Shown piece after piece: positions 1-64,000 of a DNA stretch of 64,000 nucleotides (its first letter is position 1; each line of letters opens with the position of its first letter). A program made the translations under genes and the position numbers. The notes under the pieces are model-generated. The model searched no databases, was not told the origin of the DNA, and was given only the letters and a program-made list of their open reading frames with translations. Source of the stretch: Mytilisepta virgata (lineage: Eukaryota; Mollusca; Bivalvia; Mytilida; Mytilidae); assembly GCA_028015205.1 (NCBI GenBank), contig CM051514.1, positions 34,054,150-34,118,149 of the forward strand, given 5' to 3'.

Positions 1-75
1 GTTGTGGATATTCAGTGCGAAAACTTACAAACACGATCATCTATGTTCATGTCTGTATTGCCAAGAGCATCACAG
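1..75 (+). CDS. Exon fragment of the Fn3-like gene, 5' edge of window
   Basis: In frame 3 it reads CGYSVRKLTNTIIYVHVCIA and then KSIT, the typical late Fn3 strand ('YV.V...N..G') of this gene, followed by a GT donor at 76-77. It ends in phase 1, but the next exon (415) needs phase 0. An exon between them is therefore missing, very short or unrecognised. An 11-nt micro-exon at 188-198 would fit the phase but is not convincing. Confidence 0.5.
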
Positions 76-3000
76 GTTGGTCTCGTTCTTGTATCTTAAT
101 TTTTTTCATTTTGTTTATTATAAAAGTATACTATTAAATTTTAAAATGACAAAACACCGCTTAAAAAGCAATTAATTTTATTTTTAGAAAGTGTTTATGT
201 ATATTAACTGTTTATTCACTAGGATAAATATGACCCATTATATAAATTAAAATATATGTTATCAATCTTACTTTATTCTTTTTTGTCTAATTGGATGTTT
301 TTCTTCAGATTTAAAAAAAAACAGATCAAAATTAATTTTTTTCATCATTTTTTTTTTTGATGTCCAATTTAAATAAATCCCTCAGAACATTGCTCCTTAT
401 TAATATCATTTTAGCTGCTTTTGAACTGGAAGCCTGGTATTAATGATACTTTGATTTATGACTATGAAATTGGATTGTCTACAACTAAACACAGTCCAGC
501 TCCTGATATTGTACCTTTTACATCAGCAAATCACAACAACCATTTCAGACTGAACAATCCTGATCTACACGAAGGAGAAATATTTTACATTGTTATAAAG
601 ACTATCACTAAATCTGATGTTCAGAATATACAGGTAATTAATCTTATATCTTATATTGACCTTACTTTGTCTTAACAAATAAAAATACGAATATCATTTG
701 ATCATTTGTCATTCATAATTAGCATTTGGATTGACCATTTTTGTCGACATTTTAAAGTACTTAACAAGTTTCTTTAGTATAGAAGGAACCAATAATTTGA
801 TGATCATGTCTAATGTTAGAAAACTGCAATTTTGTTAAAAGATTTAGGCAATTACAAGTGTATCAATAAGAATTGGTCGGACATTACTCGGCACTTATCC
901 CTTCTTTTTACTTCTTCCCCTGTCTTGCCAAAGACAACGTGAGCTTTTGTCATCACTTGGCGTCCGTCCGTTAACTTTTCACATTTTAATCTTCTCCTCT
1001 GACACTACTGGGCCAAATGGAATTACATATGGCAGGAAGCATCTATATAAGATCCTTTATAAATTTTCCTCATTGGTCAATTGTTGTTTCTGATTGGCTG
1101 AGTTTTCAAAAATCTTTTTGTCTGAAACTGCTTGGCCAAATGGAACGAAACTTGACAAGAAGCATATATAGGAGGTCCTTTATACATTTTCCTCAATTCG
1201 TCTCAATCGGACTACAAATATGGCCACCATGGGCGTTCTTGTTTCTGATTCGCGGATATAAAAATCTTCTCTGAAATCGCTAAGCCAAATTGAACAAACT
1301 TGACAGGAAGCATATATGGAAGGTCCTTTATACCGTTTCCTCATTTCGTCCCGATCTCAATTTAAATATAGTCGCCATGAGCAGTTGTTTTTTTTGATTG
1401 GCTGATATGAAACAATCTTCTCCTCTGAAGTCGCAGGGCTAAATGGAACGAACCTTGGAAGGAAGCATCTATGGGAGGTCTTTACAAAGTATCCTCATTT
1501 CGTCCCGACCGGACAACAAACATGGCCATCATGGGCAATTGTTGTTTCTGATTAGCTGATATGGAAAAATCTATCACCAGGCCATTGGAACGAAACTTGA
1601 CGGGAACCATCTATGGGAGGTTCTTTACAAAGTTTCCTCATGTCGTCCCGATCGGGCAATAAACATGGCCTTCATGGAAAATTCTTGTATTTCATTCGTT
1701 GATTAAAACATTTTTTCTGGAACTGCTTGGCCAAATAGAAAGAAACTTGATAGGATGCATCTATCAGAGATTCTTCACAAAATGTCGTCATTGCGTCCCG
1801 ATTGGTCTTCAAATATGTCTGCCATGGGCAGTTCTTTTTTCTGATTGGCTGATATAAAACAATCTTCTCTTCTGAAGTCGCTGGGCGAAGTGGAACTAAG
1901 CTTGGAAGGAAGCATCTGTGGGAGGTTTTTTACATAGTTTCCTCATATCGGACAACTAACATGGCAATCATGGGCAATTCTTGTTTCTTATTGGATGATT
2001 AATTTTTTTCTCTGGAACCGCTTGGCCAAAACTGTCAGCCAAACTTGACGAGGAGCATCTATGGAAAGTCTTTTATGAAATGAATTTTTTATCCTGAATG
2101 GACAACAAGCATGGCTGCCATGGGCAATTCTTGTTTCTAATTAGCTGATATAAAGAAAAGTTCTTCTCTGAAACCGCTTGGCCAAATAGAACGAAACTTG
2201 ACTGGAAGCATCTGTGGGAATTTTTTATTACAAAAAAAGGACAAATATACCTAAGGAGCAATAAAAACATAATCCATTTGACAGACAAACCCAGGAAGAC
2301 AAATGAACAACCACAAGCACAACAAATAAACAGAGAAAACTAAAAAAAAACAATGAACAACACGAACTCCTATAAAAACCAGGAGTGAACCCAGGTGCTC
2401 CGGAAGGGTAAGCAGTTCCTGCTCCGTATACGGCACCTGTCGTGAAGTTCAACAAAGTTAATCAAATGGAAGTCACAAATCGGTGGAGTTCTCATTTTGT
2501 CCAGATCATGTGACAAACAATGGCCGCCGTAGGCAATTCTTGTTTCTAATTAGTTGATTTAAAAGAAAAATTATCTCTGAAACTGCTAAGCCAAACTTGA
2601 CAGAAAGTGTCTATGGCTTATAACAAAAATCTACAGAACCGCAGAATTGCTTGAAACCAAACATGGCCTGAACGTTCCTCATTAGGTGTCAATCCTCCAT
2701 TCAAGATGGCCACCAGCAGGGGATTTAAGTCAACATAAGACCCCATGGGAAATACATGCAACAATATTCTACAGAACTGAATTGAAGAATATGCTGATCT
2801 GTAAATAGAAGGACCTTGATGCAGAAAAAATTGGTCCCTACAAGGCTTACCACACTTCACAATGATAGTGAGAAGTGACTTCTTCGTTCCAGGTGAGCGA
2901 TAGAGGCTCGGACCTCTGAGCCACTAGTTTATTTGCCGGAGATGTTGAGATTTGTTAATTCATTCTGATATAAACATTGCATACTTTATGTACCTGTCCA

Positions 3001-6000
3001 AAATAGTTGCATTCAGACATCTGGATATTTAATTCGAATATCTTTATATAAGACCAATATGTTATTCATTCTGTCTGTTGGGTGTCTTTGGTGGATTGGT
3101 ATTTCGAGCTTTCCTGTTATATATTTTGTTGTGCCTCGCGCTCTTATACTGAAGTCTATTCTTATCTTATTTCCTTTCATGGTTGTAGTAAATTTATCTT
3201 GTATTCATTTTAATTTCCATTATGTAGAAGACGAGAACATGATATATTTTGTAGTTTCTTGATCTACCTACATGTATGTGTCACAGGTAGTCATTCCTTT
3301 GTTTAGGCCAATTAAAATTAATTGATAGATTTTCATCCCCGCCCGCCCCTCGAAAATCGTGCCCCCCGATTTTTTTTATTTTCTAAAATTTACGATTTCC
3401 GGTATCCGTGTCGATAATTTCGTTTTTTGTTAACTTCCTGTAACAATTCAACATGGTTTTCGTGATTCGACTATTTTTGTGACCTTTAGATGTCTTTTGG
3501 TCAGCTTAAGTCTGCAGAGATTGGAGTTGAAATTTCTATTGTGCATGTTTCTGGAGTAAAAACATATATAAGCCATTTTATAACGTTTACATATTAATAA
3601 CACCTTACAAAATAGTTTCATATGAAATAAAAAATAAAAAATTAAATCCTCCCACCCGCCCCATTTGTTTTCAAAAAGTTGGATGAAAATCTACTAATTA
3701 ATTTTAGTTGGCCTTAAAGAAAGATTTCAAAATCATGACCTAATTAATGATAAAAGTGCATTTGCGGTGTATATTTAAACTAATTGAATAAAAAAAAAAT
3801 AACAATTTAAAAAACCCTTGAACTTGAGATTAAATTCTCTTAACGGCTACTTTCTTCCTATAATAGGGTAAATTTGGGAAATGATATGTGAATGCTAACT
3901 CAAAATATTTGCTAAGATATCTCCACGTTATAGGCTAGCGAACAGCCTAAATATAGACATTTTATATCAGAAATAAACGCCAGTTGTACTTGTATTGTTC
4001 ATAAGCATCTAACCAGAACCGTTTTATTAAATATTATACATACTAGGCAAAAATTAAATATGCATTTTTATGAAATATTTAAAACCAATTGTTTACATAC
4101 TAGGCGAAGGTTAAATATGCATTTTTTGAAAAAAAGATTATATATGTGGACAACAAAATATACTTTTTAAAAAAATTTATTGATTACCTGGAGAAGGATC
4201 TTAGCTGTTCCGAATCATAAAGTAGGCGTGATTCTTGGAATAATTTTTGCTTAAGATTTAATTCTTGGTATAATTCCTTCGTGCGTATTCACCACTTATA
4301 CGCCTAGGTTATTTTAGATTTTTTCTTTGCTACTTAGTTAATTTAAAATTTCCCCCAATTACTGACGATATTTGCTTTTTATTCATACATGTAACTGTTT
4401 AAACATTGAACTTGAGAGTTAATCAAAAGTAACATAAGCAATTCTCATGTATTTGTTGTCGTAATCATAGAGTGTTGGACCAATAATAATAGACTCAACA
4501 GCTCCAAGATTTAATGGTTCACCAATAAATGTCTGGTTAGAGGATGACTTTCTAGTTGCAAACTGGTCCAGCGATTCTTTTTATGATGACGAAGATCCAA
4601 ATCCTCTGCTCTATGAATACAGTTTAGGTATGAAGTCTTGAAGTACTAGGATAATGTCATTTAGACCATAGATGTAATGTTCTGTTATCTAAATAGTTTA
4701 GATAATATATCAAAACACTATTTTCTGTTTACACTTTATCTAACCCAAATGAGTAAAAAATTATCACATTGTTTTGTGTTGTAAATACTTCAAGTCCTTG
4801 ATAACCACAAGACCGTTCTTCATTCCTTTGGCATTTCTACAAAGGGTGAAGAAATGGACCTTCCTGCTTTTTATTGGATTCCTAAACTACATAAGAATCC
4901 GTTTAAACAAAGGTACATTGCTGGGTCAGCTAATTGCTCTACAAAACCTCTTTCAAAGATTTTAACATCCATATTGACATGTATTAAAGAGGGCCTTCAG
5001 AATTACTGTGAAACATCATATTCCACCAGTGGCGTCAATCAGATGTGGATTCTTAAAAACTCCAAAAATTGACTTCAATATCTAAAATCAAAATCTTTGG
5101 CTACATGCAACAGCATAAAAACTTTCGACTTCTCTACACTCTACACTACCATACCACATTCTCAATTAAAAGATCGCATAAAGCAACTAGTTCATCAATG
5201 TTTTTTTCAAGAAAAATGGGACTCGCAGATATAAATTCCTTGTGCTAGGTAGAGAAAAGTCTTATTTCGTGAAGAACCACTCTGATTCTGACAAAAAGTA
5301 TTCTGAAGATGAAATTACAAACATGTTAGATTTTCTCATAGACAACATATTCGTTGAATTTGGCGGTCTAATTTTTCAACAAACAATCGGCATTCCAATG
5401 GGAACCAACTGTGCTCCTCTCCTCGCCGATCTGTTTCTGTACTCATATGAAGCGGACTTCATTCAAGGGTTACTACGTGAAAACAAAAAGAAACTAGCCC
5501 AATCCTTTAATTTCACTTTTCGTTATATAGATGATGTTTTGTCGTTAAATAACGACAAATTCCAAGACTTTCTACATCTTATCTACCCCAGTGAGCTTGA
5601 AATTAAGGATACTACAGATACACCAAAGTCCGCTTCATATTTGGATTTGTTTCTTGAAATAGACTATGAGGGACGTTTGAAGACAAAACTTTATGACAAA
5701 CGTGATGACTTCAACTTTCCTATTGTTAATTTTCCCTTCTTAAGTAGCAATATACCAGCATCGCCTGCATATGGCGTCTACGTTTCTCAGTTTATCCGGT
5801 TTTCAAGGGCATGCGTGAGTTACCCTGACTTTCGACAAATAGGATTACTGCTGTCACAAAAGCTTCTTGGCCAGGGTTTTATCAGGGATAAGTTGATGTC
5901 ATCACTTAAGAAATTTTACGGTCGTCATCCTGAATTGATTGACCCTTACAGTGTTCCAATATCTAAGATGATGTTGGACCTGTTCCCACTGTCGTAACCT

Positions 6001-9000
6001 TTCATGTGCCTCCACCGATTTGTGACTTCCACCGGATTAACTTTGTTGAACTTCACGACGGGTGCCGTATATGGAGCAGGAACTGCTTACCCTTCCGGAG
6101 CACCTGAGTTCACTCCTGGTTTTTATAGGAGTTCGTGTTGTTCATTATTTTTAGTTTTCTGTGTTTATTTGTTGTGCTTGTGGTTGTTCGTTTGTCTTCC
6201 CGGGTTTGTCTGTCCAATGGATTACGTTTTTTTGATTGCTCCTTAGGTATATTTGTCCTTTTTTCAAGTTTGATTTGGACGTTTATACTCAGGTTTTCAA
6301 ATCGAGAAGAATTTCTCATGTGCTGATTTTATAATGTAAAACACGACTGGTATTAATGAATTGCTCTCCTTAAATTTTGGGTTACTACCGCTTCCCATAT
6401 ATGATTACTGCTGATTAACTACAAATTTTAAAAAATGCACACTTGGTGAATTGTAAATTTAGCATGTCTAACACAGGTAACTATGATCTGTATGAACCGA
6501 TCTTAAAGTATTTGAACAAAAAAGTAAGTATGTTGGAAACAGCTCATACATGTACGACAATAGAATACGAGGAAGAAATGGAAAAGGTGAGCTATCAAAA
6601 GGGGCATAACACGACTTAAATGTACAAAATACACAAGTCGAGCAAAACCAAATACAAATAAAAAAAGCAACAACAAAAAATAAAAGTAAAAATTATCAAA
6701 CTTTCGACCAATATGGCCTTGATCAAGAGCATTAAAAAATAAAAGGGTGTTGTCCCATTGAAAACCAGAGCAAGACTGTCTGGCTATATCGGTCAAAACG
6801 TTTGACAATTTTTACTTTTAACATTTGCTGCTTTTTTATGATTTTGTATTTGGTTTTGAACGACACGTTATAAAATAGTTTTTTTGATTTTTTAATAGGA
6901 CACTGCGAATATAGCACAGATGTCAGAGAATACACGCCGTTGACCTTCGATGGGAGTTGTAAGAAGACCATTCCGCCAAAGTGTACAGCAATTCCTTTAT
7001 CATCGTTACATTGGTCATTACACGAAAATCATGACTATTATGTTACTATCAAAGTGACCAATCTGGCTGGTCTTTCTATCGCAGCGACTTCATCTCCTTA
7101 CACACATGATACAAAACTCCCTGTTGCCGGTGTTGTGTATGATATTGATCCCCAATCCTTATCTTCAGACATTTTTGAGGTGCGTATGTTTGAGTAGTAA
7201 CAAGAGAAGTAGTTGATTAGAATTGTTTTAATGAAATCTGTAATATGTGTAATACCTGCTACCCCTTTGTAGTTTTTACATAACATTTAAAGATTAAAAA
7301 GCCTTGTCTTCAGTTTTATGCAAATGGCTGAACGTGTAATGCCCCAAACAAATAGTTTAATATGCGAAACGAGTGCGTTAAAAGTGCGGATTGTGTGCGT
7401 ACAACTTGCGAATCGTGTAAATGTGGTTTGCGTGTGGTGAGATTCATGTAACGAGTATGAGATTTCATTCGCCGAGTTAAATATTAAAACGTGTGAATTA
7501 AAACCAGAGCATATTTCAAACTTGAATTAAAAGATTGTCTGAATGAACTTTCAACTGTGTCAAATGTTTCAAAATATGCATATTGATAATCCCGCACAGT
7601 TTCCTTTCTTCTATGTTTTTTTCTAACACTAATGTGACTTGTTTAATTATTGACGAAAACTTGGTTTTTTAAAGGTATATTAAATAAAATGGTTGTTTTA
7701 ATGACAGCATTATCAATATCATATCCGTTAATATGGTATGGTTAATTATGTAAAAATAACATGCAGAGGTTTATTGTTTAAAAAAATACAATATAGTTTC
7801 AGTTCTGTCATTAAGGTCTAATACATTTTTTTGTTAGTAAAATAGCATAAATAACAAATCACATATAAGCCAAAAATTATTATGTGATTATAACAAAAAG
7901 TTGAATGTCGACTGTATTACACTGGGTTTCTTAATCGTACTTATTTTTTTGTAATAAATAAAATGAAATATCTATTCATATTCGGAAAAAAATTATTTAA
8001 TTCGTGTGTAATATTCCGTTCTTATTTTACAAACACAATTTTTAAAAATTGCACGATCGGAAATCGTGTAATGTGCATTGTGTGGTTTGCGTGTAACATG
8101 CCAAACTTGTGCGTTTATCGTGCGAATCATGTGAGTGTTTTTTGGTGCGTTACACGTTCAAACATGTGTTAAGGTTCTGAATGGCAGATTGGTCTAGTTA
8201 GTTCATTGTAGCTGCTCTGAGGTTGTGCGAATCACTGCCAAACGTGTTCAGGTCTGATTATATTTGACATAGAACGTCATGTTTTCTACCGAAGATCGGT
8301 ATTTTGTTTGTCACTCCGGATTCATCTACTACTAGATTTGGATAAGATATTGCATCATAAAACATAAATGATGTTACAACGAAAGGGGACAATAAAGATA
8401 CTTTGACAGACGGCTTTCGTAAGAAGTGGCCACTTATAAAACTGGAGGGATGTATATGTATTCACAAATTATATCATGCACTAGCTTTTGCAGCATCCTT
8501 TATTTCATATAACAGTTATAGTAAATATATGATTTTAACTTAAATATAAAGCGTTGAACGAAATGATTTTTAGAATAATATTCTTTGATATCGATTCTGA
8601 AGCACAAGATGTGCACATTTCGTCGACTTACGATTCATCAGTTGTGCTCAAAACGTTGAAGAGCAAATTAAAAAGTACCAAGATGACCAAAATACGTAAA
8701 GCATAGTGATGCACTAGGTAGATTCTCCTTAGTTTTCACAAAGTTTACAATTTTGTAACAGTAAATTTTAAGTATCAATTTTGGGCTTGTATCGAAATAC
8801 AAGCAACTGAGCTGAGGATACTTTCTGGAACTTTAAGAGCACGACCACAAACATCGCTCAATGGTTAGGATGATAGAGTCCACCAGCAGTGGTATCGACT
8901 CAGTATTAAAAATACTATTCTTTGATACCAATTTTGATGCATAAGATGTGGAATTTATTTCATATAGTAGGGAACTGTTTGTCTGGCCGTTCATGTCTTT

Positions 9001-12000
9001 CATAAATGTCCTGTTTTTTTTTTGGATAATATAGATGGTTGAGAACTGCCAGCTAGTCTATGAAAACAATAGAATAAACCCAGGAATATTAATTGTATAT
9101 CCAGTTACACTATAATTATTAGATCATCCTTTTATACTGATAATTTTTCAATCACAAATTGTTACTTTAATTGCAGTAAAATGTGATTAAAAGTATATTG
9201 TAAAACATTTTGTTTTCAGGATATACGTGATATAGATTTCACAAACAGTTTGGATTCGTTGGCTGTGAAATGGACCCCATTTTATCATCCTTTTCTTTCC
9301 CTTCACTATAAAATCTGTGTTGGAACTATGATTGGCTACTGTGATGTGACAGAAGTAGATCATATTGACGCTTCAGTAAAGAGCTATAGATTTAAAGATA
9401 TAACGTTAATTGTTTTTAAGGTATATTAAATAAATAGGTTACATGTATAGGAAATATTAAATGTAATTCTTAATACAATTTCTATTCATATAAATGAAAT
9501 ATGCAGAGTGTATTTAAAGAGGAGCTGATTCATAGCGCTGAACATAAAGCAAAAATTCATTAATCCATTTCTGATCAATTCACAGTTTTGCAGAGATTTA
9601 TGTGTTCTCTAACCTTACCCCTTCTACATCTTCACCATTTTTTGTGAAATAAACTATGAAATCCTATAGAAGGGCGTATCTTATATAATTATATATGGTA
9701 AGTATGTAAATATTTATGAAATGTTTCTTCTATTTTTGCGATGAAAGAAATAAATCAAATTAAATATCGGATTCCAAAAACTCACTGATGAAACGTCATT
9801 TAAATTTGGCCAGTTTTAATATTGTTTTTATGATTTAATATTTATTATGCTTTTAATAAATTACTTTTTTTTCAATATAAACAGAACTATTGAAAACAAG
9901 AATGTTTAGTTCTTTTCGAATAAATCAACTAATTTTAAAAAAAATTATCTGGATTGACGAAAATGCACCTTTTAAAATTTCCCTAATATTCCAACAACGT
10001 AATTTTTTAACTACTTTGTATAAAACTATACACCTAAAATTCAAATCATTTGAAAAAATCGAAAATAATAAACCACTGACGGATTTTATTTTCCAAATGA
10101 TAAAACTTTTAGAAGATGTTTATTTTGAAATTATATTGCAACTTTAGAGATAAATGAATTACAAGGAAAAACTGTAATATTTTATACATTGTATCTACAA
10201 TCATATTTCTGTGTGGTAAATTTTTGTTTTATATAAGCAAAACGTTCATGTGCGTTTCGTTAAATTTATATATATATATATTTTGAAAATGTTCTTTTAC
10301 AGAAATACTTTATAATGGTAGAGGGTGTATCAAAGGCTGGAAATGTTAGCATTTCAACTGATGGTGTCACAGTGTTGGATAATAAAACTCAGCTTGGAAT
10401 CCGTATCAACGATGGACACAATGTTACGGGTATTCTTTTAATGATTATAATCACGCCCAATTATCTCTCAAATTCATAACAATTGGTTATGGTTAAATTT
10501 TCACAATATGCTAATTAATTTCAAAATTTTGAGAATTTGATTCGATGAAATAGTTCCCGTTTGTAAAGTGTTTATTAAACCATTTAGAAACACACACTAA
10601 TAATTGAAAAATCTGTTTCGAACAGAAATTGGCCATGAAAGATATTGAAATTAGTTCAGAGCGCATTTTGTGGCTATACTCGTATGTAATTAACTAAAAT
10701 TGAACACACAGTAGGGACATAATATTACACCGAATCACATACTTGGGTGTTTTAAATAGAGCAGGATAATGTGAATATTTAACTTTATCAATTGTTATGC
10801 ACAAGAGAGATAAGCAGGCGTGATAACTGTTTATGTTCCAATATATCAATGTGTTTAGAAGGAAAGACCATTTACTTAATGATGTAATGATTCTTATTAT
10901 TGATAATATTTGCTATGGTAGAGATTATCAATACAGAAAACAGAATATGACATATAGCATCCCAAGAAATGTTACAATTTTGAATTAAAATCAACAACAT
11001 AATATAAATTCGAATTGAAAGTTTGTAAAAACTATTTTACAAGATTTTGTTCAAGTACATATTACAGATATTTAGATGGTAGGATGAATATTTACAATAC
11101 AAAAAACGTGTATAGATGAGGTGAATTGATTAAACATGAGCATTGTACAAATTTAATATGATCCGACTGCATTATATTATACGCATATAGGATTAAAAGA
11201 ACAACCATTCGATTTTTAGAGAGAAAGGATGCTCTTGGATTCTATATGTCTTTATTCGTGACATATTATTCATACCAATAAAATATCCCATCACAATGTT
11301 GATTTACAATAAATTTGTGTTATGACGAATGGTTTAGGTATCAAATATATTTGGTCCAATTGTCCGATGGTATCACAGTTAATATTATATATTACTTTAC
11401 CACATATTAATATGACATCGATCTAAAGTCAATACTCTTTCTTTTAGAAAATGTAAAATTGAAGAATAGCCATCATGATATGGTAAATATACATTGTATA
11501 TGTCAAAGTAAGATAAAAAATGTCATATAATCGGTATAATAATTGTTGTATAATAATGTAAGCAAGTATATCAAGGGAAATCCAATTCAATTGTCCTTAA
11601 CAGTTTACATTAGTTTCGGTAAAGAAGGTAATGTATTATGGAAACGGTGTCCTATACTTTTCCCCAAAAGACTCACTGATAGGGGTAAATTGGTCAACTT
11701 GGAAATACATTGCAACTTACAGCCACTTTTAAAAGTAATAACAGGAAACATGCGTGAAATAGATTTGTTAGGAATAGGGATTTTTAAGAAGCTGGATCTT
11801 TATTCAAAATGCCAGTATAAATTAAGAACTTACTGTCTATATTTTTTTTTCTGGTATTAAAATCTAATTATTTACATATTTATTTTCTTTCAATTTTATC
11901 ATGTTTACTCATGGCAGAATGTTGCTCCAGCCTATCTGGATGAAGATATAGATTTTCAAAGATCTACGGCAACTCTTGAAGCTTATTGGAAAATACCTTC

Positions 12001-13377
12001 CAGTTATAGTGATATCATCACAAGTACTGTCTTTGGAATTGAGAAGAAATCCCCTGTTGGAGGTATGTGCAGTGAATTGTACATATTTTCCTAAATATAT
12101 GTATATTTGTTTTTCTCATTTTTAACACAATATGTTCGTAATAATTTCATATTCGAACATCTCGATTGTGTCCTTATCTACATATAATATTATTGAGTCA
12201 ATTGGTTTCAAAGTAGGTGCATTTATGATCCATACTGCAATTTTGTTTATTTCTACATAACATGTAATGTATAAAAAAAATAAGGATTTGATGGTATACC
12301 TAAAGTTTTGGTGCCATGCCACCCAAAAAAACATCGAAAATTAGTATCCTCGTTTTAATGGATCCACACATGAGGTTGTAAACCTGAAATGTGAATACAT
12401 GTGCTAAATATTGATAAAAGCACCGCAAATCAAATAACACTAATGAATTCTGTTTATTCATAGATTACTGGAGTGAATTTCAACCATTCTCTTACATTGG
12501 TAACCATCATAGCATCAGTATTGGGGATTTAAATTTGAACCCGGGTATAACATACAGAATTAAAGTAAAGGTCTGCGCTGGTAGGATATGTTTTCCTCCA
12601 GATTACAGTACCGGAGTTACTGTTATACCAAATAAACCTGTAACTGGTGGTATGGTGGTCGATTTGTACACAGGAAAGGTAAGACGTCACTACTATTAAG
12701 TTTTCTAGATATGATAGTGGCATTCTGATCTTTTCACATCAGGTATTACTTTTCTCCAATATGGAATTTTTTCACGTATAAATAAAAAATGAAATAAATC
12801 AATCTCTTTGAAAGTTGGATGATATACATTTTTTTACCAGTTTTTATTTTGATAATTAGCGGATTTCTCTTGTGTGTTATACATCAGAGGGACTGGATAT
12901 ATATTGAAGGTTGAGATACCCATAAAACTGTTATAACCCAGTGACCGTATCAATTCAAACTGTTGTTTCTGTGTTTGTGTTTTTTGCTCTTTTATGTTAT
13001 TATTTTTCGGAAAATCCATGTAATGACGTTAAAGGATTGGCATTTTCTTGTTTATCTGTACTGTTATCCATTTGGATGTTTTTTCTTCATATATTAAATC
13101 AAATGTGCTCACATTTAATTTGATCATGTAGATTGTTGTCACAATTGAGAGAATGTATGACCCTGATATTGAAGATGAACAGGAGGCTGTGGGTGCTGTA
13201 GATACATATGAATGGTCAATAACAGATAATAATAAAGCAATGTACACCAAATGGACGGAAGTAGTTAATAGTACTTATATCAACAATACTCACGTTAGTA
13301 TGTTACAAATAGCTAGACATATCTTTCCACTGAAAAAGATATACCATCTAAATTAAATGTGAATGGTTATGAATAGA

Positions 13378-13445
<68 letters not shown>

Positions 13446-14399
13446 GTTCTAAATTAAAACCTTGTATACAGATTATATATTAATCAAATAAATTTCCAAC
13501 ACGACTAGATTTTTCATGACTGTATTTCACTAGTACTTTCACGTCTTTCGACGATCTTCAGGTGAATAAATACAAAAGTAGCTAAGTAACGTTTATGTGA
13601 CGTTACGTTATTAGAACAACTTAGTAACGCTATGAATAGAAAGCGAAAGTATAAAAATATAAATTTAGATTTAAAAATGTTAGAACATTAATAAAATAAA
13701 TTGAATACTTTACACCACATTTGAAGCGTCTATTGACCAAAGCTAGATTTGATCCGCAACAAAACGAGGAACCAAAAGTCGTGTCTCCGTGTAAAGACAA
13801 ACGTTGTGAAACTTGCAAATACATTCATTCTGGTCCGGACATCACCACAAAAGATGGAACCAAAATTTATACAAACGCCAACATGAACTGCAAGAGCGCA
13901 AACCTTATTTACTGCATTAAATGTCCAAATTGCAATGAAATATACATCGGCCAGACAGGAAATACACTAACAAAGAGGATGACGGTGCATCGCCAACAAG
14001 TCCGCGAAGAGGCCTACAGACAAATTCCACTGAGTGCCCATATAGAAACTTGTGGAGGTGGAAATTTTTTTATTTTTCCTTTCTTCAAAATGAAGCAAGA
14101 AAGTGAATCTTTAAGGGAAATTAAAGAAAGAAATTTTATTAAAAAATTTAAGGCAGTGTTGAACGGACATTAAAGTATTCAATTTATGTTATTAATGTTC
14201 TAACATTTTTAAATCTAAATTTATATTTTTATACTTTCGCTTTCTATTTATAGCGTTACTAAGTTGTTCTAATAACGTAACGTCACATAAACGTTACTTA
14301 GCTACTTTTGTATTTATTCACCTGAAGATCGTCGAAAGACGTGAAAGTACTAGTGAAATACAGTCATGAAAAATCTAGTCGTGTTGGAAATTTATTTGA

Positions 14400-14449
<50 letters not shown>

Positions 14450-17400
14450 ACTAATACGTCCTGATCTGATTAAAATATCAAATATTATTTTATAGTCAAA
14501 ATTGACTATAAATAACACTTGTATTCTTTATATTGTTCAGAGGTTTACATCATTTCTTGTCGTTAATGTGGATAAAATGGCTAAAACAACTTCCATACAC
14601 TTCAGGTGTTCTGTAGATTTCGAGTCCGCTAAAATATTGGTATTTCGAACCCTTCATACATTGAAGAAATAGTGAAAATGAATTCCTATTCCCCAAGAGT
14701 TTTACAATGACAGTGCTCAAATGTGATATACCCCTAAAACAGCTCTTAACTGATATCTCTTTTTTGCAGATTAGTTTTGAAATATTCCTATTGGATGAAA
14801 TCAGTGACAATAAATGCAAGAAATTATTTGTGAGGGGGATAAATAAGGCCGGTGTATCAGCTGAAGTTTCAGCTGATATAAAGACATGCTTTGGCAGTGA
14901 GGAAACTATAGAAATCAAAAGAAAAAATGTAATAGATGCAATTGGGAATACTCATATCTCATCAGGTATATTAAACACATATTTTACGCGTTGTTATGTC
15001 AATATATCCCACTTATGTTTTGCGATTATGCATCGTTTTCATATTATTTTCTGAACATGTATGTTTTACTCTTACATTTCGCGTAGTTGTCGTAATGTCA
15101 GTGCTTTCATCACAGCTGTATTCTCTATGCTACACGGTAACTAAGCATTAAACCAGCAAACAGAAAAGAACTTTACCCTTTACTGGTTATCTCCGCACTT
15201 CAAAGAAGTTAATGCACATTGTTATTGCCCCCGTCTATCCTTCTGTTCGGCCGTCCATCAGACTTTCCTATGACCTATACTACTCGTTCTATTTTAAGTA
15301 AAGTCAGGAAATACCAAAGGGAAGGAGGGAAAAATCGAAACAACGGACAAACTCAGGAGAACAACGAATACAAGACCAAAACAATACATGCATTACAATT
15401 AAAAACTGAAAAACAAATGAACAACATGGACCCCACCAAAAACCGGGGGTAGACTCAGGTGCTCTGGAAGAGTAAGCAGTCTCTGGTTCCTGCAGGACAC
15501 CCGCCACGGTGCCCATGTCAAATCCTGTATGAGAAAGGGATAACATCAATGGAAAAGGTCCGTTTTCATTTGGGAAACGGTTTTTTCATACCTGTCAACC
15601 AAGTCATGATGGCGTCCATAAAACTTTAATAATGATGACTACAACTTAGAAGCAACATACCCCTGTCTGAGCAACTTTTCTGTCAGGAATCGGGCTCTGT
15701 CCAGGAAGTCAATGCATATGTCACAATATCTGGAATAAAGTATGAGTTGTGAAATATTTACTCCATACGCCTGCGTTTCTGGAATATTGCTGCTCAAAAA
15801 TAGGAATTTGACGATTGGAAAGTCAGAGTCATCCCGTTAGACGTAAAGTTTGTATTCAGCCTTCCTCTGGTGTCAATTTTTAGGTGAAGGTCAAGATAAG
15901 ATGCAGACTTGACAGTGTCTGAGTTATCCTTAATTTCGAGCTCAATGCGATAGATGAGATGTACGAAATTTCCGAAACGTGAACTGTTAAGTGATAAAAC
16001 ATATCATCTATGTAGCGGAAGCTGAAATTAAAGATTTAGATGGTAGGATGAATATTTACAATACCTGAAAACCTAATACAGAAAACGTGTATAGATGAGG
16101 TGAATTGATTAGACATGCCCATTGTACAAATTTAATATGATCCAACTGCATTACGCATATAGGATTAAAAGAACAACCATTCGATTTTAAAGAGAGAAAG
16201 GATGCTCTTGGATTCTATATGTCTTTATTCGTGACATATTATTCATACCAATAAAATATCCCATCACAATGTTGATTTACAATAAAAGCTAACTTCTTCT
16301 GTTTTTCCTTAAGAAGCCCATCCATGAAGTCTGCCTTATATGAGTAAAGGAACAAGTGGGCCAGGATTGGCGCACAATTCGTACCCATAGGAATGTCAAT
16401 TATCTGTTGAAAACAAGTCCACCAAATTGAAATTTTTTGTTAGATTTAGAGTGGTTTTTAACAGATGTGCAATAAGGTTTTAGAATTTTGATTTTCAAAA
16501 ATTGGGGCCTGCAGGAGTCGAATGTCGAAAATTGGGACTTTTGAACTGATGACCGAAACTCTTCTTTCATTTATCATTTTATGCATTATATTTCTATACA
16601 GTATTGTCATACATTGTAAACACTAACGTTTACGAATTTTGATTTTCCAAATTTTGGTCCTGTATTCAAAGACATGATTGTGAAAAAGATGCATAGGGAT
16701 ACAGCATGTGGGGAGTGCATGGATAGCTGTCATGTACGACTGCCACTCAATTAGGTTTTTTGGTTTGCAAAAAATACATATATTTTATATATATTACAGA
16801 ACACTTTTTAAATATTTTTAGATCATGAATATGGAAAAGGAATCGATTATACATCAAACACAGACTGGACTGAACCTGATATAGATTACATACCGTTTAC
16901 CAACGTAATATCAGCAGTGTGGCCTACACTCCGTCACAAATCATTTGTCTGGGGTGTTATAGAAGTACTGGCTAACAGTGCAGAAAGATACTACAAATCC
17001 TTCACAGACATTGAAATAAATGACCCATGTTCTCATCCTGATGTCATTTCATGTGGATATACTGGTAATACTTCATTCATGCATCGATATGTCTATAAAT
17101 GGAATGAAAGGACATATTGAATAAAACTCGATGGGATGAAAACTCCGAAATGACCTTTAGTGCCTGTACCAAATCAGACTATCCTGACTCTGTTGTGTTT
17201 ATGTTTGTTATTTGTGCTCTTATATATTATTTGCTGTCCGGAGTTCTGTCTGTTGTGTTGCTTTGATTGATTGTTATGTCATTGTTGACCTTTCCTATCC
17301 ATTTTGTTTTTTATTCTCAAAATACAAGAATTCGGTTTTGAATGCGGTACTTCTCTTCACACGGTTTTGAAAGCTATCAATTGTTTCGTATCCGATCTCT

Positions 17401-20400
17401 CTTATATAGTAGAAATACAATAGTCAACACAAACGACAAAATAATTAAAGCGTGAACGCTATGCAGATGTTTTTTGTTATATACGTGCATTTAAAATTTT
17501 GAATGCGGATTATTCAAACAAGTTTTATGATTTCAACATCAAATAAAGTTAAAGATAAAAAGAATTATTTATCCGCACATTTAACTGTATTTTAAGAACA
17601 ATTGTATTGTAAAAATAATTAAATAGATCTATTTAAAAACTTAGATCATCATTAGATCATTTGCTTCTATTTCGATACAATTAACATGTATAATAAAAGT
17701 TTTTACCTCACCCTATCGGTCATTTTGGCTTATTTAATTGGCAATTTAGGTGTTTTGTTAATTGTTTCTGTTTTTTTTTATCCACAAAACATATACAATA
17801 TATCATAAATGTTTTGAAAAAAGTAGTAAAAGTGTTGAAAAAAATATTTACATTAGTATTTCTTGCAAATCAATTTTAGACAAAGAATTCATCAATGTAT
17901 ATTTAAACAAATCAAACATCTTGCAACATGGCCATCGCTACATTGTGTGCGTTCATGCACAGCAAAAAGAATTTCAATCTGAAAAATGGAAAGAAACTCT
18001 CCCTGAAATAAACAGTTGCAGTGACGGAGTTACTGTGGATTTGACACCACCTTCACCTGGAAATGTATGGATTGGAACAAGACCTAATATTAAATATCTG
18101 GTAATAATGTAATTATGGTTTGGGCTATATCGAAATATTCGTGTAAAAAAATTTCTATGTAGTGAGCATAAACATTCTGTGTTTTAATGCACTTCATGTA
18201 TATATTTCAACAAATTATAGCTGAGTTTATAGTGAATTGGGAACAATGTTATAGCAACTTTCATCAATCTACATGTTATGTGGCTGAAAAGGTTGCTTCT
18301 GTAGGAACAGATGAATCTATAACGTTCTGATGATGTTATACTCTCTAAACGAGGAAAAGTTAAAGGACTGATGATATAGCATCGTTTGTCGAGCTCGTCA
18401 TCGCATATATTGTTGATTGGGCGCTTGAAATTTAATTCCTGTTGATTCCTGAATTTTCTTCCGGCTTAGAATTAAAGCATTGACCTTTGCTTTTAAACTT
18501 AATATACCACCTTGTCCTAATAGTAAGGGGGCAAGTTCTATAAATTTACCCATACAGTTCTTTTACGAGAAACATATAAGATGAAAATTAATGTTATACA
18601 CATGTTCAAATATAGGTAAAATTTAAGGTTTAGAATTAAAGTATTCGGGATGAGTATTAAGGTTTATTTCCATATAGGAGTTACCTTTTTGAGTTGAGAA
18701 ATTGTAGAGACAAACTGATAGATCATGACTATGAAAATATTGAAATTGATATAAACCGATACTTTGTGCCGAAATATGTTTTTGGAATAACTGAATGAAA
18801 TGCAATTACTTATAATATTCTTCTTTGCAATTAGACATCGTCAACAGACCTTTATGTTATATGGGATTCGTTCCTGGATGTAGAGGAACATGATAAATCT
18901 ATGCATTCAACAGGAATAGCAAAATATGAAATTTCAGTTGGTAAGGAATTAACAATTTATTTTATTATTTGTATTGTTATATAAAAGTTTTCCCCTATTT
19001 CATTCTCTTACTAAAATATAAATTTTAATGTCTAAAACTCTGTAATAATATTTTACGAAAGCTAATATTTTAAAGTTGGATTGGACATGTTGGAGTTATT
19101 ATTATCGATGAAATAACAATAATTTTCAACCATAATAAGGACACTCATTGTAGATCTAGAGGTATTGAATTGGTGTCAAAGAAAAATTTCAAAAGTCACC
19201 TGTATTAACATAAAACACCAAAGTAATATAAAAGATGAATTTATAAAAATATCATTCTTTTTATAGGTTCAACAGAAGATGGGGTAGACATAATAGATCA
19301 TATGAATGTCGGTATAACAAATCATGTATCGTTTCACGATCTTCGACTGCAAAACGGACATTATTATTACACTAAAATAACAGGTACTAAAGACACTGTA
19401 CGTTGTGCCTAATTCTCCATTTACTTTATCAAAATATATTGCCTCTGCCTTTAAATAAAATTGAAAATGAAATATGCACAGATAATGTTTGAAACTTTTT
19501 GATATAACTGATCTACTGGTTGGTTTACCATACAAAAGTACATTGGGTCAAAATTAAAATTTAATTTGAATTTGTCACAATAGAAAGATTACCTGAAGGA
19601 ACTGATAAAAACATGTATTGAATGTTCCATTCTGTAGCTGGCTCTTGTGTAAAAAACGGATGATTTTTTTTTATCTAAATCTAAACTTAGACCGAAATGA
19701 ATGTTTTATAATATACCTAGAAAAATCCTTATTTGATTTGCCACTACAGTTATGCATTTTGACTCCTCATTGCCTAGAATTTTGCAAGCCGAAACAACAT
19801 CCCAAAAAGTTTTAGAGCAAATTCAAATGCCAAAATGACCGAAAAGGGTAGAGCAAAAAACAACCTATAGACGGAGCTATGCACGAGATAGATACCCCAT
19901 AATTTAAAGAAAAATTGACATTTTGTTTACTACTTAAAAAATAACAATCCAAAGATACTTATAATAGATATAGTTAAAAAAGACCAAAAACCAAACTTAG
20001 GTATCAATTTCACGTACTGTTGAAAAATTAGAACAGGCGATACCCTCAGGGACAATAAATTCAACAGATGAGGTATTGACTCATTGGTAACAAAATGTAA
20101 TATATTTATGTGTTGCTTTTAAATGGTGTTTACAAATGAGGGTTTTGTTTTCAGCATATGACTTTTTAAACAGAAGTACGTCAGTAAAGGCCGATGCTGT
20201 AAAAATTGATATTACTTCTCCAGAAATTACAGAAAAATCTATTACAATCAAAGGAAGACATCTAACAAACTTGAGTGAAATATTTGCTTGGTAAGAATCT
20301 ATTGGAAAATGGAATGAGATTGATAAATTTTTATTTATTTAAATAGTGAAAAAGAATAAAAGTATAAAACAGAATTTTCCGGCAAATGACATTGAGAAAA

Positions 20401-23400
20401 ATAAAGTTGAATTAATTAAATGATGAAAACGAATAAGGTATAAAATCCACACATGAACATGGAATATGTCTTTCATCTTTAAGTTGGCGTAAGTTCTTTA
20501 AACATCAGTGCAGTACAGTGTAATTTTTAAGCACATCATAGGATGAAATGAAAATTATTTGGGATTGTGACTTTAAGGGGGTAGGCCTGGGGTATGGGAG
20601 ATAACTCCTATTGATGTTTTTTTCTTTGACGTCAAACAATAGGAATGACGTGGCATTACTATGACGTACAAAATTTCCTCGCATTAGACGAAGTGAAGAG
20701 GTTCGGTAAGGGGCATCTCCGTAACGAATCTAAAACTTTCTGGAAATATGTGCAAAATCGATAATTACGTAGGATTTGATATATTGATGAATTATTGTTT
20801 AACATCCAGTGGCAATTATGAAATGCATATCACGAAGAACGTAGTATTTGAACAACTGTACGTTCGGTGTCCAGGGATTACGCTAATCTATTTACTTACC
20901 AGTTATAAACAGACAAAGTTCCAAGACATATTTTATTCCAAATAAAAATCAGATATTCCCGAGCATTACCATAATAATTGAGTTATTAAATAGCATGGAT
21001 TATTTACCCCCACCCTAATGGAATGGTCTATCTTTTTTATTTATTTTTGTAAATAATCAAAATTTAATGAAATCGATTTTTTTTTTCTTTTGATCATTTG
21101 GTCAAAATGTTCTAGTGGATATATTGAACATTGAAATATGTTGGCTTATCAAAGTGAATGAGGAAAACTGGACTAAATTAAATCATATTAAATTGAAGAT
21201 ATATAATTTTCAGGTATATTTATATTTTACACCACACCGGCAATACTTACCCTTGCAAATCATTTTTTTTTTAATAATAATAATAATAAAACGAATTGTA
21301 ACACAAATGAAAAATAATACATAATAATAGATTATTTATTGGTAAAAAGTTTTGCTGGTAAATTCGTCTATGTGAGACAAGGTTCCATTTTAATGTGCAG
21401 CTTTTGCGAACGAGCTCGTAGAAAGCCCGTGCGGATTTTATCTCTTCCAAAGCCAGTCAAGATGGGAACAATAAACAGAAAATTTAAAACTTTTAGAAAA
21501 ATTTATAGAACTATACCTCTTGATCACTTCCGCGGCTTTCGGGTGTATTGACTACCCCGGGAGAATAAATTTTTCGAAGAAATTGTCTTTGGTTCATGAT
21601 TTTTCGATATAACGCGATTTCAGGGTTTTCTTTTTTTGCTCTCATTCTTCTCTTTTCCTCTCACAGCTTTACCTTTCCTATTTTGTATTTATCAAAACTT
21701 TTAGTCACTGGCGATTTAACCATCATATTTTGTAATTTGTTAGATTCGGGAGAATATCAAGTCTTTCATGACAGTCTATATTTTTTCTGTAATGTTTTTT
21801 AGATCATGTATTTTATAAACAAAACCCAGTTTTGACAAATAAAAGTAAACTTACAACACTATCGCCGTGGGCGCCGTGGTTTAGTGGTCAGCGCATCGGA
21901 CTACGAAGCCAAAGGTCCCTAGTTCGATTCCCGTTCGATATGAAAATTTCAAGGATCAAATTTGCAACCGGACTTATCGACACCATTTGCGAGGATGGTT
22001 TCGGTATACGATGCAAACGAATCCGTCGGATGGGGACGAAACTTGCTGTCCCGTGTTAAGGAAGGGAAACACCCTTAGCACGTTAAAGACTCCTGTGTAG
22101 ATGTCGAAAAAGAGTATGCTAAAATGCCGCTACAGGGGCCTCTTTCGCACCTGACAAGTGGAGAGGGATTGGTATAAGTTGGTATCACTTGTTTCCCAAT
22201 CCACTATAAATAGATAAGTTTAAAAAGTATCACAGGACTTAAGAGAGAATGCTTGGTTTTCAGTCATAATAATTATATTTTCTTTAAATTTATTTCCGTT
22301 TATAATTCATCATCGTCTTCAATTCAATCTTCTTCGCGTTCTTTGAACATATAGAATGGGTTTATACTCGATAACGTTAGGAACGATAACTCTTATCGTA
22401 ACGTCGTATTGTAACGTAATGACGTCCTACCTTAAAAATTGATCGAGTATTTTGTGAAAACTTGTGGTTAGAATTTCATAATTTTTTGTCATATAACACA
22501 CATATATATGATTTTTTTGTAACAGTTTTTTGCAAGAATTAAACGACAGGATTTTTTTACAGCAGTGTTTGAATATTGAATGAGGCAACTGAAAATGAAC
22601 AAAATTCCTAACATGTCTGGTACTTTTTACCTTTGTATTTTCATATAAAGAGTGAATTTTACCATCATATTTCATATTTGATTAAGACTATATCCCTGTT
22701 CTTCAGTGCAACAATTATAACTATTTTTCATCAAACATACGTGCTATGAGAGGTAGTAATATTTATTAACTTGTGTCATCTCCTGGAATGAAGGGTACCC
22801 CTTAAATGCCCATTTTCAATGAAACCTGTGAAGGAAACACGTGGTTGAATTTCAACAAAATTTTCTCAGGTGGTGTATTGAGACATATATAATGCATGAC
22901 GAAAATATGAAAAAAATTAAACGAGTGGAAAATTTTGGCCTAACCCAGGCCTACCCCCTTAAGATTGGTTTACTTAAGCAAGTTACCATTCATTCCAAGG
23001 TAGAAAATCGTCCCTTACACTCTTAAAACATGTTAAATTTTGGTAATTGTTTTTTCTTATAACTTATATATAGTCTTTTATGAATTATAAAAGAGAAAGT
23101 AACTTCAGATGCTCCAATATCATGTTTGATTGGCTTATAAACTTTCCAACTTCAATCATGACACGGTCATTCATGTTACGGAGAGATTTACAATTAAACA
23201 GTCCTTCGAGAAATTCTTTTGTACCATTTTGCATTCCATTCCAGGATTTATATGATGGCTTGACACATTTCACCTGGATGTCCTTTCAGCAAATCGGACA
23301 ATTAGTAATGATATGGATAAAATGATATTTATTTTTGACTGAAATTTTTTAAGCTTGTCTGTATTGTGTACTACACACCTATTTTATTATTCATCATCCA

Positions 23401-26400
23401 CAGAAGAACCCCCCCACTTACCATATATTTTTTTCCCAGTTGGACAGATGTATTTATTGACAAGGAAAGTGGAATAAGTTATTACAATTGGGGTATTGGT
23501 TCATACGAAGGGCAAGATGACGTGCTGTCATTTATAACGACAGATGAAGATTGTGGGACATATAATGATGCAAGTTTAGATAAATTCTCAGAAGGCCATT
23601 CTTACATCATTACAATAAAGGTAAGAAACCACAACAAAATACAACCATGAATCTTTAAATACAGACCCTAACATCATTACCTGAGCAGCTTTCTCAGACG
23701 TAACGAGATTTTGTTTTATTTGAAAAAGAAAGAATTCCGTTCTTTCTTACTGTTGAGGAAAGTACTCAGTTATCTTTTTATTTCTGAAACTGTTACTTGT
23801 TGGTTACCATACCGGCGTTCATTTTACCCATTTCCTGATTTCATGTTTATTCTACTGTTTTTGATGTGGTTATTATTATAATTTGCAGAGATGTATCAAA
23901 TTTGGTTTGTAACTAAGATTTTTCTAATTCTTATTATAAAAGCATGTAGGTAAACCTGAGTTTATACATCAATAACTCATATTGTGTATAAATTGGTAAT
24001 TCTGTTTTTTTCTGTTAAACCAGACTGAGGCAGTCGAAAACGAGAGCTATCCCCACACTCCCCATATTTTGTATCCCTGTGCATCTTTTCCACAATTATA
24101 CCTTTGAATACAGGCCCAAATTTTGGAAAATTAAAATGCTAAAACCTTATTGCCCATCTGTATACAGTGTAAGACAATACTGTATAGAAATAAAATGTAT
24201 GAACTAGAGGCTCTCAAGAACCTGTATCGCTCACCTGGATTTAACTTTTCAAACTGAGCAGGACTAAAAATTTAAATGTTGCAGTTGATTTGGCTGGTTT
24301 TTCTATAGGGTTCTATGTTAAACTATGTTCAGCTGTGGTAATCATCTTAGTTTCATGGCAGGTAGATCTTATCCTTGAACATTTTTACCCCATGTCAGTT
24401 TTGCTTTAAATGCTTTAGTTTTTGAGATATAAGACAAAAAACTGCAGTTTACCCCTATGTTCTATTTTTAGCCATGTCGGCCATGTTGGTTGGCAGGCTG
24501 GGTCATCGGACACTTTTTTAACTAGATACCCTAATGTTGCTTGTGGCCAAGTTTGGTTCTATTTGGCCCCGTAGTTTCAGAGGAGAAGATTTTTGTAAAA
24601 GTTAACGGACGACGACGGACAACGGACGCCAAGTGATGAGAATAGCTCACTTGACCCTTTGGGTCAGCTGAGCTAAAAATGAAAGAAAACTTTCAGTCAT
24701 CCACTTTTAATTCCCAATTTTTGAAATTCGACCCCTTAAGGTCCCATATTTTTGAAAATCCAAATTATAAAATCTTATTTCACATCTATATACAGTGTGT
24801 GACAATACCGTAAAAAAATTAAATACATAAAATGAAAAATGAAAGAAGGGTTTAGGTCACAAGCTTCAATTCCTAATTTTCGAAATTTGACACCTGTGGG
24901 ACCAAATTTTTTAAAATCAAAATTCTAATACCTTATTGCGCATCTACATATAGTATGTGACAATACTGTATATAACTCAAAGACATGAAATCAAAAATGA
25001 AGGAGGAGTTTAGGTCACAAGCTTAAATTCACCTTTTTTCGAAAATCAACCCCTGGGGCCCCAATTTTTGAAAATCAAAATTCTAAAACCTTATCGCACA
25101 TCTAGATACAGTTTTTGATAATACTGTATAGAAATTAAATCCATAAAATAAAAAATAAAAGGAGTTTAGGTCACAAGCTAATTATTAATTTTCAAAATTC
25201 GACCCCTGTGGGCCTCAATTTTTGAAAATGAAAATTCTAAAACCTTGCACATCTACATAGAGTATGTGACAATACTATATAGAAATTAAATGCATGAAGT
25301 TAAAAATTACCGAGGAGTTTAGGTCACAAGAAAGTGTGACGGTCGGATGGACAGACGGACAGAGGATAAAAACATAAAAAAAAAATCAAGATAGAAAATT
25401 CAATTCGAGACGAATTACGCCAAGAACAATCGTGTTTCTATTAAAGGAATGCAGCTAGTCTTAACTACATTATAGTCTTGAGTGGCTGCAAATTAATATA
25501 TTTTATTTTAATTTTCTTCTTATCTCGATTTTGTCTAAAACATTCAAGACTGTAGAAATCAAAACAGACAATATTAAACCAGACTTAGTGGTACATTTTT
25601 AGTACCGATTCCATATCTTTCATTTTGAGAAACCTGTTAATCTTTAATTATTTGATTTTTGAAACGATAAAGAACTAGAAATATTCGTGGAAAAAAATTT
25701 CTATGTAGTGAGCATAAACATTCTGTGTTACCACGTTTTGATGCACTTCATGTATATATTTCAACAAATTATAGCTGAGTTTATAGTGAATTGAAAACAA
25801 TGTTATAGCAACTTATATCAATCTATGAGGCTGAAAAGGTGGCTTCTGTAGGAACTGATGAATCTTTAACATTAAAATGGAAAAATGAAAATTTGTAAGA
25901 AAAATGAAAATACTTAGGATTGTAAAGAATGCTTCGGAATGTAAAAGGAACAAACTTTTTTATTAGGGATTCAACAATGCTGGTTTAGTGGCAATGACAT
26001 CATCATGGGCATATATTTTCGACATATCACAGCCTGTTGCAGGTCGTGTTTATGATGGCCATCCAGATGTAGTTTCAGCAAAAGTAAAAGATATTGATTA
26101 CCAGGACAATATGAATAATCTGAGTGCCCACTGGGAAGGTTTTCATGATCCACACACAGTTATAAAAAACTACTTTGTACATATCGGAACCTGTCGAGGC
26201 TGTGACGATGTTCTATTGCAACAGTACACAGGAATACACAACAGTAAGATTTCAATAATTTAGATGCATTTCATGGGGTTTCCTATCCACTAATACTATC
26301 GACACATTTGTTTATATTTGTTGCAAGCACTAGTAAATGCACTGGGTTGAACACTTTTGCAATATCATGTTTTTTTAAGATCTTTCTATAAATATAGAAA

Positions 26401-29400
26401 ATGGTGAGATATGTACTAAAATTTATTATAAAAGTAGCAATTTTAATTTTCCAACTTACCCTTTCTTAATGAAAACGTGCCCGTGGCACCATAGCACGGA
26501 GTTACACATCATAAGTTTTACGTTTTAACCCGACACCTATTCAGTGTCTGTACCAAGTCCGACTATCCTGATTCTCTGTTATGTTCATATGTGTTCTCTT
26601 ATATGTTGTTTTTTGTCCTGCGTTTTGTCACTTGGCCTGCATTGATTGATTGATATGTCATTGTTGACCTTTCCTGTTATCCATTTTGTTGTTTATGTAT
26701 TTATAATAAATTAGACTTTCTTTCCTCAAGTACACATGCCGTGCATTTTCACATTCCATTTTAATGCATTTTAATTTTAAACATGTATATCATATATTAT
26801 TATACTTCTAAATACTAAGTTATTACCTTATTTTGCAGGGTTTACATTGTTAAATATCCATCTTAAATCGGGATTTAAGTACTATACAACAGTAACAGCA
26901 TGTAACACTGCTGACATGTGTTCATCTGTGACGTCTGATGGAGTTCTTATTGATAACAGTCCACCAACTGACGGTCTTGTACAAGATGGGACAGGAGATT
27001 CTGATATAGAATACCAATCTGTTCGGTGAGAGTTTTTTTTTGTTTTTTGTCATTGTTTTTTACACATCTTTAAAACTAAAAAATAACATTTTAAAATTTA
27101 AGAAGTGGTAGAAATCTTTTATGAGCTAAAGATGTGCCATTTATATTTTTCAGAAACCATATAACGGCAAAATGGCATGGATTTGTAGACTCCCAGTCTG
27201 GTATAGATCGTTATGTTATCCGGGCTGGTACTATTCCTGGCTTAGATGATCTTGTTCCTTCAACAGTTCTGTCAGCGACAGACATTTTTGTACTAACTGA
27301 TGTAGTGTTACCAATTAATAACAGAATATATATCACTGTACGAGCATACAACAAAGCAGGTAAGACATGTCTTGTATATGCAAAGGACAAGTTTATTATT
27401 TTGGTTGACAATGGAAATTTATTAAGGTGTGGTATTTGATATAAAAAAGTCTTTATCATACGACATCAGTTTATTGAATAGAAATCGGCAAAAGAATACC
27501 AAAGCGAAAAAACAGTGCGATTGTCAAACAAACGCCGCAATGATACATGTATAACTTAAGGAACAAAAAACATATAATAAACTAAACAAAAAAGAGAACA
27601 AGACAGCAGAGAAACTAAAGCAGCACTAACAATGTGAACTTATACTTAAAACTGCGAGTGACATTAGGTGCTCCGGAAGGGTAAGAATGTCCTTTTCCGA
27701 TAACAGCAATCGTCATATTACCAGTGATTAAATGCTAGTGTAGTCCGACGTTTCACTTCCAGAAGAGCGTTAAATCTGATGTAGTTTCATACATGAGAAA
27801 TAATCTTCGTATTGATTTGTCCAATTATTTCGTGATTACAACTGTAAAATATTTGGAGTGATGAAATTAACATATTATTAAACATTACCCTGTCTCAGAA
27901 GTTTATATTACAGTAATCCCGCCCTGCCGAGAATCTTGAAATATTCTGTTGACCTTAAGTTTCTGATCTTAAATTAATTGGTTCAATTGCAGTTTTGATT
28001 TATGGTTAGGTTAATATAGACAATATAAACTATTACATGTATACATTATAGTATTTCCGTTCATGTTTTGGTTAATTTGAATTTTTATATAAATTAAATA
28101 AATTGCATTCATTATTGTTAAGCATACTGGTTAAATTTGATATGTATCAAAACAAATATAGTACCTGCATACGGATTTGATCATTGGAGAATAAAACTTT
28201 AAGTGAATAGATATTGGGCCAAACACGTGTAGCCAATTTGATGTGATGTTTTTTAAGTTAATTTCTGTTAAACGTTTTTAATTGCTATATTAAAAGAATG
28301 AACAACAGAGATACTCTAAAGATAAATTATAGTAAACGGAAATTTAATACATAAAACAAAAATAAAACTTAATGCAACCCGCAATGGTATTGCTTTCTTT
28401 GGGTATTTGTCAAATGGTAATGACAATTTACATGTAGTCACATGTTAAAGAGCTGAATGATGCCACTCGTAAACACTTGGAATCAATGATCTGGCCGAAA
28501 ATTTATTACCGTTAACCTTACACTTCACATTTTCATTTGAATGTATTAGCTATTCGTTTTTGCAGGACTTTTTTCTGAAGCAACATCAAATGGTTTCCTA
28601 ATAGATACCTCAGCTCCCTTTATACTACAAGAACCGACCCTAATTGAAAGCCTTGGATCTGTGTTAAGAAATTCCATTATTATGCAATCTGTTCTGAAGG
28701 TTGAATGGACAGTTGAGGACAAGGAGTCTTTCATTGAACGTCAATACATATCAATAGCTACGCATAGTGGTGGAGAATTCAATACAAAACCTACCAAGGT
28801 ACAAAAACATGTAATCTTAAGTTTATATTAAACTTTTATAGCAGTGTCTACTCACATATGCGATTTGTTCTAAACGTTGAATGTAATAGCATAAATTAAA
28901 GTCATGCATACACATTATACCATGTGGACATACTGCTTTATTTTTTTTAAAGATTTTTGACAATATTTATTATACTTAAAATTTTACAGCTTGGTGGAGT
29001 ATTCAGAGAGTACACCTACACTGGTTTAGATCTCCATGATGGTGGAATATATAGTGTTAAGATTATTGTGTGTAATGGTGCAAAAATATGTGTAGAAACT
29101 GAATCGGATAAAATTTTAGTAGATAGTTCTCCCCCAACTCCAGGTACGTGTTTTAACAATGAACAATAATCAAACAATAACATCAATTTAAAAAAAACCA
29201 AAATATAACTATAACAGTAAATTAAATTTATAGTTTTCTTATCTGCAAGAAATTGGGTTTTTATTGCCATTTTATATTCTAGTGATAACAATTGTCAAAC
29301 AAACCTAATATTTGTGGACAATTTAACTCTCTTATCCTAATTACGTGCCTTCCAAACTATTTTGACATTTTTAGTCAGCAAATTATTGGTAATAGTCTGT

Positions 29401-32400
29401 TCTGGCTTCTTTTGTCTGTTTTATACACTTGATAGTTAGAATAGATGGAGAAAGATTTCCGATGATCATAGGTTCGAGAAAGCAAAAATGAAACCCTTTA
29501 CAGTCTTCATCGATCACCAAAAACAAAACCTTGTACACTGCAACACATTGCGCATGTGCTCACACTGCATGAGAAACTTGTGCAGAAACACATATATTTT
29601 TTTGCATCATTTGTAGAAGTGTTACGGCCGAAATCACCTTTAAATTGTAGCCAACAAAAGACACAAATAAATAATAAAATTTAACAAGATTTATTATGTA
29701 CAAGTTTACAAAAAAATATTACATAAACTAAAATGTCAACTTAACTGTTCAAAATCCTTTGTCTTTTCTTTATCCGGAATTCTTCTCGTCATTGTTGCGG
29801 GAATCCAAACGGATTATTATATCCAATCAGTCACAATCTAGTATGATGTAACGTAAATAAAAGTGTGTCAAGTATGATGTGTGTAACGTAAATAAAAGTG
29901 TGTCAATCCAACAGCTGAGAACACAAGAATGTTAATGCCTGGTTTGATATGTTATGCTCTGAAAGTCCAACGTTCGTCCGTATATATAACCACCACGGAA
30001 ATCCATAGAATCCTTCTAGAATACGGTAGAAGTTTGATTTACACCAGAATTATTACGTAAGTCAAATAGAAAGTTCTAGTCATTCCATCAGTATCTGACA
30101 GTGATTTCTAAACTGCGCAGTTATAGCATTATTTGTTAAACAACTATAAGTATTGTTATAAGGCCACACAAAACAAATTAGGCCAAGATAAATAATATAA
30201 TAATTACAATATCATAACAGAAGTAAATTTGTTTTAGGCATGTTTGCAGTCAAGACCCAACATGCGGCTGAATTAAAACGTCACAGAGAGGATTGCATGA
30301 CTTGGTCTCATTACAGACTGCATATATGCTGGTTGGGATTTTCTGATGTTCATTCTGGTATTGATAGTTACTTTGTATCAGTTGGAATGGAATATATGGC
30401 AGATGATTTGAACAAGGCATGTAAAACAATTAAATAGAGATTAAAAACTATTGTTTTTCACCTTATCTTTTTCCCATAATACTTAATAAAGTCAAGAAAT
30501 ATCAAAGGGATATTCGAAGGAGAGAAAAATTGTAACAACTGACAAACTCCGGAGAACAACGAAGACAAGACCAAAACAATAAATACACTACAATTAAAAA
30601 CTAAAAACATATGAACAACATGGACCCCACCAAAAAAACCGGGGGTAGACTCAGGTCCTCAGGACTTACCTTTTAAAATTGTTGGAATGTCTGCAATACA
30701 CACAAAAGCTGAATAGGGCCTTATTTCTTATTTCCAAACAGTGATGTTCTACTTCGGTAAATCACATTGAAATTATGGCCACATATTTGTTTATTCATGT
30801 AATGCATATTGTATATTATCTTCAAATACCAACACAATTTTGCGTACAGTATGTAACCAAAGTATGATGTTCTTAATACCGGATTCGATTCATCTTCGAA
30901 CATTATCAGAATAGTGAATAGTGATCTACCTTTTGTTGAACAAAAATTCCTACACAAAGAGTGGAAAATCTTTCAAATTTAAAATAAAACCAAGTTAGTG
31001 TGCTTAATCACAATATATGATTGAATATTGTAAAGCTTATTTCAATAGTAAAATTGAAACATTATTTTTAGATTCCAGGAAAACCAATGCAATTCTACCA
31101 TAACGAAAGTAGCATACATTATAAAGATGAAGGTCCAGTACAAAATTTTATCATCCAAACTCAGAAAATATCTGATTATCAACATATATTTATCAGTGTT
31201 TGGGCTGTCAATAAGGTAAATTTCAATATTTGAAGAAAGGAGTAATTTGCTTTAATCACAGATATCTGGAGAACATTAACGTGGATCTGTTTTTGCAATT
31301 TTCATACATGTTCAGATAAATCTTTTGTATAGCCTTCCAGGCCTGTTACATGTTGACATACAGATAAAAATATTAATAAAAAAAGACTTAAGTTTAGATG
31401 AATATTAGCTTTTATATTTACTCAACCGTATATATACATTTGTTATTTAAATAAATGAGAGAACAATCTAACGATGAGATACCTTTATAGACATATATAT
31501 AATACAATCATCACAATCTGATTAATTTTATTGGGGTTTTTAACAAAAAAGTGAAAATAAACAGAGATTGACAGAGCAATATATTTATCGCTATGGCGTA
31601 TTTTTCCATAGGTTGGCTTATGGAGTTCCATGATACACAGTCAGTTCCAGTTGATACCAGGAGGTTATTTAGATCTTATAAGGCGGTGTTCGGCTTTATC
31701 CTGTATTGGTCATTGTGTATGTTCACCGAGAAATTCACATTGTTCCTTGAATGGAGATATCTGTAATGATGTTTCAACAGGTTATGTATTTCTATTGTTG
31801 ATCTTGTATTCTTTATGAATTATTAATTATTGCAAGTGTAAAATTTAATCATTTACACGTTTCATTCTATTATAATTATCAGACTGTGTCATTTAGTTAA
31901 ATAGGGTGAATACCATGATATAGTACAAATTTATACGTATGTATGGTACAACCTTAAAAGAGGGTAAGCACGTCAGAAATATCTGAATAAAAAACATGGC
32001 AAAAAAGCCGGAAGGCCATCCTCTATCATTTTAGTTATGATAAGATTTATATTATTTACAGATAACAAGAATACAATAATTGAGGTAACTGACATCACTT
32101 ACTTGACATCACATACAGCAGATGGGGTCAAGTTTACACCAAGTAACTGTTTCCTGGCAGCACAATGGAAAATAGTAAGAAATCAAGGACTAAAACCCAA
32201 ATGGTAAGACCAGTAATATAACACTGATGATCTTGATACTAAAGTTGGATTGCAATTTTTCTAAGCAAAACGAAGCATCGAAGCTGATAATATCAGTAAA
32301 TAAAACAAACCCAATAATTTTTTACGAACATGAAATCATTGTGAATTGGATTAATTTTACCATAAAATGATTAAAGAATTTGCTGATTCTTCCAGTAAAG

Positions 32401-35400
32401 GACAATATTTTTACTTCACACAAAAGTCTTTTGTTTCTTGCCAAGCTGTTAATAAACCTTCATTATCAACATCATCTTTCCATTTGTCAGCATTTAAAAA
32501 TATATCATTCAAACAGGTATGAATGGAGTGTGGGACTTACTTCTAAAGGAAAACCAGAGGGTATCATCAACAGTCAGGACGAAAATGTATGGCGTCATTC
32601 TGGACAAAAAACTGAGGCAGTGTATAATTTGAAAAAAGGTACCATAAAAATACACATTTGACTTGCATTTTATTTTCAGTTATCTGTTATTGAACAGGTA
32701 AACTATAGACAGAAATTGATTGCATCAGAAATTATTTTAGAAATAGTCTAAGGCAATGACAGTAGACAGAAATATGATAGAAAATAATATTAAGAATTAT
32801 GTGTATGAACAATAATTGTGGTCACGATAGATTTTCATAGAACAGAATATATTTGTAAATTGTCCACAGTAGTTCAGTTATTTTATCAATCTATGAAAGA
32901 AATGAAAATGGTCATCTTTAGCTCACCTACCCTTAAATGCCATGTGAGCTATTGCCATCACTTTGTGTCCATAGTCCGTCGTCGTCCGGCGTAAACTTTT
33001 CCTTTTAAGATCTTATCCTCTGAAATCACTGGGCCAATTGAGATCAAAATTTTGGTTGAATGATCCTTAGAGTATCTAGTATGAATATATGTTTTATTTT
33101 CTTAACCGTCGAGAAAGATGGCCGTCAAAAACTAAAGTATTTAGAGCAAAACTGGCTGGGTAAAAATGATCAGGCCAATTTCTATCTGCCATGAAATAAT
33201 CAGACGAGTCAGTCAACCCTTTGTTGGATTATTGCTCCTGAATTGTTAATTTTAAGGAAATTTTACAATTTCAGGTTATTATCTGGAATATTTTTATAGA
33301 TAAAGACAAACTGTAAACATAAAAATGCTCAACAAAATAAGATCTACAAATAAGTCAACATGACTAAAATCGTTAATTTACCACTTATACGACGTTTTGC
33401 CCTTTAAAGATAATTTTTCACATTTTTGTCGTAATCTTTGTGAACTTTTAAAATCTTTTCTTCTTAGACTACAGGATCAATTACAGCCAAACTTAGGCGG
33501 AAATATTTCTTAGCTATATATAGGGTATCTAGTATAAATTCTGTGTTTTTCTTGCTTGTACATTGAGAAATATGGCGGTCATGGCTAAGAATACAAAATA
33601 GTTGAAAAAGTCACTATTTGGATCATATCTCAAAAACTAAAGCAGTAAGAGCAAAACTAACAAGAAATAAAAATGTTTATGAGGTCAAGATCTACCTGCC
33701 ATGAAATTTTTCAAACGAATCGGTCAACCCATTTTCGTGTTATTGCCCCTGAATTGTTAATTTTAAAGAAATTTTGCAGTTTTAGGGTATCAACTTGAAT
33801 ATTATTATAGATAAAGACAGACTGTAAACAGCAAAAATGTTCAGCATAACTTAGCATAAATTAATTGGTAGCTGTACAAGTAAAATGGAGGGTAAGGGTC
33901 AAGGTCATTTAAAAAGTCCATACCAACCGATGAAAAGGTCCCTGTAGCCATATATATTTGGGTTAAGGACCCTTTAATTAACCTGTAAAAGTCAAAAAGA
34001 AAGGTCGAGAGTCAAGGTTATTGAACAAGTCCATAGCAACCGATGAAAAAGCCCTAGCAACCATATACTTTTAGATTTAGGACCCCATAATATAGCTGTA
34101 CAAGTCAATATGGAGGCTCAAGGGTGAAGTTCATTGAAAAAAATCCATAGCAACCAGATATATTTGGGTTCAGGAGCCTAAAGTTTCCTGTTCAAGTCAA
34201 AATGGAAGGTCAAGATTCAATGCCATTGGAAACGTTCCTAGCAACCTACAAGTCAATATTATGGCTACGAATGCGATGGTATACATTAAATAGCAAAATT
34301 AATGATTGATGCAAGATCTACACAAACAATAACAGGTGAGCGATTCAGGCTTTTTCGGAACTTCTTGTATTTAATTTACTGATATTTGAAGTATCAATTT
34401 ATTCCATAGGTACGAAATTGAAAGAAATGGTTACCTATTCGGTGTTTGTGAGAGTATGGTATGACAACAATATATATGCCGTATTCAAATCACCTGGAAT
34501 AACGGTTCTTTCAAGTCCTCCTGTAGTGAATGATCTACAGGGTGTTAATGTGAGTAATAATTTTCATATTAAATTTATAAAGCGCGTAAATCAAAGTTTG
34601 AACTGCTGAAAGTATATACTAGATGCATTGTGCTTCCTAAACTGGTCAAACAACGCATCATAGGGAAATAATTTAAGTGAGAGAGATGTACATAATGTAC
34701 ATGTATATAGCATGTATAATATATGGAATGTTTTCAATTTGAAAAGGAAAAACTATATTTGATTTTTTCTGGTTAATTATAAAGGTTGTAGAGAAATTGC
34801 CTGGATCTTGGAGACGAGACGTAGACTTTATTAAAGCAGCAGGATCCTTGTTCGAAGTTAGCTGGAAAAATGTCTTCTTGTCAATGAAGAACAGTATCAA
34901 AAACTTTCATGTTTACCTGAGCACCTTTCCAGGAGGTATGTCTTTGATTTACAGAATTATTTGATAATACCAAAGGCGCGTCTATACTAGTTTCATGTAT
35001 TTTATGAACAATATACAAGTATAAGTTTTGTGTTTCCCCAAGTAAGACATACTACTATTAAAATACGTTCATGCAAGAAAAAAAATGACTTGAATATGAA
35101 ATTTAAATCACAGGGATTGTAGGAAGGATTGAGGTACATGGTTTACTCTGAAAATCTTGTTGTAAGAATTGTTAAAAATATTGTTAAATATAAAGTTTCA
35201 TATTTATCCTTAGATGTATATGACCAATTTTCCTCTTATTTGATATCATTTATAAATTAAAATCTTATAACAGGCAGTGACTTACATACAGTCGATGTAG
35301 AACTGATTCCAACAAATTATGCATTTAATGTAAGCCGTCTTGATATGAAGCCAGGTGTCCGATACTATAGCAATGTTTTAGTATCAACATTTTCGGGACC

Positions 35401-38400
35401 TCAAACATTGGTATCATCAAATGGTATTACCGTTGATTCATCGCCTCCTGTTGCTGGTATTGTGTATGATGGTATAGGTAATTGGATTTTTTAATTGGTG
35501 GCAATTAGTATTTGAATTTTTCTCAGGTATTTAAAAATGTTTTTATTGCATGCATTTGCATACAAAATCTTTGTTAAATAAGTAAATATATTACCGGGTA
35601 ATTGTATTGATTACATGCCATAATATAGCCATTATTTCAATGTGTTGAAGCATAAAATACATGTAAAGGTCTCTAAAGGGAGGAGAATTAATGGATTTGA
35701 TACAACATCCAAACCAGCCAAACATGACAATTGAAATTTTCTGACGTACATGTACATGTATGTAATATCAGTAATTTAATTTATGGCAAATGCAAATGGA
35801 ATCGTTTAATAAGGATAACTTGGCTGACTTTAAAGTCAGCCATTCCTGAATAATTTTTTTTTATGTTAGACAAACTTCCTTAGCTCTGTGTTATACTTGA
35901 AACCCATGAATCAGCATTTTAGCACAGAATTGACAATTAAAGCTAAAACCAACCTCCTTCTATTATCCCATGATATTAAAATAGCTGGCGCAGTCAAAAT
36001 GGTGGTATAATAATATAGAATTGCCTTTGCGTCATTGCAGGATTACACGATTTGGAATTTCAAAATAAATCTGATATCATATCTGCCAATTGGCATGGGT
36101 TCACGGATAATGGGTGTAGTATTATCCGATATCATTGGTGTGTTGGTGATGACCTGGCAGAAAATGTTTGCAATGTGTTGGATTGGACAGATGTAGGGAT
36201 GCATACCCGTGTGTCAACAAAACTCCCGACACATATTCCGAATGGTAAATAGTAACTGTTGAGCTGTGTTGCACACCTATTCAAGCATATAATATAAATT
36301 GAAATTTACTTTATTTATGTTATGAAAGAATCACTTTTGTCAAAAAGAGTCATTGTTTTGCCTCGGATTTAATTTCAATCCTGAAGGAGAATGGATGTAC
36401 ATTTTTTGGACGTTAAATTCATAATTCCGAAAATACTGCATGAAAAGCATGATTGTTTTTAAATTTTCTTGTTACTACCACAGCTTAGATTGTCTAAACG
36501 GGTTAACTTCTACATCTATTTCAAATACATGTTGTTTTGATGTAATTTTTATATGACGCTCACCTTGAATCAATAAAAATAAGTTTGAGTTGTTTTTCTT
36601 TCTTTTTTTTGTATTTTCGTTACGAAAGGTTTTGTATATCCGATAGGTTTATATAATTAAAATAAAGCATTCATTTCTTTTAGGATCCAGGTTGTACAAT
36701 AAAATTAATGCTGACGATAGTGTCGGTCACACTTCATCAATAGTTACTTCAGATGGAGTTACAATCGACATAACGGCTCCTGTCCCTGTAAAAATCGAAC
36801 CCTCTAACGAAAATCTAGTAATGAATCCATCTTTTGAAAATACTGGAGGAAGTTATTTGCCTTTTACAAACATTTCGTCTTCTTCACTTTGTTCAAATGA
36901 CATTTCTGTAATGCCAGAATCCTGGTATAAAAGTTATGATGATGACTGTATTGCAACTTTAAGGTCTGACGTGAACACAGCTTATAAAGGCAGATCATTT
37001 GTTTTCATTCGGGGAAAAATACACCAAACAATAAAAGGTATGATACCAGGAGAAGTATATAGGATATCATTTGTAACTAGCCACGCGCCTCAAGTAAGTA
37101 GTATTTTATCTAATACGGAGGGAATTGTGACATTTGGAGACGTGGAACATATATTTCTCATATATACTAAAGATCGGAAGCATGGAGAAGTATCTAGTAA
37201 TATATTTTGGCATCAACAGTCATTTAATTTTAAAGCAATGAAAGAGAATATAAATATATCCATTGGGAATTTAGACAGCAACATAGGACTTCTTGTTGAT
37301 TATATTCGCATTCAAAAAATGGACAAAGTAACCAGCGACACAAATAAAGTTATTCATGTTAACACAGTAGATTTACATCAGTGGTCTTCAATCCATGCAG
37401 CCTGGTATTTTGAAGATTCAGAGAGTCCTATTGTAGAATATCTATGGGCAATCGGTAAGTTTTATTCTGTAACAAATTCCGTAAATGGATAACATCATGA
37501 TGTATTCAAATTCAATGAATTCACAGTTGTGATATACAAATACAAGAGCAATAAACATTTTGTGTAATTGTTGGTTTTGTTTTCAACATTTTAGGCGTTG
37601 GGTAGAACTGATGAGTCGTAAATCGACAAAATATTCACATATTGTGCATCCGAATTGTTATCAAATAAGTGAAGTCAAGAAATACCAAAGGGGTATTCGA
37701 AGGAGGGAAAAATCGAAAACAACTGACAAACTCCTGAGAACAACGAAGACAAGACCAACACAATACAAACACTACACTTAAAAACATATGAAAAACATGG
37801 ACCCCACCAAAAAACAAGGGGTAGACTCAGGTGCTCCAGAAGAGTAAGCAGTCTAAGAGTTTCACATCCGTTAAAAGGCTACATGTATCATTGTTTGATT
37901 TGTTTTATTAAATATTTACTCATATTTCATTTTATCATAAAATTCTCATTGTCTTCAGTTATTTCCGTAGTACTTATCTTTCGACTGAAACTAAAACTAA
38001 AACAAAATGTATAGAAAATATGTGCATTAAGATTTCAAAATTTGTACTGTCTGGCTATAAATATAATAATATACATGTGCGTTATATATTGAGCATTGAT
38101 TTAAAATATTTGGATAAAAGAATGATTTACCTTCAAAGAGTATTTTCGCCAAAAGATTTCATGTATCCCATAATGTTAATGTTCTATCAATACAATTGTA
38201 AGGCAGTTCAGTTTTTTTTTAATCACAAATCATAAAAAAGAAGCTACAGAAAACAATAATTATGATTTTTTTCTGCAGTTATAACTTTGACAGACTGGTA
38301 TACAGAGCTCAGTTTTAAACCTCTAATATAATTCTTTAGTGTTCTGATACCGTTTTAATATTTCTTAAGGAAATAAGATAAGACTTGCACCATTTTTTAA

Positions 38401-41400
38401 ATTTAATAATGCTCAGTTGGTTTGTTTTGTCTTTTATTGTCTCATTACATCTAGAATGTCCCCATGGTTTGAGCTGTAAATCCATAGTTTTAACAGTTCT
38501 GTACGCGAATTCGAGATGCGGGATAATACAATGTTCATACCTTGCAGGATCTTTTGTGATAAACCATAACAGCATTTATGATTGCAATATTCTACGTTAA
38601 TTGTAAACACTTCTATTATTATTCGTTGATAGGCTATACAGAAGGAAGTACCGAAATACAGGGCTTTACAAGTGTAGGCGTAAACACGTTTGGTTTTAAT
38701 TATAACGTAACGCTTATTCATTCTTCTACAATACATGTAACAGTGGTTGCTGTCAATGCAGCTGGACTAAGTGCAAAGTCACACTCGACCAGTTTCTTTG
38801 TTGATTTAACACCACCAGAAATACTGTATGTCAATGATGGAACAGGTATGTTATCATTATGGCAATTGTATGAGAAGGACATATGTAACTGAACAAGTAC
38901 GTTCGAACTTCAGTAGTGCCGGTTTCTCGAACACCTATTTCTTGAAAAAGTCAAACAAAAACTGTGGTCATGACAATGATAAAATTGTGATTTTGATAGA
39001 AATTCATAATTTATAAACTTTAAATTTCAATACAGGTATAAATAACACAAGACAAAACGATTTTTTTATAAGATATTGTGTAAGTAAACCCTACATAATG
39101 TATACCTTTTGTCTTTGTTACAAGGTTCAGAGGTAGATGGTCAGGTCTCTAATGTTATATCAACAAATTGGAATGCAAGAGATCCTGATTCTGAGATTGA
39201 GTTTTGTGAATGGTCAGTTGGTAAGTAAGCAATCAGGGGCGTTTCCAGGATATTTGAAAGGGGGGCGTACAATAAACGTTTGGCCGAGTGGAGCGAGGCG
39301 AAAAATTTTTTGGACCTTTTTTTGCTAAAACACACAAAATAATTGTGAAGTGCACTAATGTAACGGTTCCTGACTTGCTTTAAAAAGAAATTAGAGTATA
39401 TGTTTAATTAATGAATATGATAAATTGCCATAATCAATACAATATAAGGAGATTACGATAGTTTTTTGTTTTTTTTTAAAAGGGGGGGGGGCGTACGCCC
39501 ATTACGCCCTCACCTGGACCCGCCCCTGGCAATGATTTTGATGTTAAAATATTCAACCAACAATGTTTTGAAATTAAGGATACTACAGATACATCAAAGT
39601 CCGCTTCATATTTGGATTTGTTTCTCGAAATAGACAATGAGGGACATCTGAAGACAAAACTTTATGACAAACGTGATGACTTCGACTTTCCTATTGTTAA
39701 ATTTCCCTTCTTGAGTGGCAATATACCAGCATCGCCTGCAAATGAGCTTTAACGTTTCTCAGCTTATCCGATATTCAAGGGCATACATGTGTTACCATGA
39801 CTTTCGACAAAGAGGATTACTGCTGTCACAAAAGCTTCTTAACTAGGGTTTTATCAGGGATAAGTGGATGTGATCACTTAGGAAATTTTACGGTCGTCAT
39901 CACGAATTGATTGACCGTTACTGTGTTCCAATATCTAAGATGATGTTTGACCTGTTCACACTGTCGTAACATTTCAGTTTACCCCTGGTTTTTTTTTATA
40001 GGAGTTTGTGTTGTTCATTGTTTTTTAGTTTTCAGTGTTTATTTGTTGTGCTTGTGGTTGTTCATTTGTCTTCCCGGGTTTTGTCTGTCTAATGTTTCTC
40101 TTTTTGGTTTGCTCCTTCGGTATATTTGTCCTCTTTTTTTAAATCAAGTTTTATAATAGGATCAAGGCATATAATGGATATATTATCGTCTCAAAATCTA
40201 TGTGAAGGGAATATATCTTCGCTATGTTACGTGTAATTAGAAAACATTTGTTTACAAAGAAATATTTAAGACATAGGATTTACATTTACATTTCTATCTA
40301 AATAAAATCTGAGAAAAAACATTTCTTAAAATGGAAAGCTCAGGGATCAGTAGACCAAATTAAGACATACTTCACAGTATATTTTTGGTTTGCTTTAAAT
40401 TCCTACCTCAAGTACATTTGAGAAACTGTTTTCAAAACTAGTATCAAAGAATTTTAATTTTATCAGGTCAAAACTTTTACGCTACTCATCACGAATCAAG
40501 CAGTATCTTAAAAAAGATACTGAACTTTGGTATACATTTTACATGAATTTTATTTTTTATGAGCTTTTTAAATTACTTTTTCATTTATTGTTGTTTATAT
40601 TTCAGGTTTTCAACCTTACGGTAATGAACTATTGGAATTTACAAAAACGGCTGATACGAGTCACGCATCAGCTAAATTTCATACTACAGATGTGTCAGGG
40701 AGAAAGGTTTACGTTACCATTCGCTGTCATAACTCTGCAGGGTTACATGTCACAGCATCTTCAGATGGAGTTGTAGTCTCGGATGTCCCCCCGTCATCAG
40801 AGCATGCTGTTGTAGAAATAATACCGAGATCATTGACAGAGTATACACCTAGAAATTTAAATCAAGGAGATAATAAATCTATACGGATGAAATGGTCAGG
40901 ATTTTTTGATACGTTTGGCGTAATGTCTTTCAATGTAAGATAGCATACTATAAAATCTAGGAAACATTTTACCAGAATGACACTCTATCCTAAAATTTTA
41001 ATGATTTTAAATTAATATTCCTTATATAAAATATCTAGATAATTTGTACTCTGTAGAGCATAAAAACAATTATCCCTTGGTAAATATTTTGATGTTAATG
41101 ATTGTTAAATAATATTGTTATACAATACATTTACTTCCAAAGAAATAGTTCTCACCATTCCAAATTTTATGACTGAAACAAGAAAGTTGAACAGTAGTTT
41201 TTAGTACGGAGGAAATTTAACACATCTTCGTCTACAAAATTTAAAAATGTTATGATGATTCCATTGGTTTTGTACAGAAAGTTGGGTGGGAATAAATGGT
41301 TCTTAACGAGAACTGGTCACTTGCCAGTATAAAATAATTTTCTGAACACATAATTATATCACATTCCATATCTTAAGAATTTCTATTATCATTTTTAAAT

Positions 41401-43495
41401 TAATAAAATTATCTAAATATGTTCATAAACTGAAATCTCAAGAATTTTTATTATGTTCACAGGTGAAACTGGCTGGGAAAAACAAAAAAGTTACGACCAA
41501 TATACTTAATACAAACAATGGTGTAACACATTTATCAATGACGGGTCTTAACTTACCAGATGATATTTATACGGCAGATGTCACTGCTGTAAACTCAATG
41601 TATCTCAGAAGTACTGATGTATCTTCAAATATGACAATATATACCTCTCCTGTTTTAGTTACTGGTATGTTGAGTATATTTGAATTTCTAAACTAAACAC
41701 GCATAAAATTATTTGTGAGAATATGGCTTACCTTCCCGATCCCTACATGTCACTTTTAGATGTTATAGAAGTTGTTTATGACCATATGGGCATCAAGATT
41801 TTTCAAAAATTATGTCATATTTTTTCAAGTTTCTTCTTTCTATTGATACCATACAGAGCCTTAAATTGTGTTCAATCCTTTTTCGCATAATAAAGCAAAC
41901 ATCGGTAAAATAACATATTTATTATTGTTTGATAAATTTGTATCAATCATCTGCAACGTTTCTGTGGAACTAAAAAGTTTTAATAAAAGAACGGATCTCT
42001 TTTCGAAAGACCTATAATTACTGTGACAATGAAGTAAAGTCGAGAAATGCCAAAGGGATATTCGGAGGAGGGGGAAATTGAAAACAACTGACAAACTCCG
42101 GCGAACAACGAAGACAAGACCAAAACAATACAAACATTACACTTAAAAACTAAAAACATATGAACAATATGGACCCCACAAAAAACCGGGGGTAGACTCG
42201 GGTGACCCTGAAGAGTAAGCAGTCTCGGCTTCCTGCAGGACACCCGCCATGCTGTCCATGTCACATCTGGTATGAGGAAGGTACAACATCAACTGAATAG
42301 GTCCATTTTCATTTGGGAAACGGTTTTTCCATACATGTCAACCAAGTCATGATGACGTTCATAAAACTTTAATAAGGATGACTGCAACTTAGGAGAAACA
42401 TGCCCCTGAAGATATTTTCATGTCATTACATAGTGTCTTACATGTAATTTGTTTTGCCCAATTGCACTTTTTTTCAATCCGAAATGGTAAAAATACAAAA
42501 GAGCAATTTTATTCTAAAATTTGATACGTAATTATGTACATTACATGTTTTGAGTTTGCCTACTCTCAGATTAAAAAAAGTTTTTTTGAAAATAAAATAA
42601 CTTGAATCCAATTAAATAAAACAGTAAAAAATCTAACAATCTAACAATTCGGTTCATATTTTTATATAAAAAACAAGACCAAAACCGGATCTGGACCTGC
42701 GTCGCAGCATGGAATTCATTGATCAGCTGCACGACAGATCCCAAAATTGCTTTCACACTACAACAAAACATTATCAAGCTGCAGACAACACATAAAACAA
42801 TTCCCTTTTGTAGAAGCCAAGAAAACTTTCACAGAATTTTTTCTGGTGTTTTGAGTATTGTTGAATTTTAAACTATCGGAAAACAGGATGTGGCTGCACA
42901 ACAGATCCAAAAATAGCGTACACGCTACAACTCAACATTATCAAGCTGCAGACAAAATATAAAACCATTCCCTTTTGTAGAATCAAGAAAACGTTCACGA
43001 ACTTTTTTGTAGTATTTTTTTTTGTTGAATGTTTATCGGCAAACAGATCCAAAAATTGCTTACACGCTACAACTCAACATTATGAAGCTGCAGACAAAAT
43101 ATATAATCATTCCCCTACGTAGAAGCCAAGAAGACTGACGAAAGTTCCCTACCCACAATCTCTCGGACGGACGGTAAAAAGATGTGTTATTATTTATTTG
43201 TTTGTACTGTCTCTTCAAAGGTATTGGAGTATCTATAAGTAACAGAGATGGAATTATCTTTGTGAGTTGGAAAGGATGTTTTCAGTATCCAGGACACCTG
43301 ATGTATGAAGTATCTGTAGGATCAAGTGCGGGAGGCGCTGACGTTATACAATGGCAAGAAACATTAAATGATTTCATGGAACTTCAAATACCTGATAAAT
43401 TCAAGGATAAATCGGATCTTACGTTATACTTCTATATTAATGGTATAGGAGACAATGGGGAAAATACATTTTTAAAGGCTGACATCTCAGTTTAA
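1..43495 (+). CDS. Giant Fn3-like repeat extracellular protein, 3' part of gene (overall entry; exons listed separately)
   Basis: Thirty-six exons (415-633 to 43221-43495), each with AG acceptor and GT donor (one GC donor), join phase-consistently into 7,140 nt ending in TAA at 43493-43495. The product shows about 19 units of roughly 100 residues. Each has a core Trp before a 'GF.D..SGI..Y' segment, a 'YyvtV.a.N.AG' strand and a 'DGV.vD.tPP..G' linker, which is fibronectin type III-like topology. A Cys-rich module and a galactose-binding-like module are inserted. The last exon ends in DISV with no membrane segment, so a secreted or matrix role is inferred. The 5' end and signal peptide lie outside the window. 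No specific function or symbol is recognised; Pfam may score these repeats poorly. Introns carry most of the window's mobile elements. Confidence 0.85.
76..414 (+). other. Intron, AT-rich
   Basis: No repeat or clear exon seen. It should contain a linker exon of length 2 mod 3, or that exon has been lost; a possible acceptor lies at 186-187. Confidence 0.4.
415..633 (+). CDS. Exon 2, Fn3-like unit 1
   Basis: Phase 0 in, 0 out. It begins LLLNWKPGINDTLIYDYEIG, with the core Trp and the Y.y.iG strand, and ends with FYIVIKTITKSDVQNIQ before GTAATT. The acceptor is a TTTTAG. Confidence 0.8.
900..2960 (+). repeat. Dispersed bivalve-type repeat with internal ~150-bp tandem units
   Basis: About ten diverged units carry 'GGAAGCATCTATGGGAGG' and 'TGGCCACCATGGGC' motifs, near 1037, 1158, 1308, 1460, 1605, 1753, 1908, 2051, 2204 and 2600. 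Spacing is mostly 145-155 bp. The block opens with 'GTGAGCTTTTGTCATCACTTGG' -like sequence and closes with 'AGGTGAGCGATAGAGGCTC'. The same ends recur at 24190-24680 (inverted) and 32915-34365. The class is unknown to me. A PLE tail is inserted at 2222-2482. Confidence 0.7.
2222..2482 (-). mobile_element. Penelope-like element 3' tail, family A, inverted
   Basis: This is the reverse complement of the tail at about 6010-6270 (from the CCACCGATTTGTGACTTCC side to the AAAGGACAAATATACC side). Only the non-coding tail is present, so it is a 5'-truncated insertion. It interrupts the ~150-bp tandem array, which resumes near 2490. Confidence 0.8.
2961..3302. other. Intronic stretch without recognised feature
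   Basis: T-rich sequence with no splice-compatible exon or recognisable repeat. Confidence 0.4.
3306..3713. mobile_element. PIF/Harbinger-like MITE, 408 bp
   Basis: Terminal inverted repeats start GGCCAATTAAAATTAATT on the left; the right end reads GGCCAACTAAAATTAATT on the opposite strand. They are flanked by TTA at 3303-3305 and 3714-3716. A 3-bp TWA target duplication with GGCC termini is the PIF/Harbinger signature. No ORF. Confidence 0.8.
3717..4470. repeat. AT-rich intron with a short direct repeat
   Basis: A ~30-bp motif containing 'CATACTAGGC' and 'TTAAATATGCATTTTT' occurs twice, near 4040 and 4097. Nothing else is recognised up to the exon at 4471. Confidence 0.5.
4471..4627 (+). 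CDS. Exon 3, linker and start of Fn3-like unit 2
   Basis: Phase 0 in, 1 out. It reads SVGPIIIDSTAPRFNG (the D.TAP linker), then LVANWSSDSF with the core Trp, ending LLYEYSL plus one base before GTATGA. Confidence 0.85.
4790..6280 (+). pseudogene. Penelope-like retroelement (family A), reverse transcriptase, broken
   Basis: Reverse-transcriptase blocks run in order: FYWIPKLHKNPFKQRYIAG near 4873; KTFDFSTLYTTIPH (catalytic Asp block) near 5118; IGIPMGTNCAPLLADLFLYS near 5389; FRYIDDVLSL (YIDD active site) near 5518; and a thumb region ending DLFPLS at 5997. The reading is broken by a TGA at 5070-5072 and by one extra T in the T run at 5201-5207, so this copy is dead. No GIY-YIG domain follows. 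A ~270-bp non-coding tail ends near 6280. The copy lies wholly within the intron between exons 3 and 4. The RT type resembles Penelope-like elements; a related EN-lacking lineage is possible. Confidence 0.85.
6281..6630. other. Intronic stretch without recognised feature
   Basis: AT-rich; open frames here are short and without recognisable motifs. Confidence 0.4.
6636..6870. mobile_element. Foldback MITE-like inverted repeat
   Basis: Left arm (about 6636-6710, with AAAACCAAATACAAATA and AAAAGTAAAAATT) is complementary to the right arm (about 6793-6870, with TATTTGGTTTT and AATTTTTACTTTTAAC). The arms are ~75 bp and the spacer ~80 bp. It ends about 28 bp before an acceptor. Ends and target duplication are unresolved. 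Confidence 0.6.
6899..7179 (+). CDS. Exon 4, rest of Fn3-like unit 2 and linker
   Basis: Phase 1 in, 0 out. It starts GHCEYSTDV across the junction, includes DYYVTIKVTNLAGLSIAATS, and ends PVAGVVYDIDP..SDIFE before GTGCGT. Confidence 0.85.
7328..8163. mobile_element. Candidate non-autonomous DNA transposon with ~27-bp inverted ends
   Basis: The left end TGAACGTGTAATGCCCCAAA matches the reverse complement of the right end (TGAACGTGTAACGCACCAAA). Subterminal regions on both sides are rich in GCGT/CGTG words. Target duplication and superfamily are not resolved. Confidence 0.55.
8185..8345 (+). repeat. Degenerate tRNA-derived SINE fragment
   Basis: The region resembles the SINE at 44436-44701: AGATTGGTCTAGTTAGTTC (A-box region), then TTCTACCGAAGATCGG against TCCTACCGAAGGTCGG and CACTCCGGATTCATC against TACTCCGGCTTCCTC. 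Confidence 0.6.
8346..9219. repeat. Intron end with short dispersed duplications
   Basis: 'ATACTATTCTTTGATA' -like text occurs near 8575 and again near 8910, each followed by '..GATGCATAAGATGTG' -like sequence, suggesting a degraded repeat. Otherwise nothing is recognised. Confidence 0.35.
9220..9420 (+). CDS. Exon 5, Fn3-like unit 3
   Basis: Phase 0 in, 0 out, exactly 67 codons. It contains LDSLAVKWTPFYHP (core Trp) and LHYKICVGTMIGYCDV, then a GTATAT donor. The intron that follows (9421-10302) is AT-rich and otherwise featureless. Confidence 0.85.
10303..10429 (+). CDS. Exon 6, last strand of unit 3 and linker
   Basis: Phase 0 in, 1 out. It reads KYFIMVEGVSKAGNVSISTD then GVTVLDNKTQ..RINDGHNVT. 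Confidence 0.85.
11065..11311. repeat. ~250-bp dispersed repeat, copy 1
   Basis: Nearly identical to 16036-16286. It starts ATTTAGATGGTAGGATGAAT and ends CAATGTTGATTTACAATAAA. No inverted ends are evident; the class is unknown. The rest of the intron (10430-11447) is AT-rich. Confidence 0.8.
11448..11482 (+). CDS. Exon 7, 35-nt micro-exon
   Basis: The acceptor CTTTCTTTTAG and donor GTAAAT bracket 35 nt coding (E)NVKLKNSHHDM. It is the only way found to carry phase 1 from exon 6 to phase 0 at exon 8, and it keeps the frame open. Confidence 0.7.
11483..11917. other. Intron 7, no recognised feature
   Basis: An open frame of 105 codons (11543-11860) shows no Fn3-like motif and no fitting splice phase, so it was not annotated. 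Confidence 0.4.
11918..12062 (+). CDS. Exon 8, Fn3-like unit 4
   Basis: Phase 0 in, 1 out. It reads NVAPAYLDEDIDFQ, then TLEAYWKIPSSYSDI with the core Trp, ending KKSPVG. Confidence 0.8.
12063..12463. other. Intron 8, no recognised feature
   Basis: AT-rich sequence without recognisable repeat. Confidence 0.4.
12464..12678 (+). CDS. Exon 9, rest of unit 4 and linker
   Basis: Phase 1 in, 0 out. GITYRIKVKVCAGRICF gives the Y.i.V..C strand; the linker is KPVTGGMVVDLYTGK before GTAAGA. Confidence 0.85.
12679..13131. other. Intron 9, no recognised feature
   Basis: Short open frames only. 'GTTTTTTGCTCTTTTATG' -like text resembles tails of dispersed repeats elsewhere in the window but could not be aligned confidently. 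Confidence 0.35.
13132..13293 (+). CDS. Exon 10, Fn3-like unit 5
   Basis: Phase 0 in, 0 out, 54 codons. It starts IVVTIERMYDPDIEDEQ and includes VDTYEWSITDNN. The donor is GTTAGT after NNTH. Confidence 0.8.
13381..13443. repeat. (TA)n microsatellite
   Basis: About 31 TA dinucleotides, directly upstream of the GIY-YIG element. Confidence 0.95.
13481..14403 (+). mobile_element. PLE-derived element: GIY-YIG endonuclease ORF between inverted ~232-bp repeats
   Basis: The left arm 13481-13712 is the near-perfect reverse complement of the right arm 14171-14403. Between them lies one ORF. TA microsatellites flank both sides (13381-13443; about 14402-14440). Penelope-like elements are known to have direct or inverted terminal repeats and a GIY-YIG nuclease. 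Here the reverse transcriptase is missing, so this is an internally deleted PLE or a foldback derivative. Confidence 0.85.
13721..14173 (+). CDS. GIY-YIG endonuclease fragment of Penelope-like element
   Basis: Uninterrupted, about 150 codons; the start is not an ATG, so it is the C-terminal part of a larger ancestral ORF. It shows a Cys cluster (CKDKRCETCKYIHSG), then IYCIKCPNCNEIYIGQTGNT, the GIY-YIG core with the CxxC of PLE nucleases. Next come LTKRMTVHRQQV (catalytic Arg/His region) and ESESLREIKERNFIKKF (Glu region). It ends at 14171-14173, at the edge of the right inverted arm. Its open state suggests a fairly recent insertion. Expected role in the family: nicking target DNA for element insertion. 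Confidence 0.85.
   Translation: MKRLLTKARFDPQQNEEPKVVSPCKDKRCETCKYIHSGPDITTKDGTKIYTNANMNCKSANLIYCIKCPNCNEIYIGQTGNTLTKRMTVHRQQVREEAYRQIPLSAHIETCGGGNFFIFPFFKMKQESESLREIKERNFIKKFKAVLNGH
14403..14440. repeat. (TA)n microsatellite with short TG run
   Basis: A TA run then GTGTGTGTGACTAATAC. The word GACTAATA occurs at both ends of this run (14398 and 14449), a possible duplication at the element border. Confidence 0.9.
14770..14965 (+). CDS. Exon 11, rest of unit 5
   Basis: Phase 0 in, 1 out. LFVRGINKAGVSAEVSADI gives the N.AG strand. The acceptor is TTTTTTGCAG, the donor GTATAT. Confidence 0.85.
15296..16470 (-). pseudogene. Penelope-like element, family B, RT part and tail, with a nested insertion
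   Basis: On the minus strand: IPMGTNCAP..LFLYSYKADF near 16400-16340, then FNFSFRYIDDM (YIDD active site) near 16030-15990, then LEIKDNSDT and SNIPET..YGVNISQL to about 15740. A non-coding tail follows to 15296 with 'ACCCCACCAAAAACCGGGGG' on the plus strand. The coding part is split at 16036-16286 by an unrelated repeat. It is a 5'-truncated, dead copy. Confidence 0.85.
16036..16286. repeat. ~250-bp dispersed repeat, copy 2, nested in PLE
   Basis: Copy of 11065-11311 lying exactly between the 'ADFMDGLL' and 'FRYIDDM' parts of the minus-strand reverse transcriptase. It is therefore a true insertion, younger than that PLE copy. Confidence 0.85.
16471..16745 (-). repeat. Inverted copy of the repeat at 24030-24190
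   Basis: Contains TCTATACAGTATTGTCATAC and GATGCATAGGGATACAGCAT, the reverse complement of text near 24030-24190 ('..CTGTATAGAAAT..', 'TGTATCCCTGTGCATC'). Confidence 0.7.
16822..17064 (+). CDS. Exon 12, Fn3-like unit 6
   Basis: Phase 1 in, 1 out. It reads DHEYGKGIDYTSNTDWTEPD, then SFVWGVIEVLANSAERYY, with Cys in DPCSHPDVISCGYT. The donor GTAATA is chosen over read-through because it restores phase with exon 13. Confidence 0.75.
17150..17300. repeat. Dispersed repeat, copy 1 (partner 26500-26710)
   Basis: Both copies have 'CTGTACCAA.TC.GACTATCC', 'TTGATTGATTG' and 'TATGTCATTGTTGACCTTTC' followed by 'CCATTTTGTT'. It resembles the 3' region of an unclassified bivalve repeat. Confidence 0.7.
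17301..17879. other. Intron 12, remainder
   Basis: AT-rich, nothing recognised. Confidence 0.4.
17880..18100 (+). CDS. Exon 13, rest of unit 6 and canonical linker
   Basis: Phase 1 in, 0 out. GHRYIVCVHAQQ gives the late strand. SDGVTVDLTPPSPGNVWIG is the clearest example of the linker shared by the units. Confidence 0.9.
18121..18330 (+). repeat. Duplicated intron segment A with relic exon
   Basis: Matches 25675-25880 along its length. At 18221-18291, after an AAATTATAG acceptor, it reads EFIVNWEQCYSNFHQSTC then YVAEK, an Fn3-like strand with a Trp, before AAG/GTTGCT. The phase does not fit exon 13 or 14 and a stop follows, so it is a relic rather than an exon of this transcript. Confidence 0.65.
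18331..18834. other. Intron 13, remainder
   Basis: No repeat or exon recognised. Confidence 0.4.
18835..18940 (+). CDS. Exon 14, Fn3-like unit 7 start
   Basis: Phase 0 in, 1 out. TSSTDLYVIWDSFLDVEEHD carries the core Trp; it ends GIAKYEISV with donor GTAAGG. Confidence 0.85.
18941..19266. other. Intron 14, no recognised feature
   Basis: AT-rich. Confidence 0.4.
19267..19383 (+). CDS. Exon 15, middle of unit 7
   Basis: Phase 1 in, 1 out. GSTEDGVDIIDHMN, then DLRLQNGHYYYTKIT, the Y-rich strand preceding a GTACTA donor. Confidence 0.85.
19384..20154. other. Intron 15, no recognised feature
   Basis: Contains small open frames but no recognisable motif or repeat. Confidence 0.4.
20155..20290 (+). 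CDS. Exon 16, end of unit 7 and linker
   Basis: Phase 1 in, 2 out. AYDFLNRSTSVKADAVKID then ITSPEITE, ending LSEIFA and a split Cys codon. Confidence 0.8.
20600..21250 (+). repeat. Dispersed repeat, reference (uninterrupted) copy
   Basis: Homologous to 56820-58335: TTGACGTCAAACAATAGGAA, CATTACTATGACGT, 'GTAAGGGGCATCTCC', 'GATAATTACGTAG', 'TAGCATGGATTATTTACC'. It lacks both insertions present in the other copy and so shows the empty sites. Confidence 0.8.
21863..22215 (+). repeat. tRNA-derived SINE
   Basis: The pol III A box region GTGGTTTAGTGGTCAGCGC and B box TAGTTCGATTCCCG are about 50 bp apart. A body follows with CTTGCTGTCCCGTGTTAAGG and CTTAGCACGTTAAAGA, typical of metazoan/mollusc SINE cores, ending near CCACTATAAATAGATAAG. 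The anticodon stem no longer folds as a functional tRNA. Confidence 0.8.
22216..22940. other. Intron 16 sequence of unknown type
   Basis: Includes a palindrome ACGATAACTCTTATCGT near 22382; otherwise unassigned. Confidence 0.35.
23440..23620 (+). CDS. Exon 17, Fn3-like unit 8
   Basis: Phase 2 in, 0 out. WTDVFIDKESGISYYNWGIG is a textbook core segment of these units. It then reads YEGQDDVLSF and ends GHSYIITIK before GTAAGA. Confidence 0.9.
24030..25380 (+). repeat. Compound repeat with ~148-bp tandem units
   Basis: Units carry 'TTTTTGAAAATCAAAATTCTAAAACCTTA..CATCTA..ACAGT.TGTGACAATACTGTATA' style text, starting near 24110, 24730, 24900, 25055 and 25200, and 'GAGTTTAGGTCACAAG'. The block ends with 'GGACAGACGGACAGAGG'. 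A member of the 900-2960 family lies inverted inside it (24190-24680). Confidence 0.7.
24190..24680 (-). repeat. Inverted member of the 900-2960 / 32915-34365 repeat family
   Basis: Reverse-complement ends: 'GAGGCTCTCAAGAACCTG..CGCTCACCTGG' at the left and 'ACGCCAAGTGATGAGAATAG' with 'CTCACTTGACC' at the right. Confidence 0.7.
25675..25880 (+). repeat. Duplicated intron segment B with dead relic exon
   Basis: Copy of 18121-18330. The relic exon (25775-25838) now has TGA where copy A has the Trp codon, and a 7-bp loss, so it cannot code. Confidence 0.65.
25967..26243 (+). CDS. Exon 18, linker and Fn3-like unit 9
   Basis: Phase 0 in, 1 out. GFNNAGLVAMTSS, linker QPVAGRVYDGHPDVVS, then NNLSAHWEGFHDPHTVIKNY and FVHIGTCRGCDDVL. 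Confidence 0.9.
26500..26710. repeat. Dispersed repeat, copy 2 (partner 17150-17300)
   Basis: Shares TATGTCATTGTTGACCTTTC and the preceding pyrimidine-rich text with 17150-17300. Confidence 0.7.
26839..27025 (+). CDS. Exon 19, end of unit 9 and linker
   Basis: Phase 1 in, 2 out. SGFKYYTTVTACNTADMC, then SDGVLIDNSPPTDGLVQDGT, ending in a split Arg codon before GTGAGA. Confidence 0.9.
27154..27359 (+). CDS. Exon 20, Fn3-like unit 10
   Basis: Phase 2 in, 1 out; the preceding intron is only 128 bp. ITAKWHGFVDSQSGIDRYV and IRAGTIPGLDDLV, ending NRIYITVRAYNKA. This is the most complete single-exon Fn3-like unit. Confidence 0.9.
27480..27690 (-). mobile_element. Retroelement tail related to the PLE families
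   Basis: Ends with TAGGTGCTCCGGAAGGGTAA, shared with PLE tails at 2222-2482 and 15296-15480. The upstream part differs, so this is a third tail family. No coding part is present. Confidence 0.6.
27691..28565. other. Intron 20, remainder
   Basis: AT-rich; nothing recognised. Confidence 0.4.
28566..28798 (+). CDS. Exon 21, linker and Fn3-like unit 11
   Basis: Phase 1 in, 0 out. ATSNGFLIDTSAPFILQEPT linker, then VLKVEWTVEDKESFIERQY with the core Trp. Confidence 0.85.
28990..29143 (+). CDS. Exon 22, end of unit 11
   Basis: Phase 0 in, 1 out. YTGLDLHDGGIYSVKIIVCN, then KILVDSSPPTP at the GTACGT donor. Confidence 0.9.
29620..30168 (-). mobile_element. Possible solo LTR
   Basis: On the minus strand the block starts TGTGGCC and ends CCGTAACA (TG..CA). 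It has TATATATACGGACG as a possible TATA region and an AATAAA-like run near the end. An internal ~33-bp direct duplication (TAACGTAAATAAAAGTGTGT twice, 29850-29905) is visible. No clear target duplication was found, so the class is tentative. Confidence 0.4.
30238..30416 (+). CDS. Exon 23, Fn3-like unit 12, GC donor
   Basis: Phase 1 in, 0 out. LHICWLGFSDVHSGIDSYFV and SVGMEYMADDLNK. It ends AAG followed by GCATGT. Only a GC donor keeps the frame open into exon 24; the nearby GT would give a stop. Confidence 0.75.
30488..30665 (-). mobile_element. PLE family B tail fragment
   Basis: Shares 'GTCAAGAAATATCAAAGGG', 'AACAACGAAGACAAGACC' and 'ACCGGGGGTAGACTCAGG' with 15296-15470 and 42032-42210. 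Tail only. Confidence 0.75.
30666..31071. other. Intron 23, remainder
   Basis: Nothing recognised. Confidence 0.4.
31072..31215 (+). CDS. Exon 24, end of unit 12
   Basis: Phase 0 in, 0 out, 48 codons. IPGKPMQFYHNESSIHY, ending YQHIFISVWAVNK before GTAAAT. Confidence 0.85.
31216..31611. other. Intron 24, no recognised feature
   Basis: AT-rich. Confidence 0.4.
31612..31780 (+). CDS. Exon 25, cysteine-rich module
   Basis: Phase 0 in, 1 out. VGLWSSMIHSQFQLIPGG, then RRCSALSCIGHCVCSPRNSH and CSLNGDICND. Six Cys within 26 residues suggest a small disulfide-bonded knot, unlike the neighbouring Fn3-like units. Confidence 0.85.
32062..32203 (+). CDS. Exon 26, Fn3-like unit 13, first half
   Basis: Phase 1 in, 2 out. 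LTSHTADGVKFTPSNCFLAA then QWKIVRNQGLKPK and a Trp codon split by the intron. The preceding intron 31781-32061 is unremarkable. Confidence 0.85.
32517..32638 (+). CDS. Exon 27, unit 13 continued
   Basis: Phase 2 in, 1 out. WYEWSVGLTSKGKPEGI, ending TEAVYNLKK before GTACCA. Confidence 0.85.
32639..32914. other. Intron 27, first part
   Basis: AT-rich, no feature. Confidence 0.4.
32915..34365 (+). repeat. Dispersed bivalve-type repeat, long member
   Basis: Begins like the 900-2960 family (GTGAGCTATTGCCATCACTT) and ends 'AACAGGTGAGCGATTCAGGC'. Inside, a ~400-bp block occurs twice (about 33000-33340 and 33420-33850; shared 'CCTGAATTGTTAATTTTAA'). It is followed by four ~110-bp units with 'TCCATAGCAACC' (33890-34240). 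Confidence 0.75.
34410..34549 (+). CDS. Exon 28, end of unit 13
   Basis: Phase 1 in, 0 out. MVTYSVFVRVWYDNNIYAVF, then ITVLSSPPVVNDLQGVN before GTGAGT. Confidence 0.85.
34785..34935 (+). CDS. Exon 29, Fn3-like unit 14
   Basis: Phase 0 in, 1 out. GSLFEVSWKNVFLSMKNSI and FHVYLSTFPG. The acceptor AATTATAAAG is weak but required by phase. Confidence 0.75.
34936..35273. other. Intron 29, no recognised feature
   Basis: AT-rich. Confidence 0.4.
35274..35477 (+). CDS. Exon 30, end of unit 14 and linker
   Basis: Phase 1 in, 1 out. LDMKPGVRYYSNVLVSTFSG, then NGITVDSSPPVAGIVYDGI. Confidence 0.9.
35478..36040. other. Intron 30, no recognised feature
   Basis: Contains a short inverted repeat TGACTTTAAAGTCA near 35828; otherwise nothing. 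Confidence 0.4.
36041..36244 (+). CDS. Exon 31, Fn3-like unit 15
   Basis: Phase 1 in, 1 out. DIISANWHGFTDNGCSIIRY, HWCVGDDLAENVC, ending LPTHIPN. Confidence 0.9.
36245..36683. other. Intron 31, no recognised feature
   Basis: AT-rich with a T-rich tract before the next acceptor. Confidence 0.4.
36684..37454 (+). CDS. Exon 32: linker, galactose-binding/DUF642-like domain, start of unit 16
   Basis: At 771 nt this is by far the largest exon. It starts with the end of unit 15 (TSDGVTIDITAPVPVKIEP). Then, from 36812 to 37319 (~169 residues), it has NLVMNPSFENTGG, ESWYKSYDDDC, GRSFVFIRGKIHQTIKGMIP, GEVYRISFVTSHAPQ and GLLVDYIRIQK. The 'NL..NPSFE..W', 'G.i.Q.i.G..Y.iSF.t' and closing 'vDyi.i' pattern is that of DUF642/CBM-type galactose-binding jelly rolls. 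After it, IHAAWYFEDSESPIVEYLWA begins unit 16. Sugar binding is inferred from the fold pattern only. Confidence 0.85.
37455..37671. other. Intron 32, first part
   Basis: No feature recognised. Confidence 0.4.
37672..37858 (-). mobile_element. PLE family B tail fragment
   Basis: Shares 'GTCAAGAAATACCAAAGGGG', 'ACATGGACCCCACCAAAAAA' and 'GTAGACTCAGGTGCTCC' with the other family B tails. Confidence 0.75.
37859..38632. other. Intron 32, remainder
   Basis: Several overlapping short open frames on both strands, none with recognisable motifs. Confidence 0.4.
38633..38845 (+). CDS. Exon 33, rest of unit 16 and linker
   Basis: Phase 1 in, 1 out. TIHVTVVAVNAAGLSAKSHS, then FFVDLTPPEILYVNDGT before GTATGT. 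Confidence 0.9.
39125..39220 (+). CDS. Exon 34, Fn3-like unit 17 start
   Basis: Phase 1 in, 1 out. VISTNWNARDPDSEIEFCEW then SV and donor GTAAGT. Confidence 0.9.
39232..39531. mobile_element. hAT-like MITE, ~300 bp
   Basis: Termini CAGGGGCGTTTCCAGG and, on the other strand at the right end, CAGGGGCGGGTCCAGG. They are flanked by GCAAT on both sides, a possible 5-bp target duplication. CAGGGGCGG..CCAGG ends are typical of hAT-type MITEs, whose duplications are usually 8 bp. A related inner part recurs at 45262-45440. Confidence 0.7.
39564..40150 (+). pseudogene. Penelope-like element family A, 5'-truncated dead copy
   Basis: Matches 5599-6275: ASYLDLFLEID and TKLYDKRDDF remain readable, then stops follow (TAA near 39749). 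About 110 bp of the tail is deleted near 39976 relative to the longer copy. Confidence 0.85.
40606..40934 (+). CDS. Exon 35, rest of unit 17, linker, start of unit 18
   Basis: Phase 1 in, 0 out. RKVYVTIRCHNSAGLHVTAS, SDGVVVSDVPPSSEHAV, then SIRMKWSGFFDTFGVMSFN. Confidence 0.9.
40935..41462. other. Intron 35, no recognised feature
   Basis: AT-rich. Confidence 0.4.
41463..41664 (+). CDS. Exon 36, end of unit 18
   Basis: Phase 0 in, 1 out. LNLPDDIYTADVTAVNSMYL, then MTIYTSPVLVT before GTATGT. Confidence 0.85.
42032..42404 (-). mobile_element. PLE family B tail fragment, longest tail-only copy
   Basis: Aligns with 15296-15660: 'AAAACCGGGGGTAGACTC', 'TTCCTGCAGGACACCCGCCA', 'TTTCATTTGGGAAACGG' and 'GTCAACCAAGTCATGATG'. 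Confidence 0.8.
42690..43165. repeat. Three ~150-bp tandem units
   Basis: Each unit has 'ACAGATCC.AAAAT.GC', 'ACACGCTACAACTCAACATT' and 'AAGCTGCAGACAAAATATA' text, near 42735, 42905 and 43030. It ends 'CTCGGACGGACGG'. Confidence 0.8.
43221..43495 (+). CDS. Exon 37, terminal exon, Fn3-like unit 19
   Basis: Phase 1 in, stop TAA at 43493-43495. GIIFVSWKGCFQYPGHLMYE, VSVGSSAGGADVIQW, SDLTLYFYINGIGDNG, end LKADISV. No hydrophobic C-terminal segment, so no membrane anchor is visible. Confidence 0.9.
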
Positions 43496-44155
43496 TAAAA
43501 ACGTTTCTTTTATTAGAAGATTGAGTTTATTTTTACGAAATACTGATATGACATATATGTTCTCAATTTCAAGTTTTAATTTTACGAAATTTTAAGTCGG
43601 ATTTCTATACTGAATCGTAAGAGCAGTTGTATATTTTGTAAATGTCTATATTATGACTTTGTATGTTGATACCAAAATGTATAGACTTGTGAATCAAAAG
43701 TCAGATAAAGATGATCAAATTTTAAGTCTTATTTTTCTGTAACCCCATTGCACACATGATTATCCTGAGTGTCTTTCATATAAAGGTACTTATGTTTCAA
43801 ATTTTATGAAAAATCTTTAAAAATGTGACCGGTATATAACTAATTTCTTTACGCCTTTCCATTTCGAGGCGAAAAGGGTGATTTTAATTCGGCAATCATC
43901 GCACCTGCATTAGGAATCTTAATAATAAAAGCTAACAGAAATCTTTATTACTCTTCCTAGATTTAATTTTCAAATGAACATAAATGAAAACTATAGATTG
44001 TATGTCTGTAAGACACAGATGCCCCGTCCTCCTGAACATCGAATTCCGATCTCATATTTATGTTGGGAAATGGTTTTGAAAATTATTTTAAATATATCCT
44101 GATTAACGTTTACCCATTAAAACTAATGGATCCACAGTAATTCTGTTTATTAAAT
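43496..44155 (+). other. 3' UTR and downstream region
   Basis: AATAAA overlaps the stop (43494-43499), probably too close to be the only signal. A second AATAAA-type run lies near 43921. No other gene recognised. Confidence 0.4.
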
Positions 44156-45250
44156 AAGGATCCAAACACTTAAATGTACTGGAGTCACTCAAGCATGAAA
44201 TGTTGTTCATATGTTGGTGATCAATGTTACACTTAAGCAGTTGATTGTAGATGTAAAATGAATTTATATATCATCACAGAGACTAAAATGCAAAAATGCA
44301 AAAATTAAATAAAAGTCACTTTTTCATAAAAGGTAGGTCATACTAACTCATACGTAGCAAAGCTGTGTTGTACTATATGAGATGTTTGTTATTCTGATAT
44401 ATCAGTCAAACATTACCATTTTAATACACCTAAATGCACTCGGTGGCCGAATGGTCTAGGTAGTTCGTCATGACTACTAATGATCACTAGCCTGTCAACA
44501 ATGGTATTGTGAGTTCTAATCTCACCTGTGGCGGGGTGTGTTCGACTCCGATCTTAATTGACAAGGATTGCCAATTTTCCTACCGAAGGTCGGTGGTTCT
44601 CTCCGGGTACTCCGGCTTCCTCCACCAATAAAAACTGGCCGCCGCGAAATGGCCAAATGTGCTGAAAACGGCGTTAAACCCCAACTAAACAAACAAACAA
44701 AGATTTGATCAAAGTGACTCAAACATAAAATGTGGGTCAAGGTGACTCAAATTATGCTGAATTCTGGTGTACTATATAAGAATGATTGTACTTGTAAAAT
44801 ATCATCAAATACTACCATAGGTTCTTTGAAAATATACCAAAATGCAAAATTTTTACCCATTAACGCAAGCATAAGATATAGGTCATGGTGACTAAAACGT
44901 TGCTGACTGTTGTTATACTATATAAGATGAAGGCATAGCTGTAATATCATTGATATGTCTCAATAGGATACTGAGAAATGGACCTAAACACAAAAACTTA
45001 ACCGAGTCACTCATTCAAGAGGATTATACTGATATAGCATCATTGATATAACACCATGGATTCCTAGGATATGAAATTAGAGTTAAAAATTTATTGTAGT
45101 CACTCAAGCTTTAAATGTAGGTAAAAGTGACCTAAATGTTGCTCATTTGTGTTCCGTCTTATAAAGGGATTGCAGTGGTATAATATCATTGATATATCTC
45201 AATGGGTTTCTGAGAAATGGACCTAAACACAAAAACTTAACCAAACCACT
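44156..45250 (+). repeat. Degenerate satellite-like repeat, ~190-bp units
   Basis: Recurrent 'GTCACTCAAGC.T.AAATGTAGGT', 'TATAATATCATTGATATATC' and 'GAGAAATGGACCTAAACAC' (near 44975 and 45210). Further copies are at 45930-46010 and, inverted, at 63220-64000. A SINE interrupts the array at 44436-44701. Confidence 0.7.
44436..44701 (+). repeat. tRNA-derived SINE (Leu/Ser-like head)
   Basis: A-box region GGTGGCCGAATGGTCTAGG and B box GTGAGTTCTAATCTCACC are separated by a long variable region. The body has CTCTCCGGGTACTCCGGCTT and the tail 'ACGGCGTTAAACCCCAAC' with an (AAAC)n end. A decayed relative lies at 8185-8345. Confidence 0.85.
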
Positions 45251-45261
45251 TCCATATCCGT

Positions 45262-45440
45262 GCACGGGGCATAAAAATGCTAAAAAACATAAAATAATTG
45301 TGAAATGCACTAATGTAACGGTTTCTGACTTGGAGCATTTATATTTTAGAGTATGTGTTTAATTAATGAATATGATAAATTGCCATATTCAATACAATAT
45401 AAGCAAATTACGGTATTTTTTTAAAGGGGTTTTTTTTTTT
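45262..45440. mobile_element. Decayed internal part of the hAT-like MITE family
   Basis: Shares 'TGCACTAATGTAACGGTT', 'TTAATTAATGAATATGATAA' and 'TTGCCAT' with 39331-39470. Termini are not recognisable. Confidence 0.7.
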
Positions 45441-45708
45441 TTTGATTTGAAACATGACGAATAAATCAAATCCACTTTGCTTTAAAAATATATTTGACAT
45501 TAAAAAAAATGTACCAATTTTAATACTACTACGGGGTTTTTTAACGACCTTGACTGGCTATAAAGCCCTTTCACGTTCGTAACACGGGGTTATGCGAGCT
45601 ATTTAAACGCCAAATCATAAAAAGGGTATTGTGAGAAACAATTAAAATCGAACACTATTAGTATTTTATTCAAATTAAAGTCGCAAATGATCAAAATTTT
45701 AAATTACA

Positions 45709-45740
45709 CTAGACATTGAACCCGCGCGGGCGCGGGAAAA
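45709..45740 (-). mobile_element. Candidate Helitron 3' end
   Basis: Read on the minus strand: hairpin CCCGCGCGGG, 8-nt spacer, then CTAG followed by T. This is the GC hairpin, short spacer, CTRR and A/T insertion site of Helitron 3' termini. The element body would extend to the right; its TC end was not located. Confidence 0.5.
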
Positions 45741-47000
45741 TATGAATTTTTTTTTGTGGTGGCCATATTGACTATAAAAAGTTGTTGCGGCCATGTCATT
45801 CATGGAACAGGAACTCAATATGGATATTGTGGCAGGCTTCTCATAAACTTTCCTGTCAAGTAGGTAGTATCATCTGATAGTTTCATGTATATATATGCAG
45901 TAGTATTCCAGAAATGGATGTTAATGCAAATTTTAACAGAAGTCAATGAAGCGTGAAATGTAGGTCAGCGTGACCCAATTGTCATATGGCTGTTCGTTAC
46001 TACCGAAGATGTATCCACTGATGAAGTAGACTGTATGCCGCGTAGAATTATCAAAATGGAACTTTAGGTTCCATCAAAGTCCATATGACGAAAACACAAC
46101 CACATAAATTGTCAATATTTTTATTGTAACAATTAATTCTGAACTGGAACTTATTGAAAAGCTTTCATTAAATACACATTCCATAATGCATTACCTTTTC
46201 CCTTCAGAATATATATGAAAATGAAATTGTAGATGTAAACATTTCCTTAGTGACGGATGAATTTTTCAAAAGATGCCGTGAGTTAGGTAGAGCATATTTT
46301 TGGAAAATAATTGTTCCAATTGTTCCATTGTCATCATGGGCAGGGCAAGCGAAGCTTAATTTCACAGATATATCTAATAATCAGACGATAAAAAGCAGTT
46401 TTAGTGTGTGGCTGCGTGTGCTGTCCACGTTTATAATTATCAAAGATGCCCGAGATAAATTTCGTCATTAATGATAAAGATGACCATTTGTTAAAAATAT
46501 TTTTATCTAGGGTATGGTAGAGATATATTTAGACAGGTCATATGACAAATAATGTAAAAATAGATCAAAGTACTGAAGTACTGAACATCAGAGGACCTCA
46601 AGTTATGTTGGATTATTGATAAATGACAGGTGTTTATATAGTACCTGCCAGACAGATGTTCACCTTACAATATAGTACACATAATATAATTTGCTATCAT
46701 ATCTGAGATACTGTCTTATAGTAAGAAACTTATCTTTGTGAATTATCCATGAAATGTTGACGTGGTCAAATGAGAACTGCTAGATTGGCATTATGACCGT
46801 ATAGTTGCACACTTGCAAAAATCTTTAGCTTATTACTTATGACAGAGAATCAACATAGCAAATATTTTTTTGACTAGTCACTGAATTATGAGAAAGAGGT
46901 CAAGACAATCATATTAAAACAGATAAATTGTAATATTTGGGTGAAAGATACCACATGAACAGTAAACTCATATATCGATAATATTATGTCTAAAACTGAA
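45741..47000. other. Intergenic, no recognised gene
   Basis: Contains one satellite-like unit (45930-46010). The open frame 46250-46471 has no recognisable motif. Confidence 0.4.
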
Positions 47001-47009
47001 AAAGACAAA

Positions 47010-47110
47010 TAAGAGTACACTAGAAACAACATAGAAAACTAAAGCCTGAGCAAATTAACCCCACCAATAGTTGGGGTGATCTCAAGTGCTCTGGATGGGT
47101 AGTAGCAATG
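47010..47110 (-). mobile_element. Short retroelement tail relic
   Basis: 'ACCCCACCAATAGTTGGGGT' and 'CTCAAGTGCTCTGGATGGGT' resemble the PLE tails ('ACTCAGGTGCTCTGGAAGAG'). Confidence 0.5.
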
Positions 47111-49100
47111 AGATGATTTTGCACCATACATATAGATCACAACTACAATATGAATGCGTCGGTCCTTAGAGGCCTGTAAAACAGGGCTTGTAATTCTTTG
47201 GTGTATATCTTTTGATTTTCTGTTTGTACATTGATGTGGCCATTAGTTTTCTGATTTATATTGTTTAATATTTGTCATTTCATGGCTATTTCTAACTGAT
47301 TTTAGTATAGTTTTTTTCTGATTGTAAAGATGTTGTATGGTTAGCTTTATTTCTTTTTCATCATTTTGTTTCTGTGTCTGATTACCAATCGTACCTCCCT
47401 TTTTGTTTCTTTTTTTTAATAATGACAACAGTTTGGTTTCAATTTTCATTTATATATGTAACAATATAAAACAGTATATATATAATCTCATATTACATCA
47501 TTAATATTGGTCATTGTTGGAATGTATTCATTTTTAACAATGTACTGTAAAAGTGCTATTTTCTAACAGGTACTTAGTATTATGGTTATTGTGATATCAC
47601 TTATTCAAAGGACACAGTTCATTTATAGCCCAAAACGGTCTAAAATATAAATCTTACAATTAAACTCCAAATAGTTCACAATTTGGTCGATTTCAAATGT
47701 ATTCACGCTCAATAAATCAGTTCTTTCATAATAGTACATTACATTCTCCAAATTAGGCCCAATTTGTCCAAATATAATGATTTGGTGCAATTTTCAGACA
47801 TGAAAGCTTTAGGAAAATTTGGCCACCATCTACAATCCAAAATGTTTTGTAACCAAAAGACTCAAAATTTGATAAAGAATTCATCAAAATAAAAACTTTT
47901 CGGAATTGTATGGCAGCCATGGTTAATTATGCCAAAACATATAAATTTCAGACAAAATTGACCAAATAAAAATTGATACAAATAATGTATAATTATGGGG
48001 TCATAGCTTCAAGATATTTAATAGTAGGTGCCAAAATAGTATATTTTAGTCTTAATAGAATTATCACAAGTATTTCTATTTGAAATTTGTAATCGCTTGA
48101 CCAATTTAGGGCCATTCTAACCCTTCGTGAACCTCTCTTTTCCTATAATATGTAGTAAATTTCTATTTGATATTCCTTAAAATATTCACATATACCAAAA
48201 TACATTTTTTTATATTACATTTAACGAGAAACATTTTACATGATCCCATATATTTGATTTAATCCAGTTATATATATGCTAAGCATACAGTTATAATGAC
48301 TTTCAAATGTAGGACTATATTATATGAACAGAATTGAGCATTTTATTATTTATTTAGCATATCTGTTATGTTTTCAAATCATTTATCTGTATGCTGAGCT
48401 AGCATTTGTATAGTCTCTTAATATTCTAAAATGGATTAAAAGGATCATATGTTACAATCAAACTTTGGATTGACCATTAGATAACTTTAAAAAATGTCAT
48501 AACTGGTATATATAAACATTTGGATTTATTATTGTATTATCCATTGAATTCATGCTATTTCCATTTAATACAGTTCAATAGACTTATCTATACCTATTAT
48601 TAATAGTAAAAAATGCAAAAAACTATAAATATATACATTGGACTAACATATATACATTATTCATAACAATTAATCATTTATCAAACTTCAAAAAGTTCAT
48701 CACATCGCATAGCATATACATGTATACATGTAGTTGTACATAACTCTAAACTATATATAACAGTAAATAATTTGTGAATGTATCAGTGGTACTTGCTTGC
48801 ATATTAGTTACTATGGGACACGTCTCTAGAATAGTGGAAGAATCACCATTCAATTTTGCGTTTGATTATTTTTTTTTTTTTGTGGGAATGAGCACTTTAA
48901 AATAAATAGTGTTTTGTTTAACATTTGTCTGCGGCAAATAAGAGTTCGAAATATTATTAAAATAGTAAAAATATTTCCACATATAAATGGAAATATAACT
49001 ATAATGATAAGAGGGACACAATCCAAATTTTAAATTTATCTGGTTTTTTTTTTGGTGATAATAAACATTGTTTATATATTTAATAACATTCAGTTGAGCC
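47111..49100. other. Intergenic AT-rich stretch, no recognised feature
   Basis: No gene or clear repeat seen on either strand. Confidence 0.4.
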
Positions 49101-49475
49101 ATATTAAAGTGGAACTAAAACGCTTATAGAAAGTTATTTTCATTTTATAGTACTAAAAAAACGTATAAAAACGCAAAAAACCCGATGAAATTCGGTAACT
49201 TGGTTTTCGAGATATTAGCAAAATACTGGCCGATCGTCATTTGCACACCTGAACGATTTGTTAAAATGCTCGAATATTACTAGTCGCCGGAAGTGACGTA
49301 CTGTGCGGTTCATATCTTGTACATAAAAAGGTACAGGTCATTTGCAAAGTGAAAGCAGATTCAGTTGATTGTTTATACCTTATTGGTGACAACTATCGAT
49401 TGACAGTGCTTCTTATATATTCACCGACACTTGTTTGATGAAACATTATACTTAATTTAAATCTACAATTCAACA

Positions 49476-49562
49476 ATGGGAAGGAATTGTGCAGTTGCGG
49501 GATGCAGCAACTCTGCAAAAACGGGACATACTCAACACGCTTTTCCAATTTATTTTCAATAA
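49476..49562 (+). pseudogene. Truncated THAP zinc-finger ORF
   Basis: ATG opens 28 codons: MGRNCAVAGCSNSAKTGHTQ then HAFPIYFQ and TAA. C-x4-C near the N-terminus followed by 'FP' is the start of a THAP (C2CH) DNA-binding domain. The second Cys and the His pair are lost to the early stop. Confidence 0.65.
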
Positions 49563-50709
49563 ATAAGCACATTACTTAAACGCATGTCCATTGCATCTGT
49601 TGTACACTATGACTTATTATACATATAAAGTATATTAAATTTATAAAAAATAGTTGTGATATTATACAATGTATGCAAATCCACCAGAGACTTAGCAATG
49701 TATATCAATAAGTTTGACTTGGCATTACTATCACGAGTTTGAATACCTAGAGACTTCAGAAATAATATAAAGCGTCATAATTCTTAGCGCTAAACAGCTG
49801 ATGTGCATTTGGTGCCATAATAGAATTATAAAAGTTTAATTGAATAAAGACTTAACCTATGTTTGCTCACTTTTATTACATTGTGTCTTGGATGGAGGGT
49901 TGTGATTTATATTTTGCCTAAATTTGTTCATATATGTATAAGAGGACTTTAACTTACTATTTTAATATATATAATTTTATATATTTCTACTTGTGTGAAA
50001 AATGGGCAACCAGCATGACCAGTATACATGGTATAGTGACGGTCTGCACCAAAATACTTTTGAAAAAATAATTCCAACATGTCTGATCTTATTTGTTTTT
50101 ATATACCATGCATATGTCTTTATATATACATCAAATTTATGTGTATATATGCACATGTTTGAAAATGAATGCATTATTATAATGTCATTGTGAGAATAAG
50201 CCTACATTAAGCCTATGCAGCCTCTCCTGTTGAATCAAAATTTTTTATGTATAACTATATTGTACCTTTACATCATACATAGGGTATATTTAAGGGTATT
50301 TTTAGAGTTATTGTGTTTGATTTACACCCCTTCTTTTCAAACCACCACAGTTACCAACATCCTGAACATAGGGCTATTTAAAAATATTATTAATGGAGTA
50401 AGTAGAAGGTACATGTAAGGCCGCTTATATCAAATGCAGAGCCTTGACAGGCATGACTTTGAAAAGATGTAGCCAACAAGCTAACATAAGTTGTAGTACA
50501 ATAAGAGGCTATTATAGCCAAATGTGTAGCTCCATAAAAAAGTTATTCTGGTCCCATGTCCCTCTGAATTTTTTTCTCTTTCTATGAGCATAAAAGTTAT
50601 ACATTTGTAACCATAATAATTTCAAATATTAAGAGTCTGTTGACTATGAAAAAATAATACAATATAGAACAATACATGTACTTCCATGATATAACTACCT
50701 CTCTATTTA

Positions 50710-50932
50710 GGCCTAAAAAAATATAGTTGTGTTTAGGGTAACCCGGCGCTACCTAATTTTTAGTGCCTACCCTAAATGTTTTATAACCTTTCTTCAACAA
50801 GCACTGTTAAAGTCAAGGTGACTCCAGTATACAACCTAACTAAAAAAATTAATGTAAAAAAAAATTCCCTACCTACCCTACCTAACTTTTTTCAGTGTGT
50901 TACCCTAAACACATGTATTTTTTTATTTGGCC
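50710..50932. mobile_element. PIF/Harbinger-like MITE, 223 bp, nested
   Basis: Ends GGCCTAAAAAAATA and, inverted, GGCCAAATAAAAAAATA, flanked by TTA at 50707-50709 and 50933-50935. Inside, GTGTTTAGGGTAAC is mirrored by GTTACCCTAAACAC, so it folds back. It is inserted in the Kolobok-like element. Confidence 0.8.
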
Positions 50933-52339
50933 TTATATAACATGTTCATGATCATAATCCTGATAATGCAGAAAATAATTTGGGTAAAAATGTAGATTTT
51001 TTTTAAAGACATTCTATTTCATTAGCAATGTAAAGCTAAACCAAAGTTTGAATGTCTAATTATTTATTAAAAGAATATGTATTTATTTATTCATTATTTA
51101 TAAAAAAATATATATATATATGACACTTCCAATCGTGCAAGAAATTTTAATTTCCCCCTAAATAGTATTAAACACCTGTGAAAATTACAACTAGTTCATG
51201 ATATAAAACAAATTAGTAAACATGTGGATGGATATTTATCACCTTCAATCCTGGTAATTAAAACGGTTAAAGTTTTAGCACCTATTAATTAACACCCTGT
51301 TATCTAGTAATAAAGATCAAACAAAACTTTTAATCCCTCCAATCAGGTAAATAACAACTTGGCCATGCACCTACCACCTGTGGAGTAAATCAATATACCG
51401 GTAACAAAGTCATTAGAAAGGTGTTATGAAAACCAGTTTTGACTGGTATTATAATTCAAATTACACAAAGAGCATAAAGTCCCATAACCAATATTAACCA
51501 AATTATAACTCTACAAATGTGGGAATTATTTTATAAGTTGAATAATTTTTTTTTAATTAAAATCCATCAAAATCTTTTATTAAAGTTTTAGGTGTACCAT
51601 GCAGTTTCTCCAATGATTCTCTACATATTTTTATTATTACAACAAGGATTGTAAGAAATTACTTATCCCTCTGTACATATATGTCTCTGATTAAACTAAG
51701 AAATTTATTATATTTTTATATAAGAAAATTCTGAAATTTTATGAATCTGTCAATTCAATAAAAAAAAAAAACACATTACAATTCTACATCAAAATCTATA
51801 TTACTATTCAGTAACTTATATCACTATTTGTAAAACATCTGTTTTAAAACTATCAATTAATATTGTGTCTTATATTTGCTTGTTTAAAAAAATAGTGTTT
51901 GTTTTTTATTCCTATAAGATGGTCTTCCATTTGTATTTATGTTATACACACCTTTCAAAATATCTTTTACTTTCATTCTTTTTATATATATATGTATATG
52001 GGGGCATTTATTGAAATTTATTGTCTATACTATTATAAATCACTAGCATTGCTGTCTTCATCCATAATATATTCCTTCTGGTCAATGTAAACAAGTTCAA
52101 GAGTAGCCCGCACTGTACGTCATTTCCGGTCAATGGGGGTCACTCAGCGAGGAAACCCTGTTTCCGGAAATAGCGCTGATTGGATTTCCCACAGGTAAAA
52201 ATAATCCAACTTCACTCGCTATTTTCTCCGTTATTACTTGACCAAATTTCATCGTTTTTTTTGCGTTTTTATACGTTTATTTAGTACTATAAAATGAAAA
52301 TAACTTGCTATAAGCGTTTTAGTTCCACTTTAATATTAT

Positions 52340-53390
52340 AGAACGGAAATCACTTTCATGATGAACAGAGATTTACATACAGACAGACAACGGTAACATT
52401 GACTGCCCCCATCGGCTTAGCAAAAAGGGCATTAACATTGTAATGACTAGTATAGTAATGAGAACAGCATTATTCATGCATTGACAATCTTGTCTACATA
52501 TATATATCCAAACAGTAGTTCATAGCATACAGTTTTAGTTCAAAAATCTATATATATATATATATATTCATCCGCAACAACAATTTTTCGGTACGTCATT
52601 GATATTAAAGATTGTTTGATTAATATACTAACATTTCTAACGACAAAACATTTTCATATTATTAATTTGGATTTAAAAACAAAAAATCTGAGTATTCATT
52701 GAAAACATGAATTTAAAAGAAGCGATAAGGAATTTTATTTTGCACTATATAATGTCCGCGGGTCTATAATTTTTATAGGTCGGTTATCACTCCAAAACTA
52801 ATTTAAATATATGCATATATGCAAATAAGCGGGAATTTAGGCGATGGCAATACACCCGAGGCCTTGACGGTCCTCTGATGTAATAATGGTTGGTTTTATC
52901 ACTTAGTGCAAGGTAAACATCCGAGCAATCCAAAAAACAACTAAGTTAGGAATTCCTCTGACCTTTACCTTCCTTCTTCATAATCTTCAAAGTTCATAAC
53001 CTTTACAGTTAGGAGAAATTGCGTTATAGTAGAAAAACAATCCTGAATACATGAAGCGGAAACATCCCACTCGAAGGAGAATGTTTTTAATTTGTTTTAT
53101 TCTTCTTCTTCCGTAATTGCAAACAGAAATACATTAAAAATATGTGTATACTTGTTTATTTAAATCAATGTGTTAAAATGATGCATTCGAGAACCTTCTA
53201 AGGGATATGTTGGGAGAATTCATATTGGAAAAATGCATACAAATTCCATTTGCACATAAACAAAGCTGCAGTTTAAATTTATAAATGCAGAAATGTCAAA
53301 TCCGATAATAACCTTTATAATCTGAACCATACATCGTTTATTTTGAACCACGCGTTTTGCCGCCTATTCGGCTAATTCGTAAATTTAGTA
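52340..53390. other. Intergenic AT-rich stretch
   Basis: Short TA runs near 52545-52570; nothing else recognised. Confidence 0.4.
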
Positions 53391-53526
53391 TTATAGATAT
53401 CCGACTCGTGTCCACCTGACGCCATCTTGGATCTCTTCTAACACTGGGTCGACCTGGGTTTGGAAGAGCAGCGAGTTCAATAGTTCAATTGCGTCATTGT
53501 TATTATCTTTAGCACATACCCTTGTG

Positions 53527-53577
53527 GTTCAGATGGAACCCGGGTAACACGAGATCGATCTCGGGTCCCATCCGAAC
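53527..53577. repeat. GC-rich palindromic hairpin
   Basis: Arms GTTCAGATGGAACCCG and (complement of the right arm) GTTCGGATGGGACCCG pair with two G:T-type mismatches around a loop containing GAGATCGATCTC. It lies in an unusually GC-rich patch (53400-53600). Confidence 0.6.
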
Positions 53578-53654
53578 TCGCCCCATGATGTTCATGCAGG
53601 TGTGCTGTTGCAAGTTATTGATACCGTTATATTTTCATGAATATTTTTGCGTAT

Positions 53655-53700
53655 GACCAAAAAATAAATAATTGTTTGTTTCCCCAAATCGGGCGGTATC
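53655..53700. mobile_element. Solo terminal repeat of the 56925-57677 element family
   Basis: AAAAATAAATAATTGTTTGT followed by TTCCCCAAATCGGGCGG matches the right terminal repeat of 56925-57677. No partner end was found. Confidence 0.65.
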
Positions 53701-56570
53701 AATTTATCAGGTTCGTACACATCTTTCTAGACTATTTAGTGTTTTTCGGAGAGGGCTTATATAGGTTTAGCCTGTTGACCAATCTTATTCACGATAACCT
53801 TTATGAATAAAATATTTTTTATATTAAATAATTATAAAAAAATTCGCCTTTAAGACGGATTTTGCAGGGGTGCATTTTAATCAGATCGCGGACAATTCAT
53901 CGCGCATGTTCAGAAATAGTAAGTTCACAGGAATTCACGGAGAATGTCTAAATATAAATTCTCATTATATGAAGGAAAAACAATATGCGAAGTGTGCAGT
54001 ACATTCTTATTTTAGAAAGGTACACTGTTTTATACGGAATGGAATAAAAGAAACAATAATTAAGGTTGAGAGAACACAACGATTATTAATAAAACACATG
54101 TATTGTTTTTATAATTATTGATTGACCCAATTTATTTTTGTTGATTCCATACTGGATTCATCTAATTTGACCCTCACGAAGATCTTTCGGCTATTTTCGA
54201 CAATTAATAGAGCATATAAATTATCTGAACAGTGTTTGGTCGTAATATCGACTGGCAATCTGGCAACACGGGAAATCCCTATGGAGCGACCATTTGACTC
54301 GATGGGGTGGTTTTGGGTGACGATATATATATCCAAGAACAATTGAGACTTATCAATCGTTTTTGAAATTATTATTTGTTATTGAACGATTTTGGAATGA
54401 CGTTACATCAGAGACATATAAAACATGTCTCTGGTTACATTTATCAAATTTCGTTCTCACTTATCCTCGGCAAAAACAAAAAAGGCTATATCGTCAATTT
54501 TCCCCGTCCCGTCCCAAATACGGGGACATTTTAAAAAATGCATTCGGGATCTTTATAAATCTGAAACTGTCTTATATGCCATGTATACTGTACCTCAAAT
54601 ATTCCCGTGTATCTCTGAAACACTGTCTTATATATACTGTTCCTTAAATTTCCCCGTTTAACTCTTTAACGCTATCTGTCTGTCTTTTATTTCGTTATTT
54701 TCTTCAAATTGGATAATAAATTATTACGAAATAAATGTCATCAATCGAGATGTTTTTTTTTTGTTTAGTCTGTAATACTTTTTTCTTAATGCATATAGTC
54801 AAATTGCACGTATTTGGTTATTAAAAATGTTATCTTTTGAAAAAATGTAATGATAACAGCATTTTATATGCTTCCTATACTATTACATTTTGTACATAAC
54901 GGAATAAATGTTATTGATTAATCTTTATTTCGTTCTAAGATGAAAACAAATTCCGCCGTCTGTTTACAAAATGTAACGTTTCCTGTGTTGGGAATTTTCC
55001 TCAAGTACAAATGCAACAATTAAAAAAAACTATTGACAATCTATCTATTATCCATTTCATTCATTCTTGGTCGGTCTGGAATAGGTCATATCAAATTTCC
55101 CCGTTGACGATATAACCAAATTCAATATTTGTCCCGAACATAGCGTAAGTCTATCTTACTCTAATTGTATATATACTCGTTATGACAATGTATGAGGGTG
55201 TCAGTTGATTTCCGACAGTCACAGAAAACTTGCAAACTGTCGTCTGCTCGTGTGGGGTGATACTAAACAGAGTCGAGGTGTTTTATAGTATTTGTTATAT
55301 TTTCAAGCATCCTAACATTAAATTCATTTAACAGATTGGTTTTTTTGTAATATTATCGCAATATATGTAAACATTTTGAACATATAATATAAAAAGTCAA
55401 GTCGGAGATTATTTTCCGGATTTGTAGTTCCTTAACCGTTTATATACGCAACAATGGTTTCATTTTCTCATAAATATAAATGTATTCAATGATGTCTTAT
55501 ATTCACAAACAAATAAATCTTATGCATATTGTCACAACAACTTTCATAATGTTTTAGCATGAATAGAGCGTATTATTATTATTTTTTTTTTACATTTGAT
55601 ACATGTTAGTAAAAAAGTTGGAATCTCTGGTAATCATAAAAATAATACACTTCGATGTAAAAAAAAAAGGGGGGGGGGGCAGTTGTACCGTTTACAAAAT
55701 TTGTAAAACATTTAACATTTAAGAAAGAAACTACATTGGGGTAAAGACCGATATATTTGGCATCCCTTTATGATTTAATTATTTTGTCAATTTTTAAAAA
55801 GTATTTTTACTTTATTTTTACATTTCTATCAATCCGTCAGTAGGGTCTGAAAAAAAAGATTTACGACTTTAAGTTATCTTAGCTTTCTTATTTGGAGCAG
55901 TAACTGTAAATTTGGTTTCTTGTGTGTATGGCTTCTTATTTTCATTTACTCTGCTGTGTGCTTGTATGTAGTGATATATGATTATTCAATATTTGCTTTA
56001 TATATTCAGTTATTTTCTATATGCTTTGGTGTGCTTGACAATATGCTTATTTAATATGTGTGTGTGCATGCTTGTTTTGTTATACATGTATCGTCGATTT
56101 AAAAAGCTCATGAGAGCTTGTGTTGATTTGTATATTGTATATCCACAATAAAATTTGCCAAATAAAAACATTAGATAAGTCCCAATTCTCTTTTATGAAG
56201 AGTTTATGATGTTACATTGAACTTCTACATAAATATCTGAAGACTCTGTGTAAGATCCGACGGAATTAATATTACGGAATTGTTTACTTTTGATGAAGAT
56301 TTTGGCCTACGATTTTCCCTTTTCCAGATTAAAAGCCTTCAATTGGTCAACATTAGACACACAAAACAAAAATTACAATATCATATCATCGTTGACTCTA
56401 TGGTCGCCATTACGCAACGAAGAATATTTTGTTGTTGCGACCTGATTCTGGCTAATATGTGATTATTTACAAAAAAATAACATTAATTAAAGTTCAATAC
56501 AAGACGAAAATCATTTTATGTTACATGTTCAACCTTTATTTACTTTAATATATCATTTTTTCATTAATAG
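53701..56570. other. Intergenic, no recognised gene
   Basis: Open frames on both strands at 53870-54661 lack recognisable motifs. A purine run with poly-G lies near 55660-55680. Confidence 0.4.
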
Positions 56571-56631
56571 TCTCTAGTCGACTCTAATCCTCTCTCCTCG
56601 ACTCTGTTTAGTATCTCCGCTCGTGAGCGAC

Positions 56632-56750
56632 AAGTTGCAAATGGTTACACAGACACAGTGAACAAATTTAATGGGACAAATGTGCAGACAGAAACTTGAT
56701 ATTGGCGAGATCGAGTGATAGGAATACAGACAATTAACCATCTCTGTGCC
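56632..56750. repeat. ~110-bp dispersed repeat, copy 1
   Basis: Nearly identical to 59938-60042: CAAGTTGCAAATGGTTACAC through GGAATACAGACAATTAAC. Confidence 0.8.
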
Positions 56751-56924
56751 ACGAGCCACTTTTGGGCCACTTTTTTCATACTACGTTCACTGCCACGGGG
56801 CCACTTTTGGGCCATTGTTTTTTTTCTTGACGTTAAACAATGGGAATAACGTAGCATTACTATGACGTCCCAAACTTCATTGCCGTGTACACAGTGACGA
56901 GGTTTGGTAAGGGCATCTCCATAA

Positions 56925-57677
56925 GGCCTAAAATAAAATATTGTTTGTTTCCCCAATCCCGACCGACCCGGAAAAATCACTGCGACCGGAATAATTTTAT
57001 TGCCGATTTTGTGTAGAAATTTTTTTTATCAAAATTCATGTGGTGGTGCGGTGCTCCTATGAAATGGAGGAGTCAAATACATAAGACATAAGAAGGAGAC
57101 GCTGTTCTTCAAAGCGCCTTTGTAATCGGCATAGTTGAAAACGCTTTGATGACGCAGACTTGGCTTTCTTCTTCCACGTGGTCTCGGGTCTTTATGATAT
57201 TCTCTAGATTGTTCATACATTTAAATGTCAGAACATGGACGCCGTTCTGTCGGTTTATTCGGCTGGAAACTTTAAGAAAGATGCCTCTACCCTGGTACAG
57301 CCCGATATCTGTGCCTTCTGTGCAGCTGTGGGGGCAACAAAGGACCAAGATGCTATTAAAACACATCGTATTGTTCTACCAGTTTGCAGAGACTGTGTCA
57401 TTATTGGAAAATTACCGCCAAGAGAAACCCAATTAAATAAATTATTTCAAATTATACACAGAGTTTTATTTAATATATCTGACATGAGGAAACTGATAGC
57501 TTGATACACCCTAGAATATAAAATACTGCCCTATAATGATGGTTTGTAATTTCCTATTTACAAGTACCAAAAAAAAACAAATTTACCAAAAAAATAAAAT
57601 AATTTACCTACCTACCTACCCACACCTGACTTGATAGGGTCGGGTTTGGGGAAACAAACAATTATTTATTTTTGGCC
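56925..57677. mobile_element. PIF/Harbinger-like element, 753 bp
   Basis: Ends GGCCTAAAATAAAATATTGT and, inverted, GGCCAAAAATAAATAATTGT; both continue TTGTTTCCCCAA and CCCGACC (~40-bp inverted repeats). TAA flanks both sides (56922-56924, 57678-57680) and occurs once in the empty site of the other repeat copy (CTCCGTAACGAATC near 20720). Carries a Cys-rich ORF. Confidence 0.85.
57235..57504 (+). CDS. Cys-rich ORF inside the PIF/Harbinger-like element
   Basis: ATG to TGA, 89 codons. It contains DICAFCAAVGATKDQDAI then LPVCRDCVIIGKLPP: two CxxC pairs 29 residues apart, a plausible zinc-binding knuckle. It is neither a DDE transposase nor a Myb/SANT protein, the usual PIF/Harbinger products. 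It may be a captured host fragment or the remnant of an accessory ORF; function unknown. Confidence 0.5.
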   Translation: MDAVLSVYSAGNFKKDASTLVQPDICAFCAAVGATKDQDAIKTHRIVLPVCRDCVIIGKLPPRETQLNKLFQIIHRVLFNISDMRKLIA

Positions 57678-57908
57678 TAATGAATCTAAAACTTTTTTCC
57701 AAAAATAAGCAGTTGATAATTACGTAGCATTTGATGGATGGATGAATTATTGTTTAACGTCCAGTGTAAATTAGGACAAACGTAGTATTTGAACAAACAT
57801 AGATACTTCCGGGGTAATAATCCCTCTTTCCAGGGATTACACTCATCTTTTTTTAAAACTTAAAAGGTCAAAGTTCCATGACACTTTTTTTTCAAAAACA
57901 GATCAGAT

Positions 57909-58090
57909 GTACAGTTGACTCTCGTTACCTCGAACACATTTAAGTCGAAATTTCGGGTAACTCAAATTATCTGTTTGGACCCGCAACAGCAGTAACTATA
58001 CAGATTTCTCCTGATATCTCGAATTTTTATGCTTAAGTTGAACTAGATTTTCAGGTCCCAATGGATTCGACATAACAAGAGTTGACTGTA
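57909..58090. mobile_element. pogo/Tigger-like MITE, ~180 bp
   Basis: Termini CAGTTGACTCTCGTTACCTC and, inverted, CAGTCAACTCTTGTTATGTC, with TA on both outer edges. 'CAGTTGACTCTCGTTA..TCGAA' ends and TA targets are typical of pogo-group Tc1/mariner elements. Absent from the homologous repeat at 20600-21250. Confidence 0.8.
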
Positions 58091-58339
58091 TATGAGTATT
58101 ACCATAATCCTGACTTTCTGGCCGCCTTTAATGAAATAGCATGGATTATTTACCACCACCCCTAATGAAATTGTCTCTTGTTTTTATTTATTTTTGTAAA
58201 TACTCACATTTTTCGCAACAGACTTTTATGGTCAAAATGTTCAAACGGATATAAAGAACACTGAAATTGAAGATATATACCTTACGTGTATATTTCTATT
58301 TTACCGTCAGTACTAACTCATGTGAGTCATATCTTTTTA

Positions 58340-59935
58340 TCAGATAAAAATAGCAATTCAAAAAAAAAAATAATACAACATTTCAACAAACAAACAAAAC
58401 ATTCTAAAAAAAATTTCCCTTTTTAAATGGCATATCCCTTTAATTTTTTTTTTAATTCATAGATTTATTATTGGTCCAAAAAAGCTTTAACCATAGCACA
58501 AAGTGCTCATGCCCAGTACTGATGCTAATATGCACCCTTTAGCAATGGATTTTGAATTAATACCAAAATATTTATAATTATTTACGGGGTACTTCATAAA
58601 AAGAAGTCTCAACCATTTTATATAACGTAGGAAGATAACAAGGGTACCTGCATCATTTGCAAGTTCCAAGACTTCATAAAAGTTTATTATCACAAGCAAT
58701 CATGACATTATTACAAAACGCACTGCCACTAAAATTCACAGAGGATACTCTAAATTTATATATGGTTATAGGCTGGGAATCTCAAATTTATAAAGACAAA
58801 CATATTTTGAGAGGCAGGACATAATACCCACTAGGTACCCCCATTATACATCAATGAATGTGTATACTAATAAGGAGAAAAAAATATGGTTATAGGGTGG
58901 AGATCTCTACCATTTCCAGTTCGAGATCATATCGCAATCTTATTCCATTTTTATTTCCGAAATTTATCACTTTTTGTTCCTTCAGATAGCTGTTTATTAG
59001 TAACAAATAAATATTATTTATTAACAAATAAATATTATTAATTTCTACACGGCAGTAGTTAATTCCCCAATGATTACTTTCGATAGCAACTAGCGTCCCC
59101 GATTTTTCTGATTTTAACTTCTATCATGTCTATCCCGATTATTTTGTTCAATTTTGACCTAGGATTCTATAGACTTGGACCTCTTTTCTTTTTTGTTTTG
59201 GGAGGGGGGTATTCGATATTTTCAGGATGTATCATTACGGACAGCGTGTAATAAGTTCAAAATTGTACCCTGCGCACAACTGGTGAGTTGAAATCGAAGA
59301 AATTTGCACCACAATTTATATCAAAGATTTTGATAAATTCAGTAAAAAATATGACAAAAAATGAATGAGGTCATATAGCTATATATTGATGCATACATGC
59401 CAATGCTCCGGATTTCTCCCTGAACCTCAGGAAATTTGACCCCATTACCGGGTTACTGGGTGAACTGTAATATTCTCCGGGATTTCTAAATTTCCCAGGG
59501 ATTTTTTCAGTGCTTATATATATATCGTTTAATGGTTTAAAAAAAATGTCTGTTCGATCTGATAAAAAGCCGACGGTTATGAAACTTCATTGGTAATACT
59601 TAATTCACATTTTTGCACTCTGGAAACAGCTTCCAAATACCTTAAAATCGTTTTTGGGTGGGGCTTAGCCCTGGACCCATCCCCTGTCGATTTTATCAAG
59701 GATTCTAGCAAAAATATGTTGGCAAGTATATAGATGTATTAAAGAATATTCCATGAAATTTAAAATCTCGAAAATTGTCCATATTCAGATTCAATATTCC
59801 CTAATTTTACCCCTTTTATGGAAGCTAAAGCTGTGCCGTTGTTAACGTCATGCTATTGTGATCGTCACCGGACAATCGGCAGTAAAAAAAAAACAGGTTG
59901 GCACTGAATGTATATATTTATGTGAATTTCCTGTG
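58340..59935. other. Intergenic, no recognised gene
   Basis: AT-rich; ACAAATAAATATTATTTATTA is duplicated near 59000-59035. Nothing else recognised. Confidence 0.4.
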
Positions 59936-59937
59936 GC

Positions 59938-60042
59938 AAGTTGCAAATGGTTACACAGACACAGTGAACAAATTTAATGGGACAAATGTGCAGAAACTTG
60001 ATATTGCCGAGATCGAGTGATAGGAATACAGACAATTAACTG
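59938..60042. repeat. ~110-bp dispersed repeat, copy 2
   Basis: Copy of 56632-56750 with a few-base deletion ('GTGCAGAAACTTG' against 'GTGCAGACAGAAACTTG'). Confidence 0.8.
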
Positions 60043-60112
60043 GAACTTGTGGAAGTGTTTGATAATCAACAGAATTTTCGATAGCTCAGATAAGTATCCA
60101 GGCAATTTTTTT

Positions 60113-60153
60113 CACCCCCCCCCCCCCAAAAAAAAAAAAAAAAAAAAAAAAAA
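60113..60153. repeat. Poly-C then poly-A homopolymer tract
   Basis: About 14 C followed by about 26 A; likely an error-prone stretch. Confidence 0.9.
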
Positions 60154-60824
60154 TAACATCCTTCTGTATGGAAGATATTTGATTTCCAAAATTTTTGGGC
60201 TCCCCTCAAAATATGTTGTTAAAGAATTAGAGGGAATTTCAGACATTTGACTAAACAATAATTAAAAAACTGAAAATTTGTGAATTTATATAGTAGATAT
60301 AGAAATCAATTACTATGGGGAAAATGGTGTGGTGAAATAATTAAGACCAACTACTGTACGTCATCACTCATCAGTTCTTGATAAAGGGGAAAATTATATA
60401 TAAATTTCAGTTAAAAAAGTTATGACTATTTTACAATTTCATAAATGTATCCACACACATACACAAAGTTGTGAAATTTTTTATATATGGAAATTGATAC
60501 TCTGACACACAAAATATTGGGGGATTACATAGAACCTGGTGCTTTGTGTTTTCTTATTTTGTCTTTTCAGTTTAGTGTTAAAATACAGCAGAAGCAGTAT
60601 ACTATAAATCCTCCAAAAAACACAAAGAATTCTTATTCAACAAAGTGTCTAGATGCAAATATCAAAATTTCACCAACACAGTAAGGAAGGAGTGAGTCCA
60701 TACCGGTTAAGGGCAGAAATAGAAGGTTACAGTATATCATGAAAATTACTTTACACCATGACAATCCCATTAAGTAAGTGATGATTTATTGATTTTTTCC
60801 CTATTGAAATCAAATAATTTTATA
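60154..60824. other. Intergenic, no recognised feature
   Basis: AT-rich. Confidence 0.4.
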
Positions 60825-60833
60825 TATTATATA

Positions 60834-62357
<1,524 letters not shown>

Positions 62358-63219
62358 TATATATATATATATCAGATGAAAATGTTCTGTGTATTTGTTA
62401 AATATTCAGAAAAAGAAATACATGTAAAAAAAATTGTCTGTTGCACTTTAAAATATGGTAAGAATCATATTTAAAAAATTTAAAAAGTTTCAGCTTTGCC
62501 AAAAATTTGGGAAAACATTTCAAACACCAGTCTGTTCAAATACTTTCAGTCCCTATTTGGCAAAAATAAAAAAAAATTAATTGAGATTTTGGATTTTATG
62601 GACAACATGGAAAATGGTTAGAGAAATTGATTGAAGGCTGACAATATCGCTAATCCGATGCAAGCTTTCAAAATAACAAATAACCAAGAAATATGCCAGT
62701 TTTAACAAAACATTAAGACAGATGAGTTTTTTTTTTTTTACAAAAGGGGGGGGGGGGTGTGTTTGTCTGCAAACATTTTTAATTCAAGCCCAATCATAGA
62801 CTTATTGGTATTATTAAGAAAAACTACATGAGAAATAATGGACTATTTACGGATTGACCGTAATTTTTTTTTCTATGATATGTTAGACGAAAAAAATTGA
62901 CCAATCAAATGATGTGTTATATCCAATATTAAATTAATGTAAATTGTGAGGTCAAAACCTCTCAACCCTTTCATTAAAAAGGTCCTAGTTTACATTTGTT
63001 TGTGTTGACATCAAACTTTAATGGAAAAAAATCTCCAAAATGCACACACAAAAAAGGAAATCCACTCTTGTGAAATACAATGTACTTAAAATGATTATTA
63101 AGCCATGTCAACGAATATGGTTTTGGTATAATTTTCCGTTGTCTGTCCCGTTTGACTAAAGTTTTTGCATTTATGATTTAGGTGTATTGATAAAAAAAAG
63201 CTTGTTGGAATATATAAAA
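62358..63219. other. Intergenic, no recognised gene
   Basis: A short TA run at 62358-62372 and a poly-T/poly-G tract near 62725-62760; otherwise nothing. Confidence 0.4.
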
Positions 63220-64000
63220 GATTTTCACAACTAAATCATCTTGTAAAGTTCACCGCAAATTGGTAGCATTTCAGTCACCATAACCTACATTTTATGCTTA
63301 AGTGAATTTGATTATTTTTTTGTATTTGATTTAATATCTTAGGAATCCATGATGATGTTATATCAATGATACTTCACCAATATTATCATATTAAATTATA
63401 GAATGCATTTCTCCAACAGTTGTGTTATTATGACCCACATTTCAGCATGAGTTGCTCCAGTAAGTTTTTGCGTTTAGGTACGTTTCTCATGCACCTTTTC
63501 AGGTATATACATATCAAACATATTCCATATATTCATTCATCTGATATAGTACAACAAAATTCAGCAACATTCGATCACCTATATTTTATGCTTGGGTAAC
63601 TTAGGTAAAATGTTTTCCTACAGGTTTATTTTTAAGGAAGTTTAAGAACCCCCACTCAAAAACATTGAGTCACCGCGACTTACATTTTATGCTCGAGTGG
63701 CTTTGATTTATTAAATTTTAACATTAAGGTGTACACAGTATTATTTATATTAAAAGAACATAATAACATAATTTAATAACAATTTTTCACAATTAGTCAT
63801 CTTATATAGTTCAAAACAGCTCAGTTACATTTGAGTCACTTTGACCTACATTTTAAAGTTAACTTTTTGCATTTTCTAAATAAAACTTGTGTAGATATAC
63901 CAATTTGTTATAAACACAATTATATTATTTCAACAGAGATCATAAACACGTAAAATCCACATAACCTAAATTTCATACTTGGATGATTCCATTAAATTAT
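63220..64000 (-). repeat. Satellite-like repeat, inverted copies of 44156-45250
   Basis: Repeated 'TGAGTCACTTTGACCTACATTTTA' -like words near 63275, 63440, 63575, 63690, 63850 and 63960 are the reverse complement of 'TGTAGGTCAAGGTGACTC' -like words in 44156-45250. The array runs off the window. Confidence 0.65.

Follow-up and report, generated by a model that had tools for sequence, protein, structure and literature searches.

In long repeat proteins, gain, loss and reshuffling of repeats are common. Among the described systems closest to the locus reported here, the mega-thrombospondins are large multidomain proteins of the animal matrix, and the bilaterian ones typically carry a fibronectin type III (Fn3) domain; they belong to the thrombospondin superfamily, and a long Fn3 array is not among the features described in the sections of that paper drawn on here (PMC6526912). 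Plant DUF642 proteins are reported to interact with cell wall polysaccharides (PMC9029284). We analysed a window of 64,000 nucleotides from the mussel Mytilisepta virgata (contig CM051514.1, positions 34,054,150 to 34,118,149), which is AT-rich (68%) and carries a large part of a gene for a giant Fn3-like repeat protein. Searches of open-access papers yielded none that looked to concern this family, none naming any of 17 of its loci, and none that brings DUF642, Fn3 and molluscs together.

An exon finder that combines codon score and phase with generic splice weights proposed 44 candidate exons on the plus strand between base 1 and base 43495, and spliced alignment of the Mytilus californianus protein LOC127731085 (P0001) to the window gave 40 segments. 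Removal of three tiny segments (0, 3 and 15 nucleotides) from this alignment left 37 exons (Table 1), but the resulting direct join of 30420 to 31079 creates a stop. Nine open direct joins were found, and the one with a GC donor after 30416 and an acceptor before 31072 is open and showed the best fit to P0001 of the joins tried (score 390 versus 363 with the 15-nucleotide segment). This join seems to need the GC donor, because the GT donor four bases further on would give a stop. The final chain comprises 7,215 nucleotides and 2,404 amino acids with a single stop at its end; 35 of its introns are GT-AG and one is GC-AG (30417-31071), and 19 are in phase 1, 14 in phase 0 and three in phase 2.

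Alignment to P0001 starts at its residue 1064, which leaves the 1,063 residues before it unmatched in the window. The last residue reached is 3453 of 3457, and therefore the stop at 43495 agrees with the end of P0001. By comparison with P0001, about two thirds of the gene, on the C-terminal side, fall within the window, and the whole protein is estimated at about 3,450 residues; the remaining 5´ part is located to the left of window base 1, where an N-terminal Cys-rich region and a head would lie. The preliminary description of this DNA had traced 2,379 residues through 36 exons, all in phase and free of internal stops, from 415 to 43495. Exons 2 to 37 alone reproduce the 36 exons and 2,379 residues exactly, and the reading is open over all 2,404 codons. 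The end of that span stands, whereas its start has to be moved, with exon 1 preceding 415 and more 5´ sequence outside the window.

Table 1. Exons and predicted module of the visible part of the gene. Basis: finder, exon finder; spliced, spliced alignment to P0001; fractions, family proteins matching in tblastn, out of 208.
Feature	Position	Strand	Basis
Exon 1, first of visible part	1..75	+	finder, spliced; no tblastn match alone
Exon 2	415..633	+	finder, spliced; 96/208
Exon 3	4471..4627	+	finder, spliced; 77/208
Exon 4	6899..7179	+	finder, spliced; 142/208
Exon 5	9220..9420	+	finder, spliced; 77/208
Exon 6	10303..10429	+	finder, spliced; 31/208
Exon 7, 35 nt, least certain	11448..11482	+	finder and spliced only; no tblastn match alone
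Exon 8	11918..12062	+	finder, spliced; 34/208
Exon 9	12464..12678	+	finder, spliced; 75/208
Exon 10	13132..13293	+	finder, spliced; 49/208
Exon 11	14770..14965	+	finder, spliced; 61/208; join to exon 12 open
Exon 12	16822..17064	+	spliced; 112/208
Exon 13	17880..18100	+	spliced; 127/208
Exon 14	18835..18940	+	finder, spliced; 100/208
Exon 15	19267..19383	+	finder, spliced; 92/208
Exon 16	20155..20290	+	finder, spliced; 33/208
Exon 17	23440..23620	+	finder, spliced; 134/208
Exon 18	25967..26243	+	finder, spliced; 197/208
Exon 19	26839..27025	+	finder, spliced; 193/208
Exon 20, most of one Fn3-like unit, predicted partial Fn3 sandwich	27154..27359	+	finder, spliced; 188/208
Exon 21	28566..28798	+	finder, spliced; 126/208
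Exon 22	28990..29143	+	finder, spliced; 152/208
Exon 23, then GC donor	30238..30416	+	spliced gave 30238-30420, end revised by join test; 119/208
Exon 24	31072..31215	+	finder, spliced gave 31079-31215, start revised by join test; 52/208
Exon 25, Cys-rich EGF-like insert	31612..31780	+	finder, spliced; 107/208
Exon 26	32062..32203	+	finder, spliced; 30/208
Exon 27	32517..32638	+	spliced; 68/208
Exon 28	34410..34549	+	finder, spliced; 90/208
Exon 29	34785..34935	+	finder, spliced; 65/208
Exon 30	35274..35477	+	finder, spliced; 170/208
Exon 31	36041..36244	+	finder, spliced; 161/208
Exon 32, 771 nt: unit linker, DUF642-like module, first half of next Fn3 unit	36684..37454	+	finder, spliced; 112/208
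Predicted DUF642-like / carbohydrate-binding-module-like jelly roll	36797..37330	+	model residues 38-215 of exon 32 product
Exon 33	38633..38845	+	finder, spliced; 170/208
Exon 34	39125..39220	+	finder, spliced; 21/208
Exon 35	40606..40934	+	finder, spliced; 171/208
Exon 36	41463..41664	+	finder, spliced; 17/208
Exon 37, last, with stop codon	43221..43495	+	finder to stop, spliced to 43474; 82/208

One could suspect a pseudogene or a chance chain of open frames, since the chain is known from genomic DNA alone and one of its joins requires a GC donor. Against this stand the 2,404 codons that are open and in phase, and the spliced alignment score of 7,580 with P0001. Among the controls, the reverse strand reached 151, and the reversed protein, the shuffled protein and part of a bacterial Fn3 array reached 200, 213 and 1,022, respectively. 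The probability of a pseudogene or chance chain is close to negligible. Used as tblastn queries, 208 family proteins gave 6,096 matches, of which 6,095 lay on the chain and the remaining one overlaps an exon edge; 35 of the 37 exons were matched, the exceptions being exons 1 and 7. These queries detected no second copy of the gene on either strand of the 43.5-64 kb region, and no other family copy on either strand anywhere in the window.

An extra exon at 46210-46462 (+) has a good acceptor, but no family protein matches it and its Pfam rows are only weak; it was rejected, and this open frame is possibly an exon of another gene. RNA families at the gathering threshold were not found in the window. 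The introns contain a weak reverse transcriptase match below cut-off (5191-5997, +; RVT_1, E 0.0038) and a GIY-YIG endonuclease match (13700-14173, +; E 1.3e-8), which we take together to resemble a Penelope-type element. Retroelement pieces that look similar by eye are located at 15639-16439 (-) and 39480-39966 (+), intronic tandem repeats at 1084-2219 (about 150 bases) and 24707-25330 (about 158 bases), and a long dinucleotide microsatellite with the consensus TA at 60821-60990.

A homologue search with the spliced product edited from the exon-finder chain returned 151 proteins, the best of which was P0001 (3,457 amino acids, 57% identity, 100% query coverage). The family was found in Mytilus and other bivalves, where the preliminary description had proposed to look. 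Database names are mostly uncharacterized; some lancelet entries carry labels such as ADGRL2 or SCARF2, which in our view do not fit. Among the matches listed (the best 120 of 151, 105 of 105 and the best 120 of 212), no vertebrate, tunicate, arthropod or nematode member was present. These searches need shared five-residue words, and the one with 105 matches scored only those candidates that had the most words in common with the query; the missing taxa are thus a lead pointing to loss, not a proof of it.

To compare the order of the repeats, the visible part was cut at 18 linkers selected by eye, giving 19 units. The count of about 19 Fn3-like units given earlier depends on this choice of linkers. 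The order tests and the tree described below were built on an earlier spliced model of 2,409 residues, which includes two tiny doubtful segments (six residues), and not on the final 2,404. The first test asked, for each returned protein, whether the best-scoring partner of each unit is the one in the corresponding position. Of 258 proteins, 231 had at least 14 units of usable length and the 27 with fewer were left out; 148 had 80% or more of their units on the diagonal, 14 were in between and 69 were under 35%. The top group contains molluscs, annelids (Owenia, Ridgeia), a nemertean (Lineus), echinoderms, hemichordates and lancelets, as well as P0100 and P0254. The low group, which serves as a built-in control, includes bacterial, cnidarian and some other animal Fn3 proteins, for instance Schekmanbacteria P0132 (1 of 18), Armatimonadota P0134 (2 of 18), Actinia P0142 (3 of 18) and Amphiura P0185 (0 of 19).

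The second test, independent of the unit boundaries in the target, took the best match of each unit anywhere in the target and counted those in increasing order. All 19 units were in order in starfish P0055, lancelet P0061, acorn worm P0121, crinoid P0127, nemertean P0131 and annelid P0090, and 17 of 19 in P0100, compared with six or seven of 19 in five controls and a mean of 6.4 (maximum 11 in 2,000) for random unit order. The 19 units are thus ordered as in relatives from other phyla, and it is close to certain that the protein belongs to a giant Fn3 family of fixed order. Recent tandem duplication of the units was rejected, with a median score of 36 between different units against same-position medians of 161 to 219 (annelid P0090, nemertean P0131, starfish P0055, acorn worm P0121, lancelet P0061). 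One pair of different window units scores 156, showing that the units are not all equally individual.

For the sponge Sycon (P0125), comparison with the window gave 10 of 19 units in order, which is within the reach of chance. Other references gave more, with 16 of 19 from the acorn worm, 16 of 18 from P0100, 13 of 19 from the starfish and 12 of 19 from the lancelet, against 4 to 8 for controls; control P0132 compared from P0100 gave 6 of 18. We read P0125 as a member of the same family that has changed faster in Sycon. Judged from the sequences, the unit order is common to mussels, starfish and lancelets, and in part to the sponge. The preliminary description had seen a Fn3-like repeat protein that may be extracellular and lineage-specific; this was partly right, as the Fn3 fold is upheld by the predictions below, but lineage specificity is contradicted by relatives with the same unit order in starfish, lancelet, acorn worm and nemertean.

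In a FastTree tree (56 sequences, 2,313 columns) the window product adjoins P0001 (support 1.000) and P0100 adjoins Sycon P0125 (0.998), while gastropods, bivalves, echinoderms and hemichordates each largely cohere. The tree disagrees with the species tree in placing the annelid Ridgeia among deuterostomes, with weak support, and the lancelet copies in two places. A further set (P0111, P0112, P0116, P0117, P0119, P0136-P0141, P0147 and P0148) is partly collinear, with 7 to 15 of 18 or 19 units. It includes Lingula, gastropod and bivalve proteins, and the nine placed in the tree sit on deeper branches, among them Lingula P0111 and P0112 with 13 and 14 of 19 units. Perhaps these proteins represent an old sister family.

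The distribution of the family also bears on its role. The same fixed-order protein occurs in lancelets, acorn worms and starfish, which to our knowledge make no shell matrix, byssus or periostracum, and this argues against a structural protein of such a hard or fibrous product. The many bivalve copies would suit that role, and a pearl-oyster shell matrix paper contains the term fibronectin type III (PMC4660305); on balance we regard it as improbable.

The fold of the units was approached by prediction. The product of exon 20, singled out earlier for a structure check, is predicted to form a partial Fn3 beta sandwich, in keeping with the Fn3-like nature proposed for the repeats; the Pfam cut-off for fn3 (PF00041) was not reached. 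No PF00041 rows were obtained for the eight window products scanned or for P0001. The whole-protein score exceeds the cut-off in P0011, P0054, P0078, P0121, P0125, P0230 and P0248, but no single stretch passes alone. NCBIfam has no family for P0001 and P0061, and P0100 matches choice_anch_C far below cut-off.

Two modules interrupt the array. The Cys-rich insert lies within unit 13, and its Cys pattern is present in 96 of the 99 collinear relatives that have this unit. The module in exon 32, which lies within unit 16, is predicted to adopt a jelly-roll fold like that of carbohydrate-binding modules, which we take to be the fold of DUF642; its motif and length are kept in 86 of 97 relatives. 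The window exon scores 21.2 bits with DUF642 (PF04862), below the Pfam cut-off of 27, compared with 27.8 bits for Solemya P0248 and 26.5 bits for lancelet P0230. A search of the PDB by sequence with the jelly-roll exon gave no match. The lists of fold matches also include bacterial toxin and cyclase domains, and since these have the same fold, jelly-roll likeness alone does not show sugar binding. A glycan role for the jelly roll, suggested by analogy to plant DUF642 proteins, is the weakest step of the explanation offered below.

The extreme N-terminus varies between relatives. The heads contain a C-type lectin domain in P0001, SRCR domains in the brittle star P0078, TSP1 in the acorn worm P0121, TSP1 and PLAT in the abalone P0054, and dermatopontin and Sushi in Sycon P0125; the start of P0011 looks EMI-like in our own reading. 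The body that follows the head is common to the relatives, with conserved columns that begin well before the part present in the window (alignment A1, 22 rows). Head families of this kind are used in immunity. It might be possible that the protein is a soluble humoral recognition protein of animals without adaptive immunity, in which microbes would be bound by an exchangeable head (lectin, SRCR or TSP1) and the long body would act as spacer and partner platform. The heads come from families used in recognition and the family is expanded, with at least seven M. galloprovincialis LOC names among the matches listed (the best 120 of 151). A plain spacer would, however, not require its 19 units to keep one order in different phyla, and we consider this role rather unlikely.

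The last unit of the visible chain is Fn3-like, and the chain shows no polycystin channel with membrane helices; only one of 100 collinear relatives has a borderline membrane-like stretch in its last 150 residues. A polycystin-like membrane receptor, with the array as ectodomain, is brought to mind by P0104, the M. galloprovincialis "polycystin 2", in which a polycystin channel comes after family Fn3 units (9 of 13 in place). P0104 stops partway through the array, suggesting that two neighbouring genes were fused in annotation, and 95 of the 100 collinear proteins have no internal membrane-like stretch; a receptor of this type is thus very improbable. In a crude hydropathy scan, an N-terminal stretch was flagged for only a minority of these 100 relatives, many of whose models start inside the gene. 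From the N-terminal starts of relatives we read the protein as probably secreted.

Taken as a whole, we lean, at slightly better than even confidence, towards the view that the members of this old unnamed animal family are secreted, glycan-binding scaffold rods that present partners in register. We read the body as a rod whose Fn3-like units keep fixed places and are not interchangeable; it carries the Cys-rich insert and a single predicted DUF642-like jelly roll near the C-terminus, and in relatives it is preceded by a head that differs between lineages. Such a protein might be secreted as a scaffold of extracellular matrix, cuticle or mucus, where the jelly roll and, where present, a lectin-like head would bind glycans and the rod would present partners in register along its length. 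The unit order would remain unchanged because the register of binding sites along the rod would forbid shuffling.

A bolder idea, which we put forward tentatively and with less confidence than the scaffold, is that this is a founding animal matrix protein. Secreted as a rod of over 3,000 residues, it would have had its bead order fixed before the split between sponges and other animals, and it would have been kept in many marine invertebrates with the head exchanged by lineage, and lost or become unrecognisable in vertebrates, arthropods and nematodes. If true, the constancy of the order would imply that the rod works as a single register along its full length, like a molecular ruler, rather than as a series of equivalent beads. 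About 2,300 repeat residues keep their order between molluscs, starfish, lancelets and partly the sponge while a possible recognition end swaps, which points to a large, old and unstudied part of the animal extracellular matrix. The family is present in easily studied oysters, mussels, scallops and starfish and can serve as a test case for what fixes repeat order.

Plant DUF642 proteins are short. The plant cell-wall proteins share a domain family with the window protein, at or just below the Pfam cut-off, but here the DUF642-like module is one module within a giant animal protein. In the matches listed, carbohydrate-binding modules of families CBM4, 16, 22 and 61 are 13 to 18% identical to the window jelly roll. 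The Fn3 arrays of contactins, DCC/neogenin, fibronectin, tenascin and titin have the Fn3 fold in common with the window protein, which shows a weak profile match to titin and contactins; we know of no DUF642-like module in any of these proteins. Closest are the uncharacterized giants, P0001 and its oyster, starfish and lancelet relatives, which have the same unit order, Cys-rich insert and jelly roll and belong to the same family. Within this family, the window product either comes from a different genus, probably a mytilid one, than P0001, P0002, P0004 and P0093 or is a paralogue of that group: it is 55 to 62% identical to these four proteins of M. californianus, M. coruscus and M. edulis, which share 86 to 92% identity with one another.
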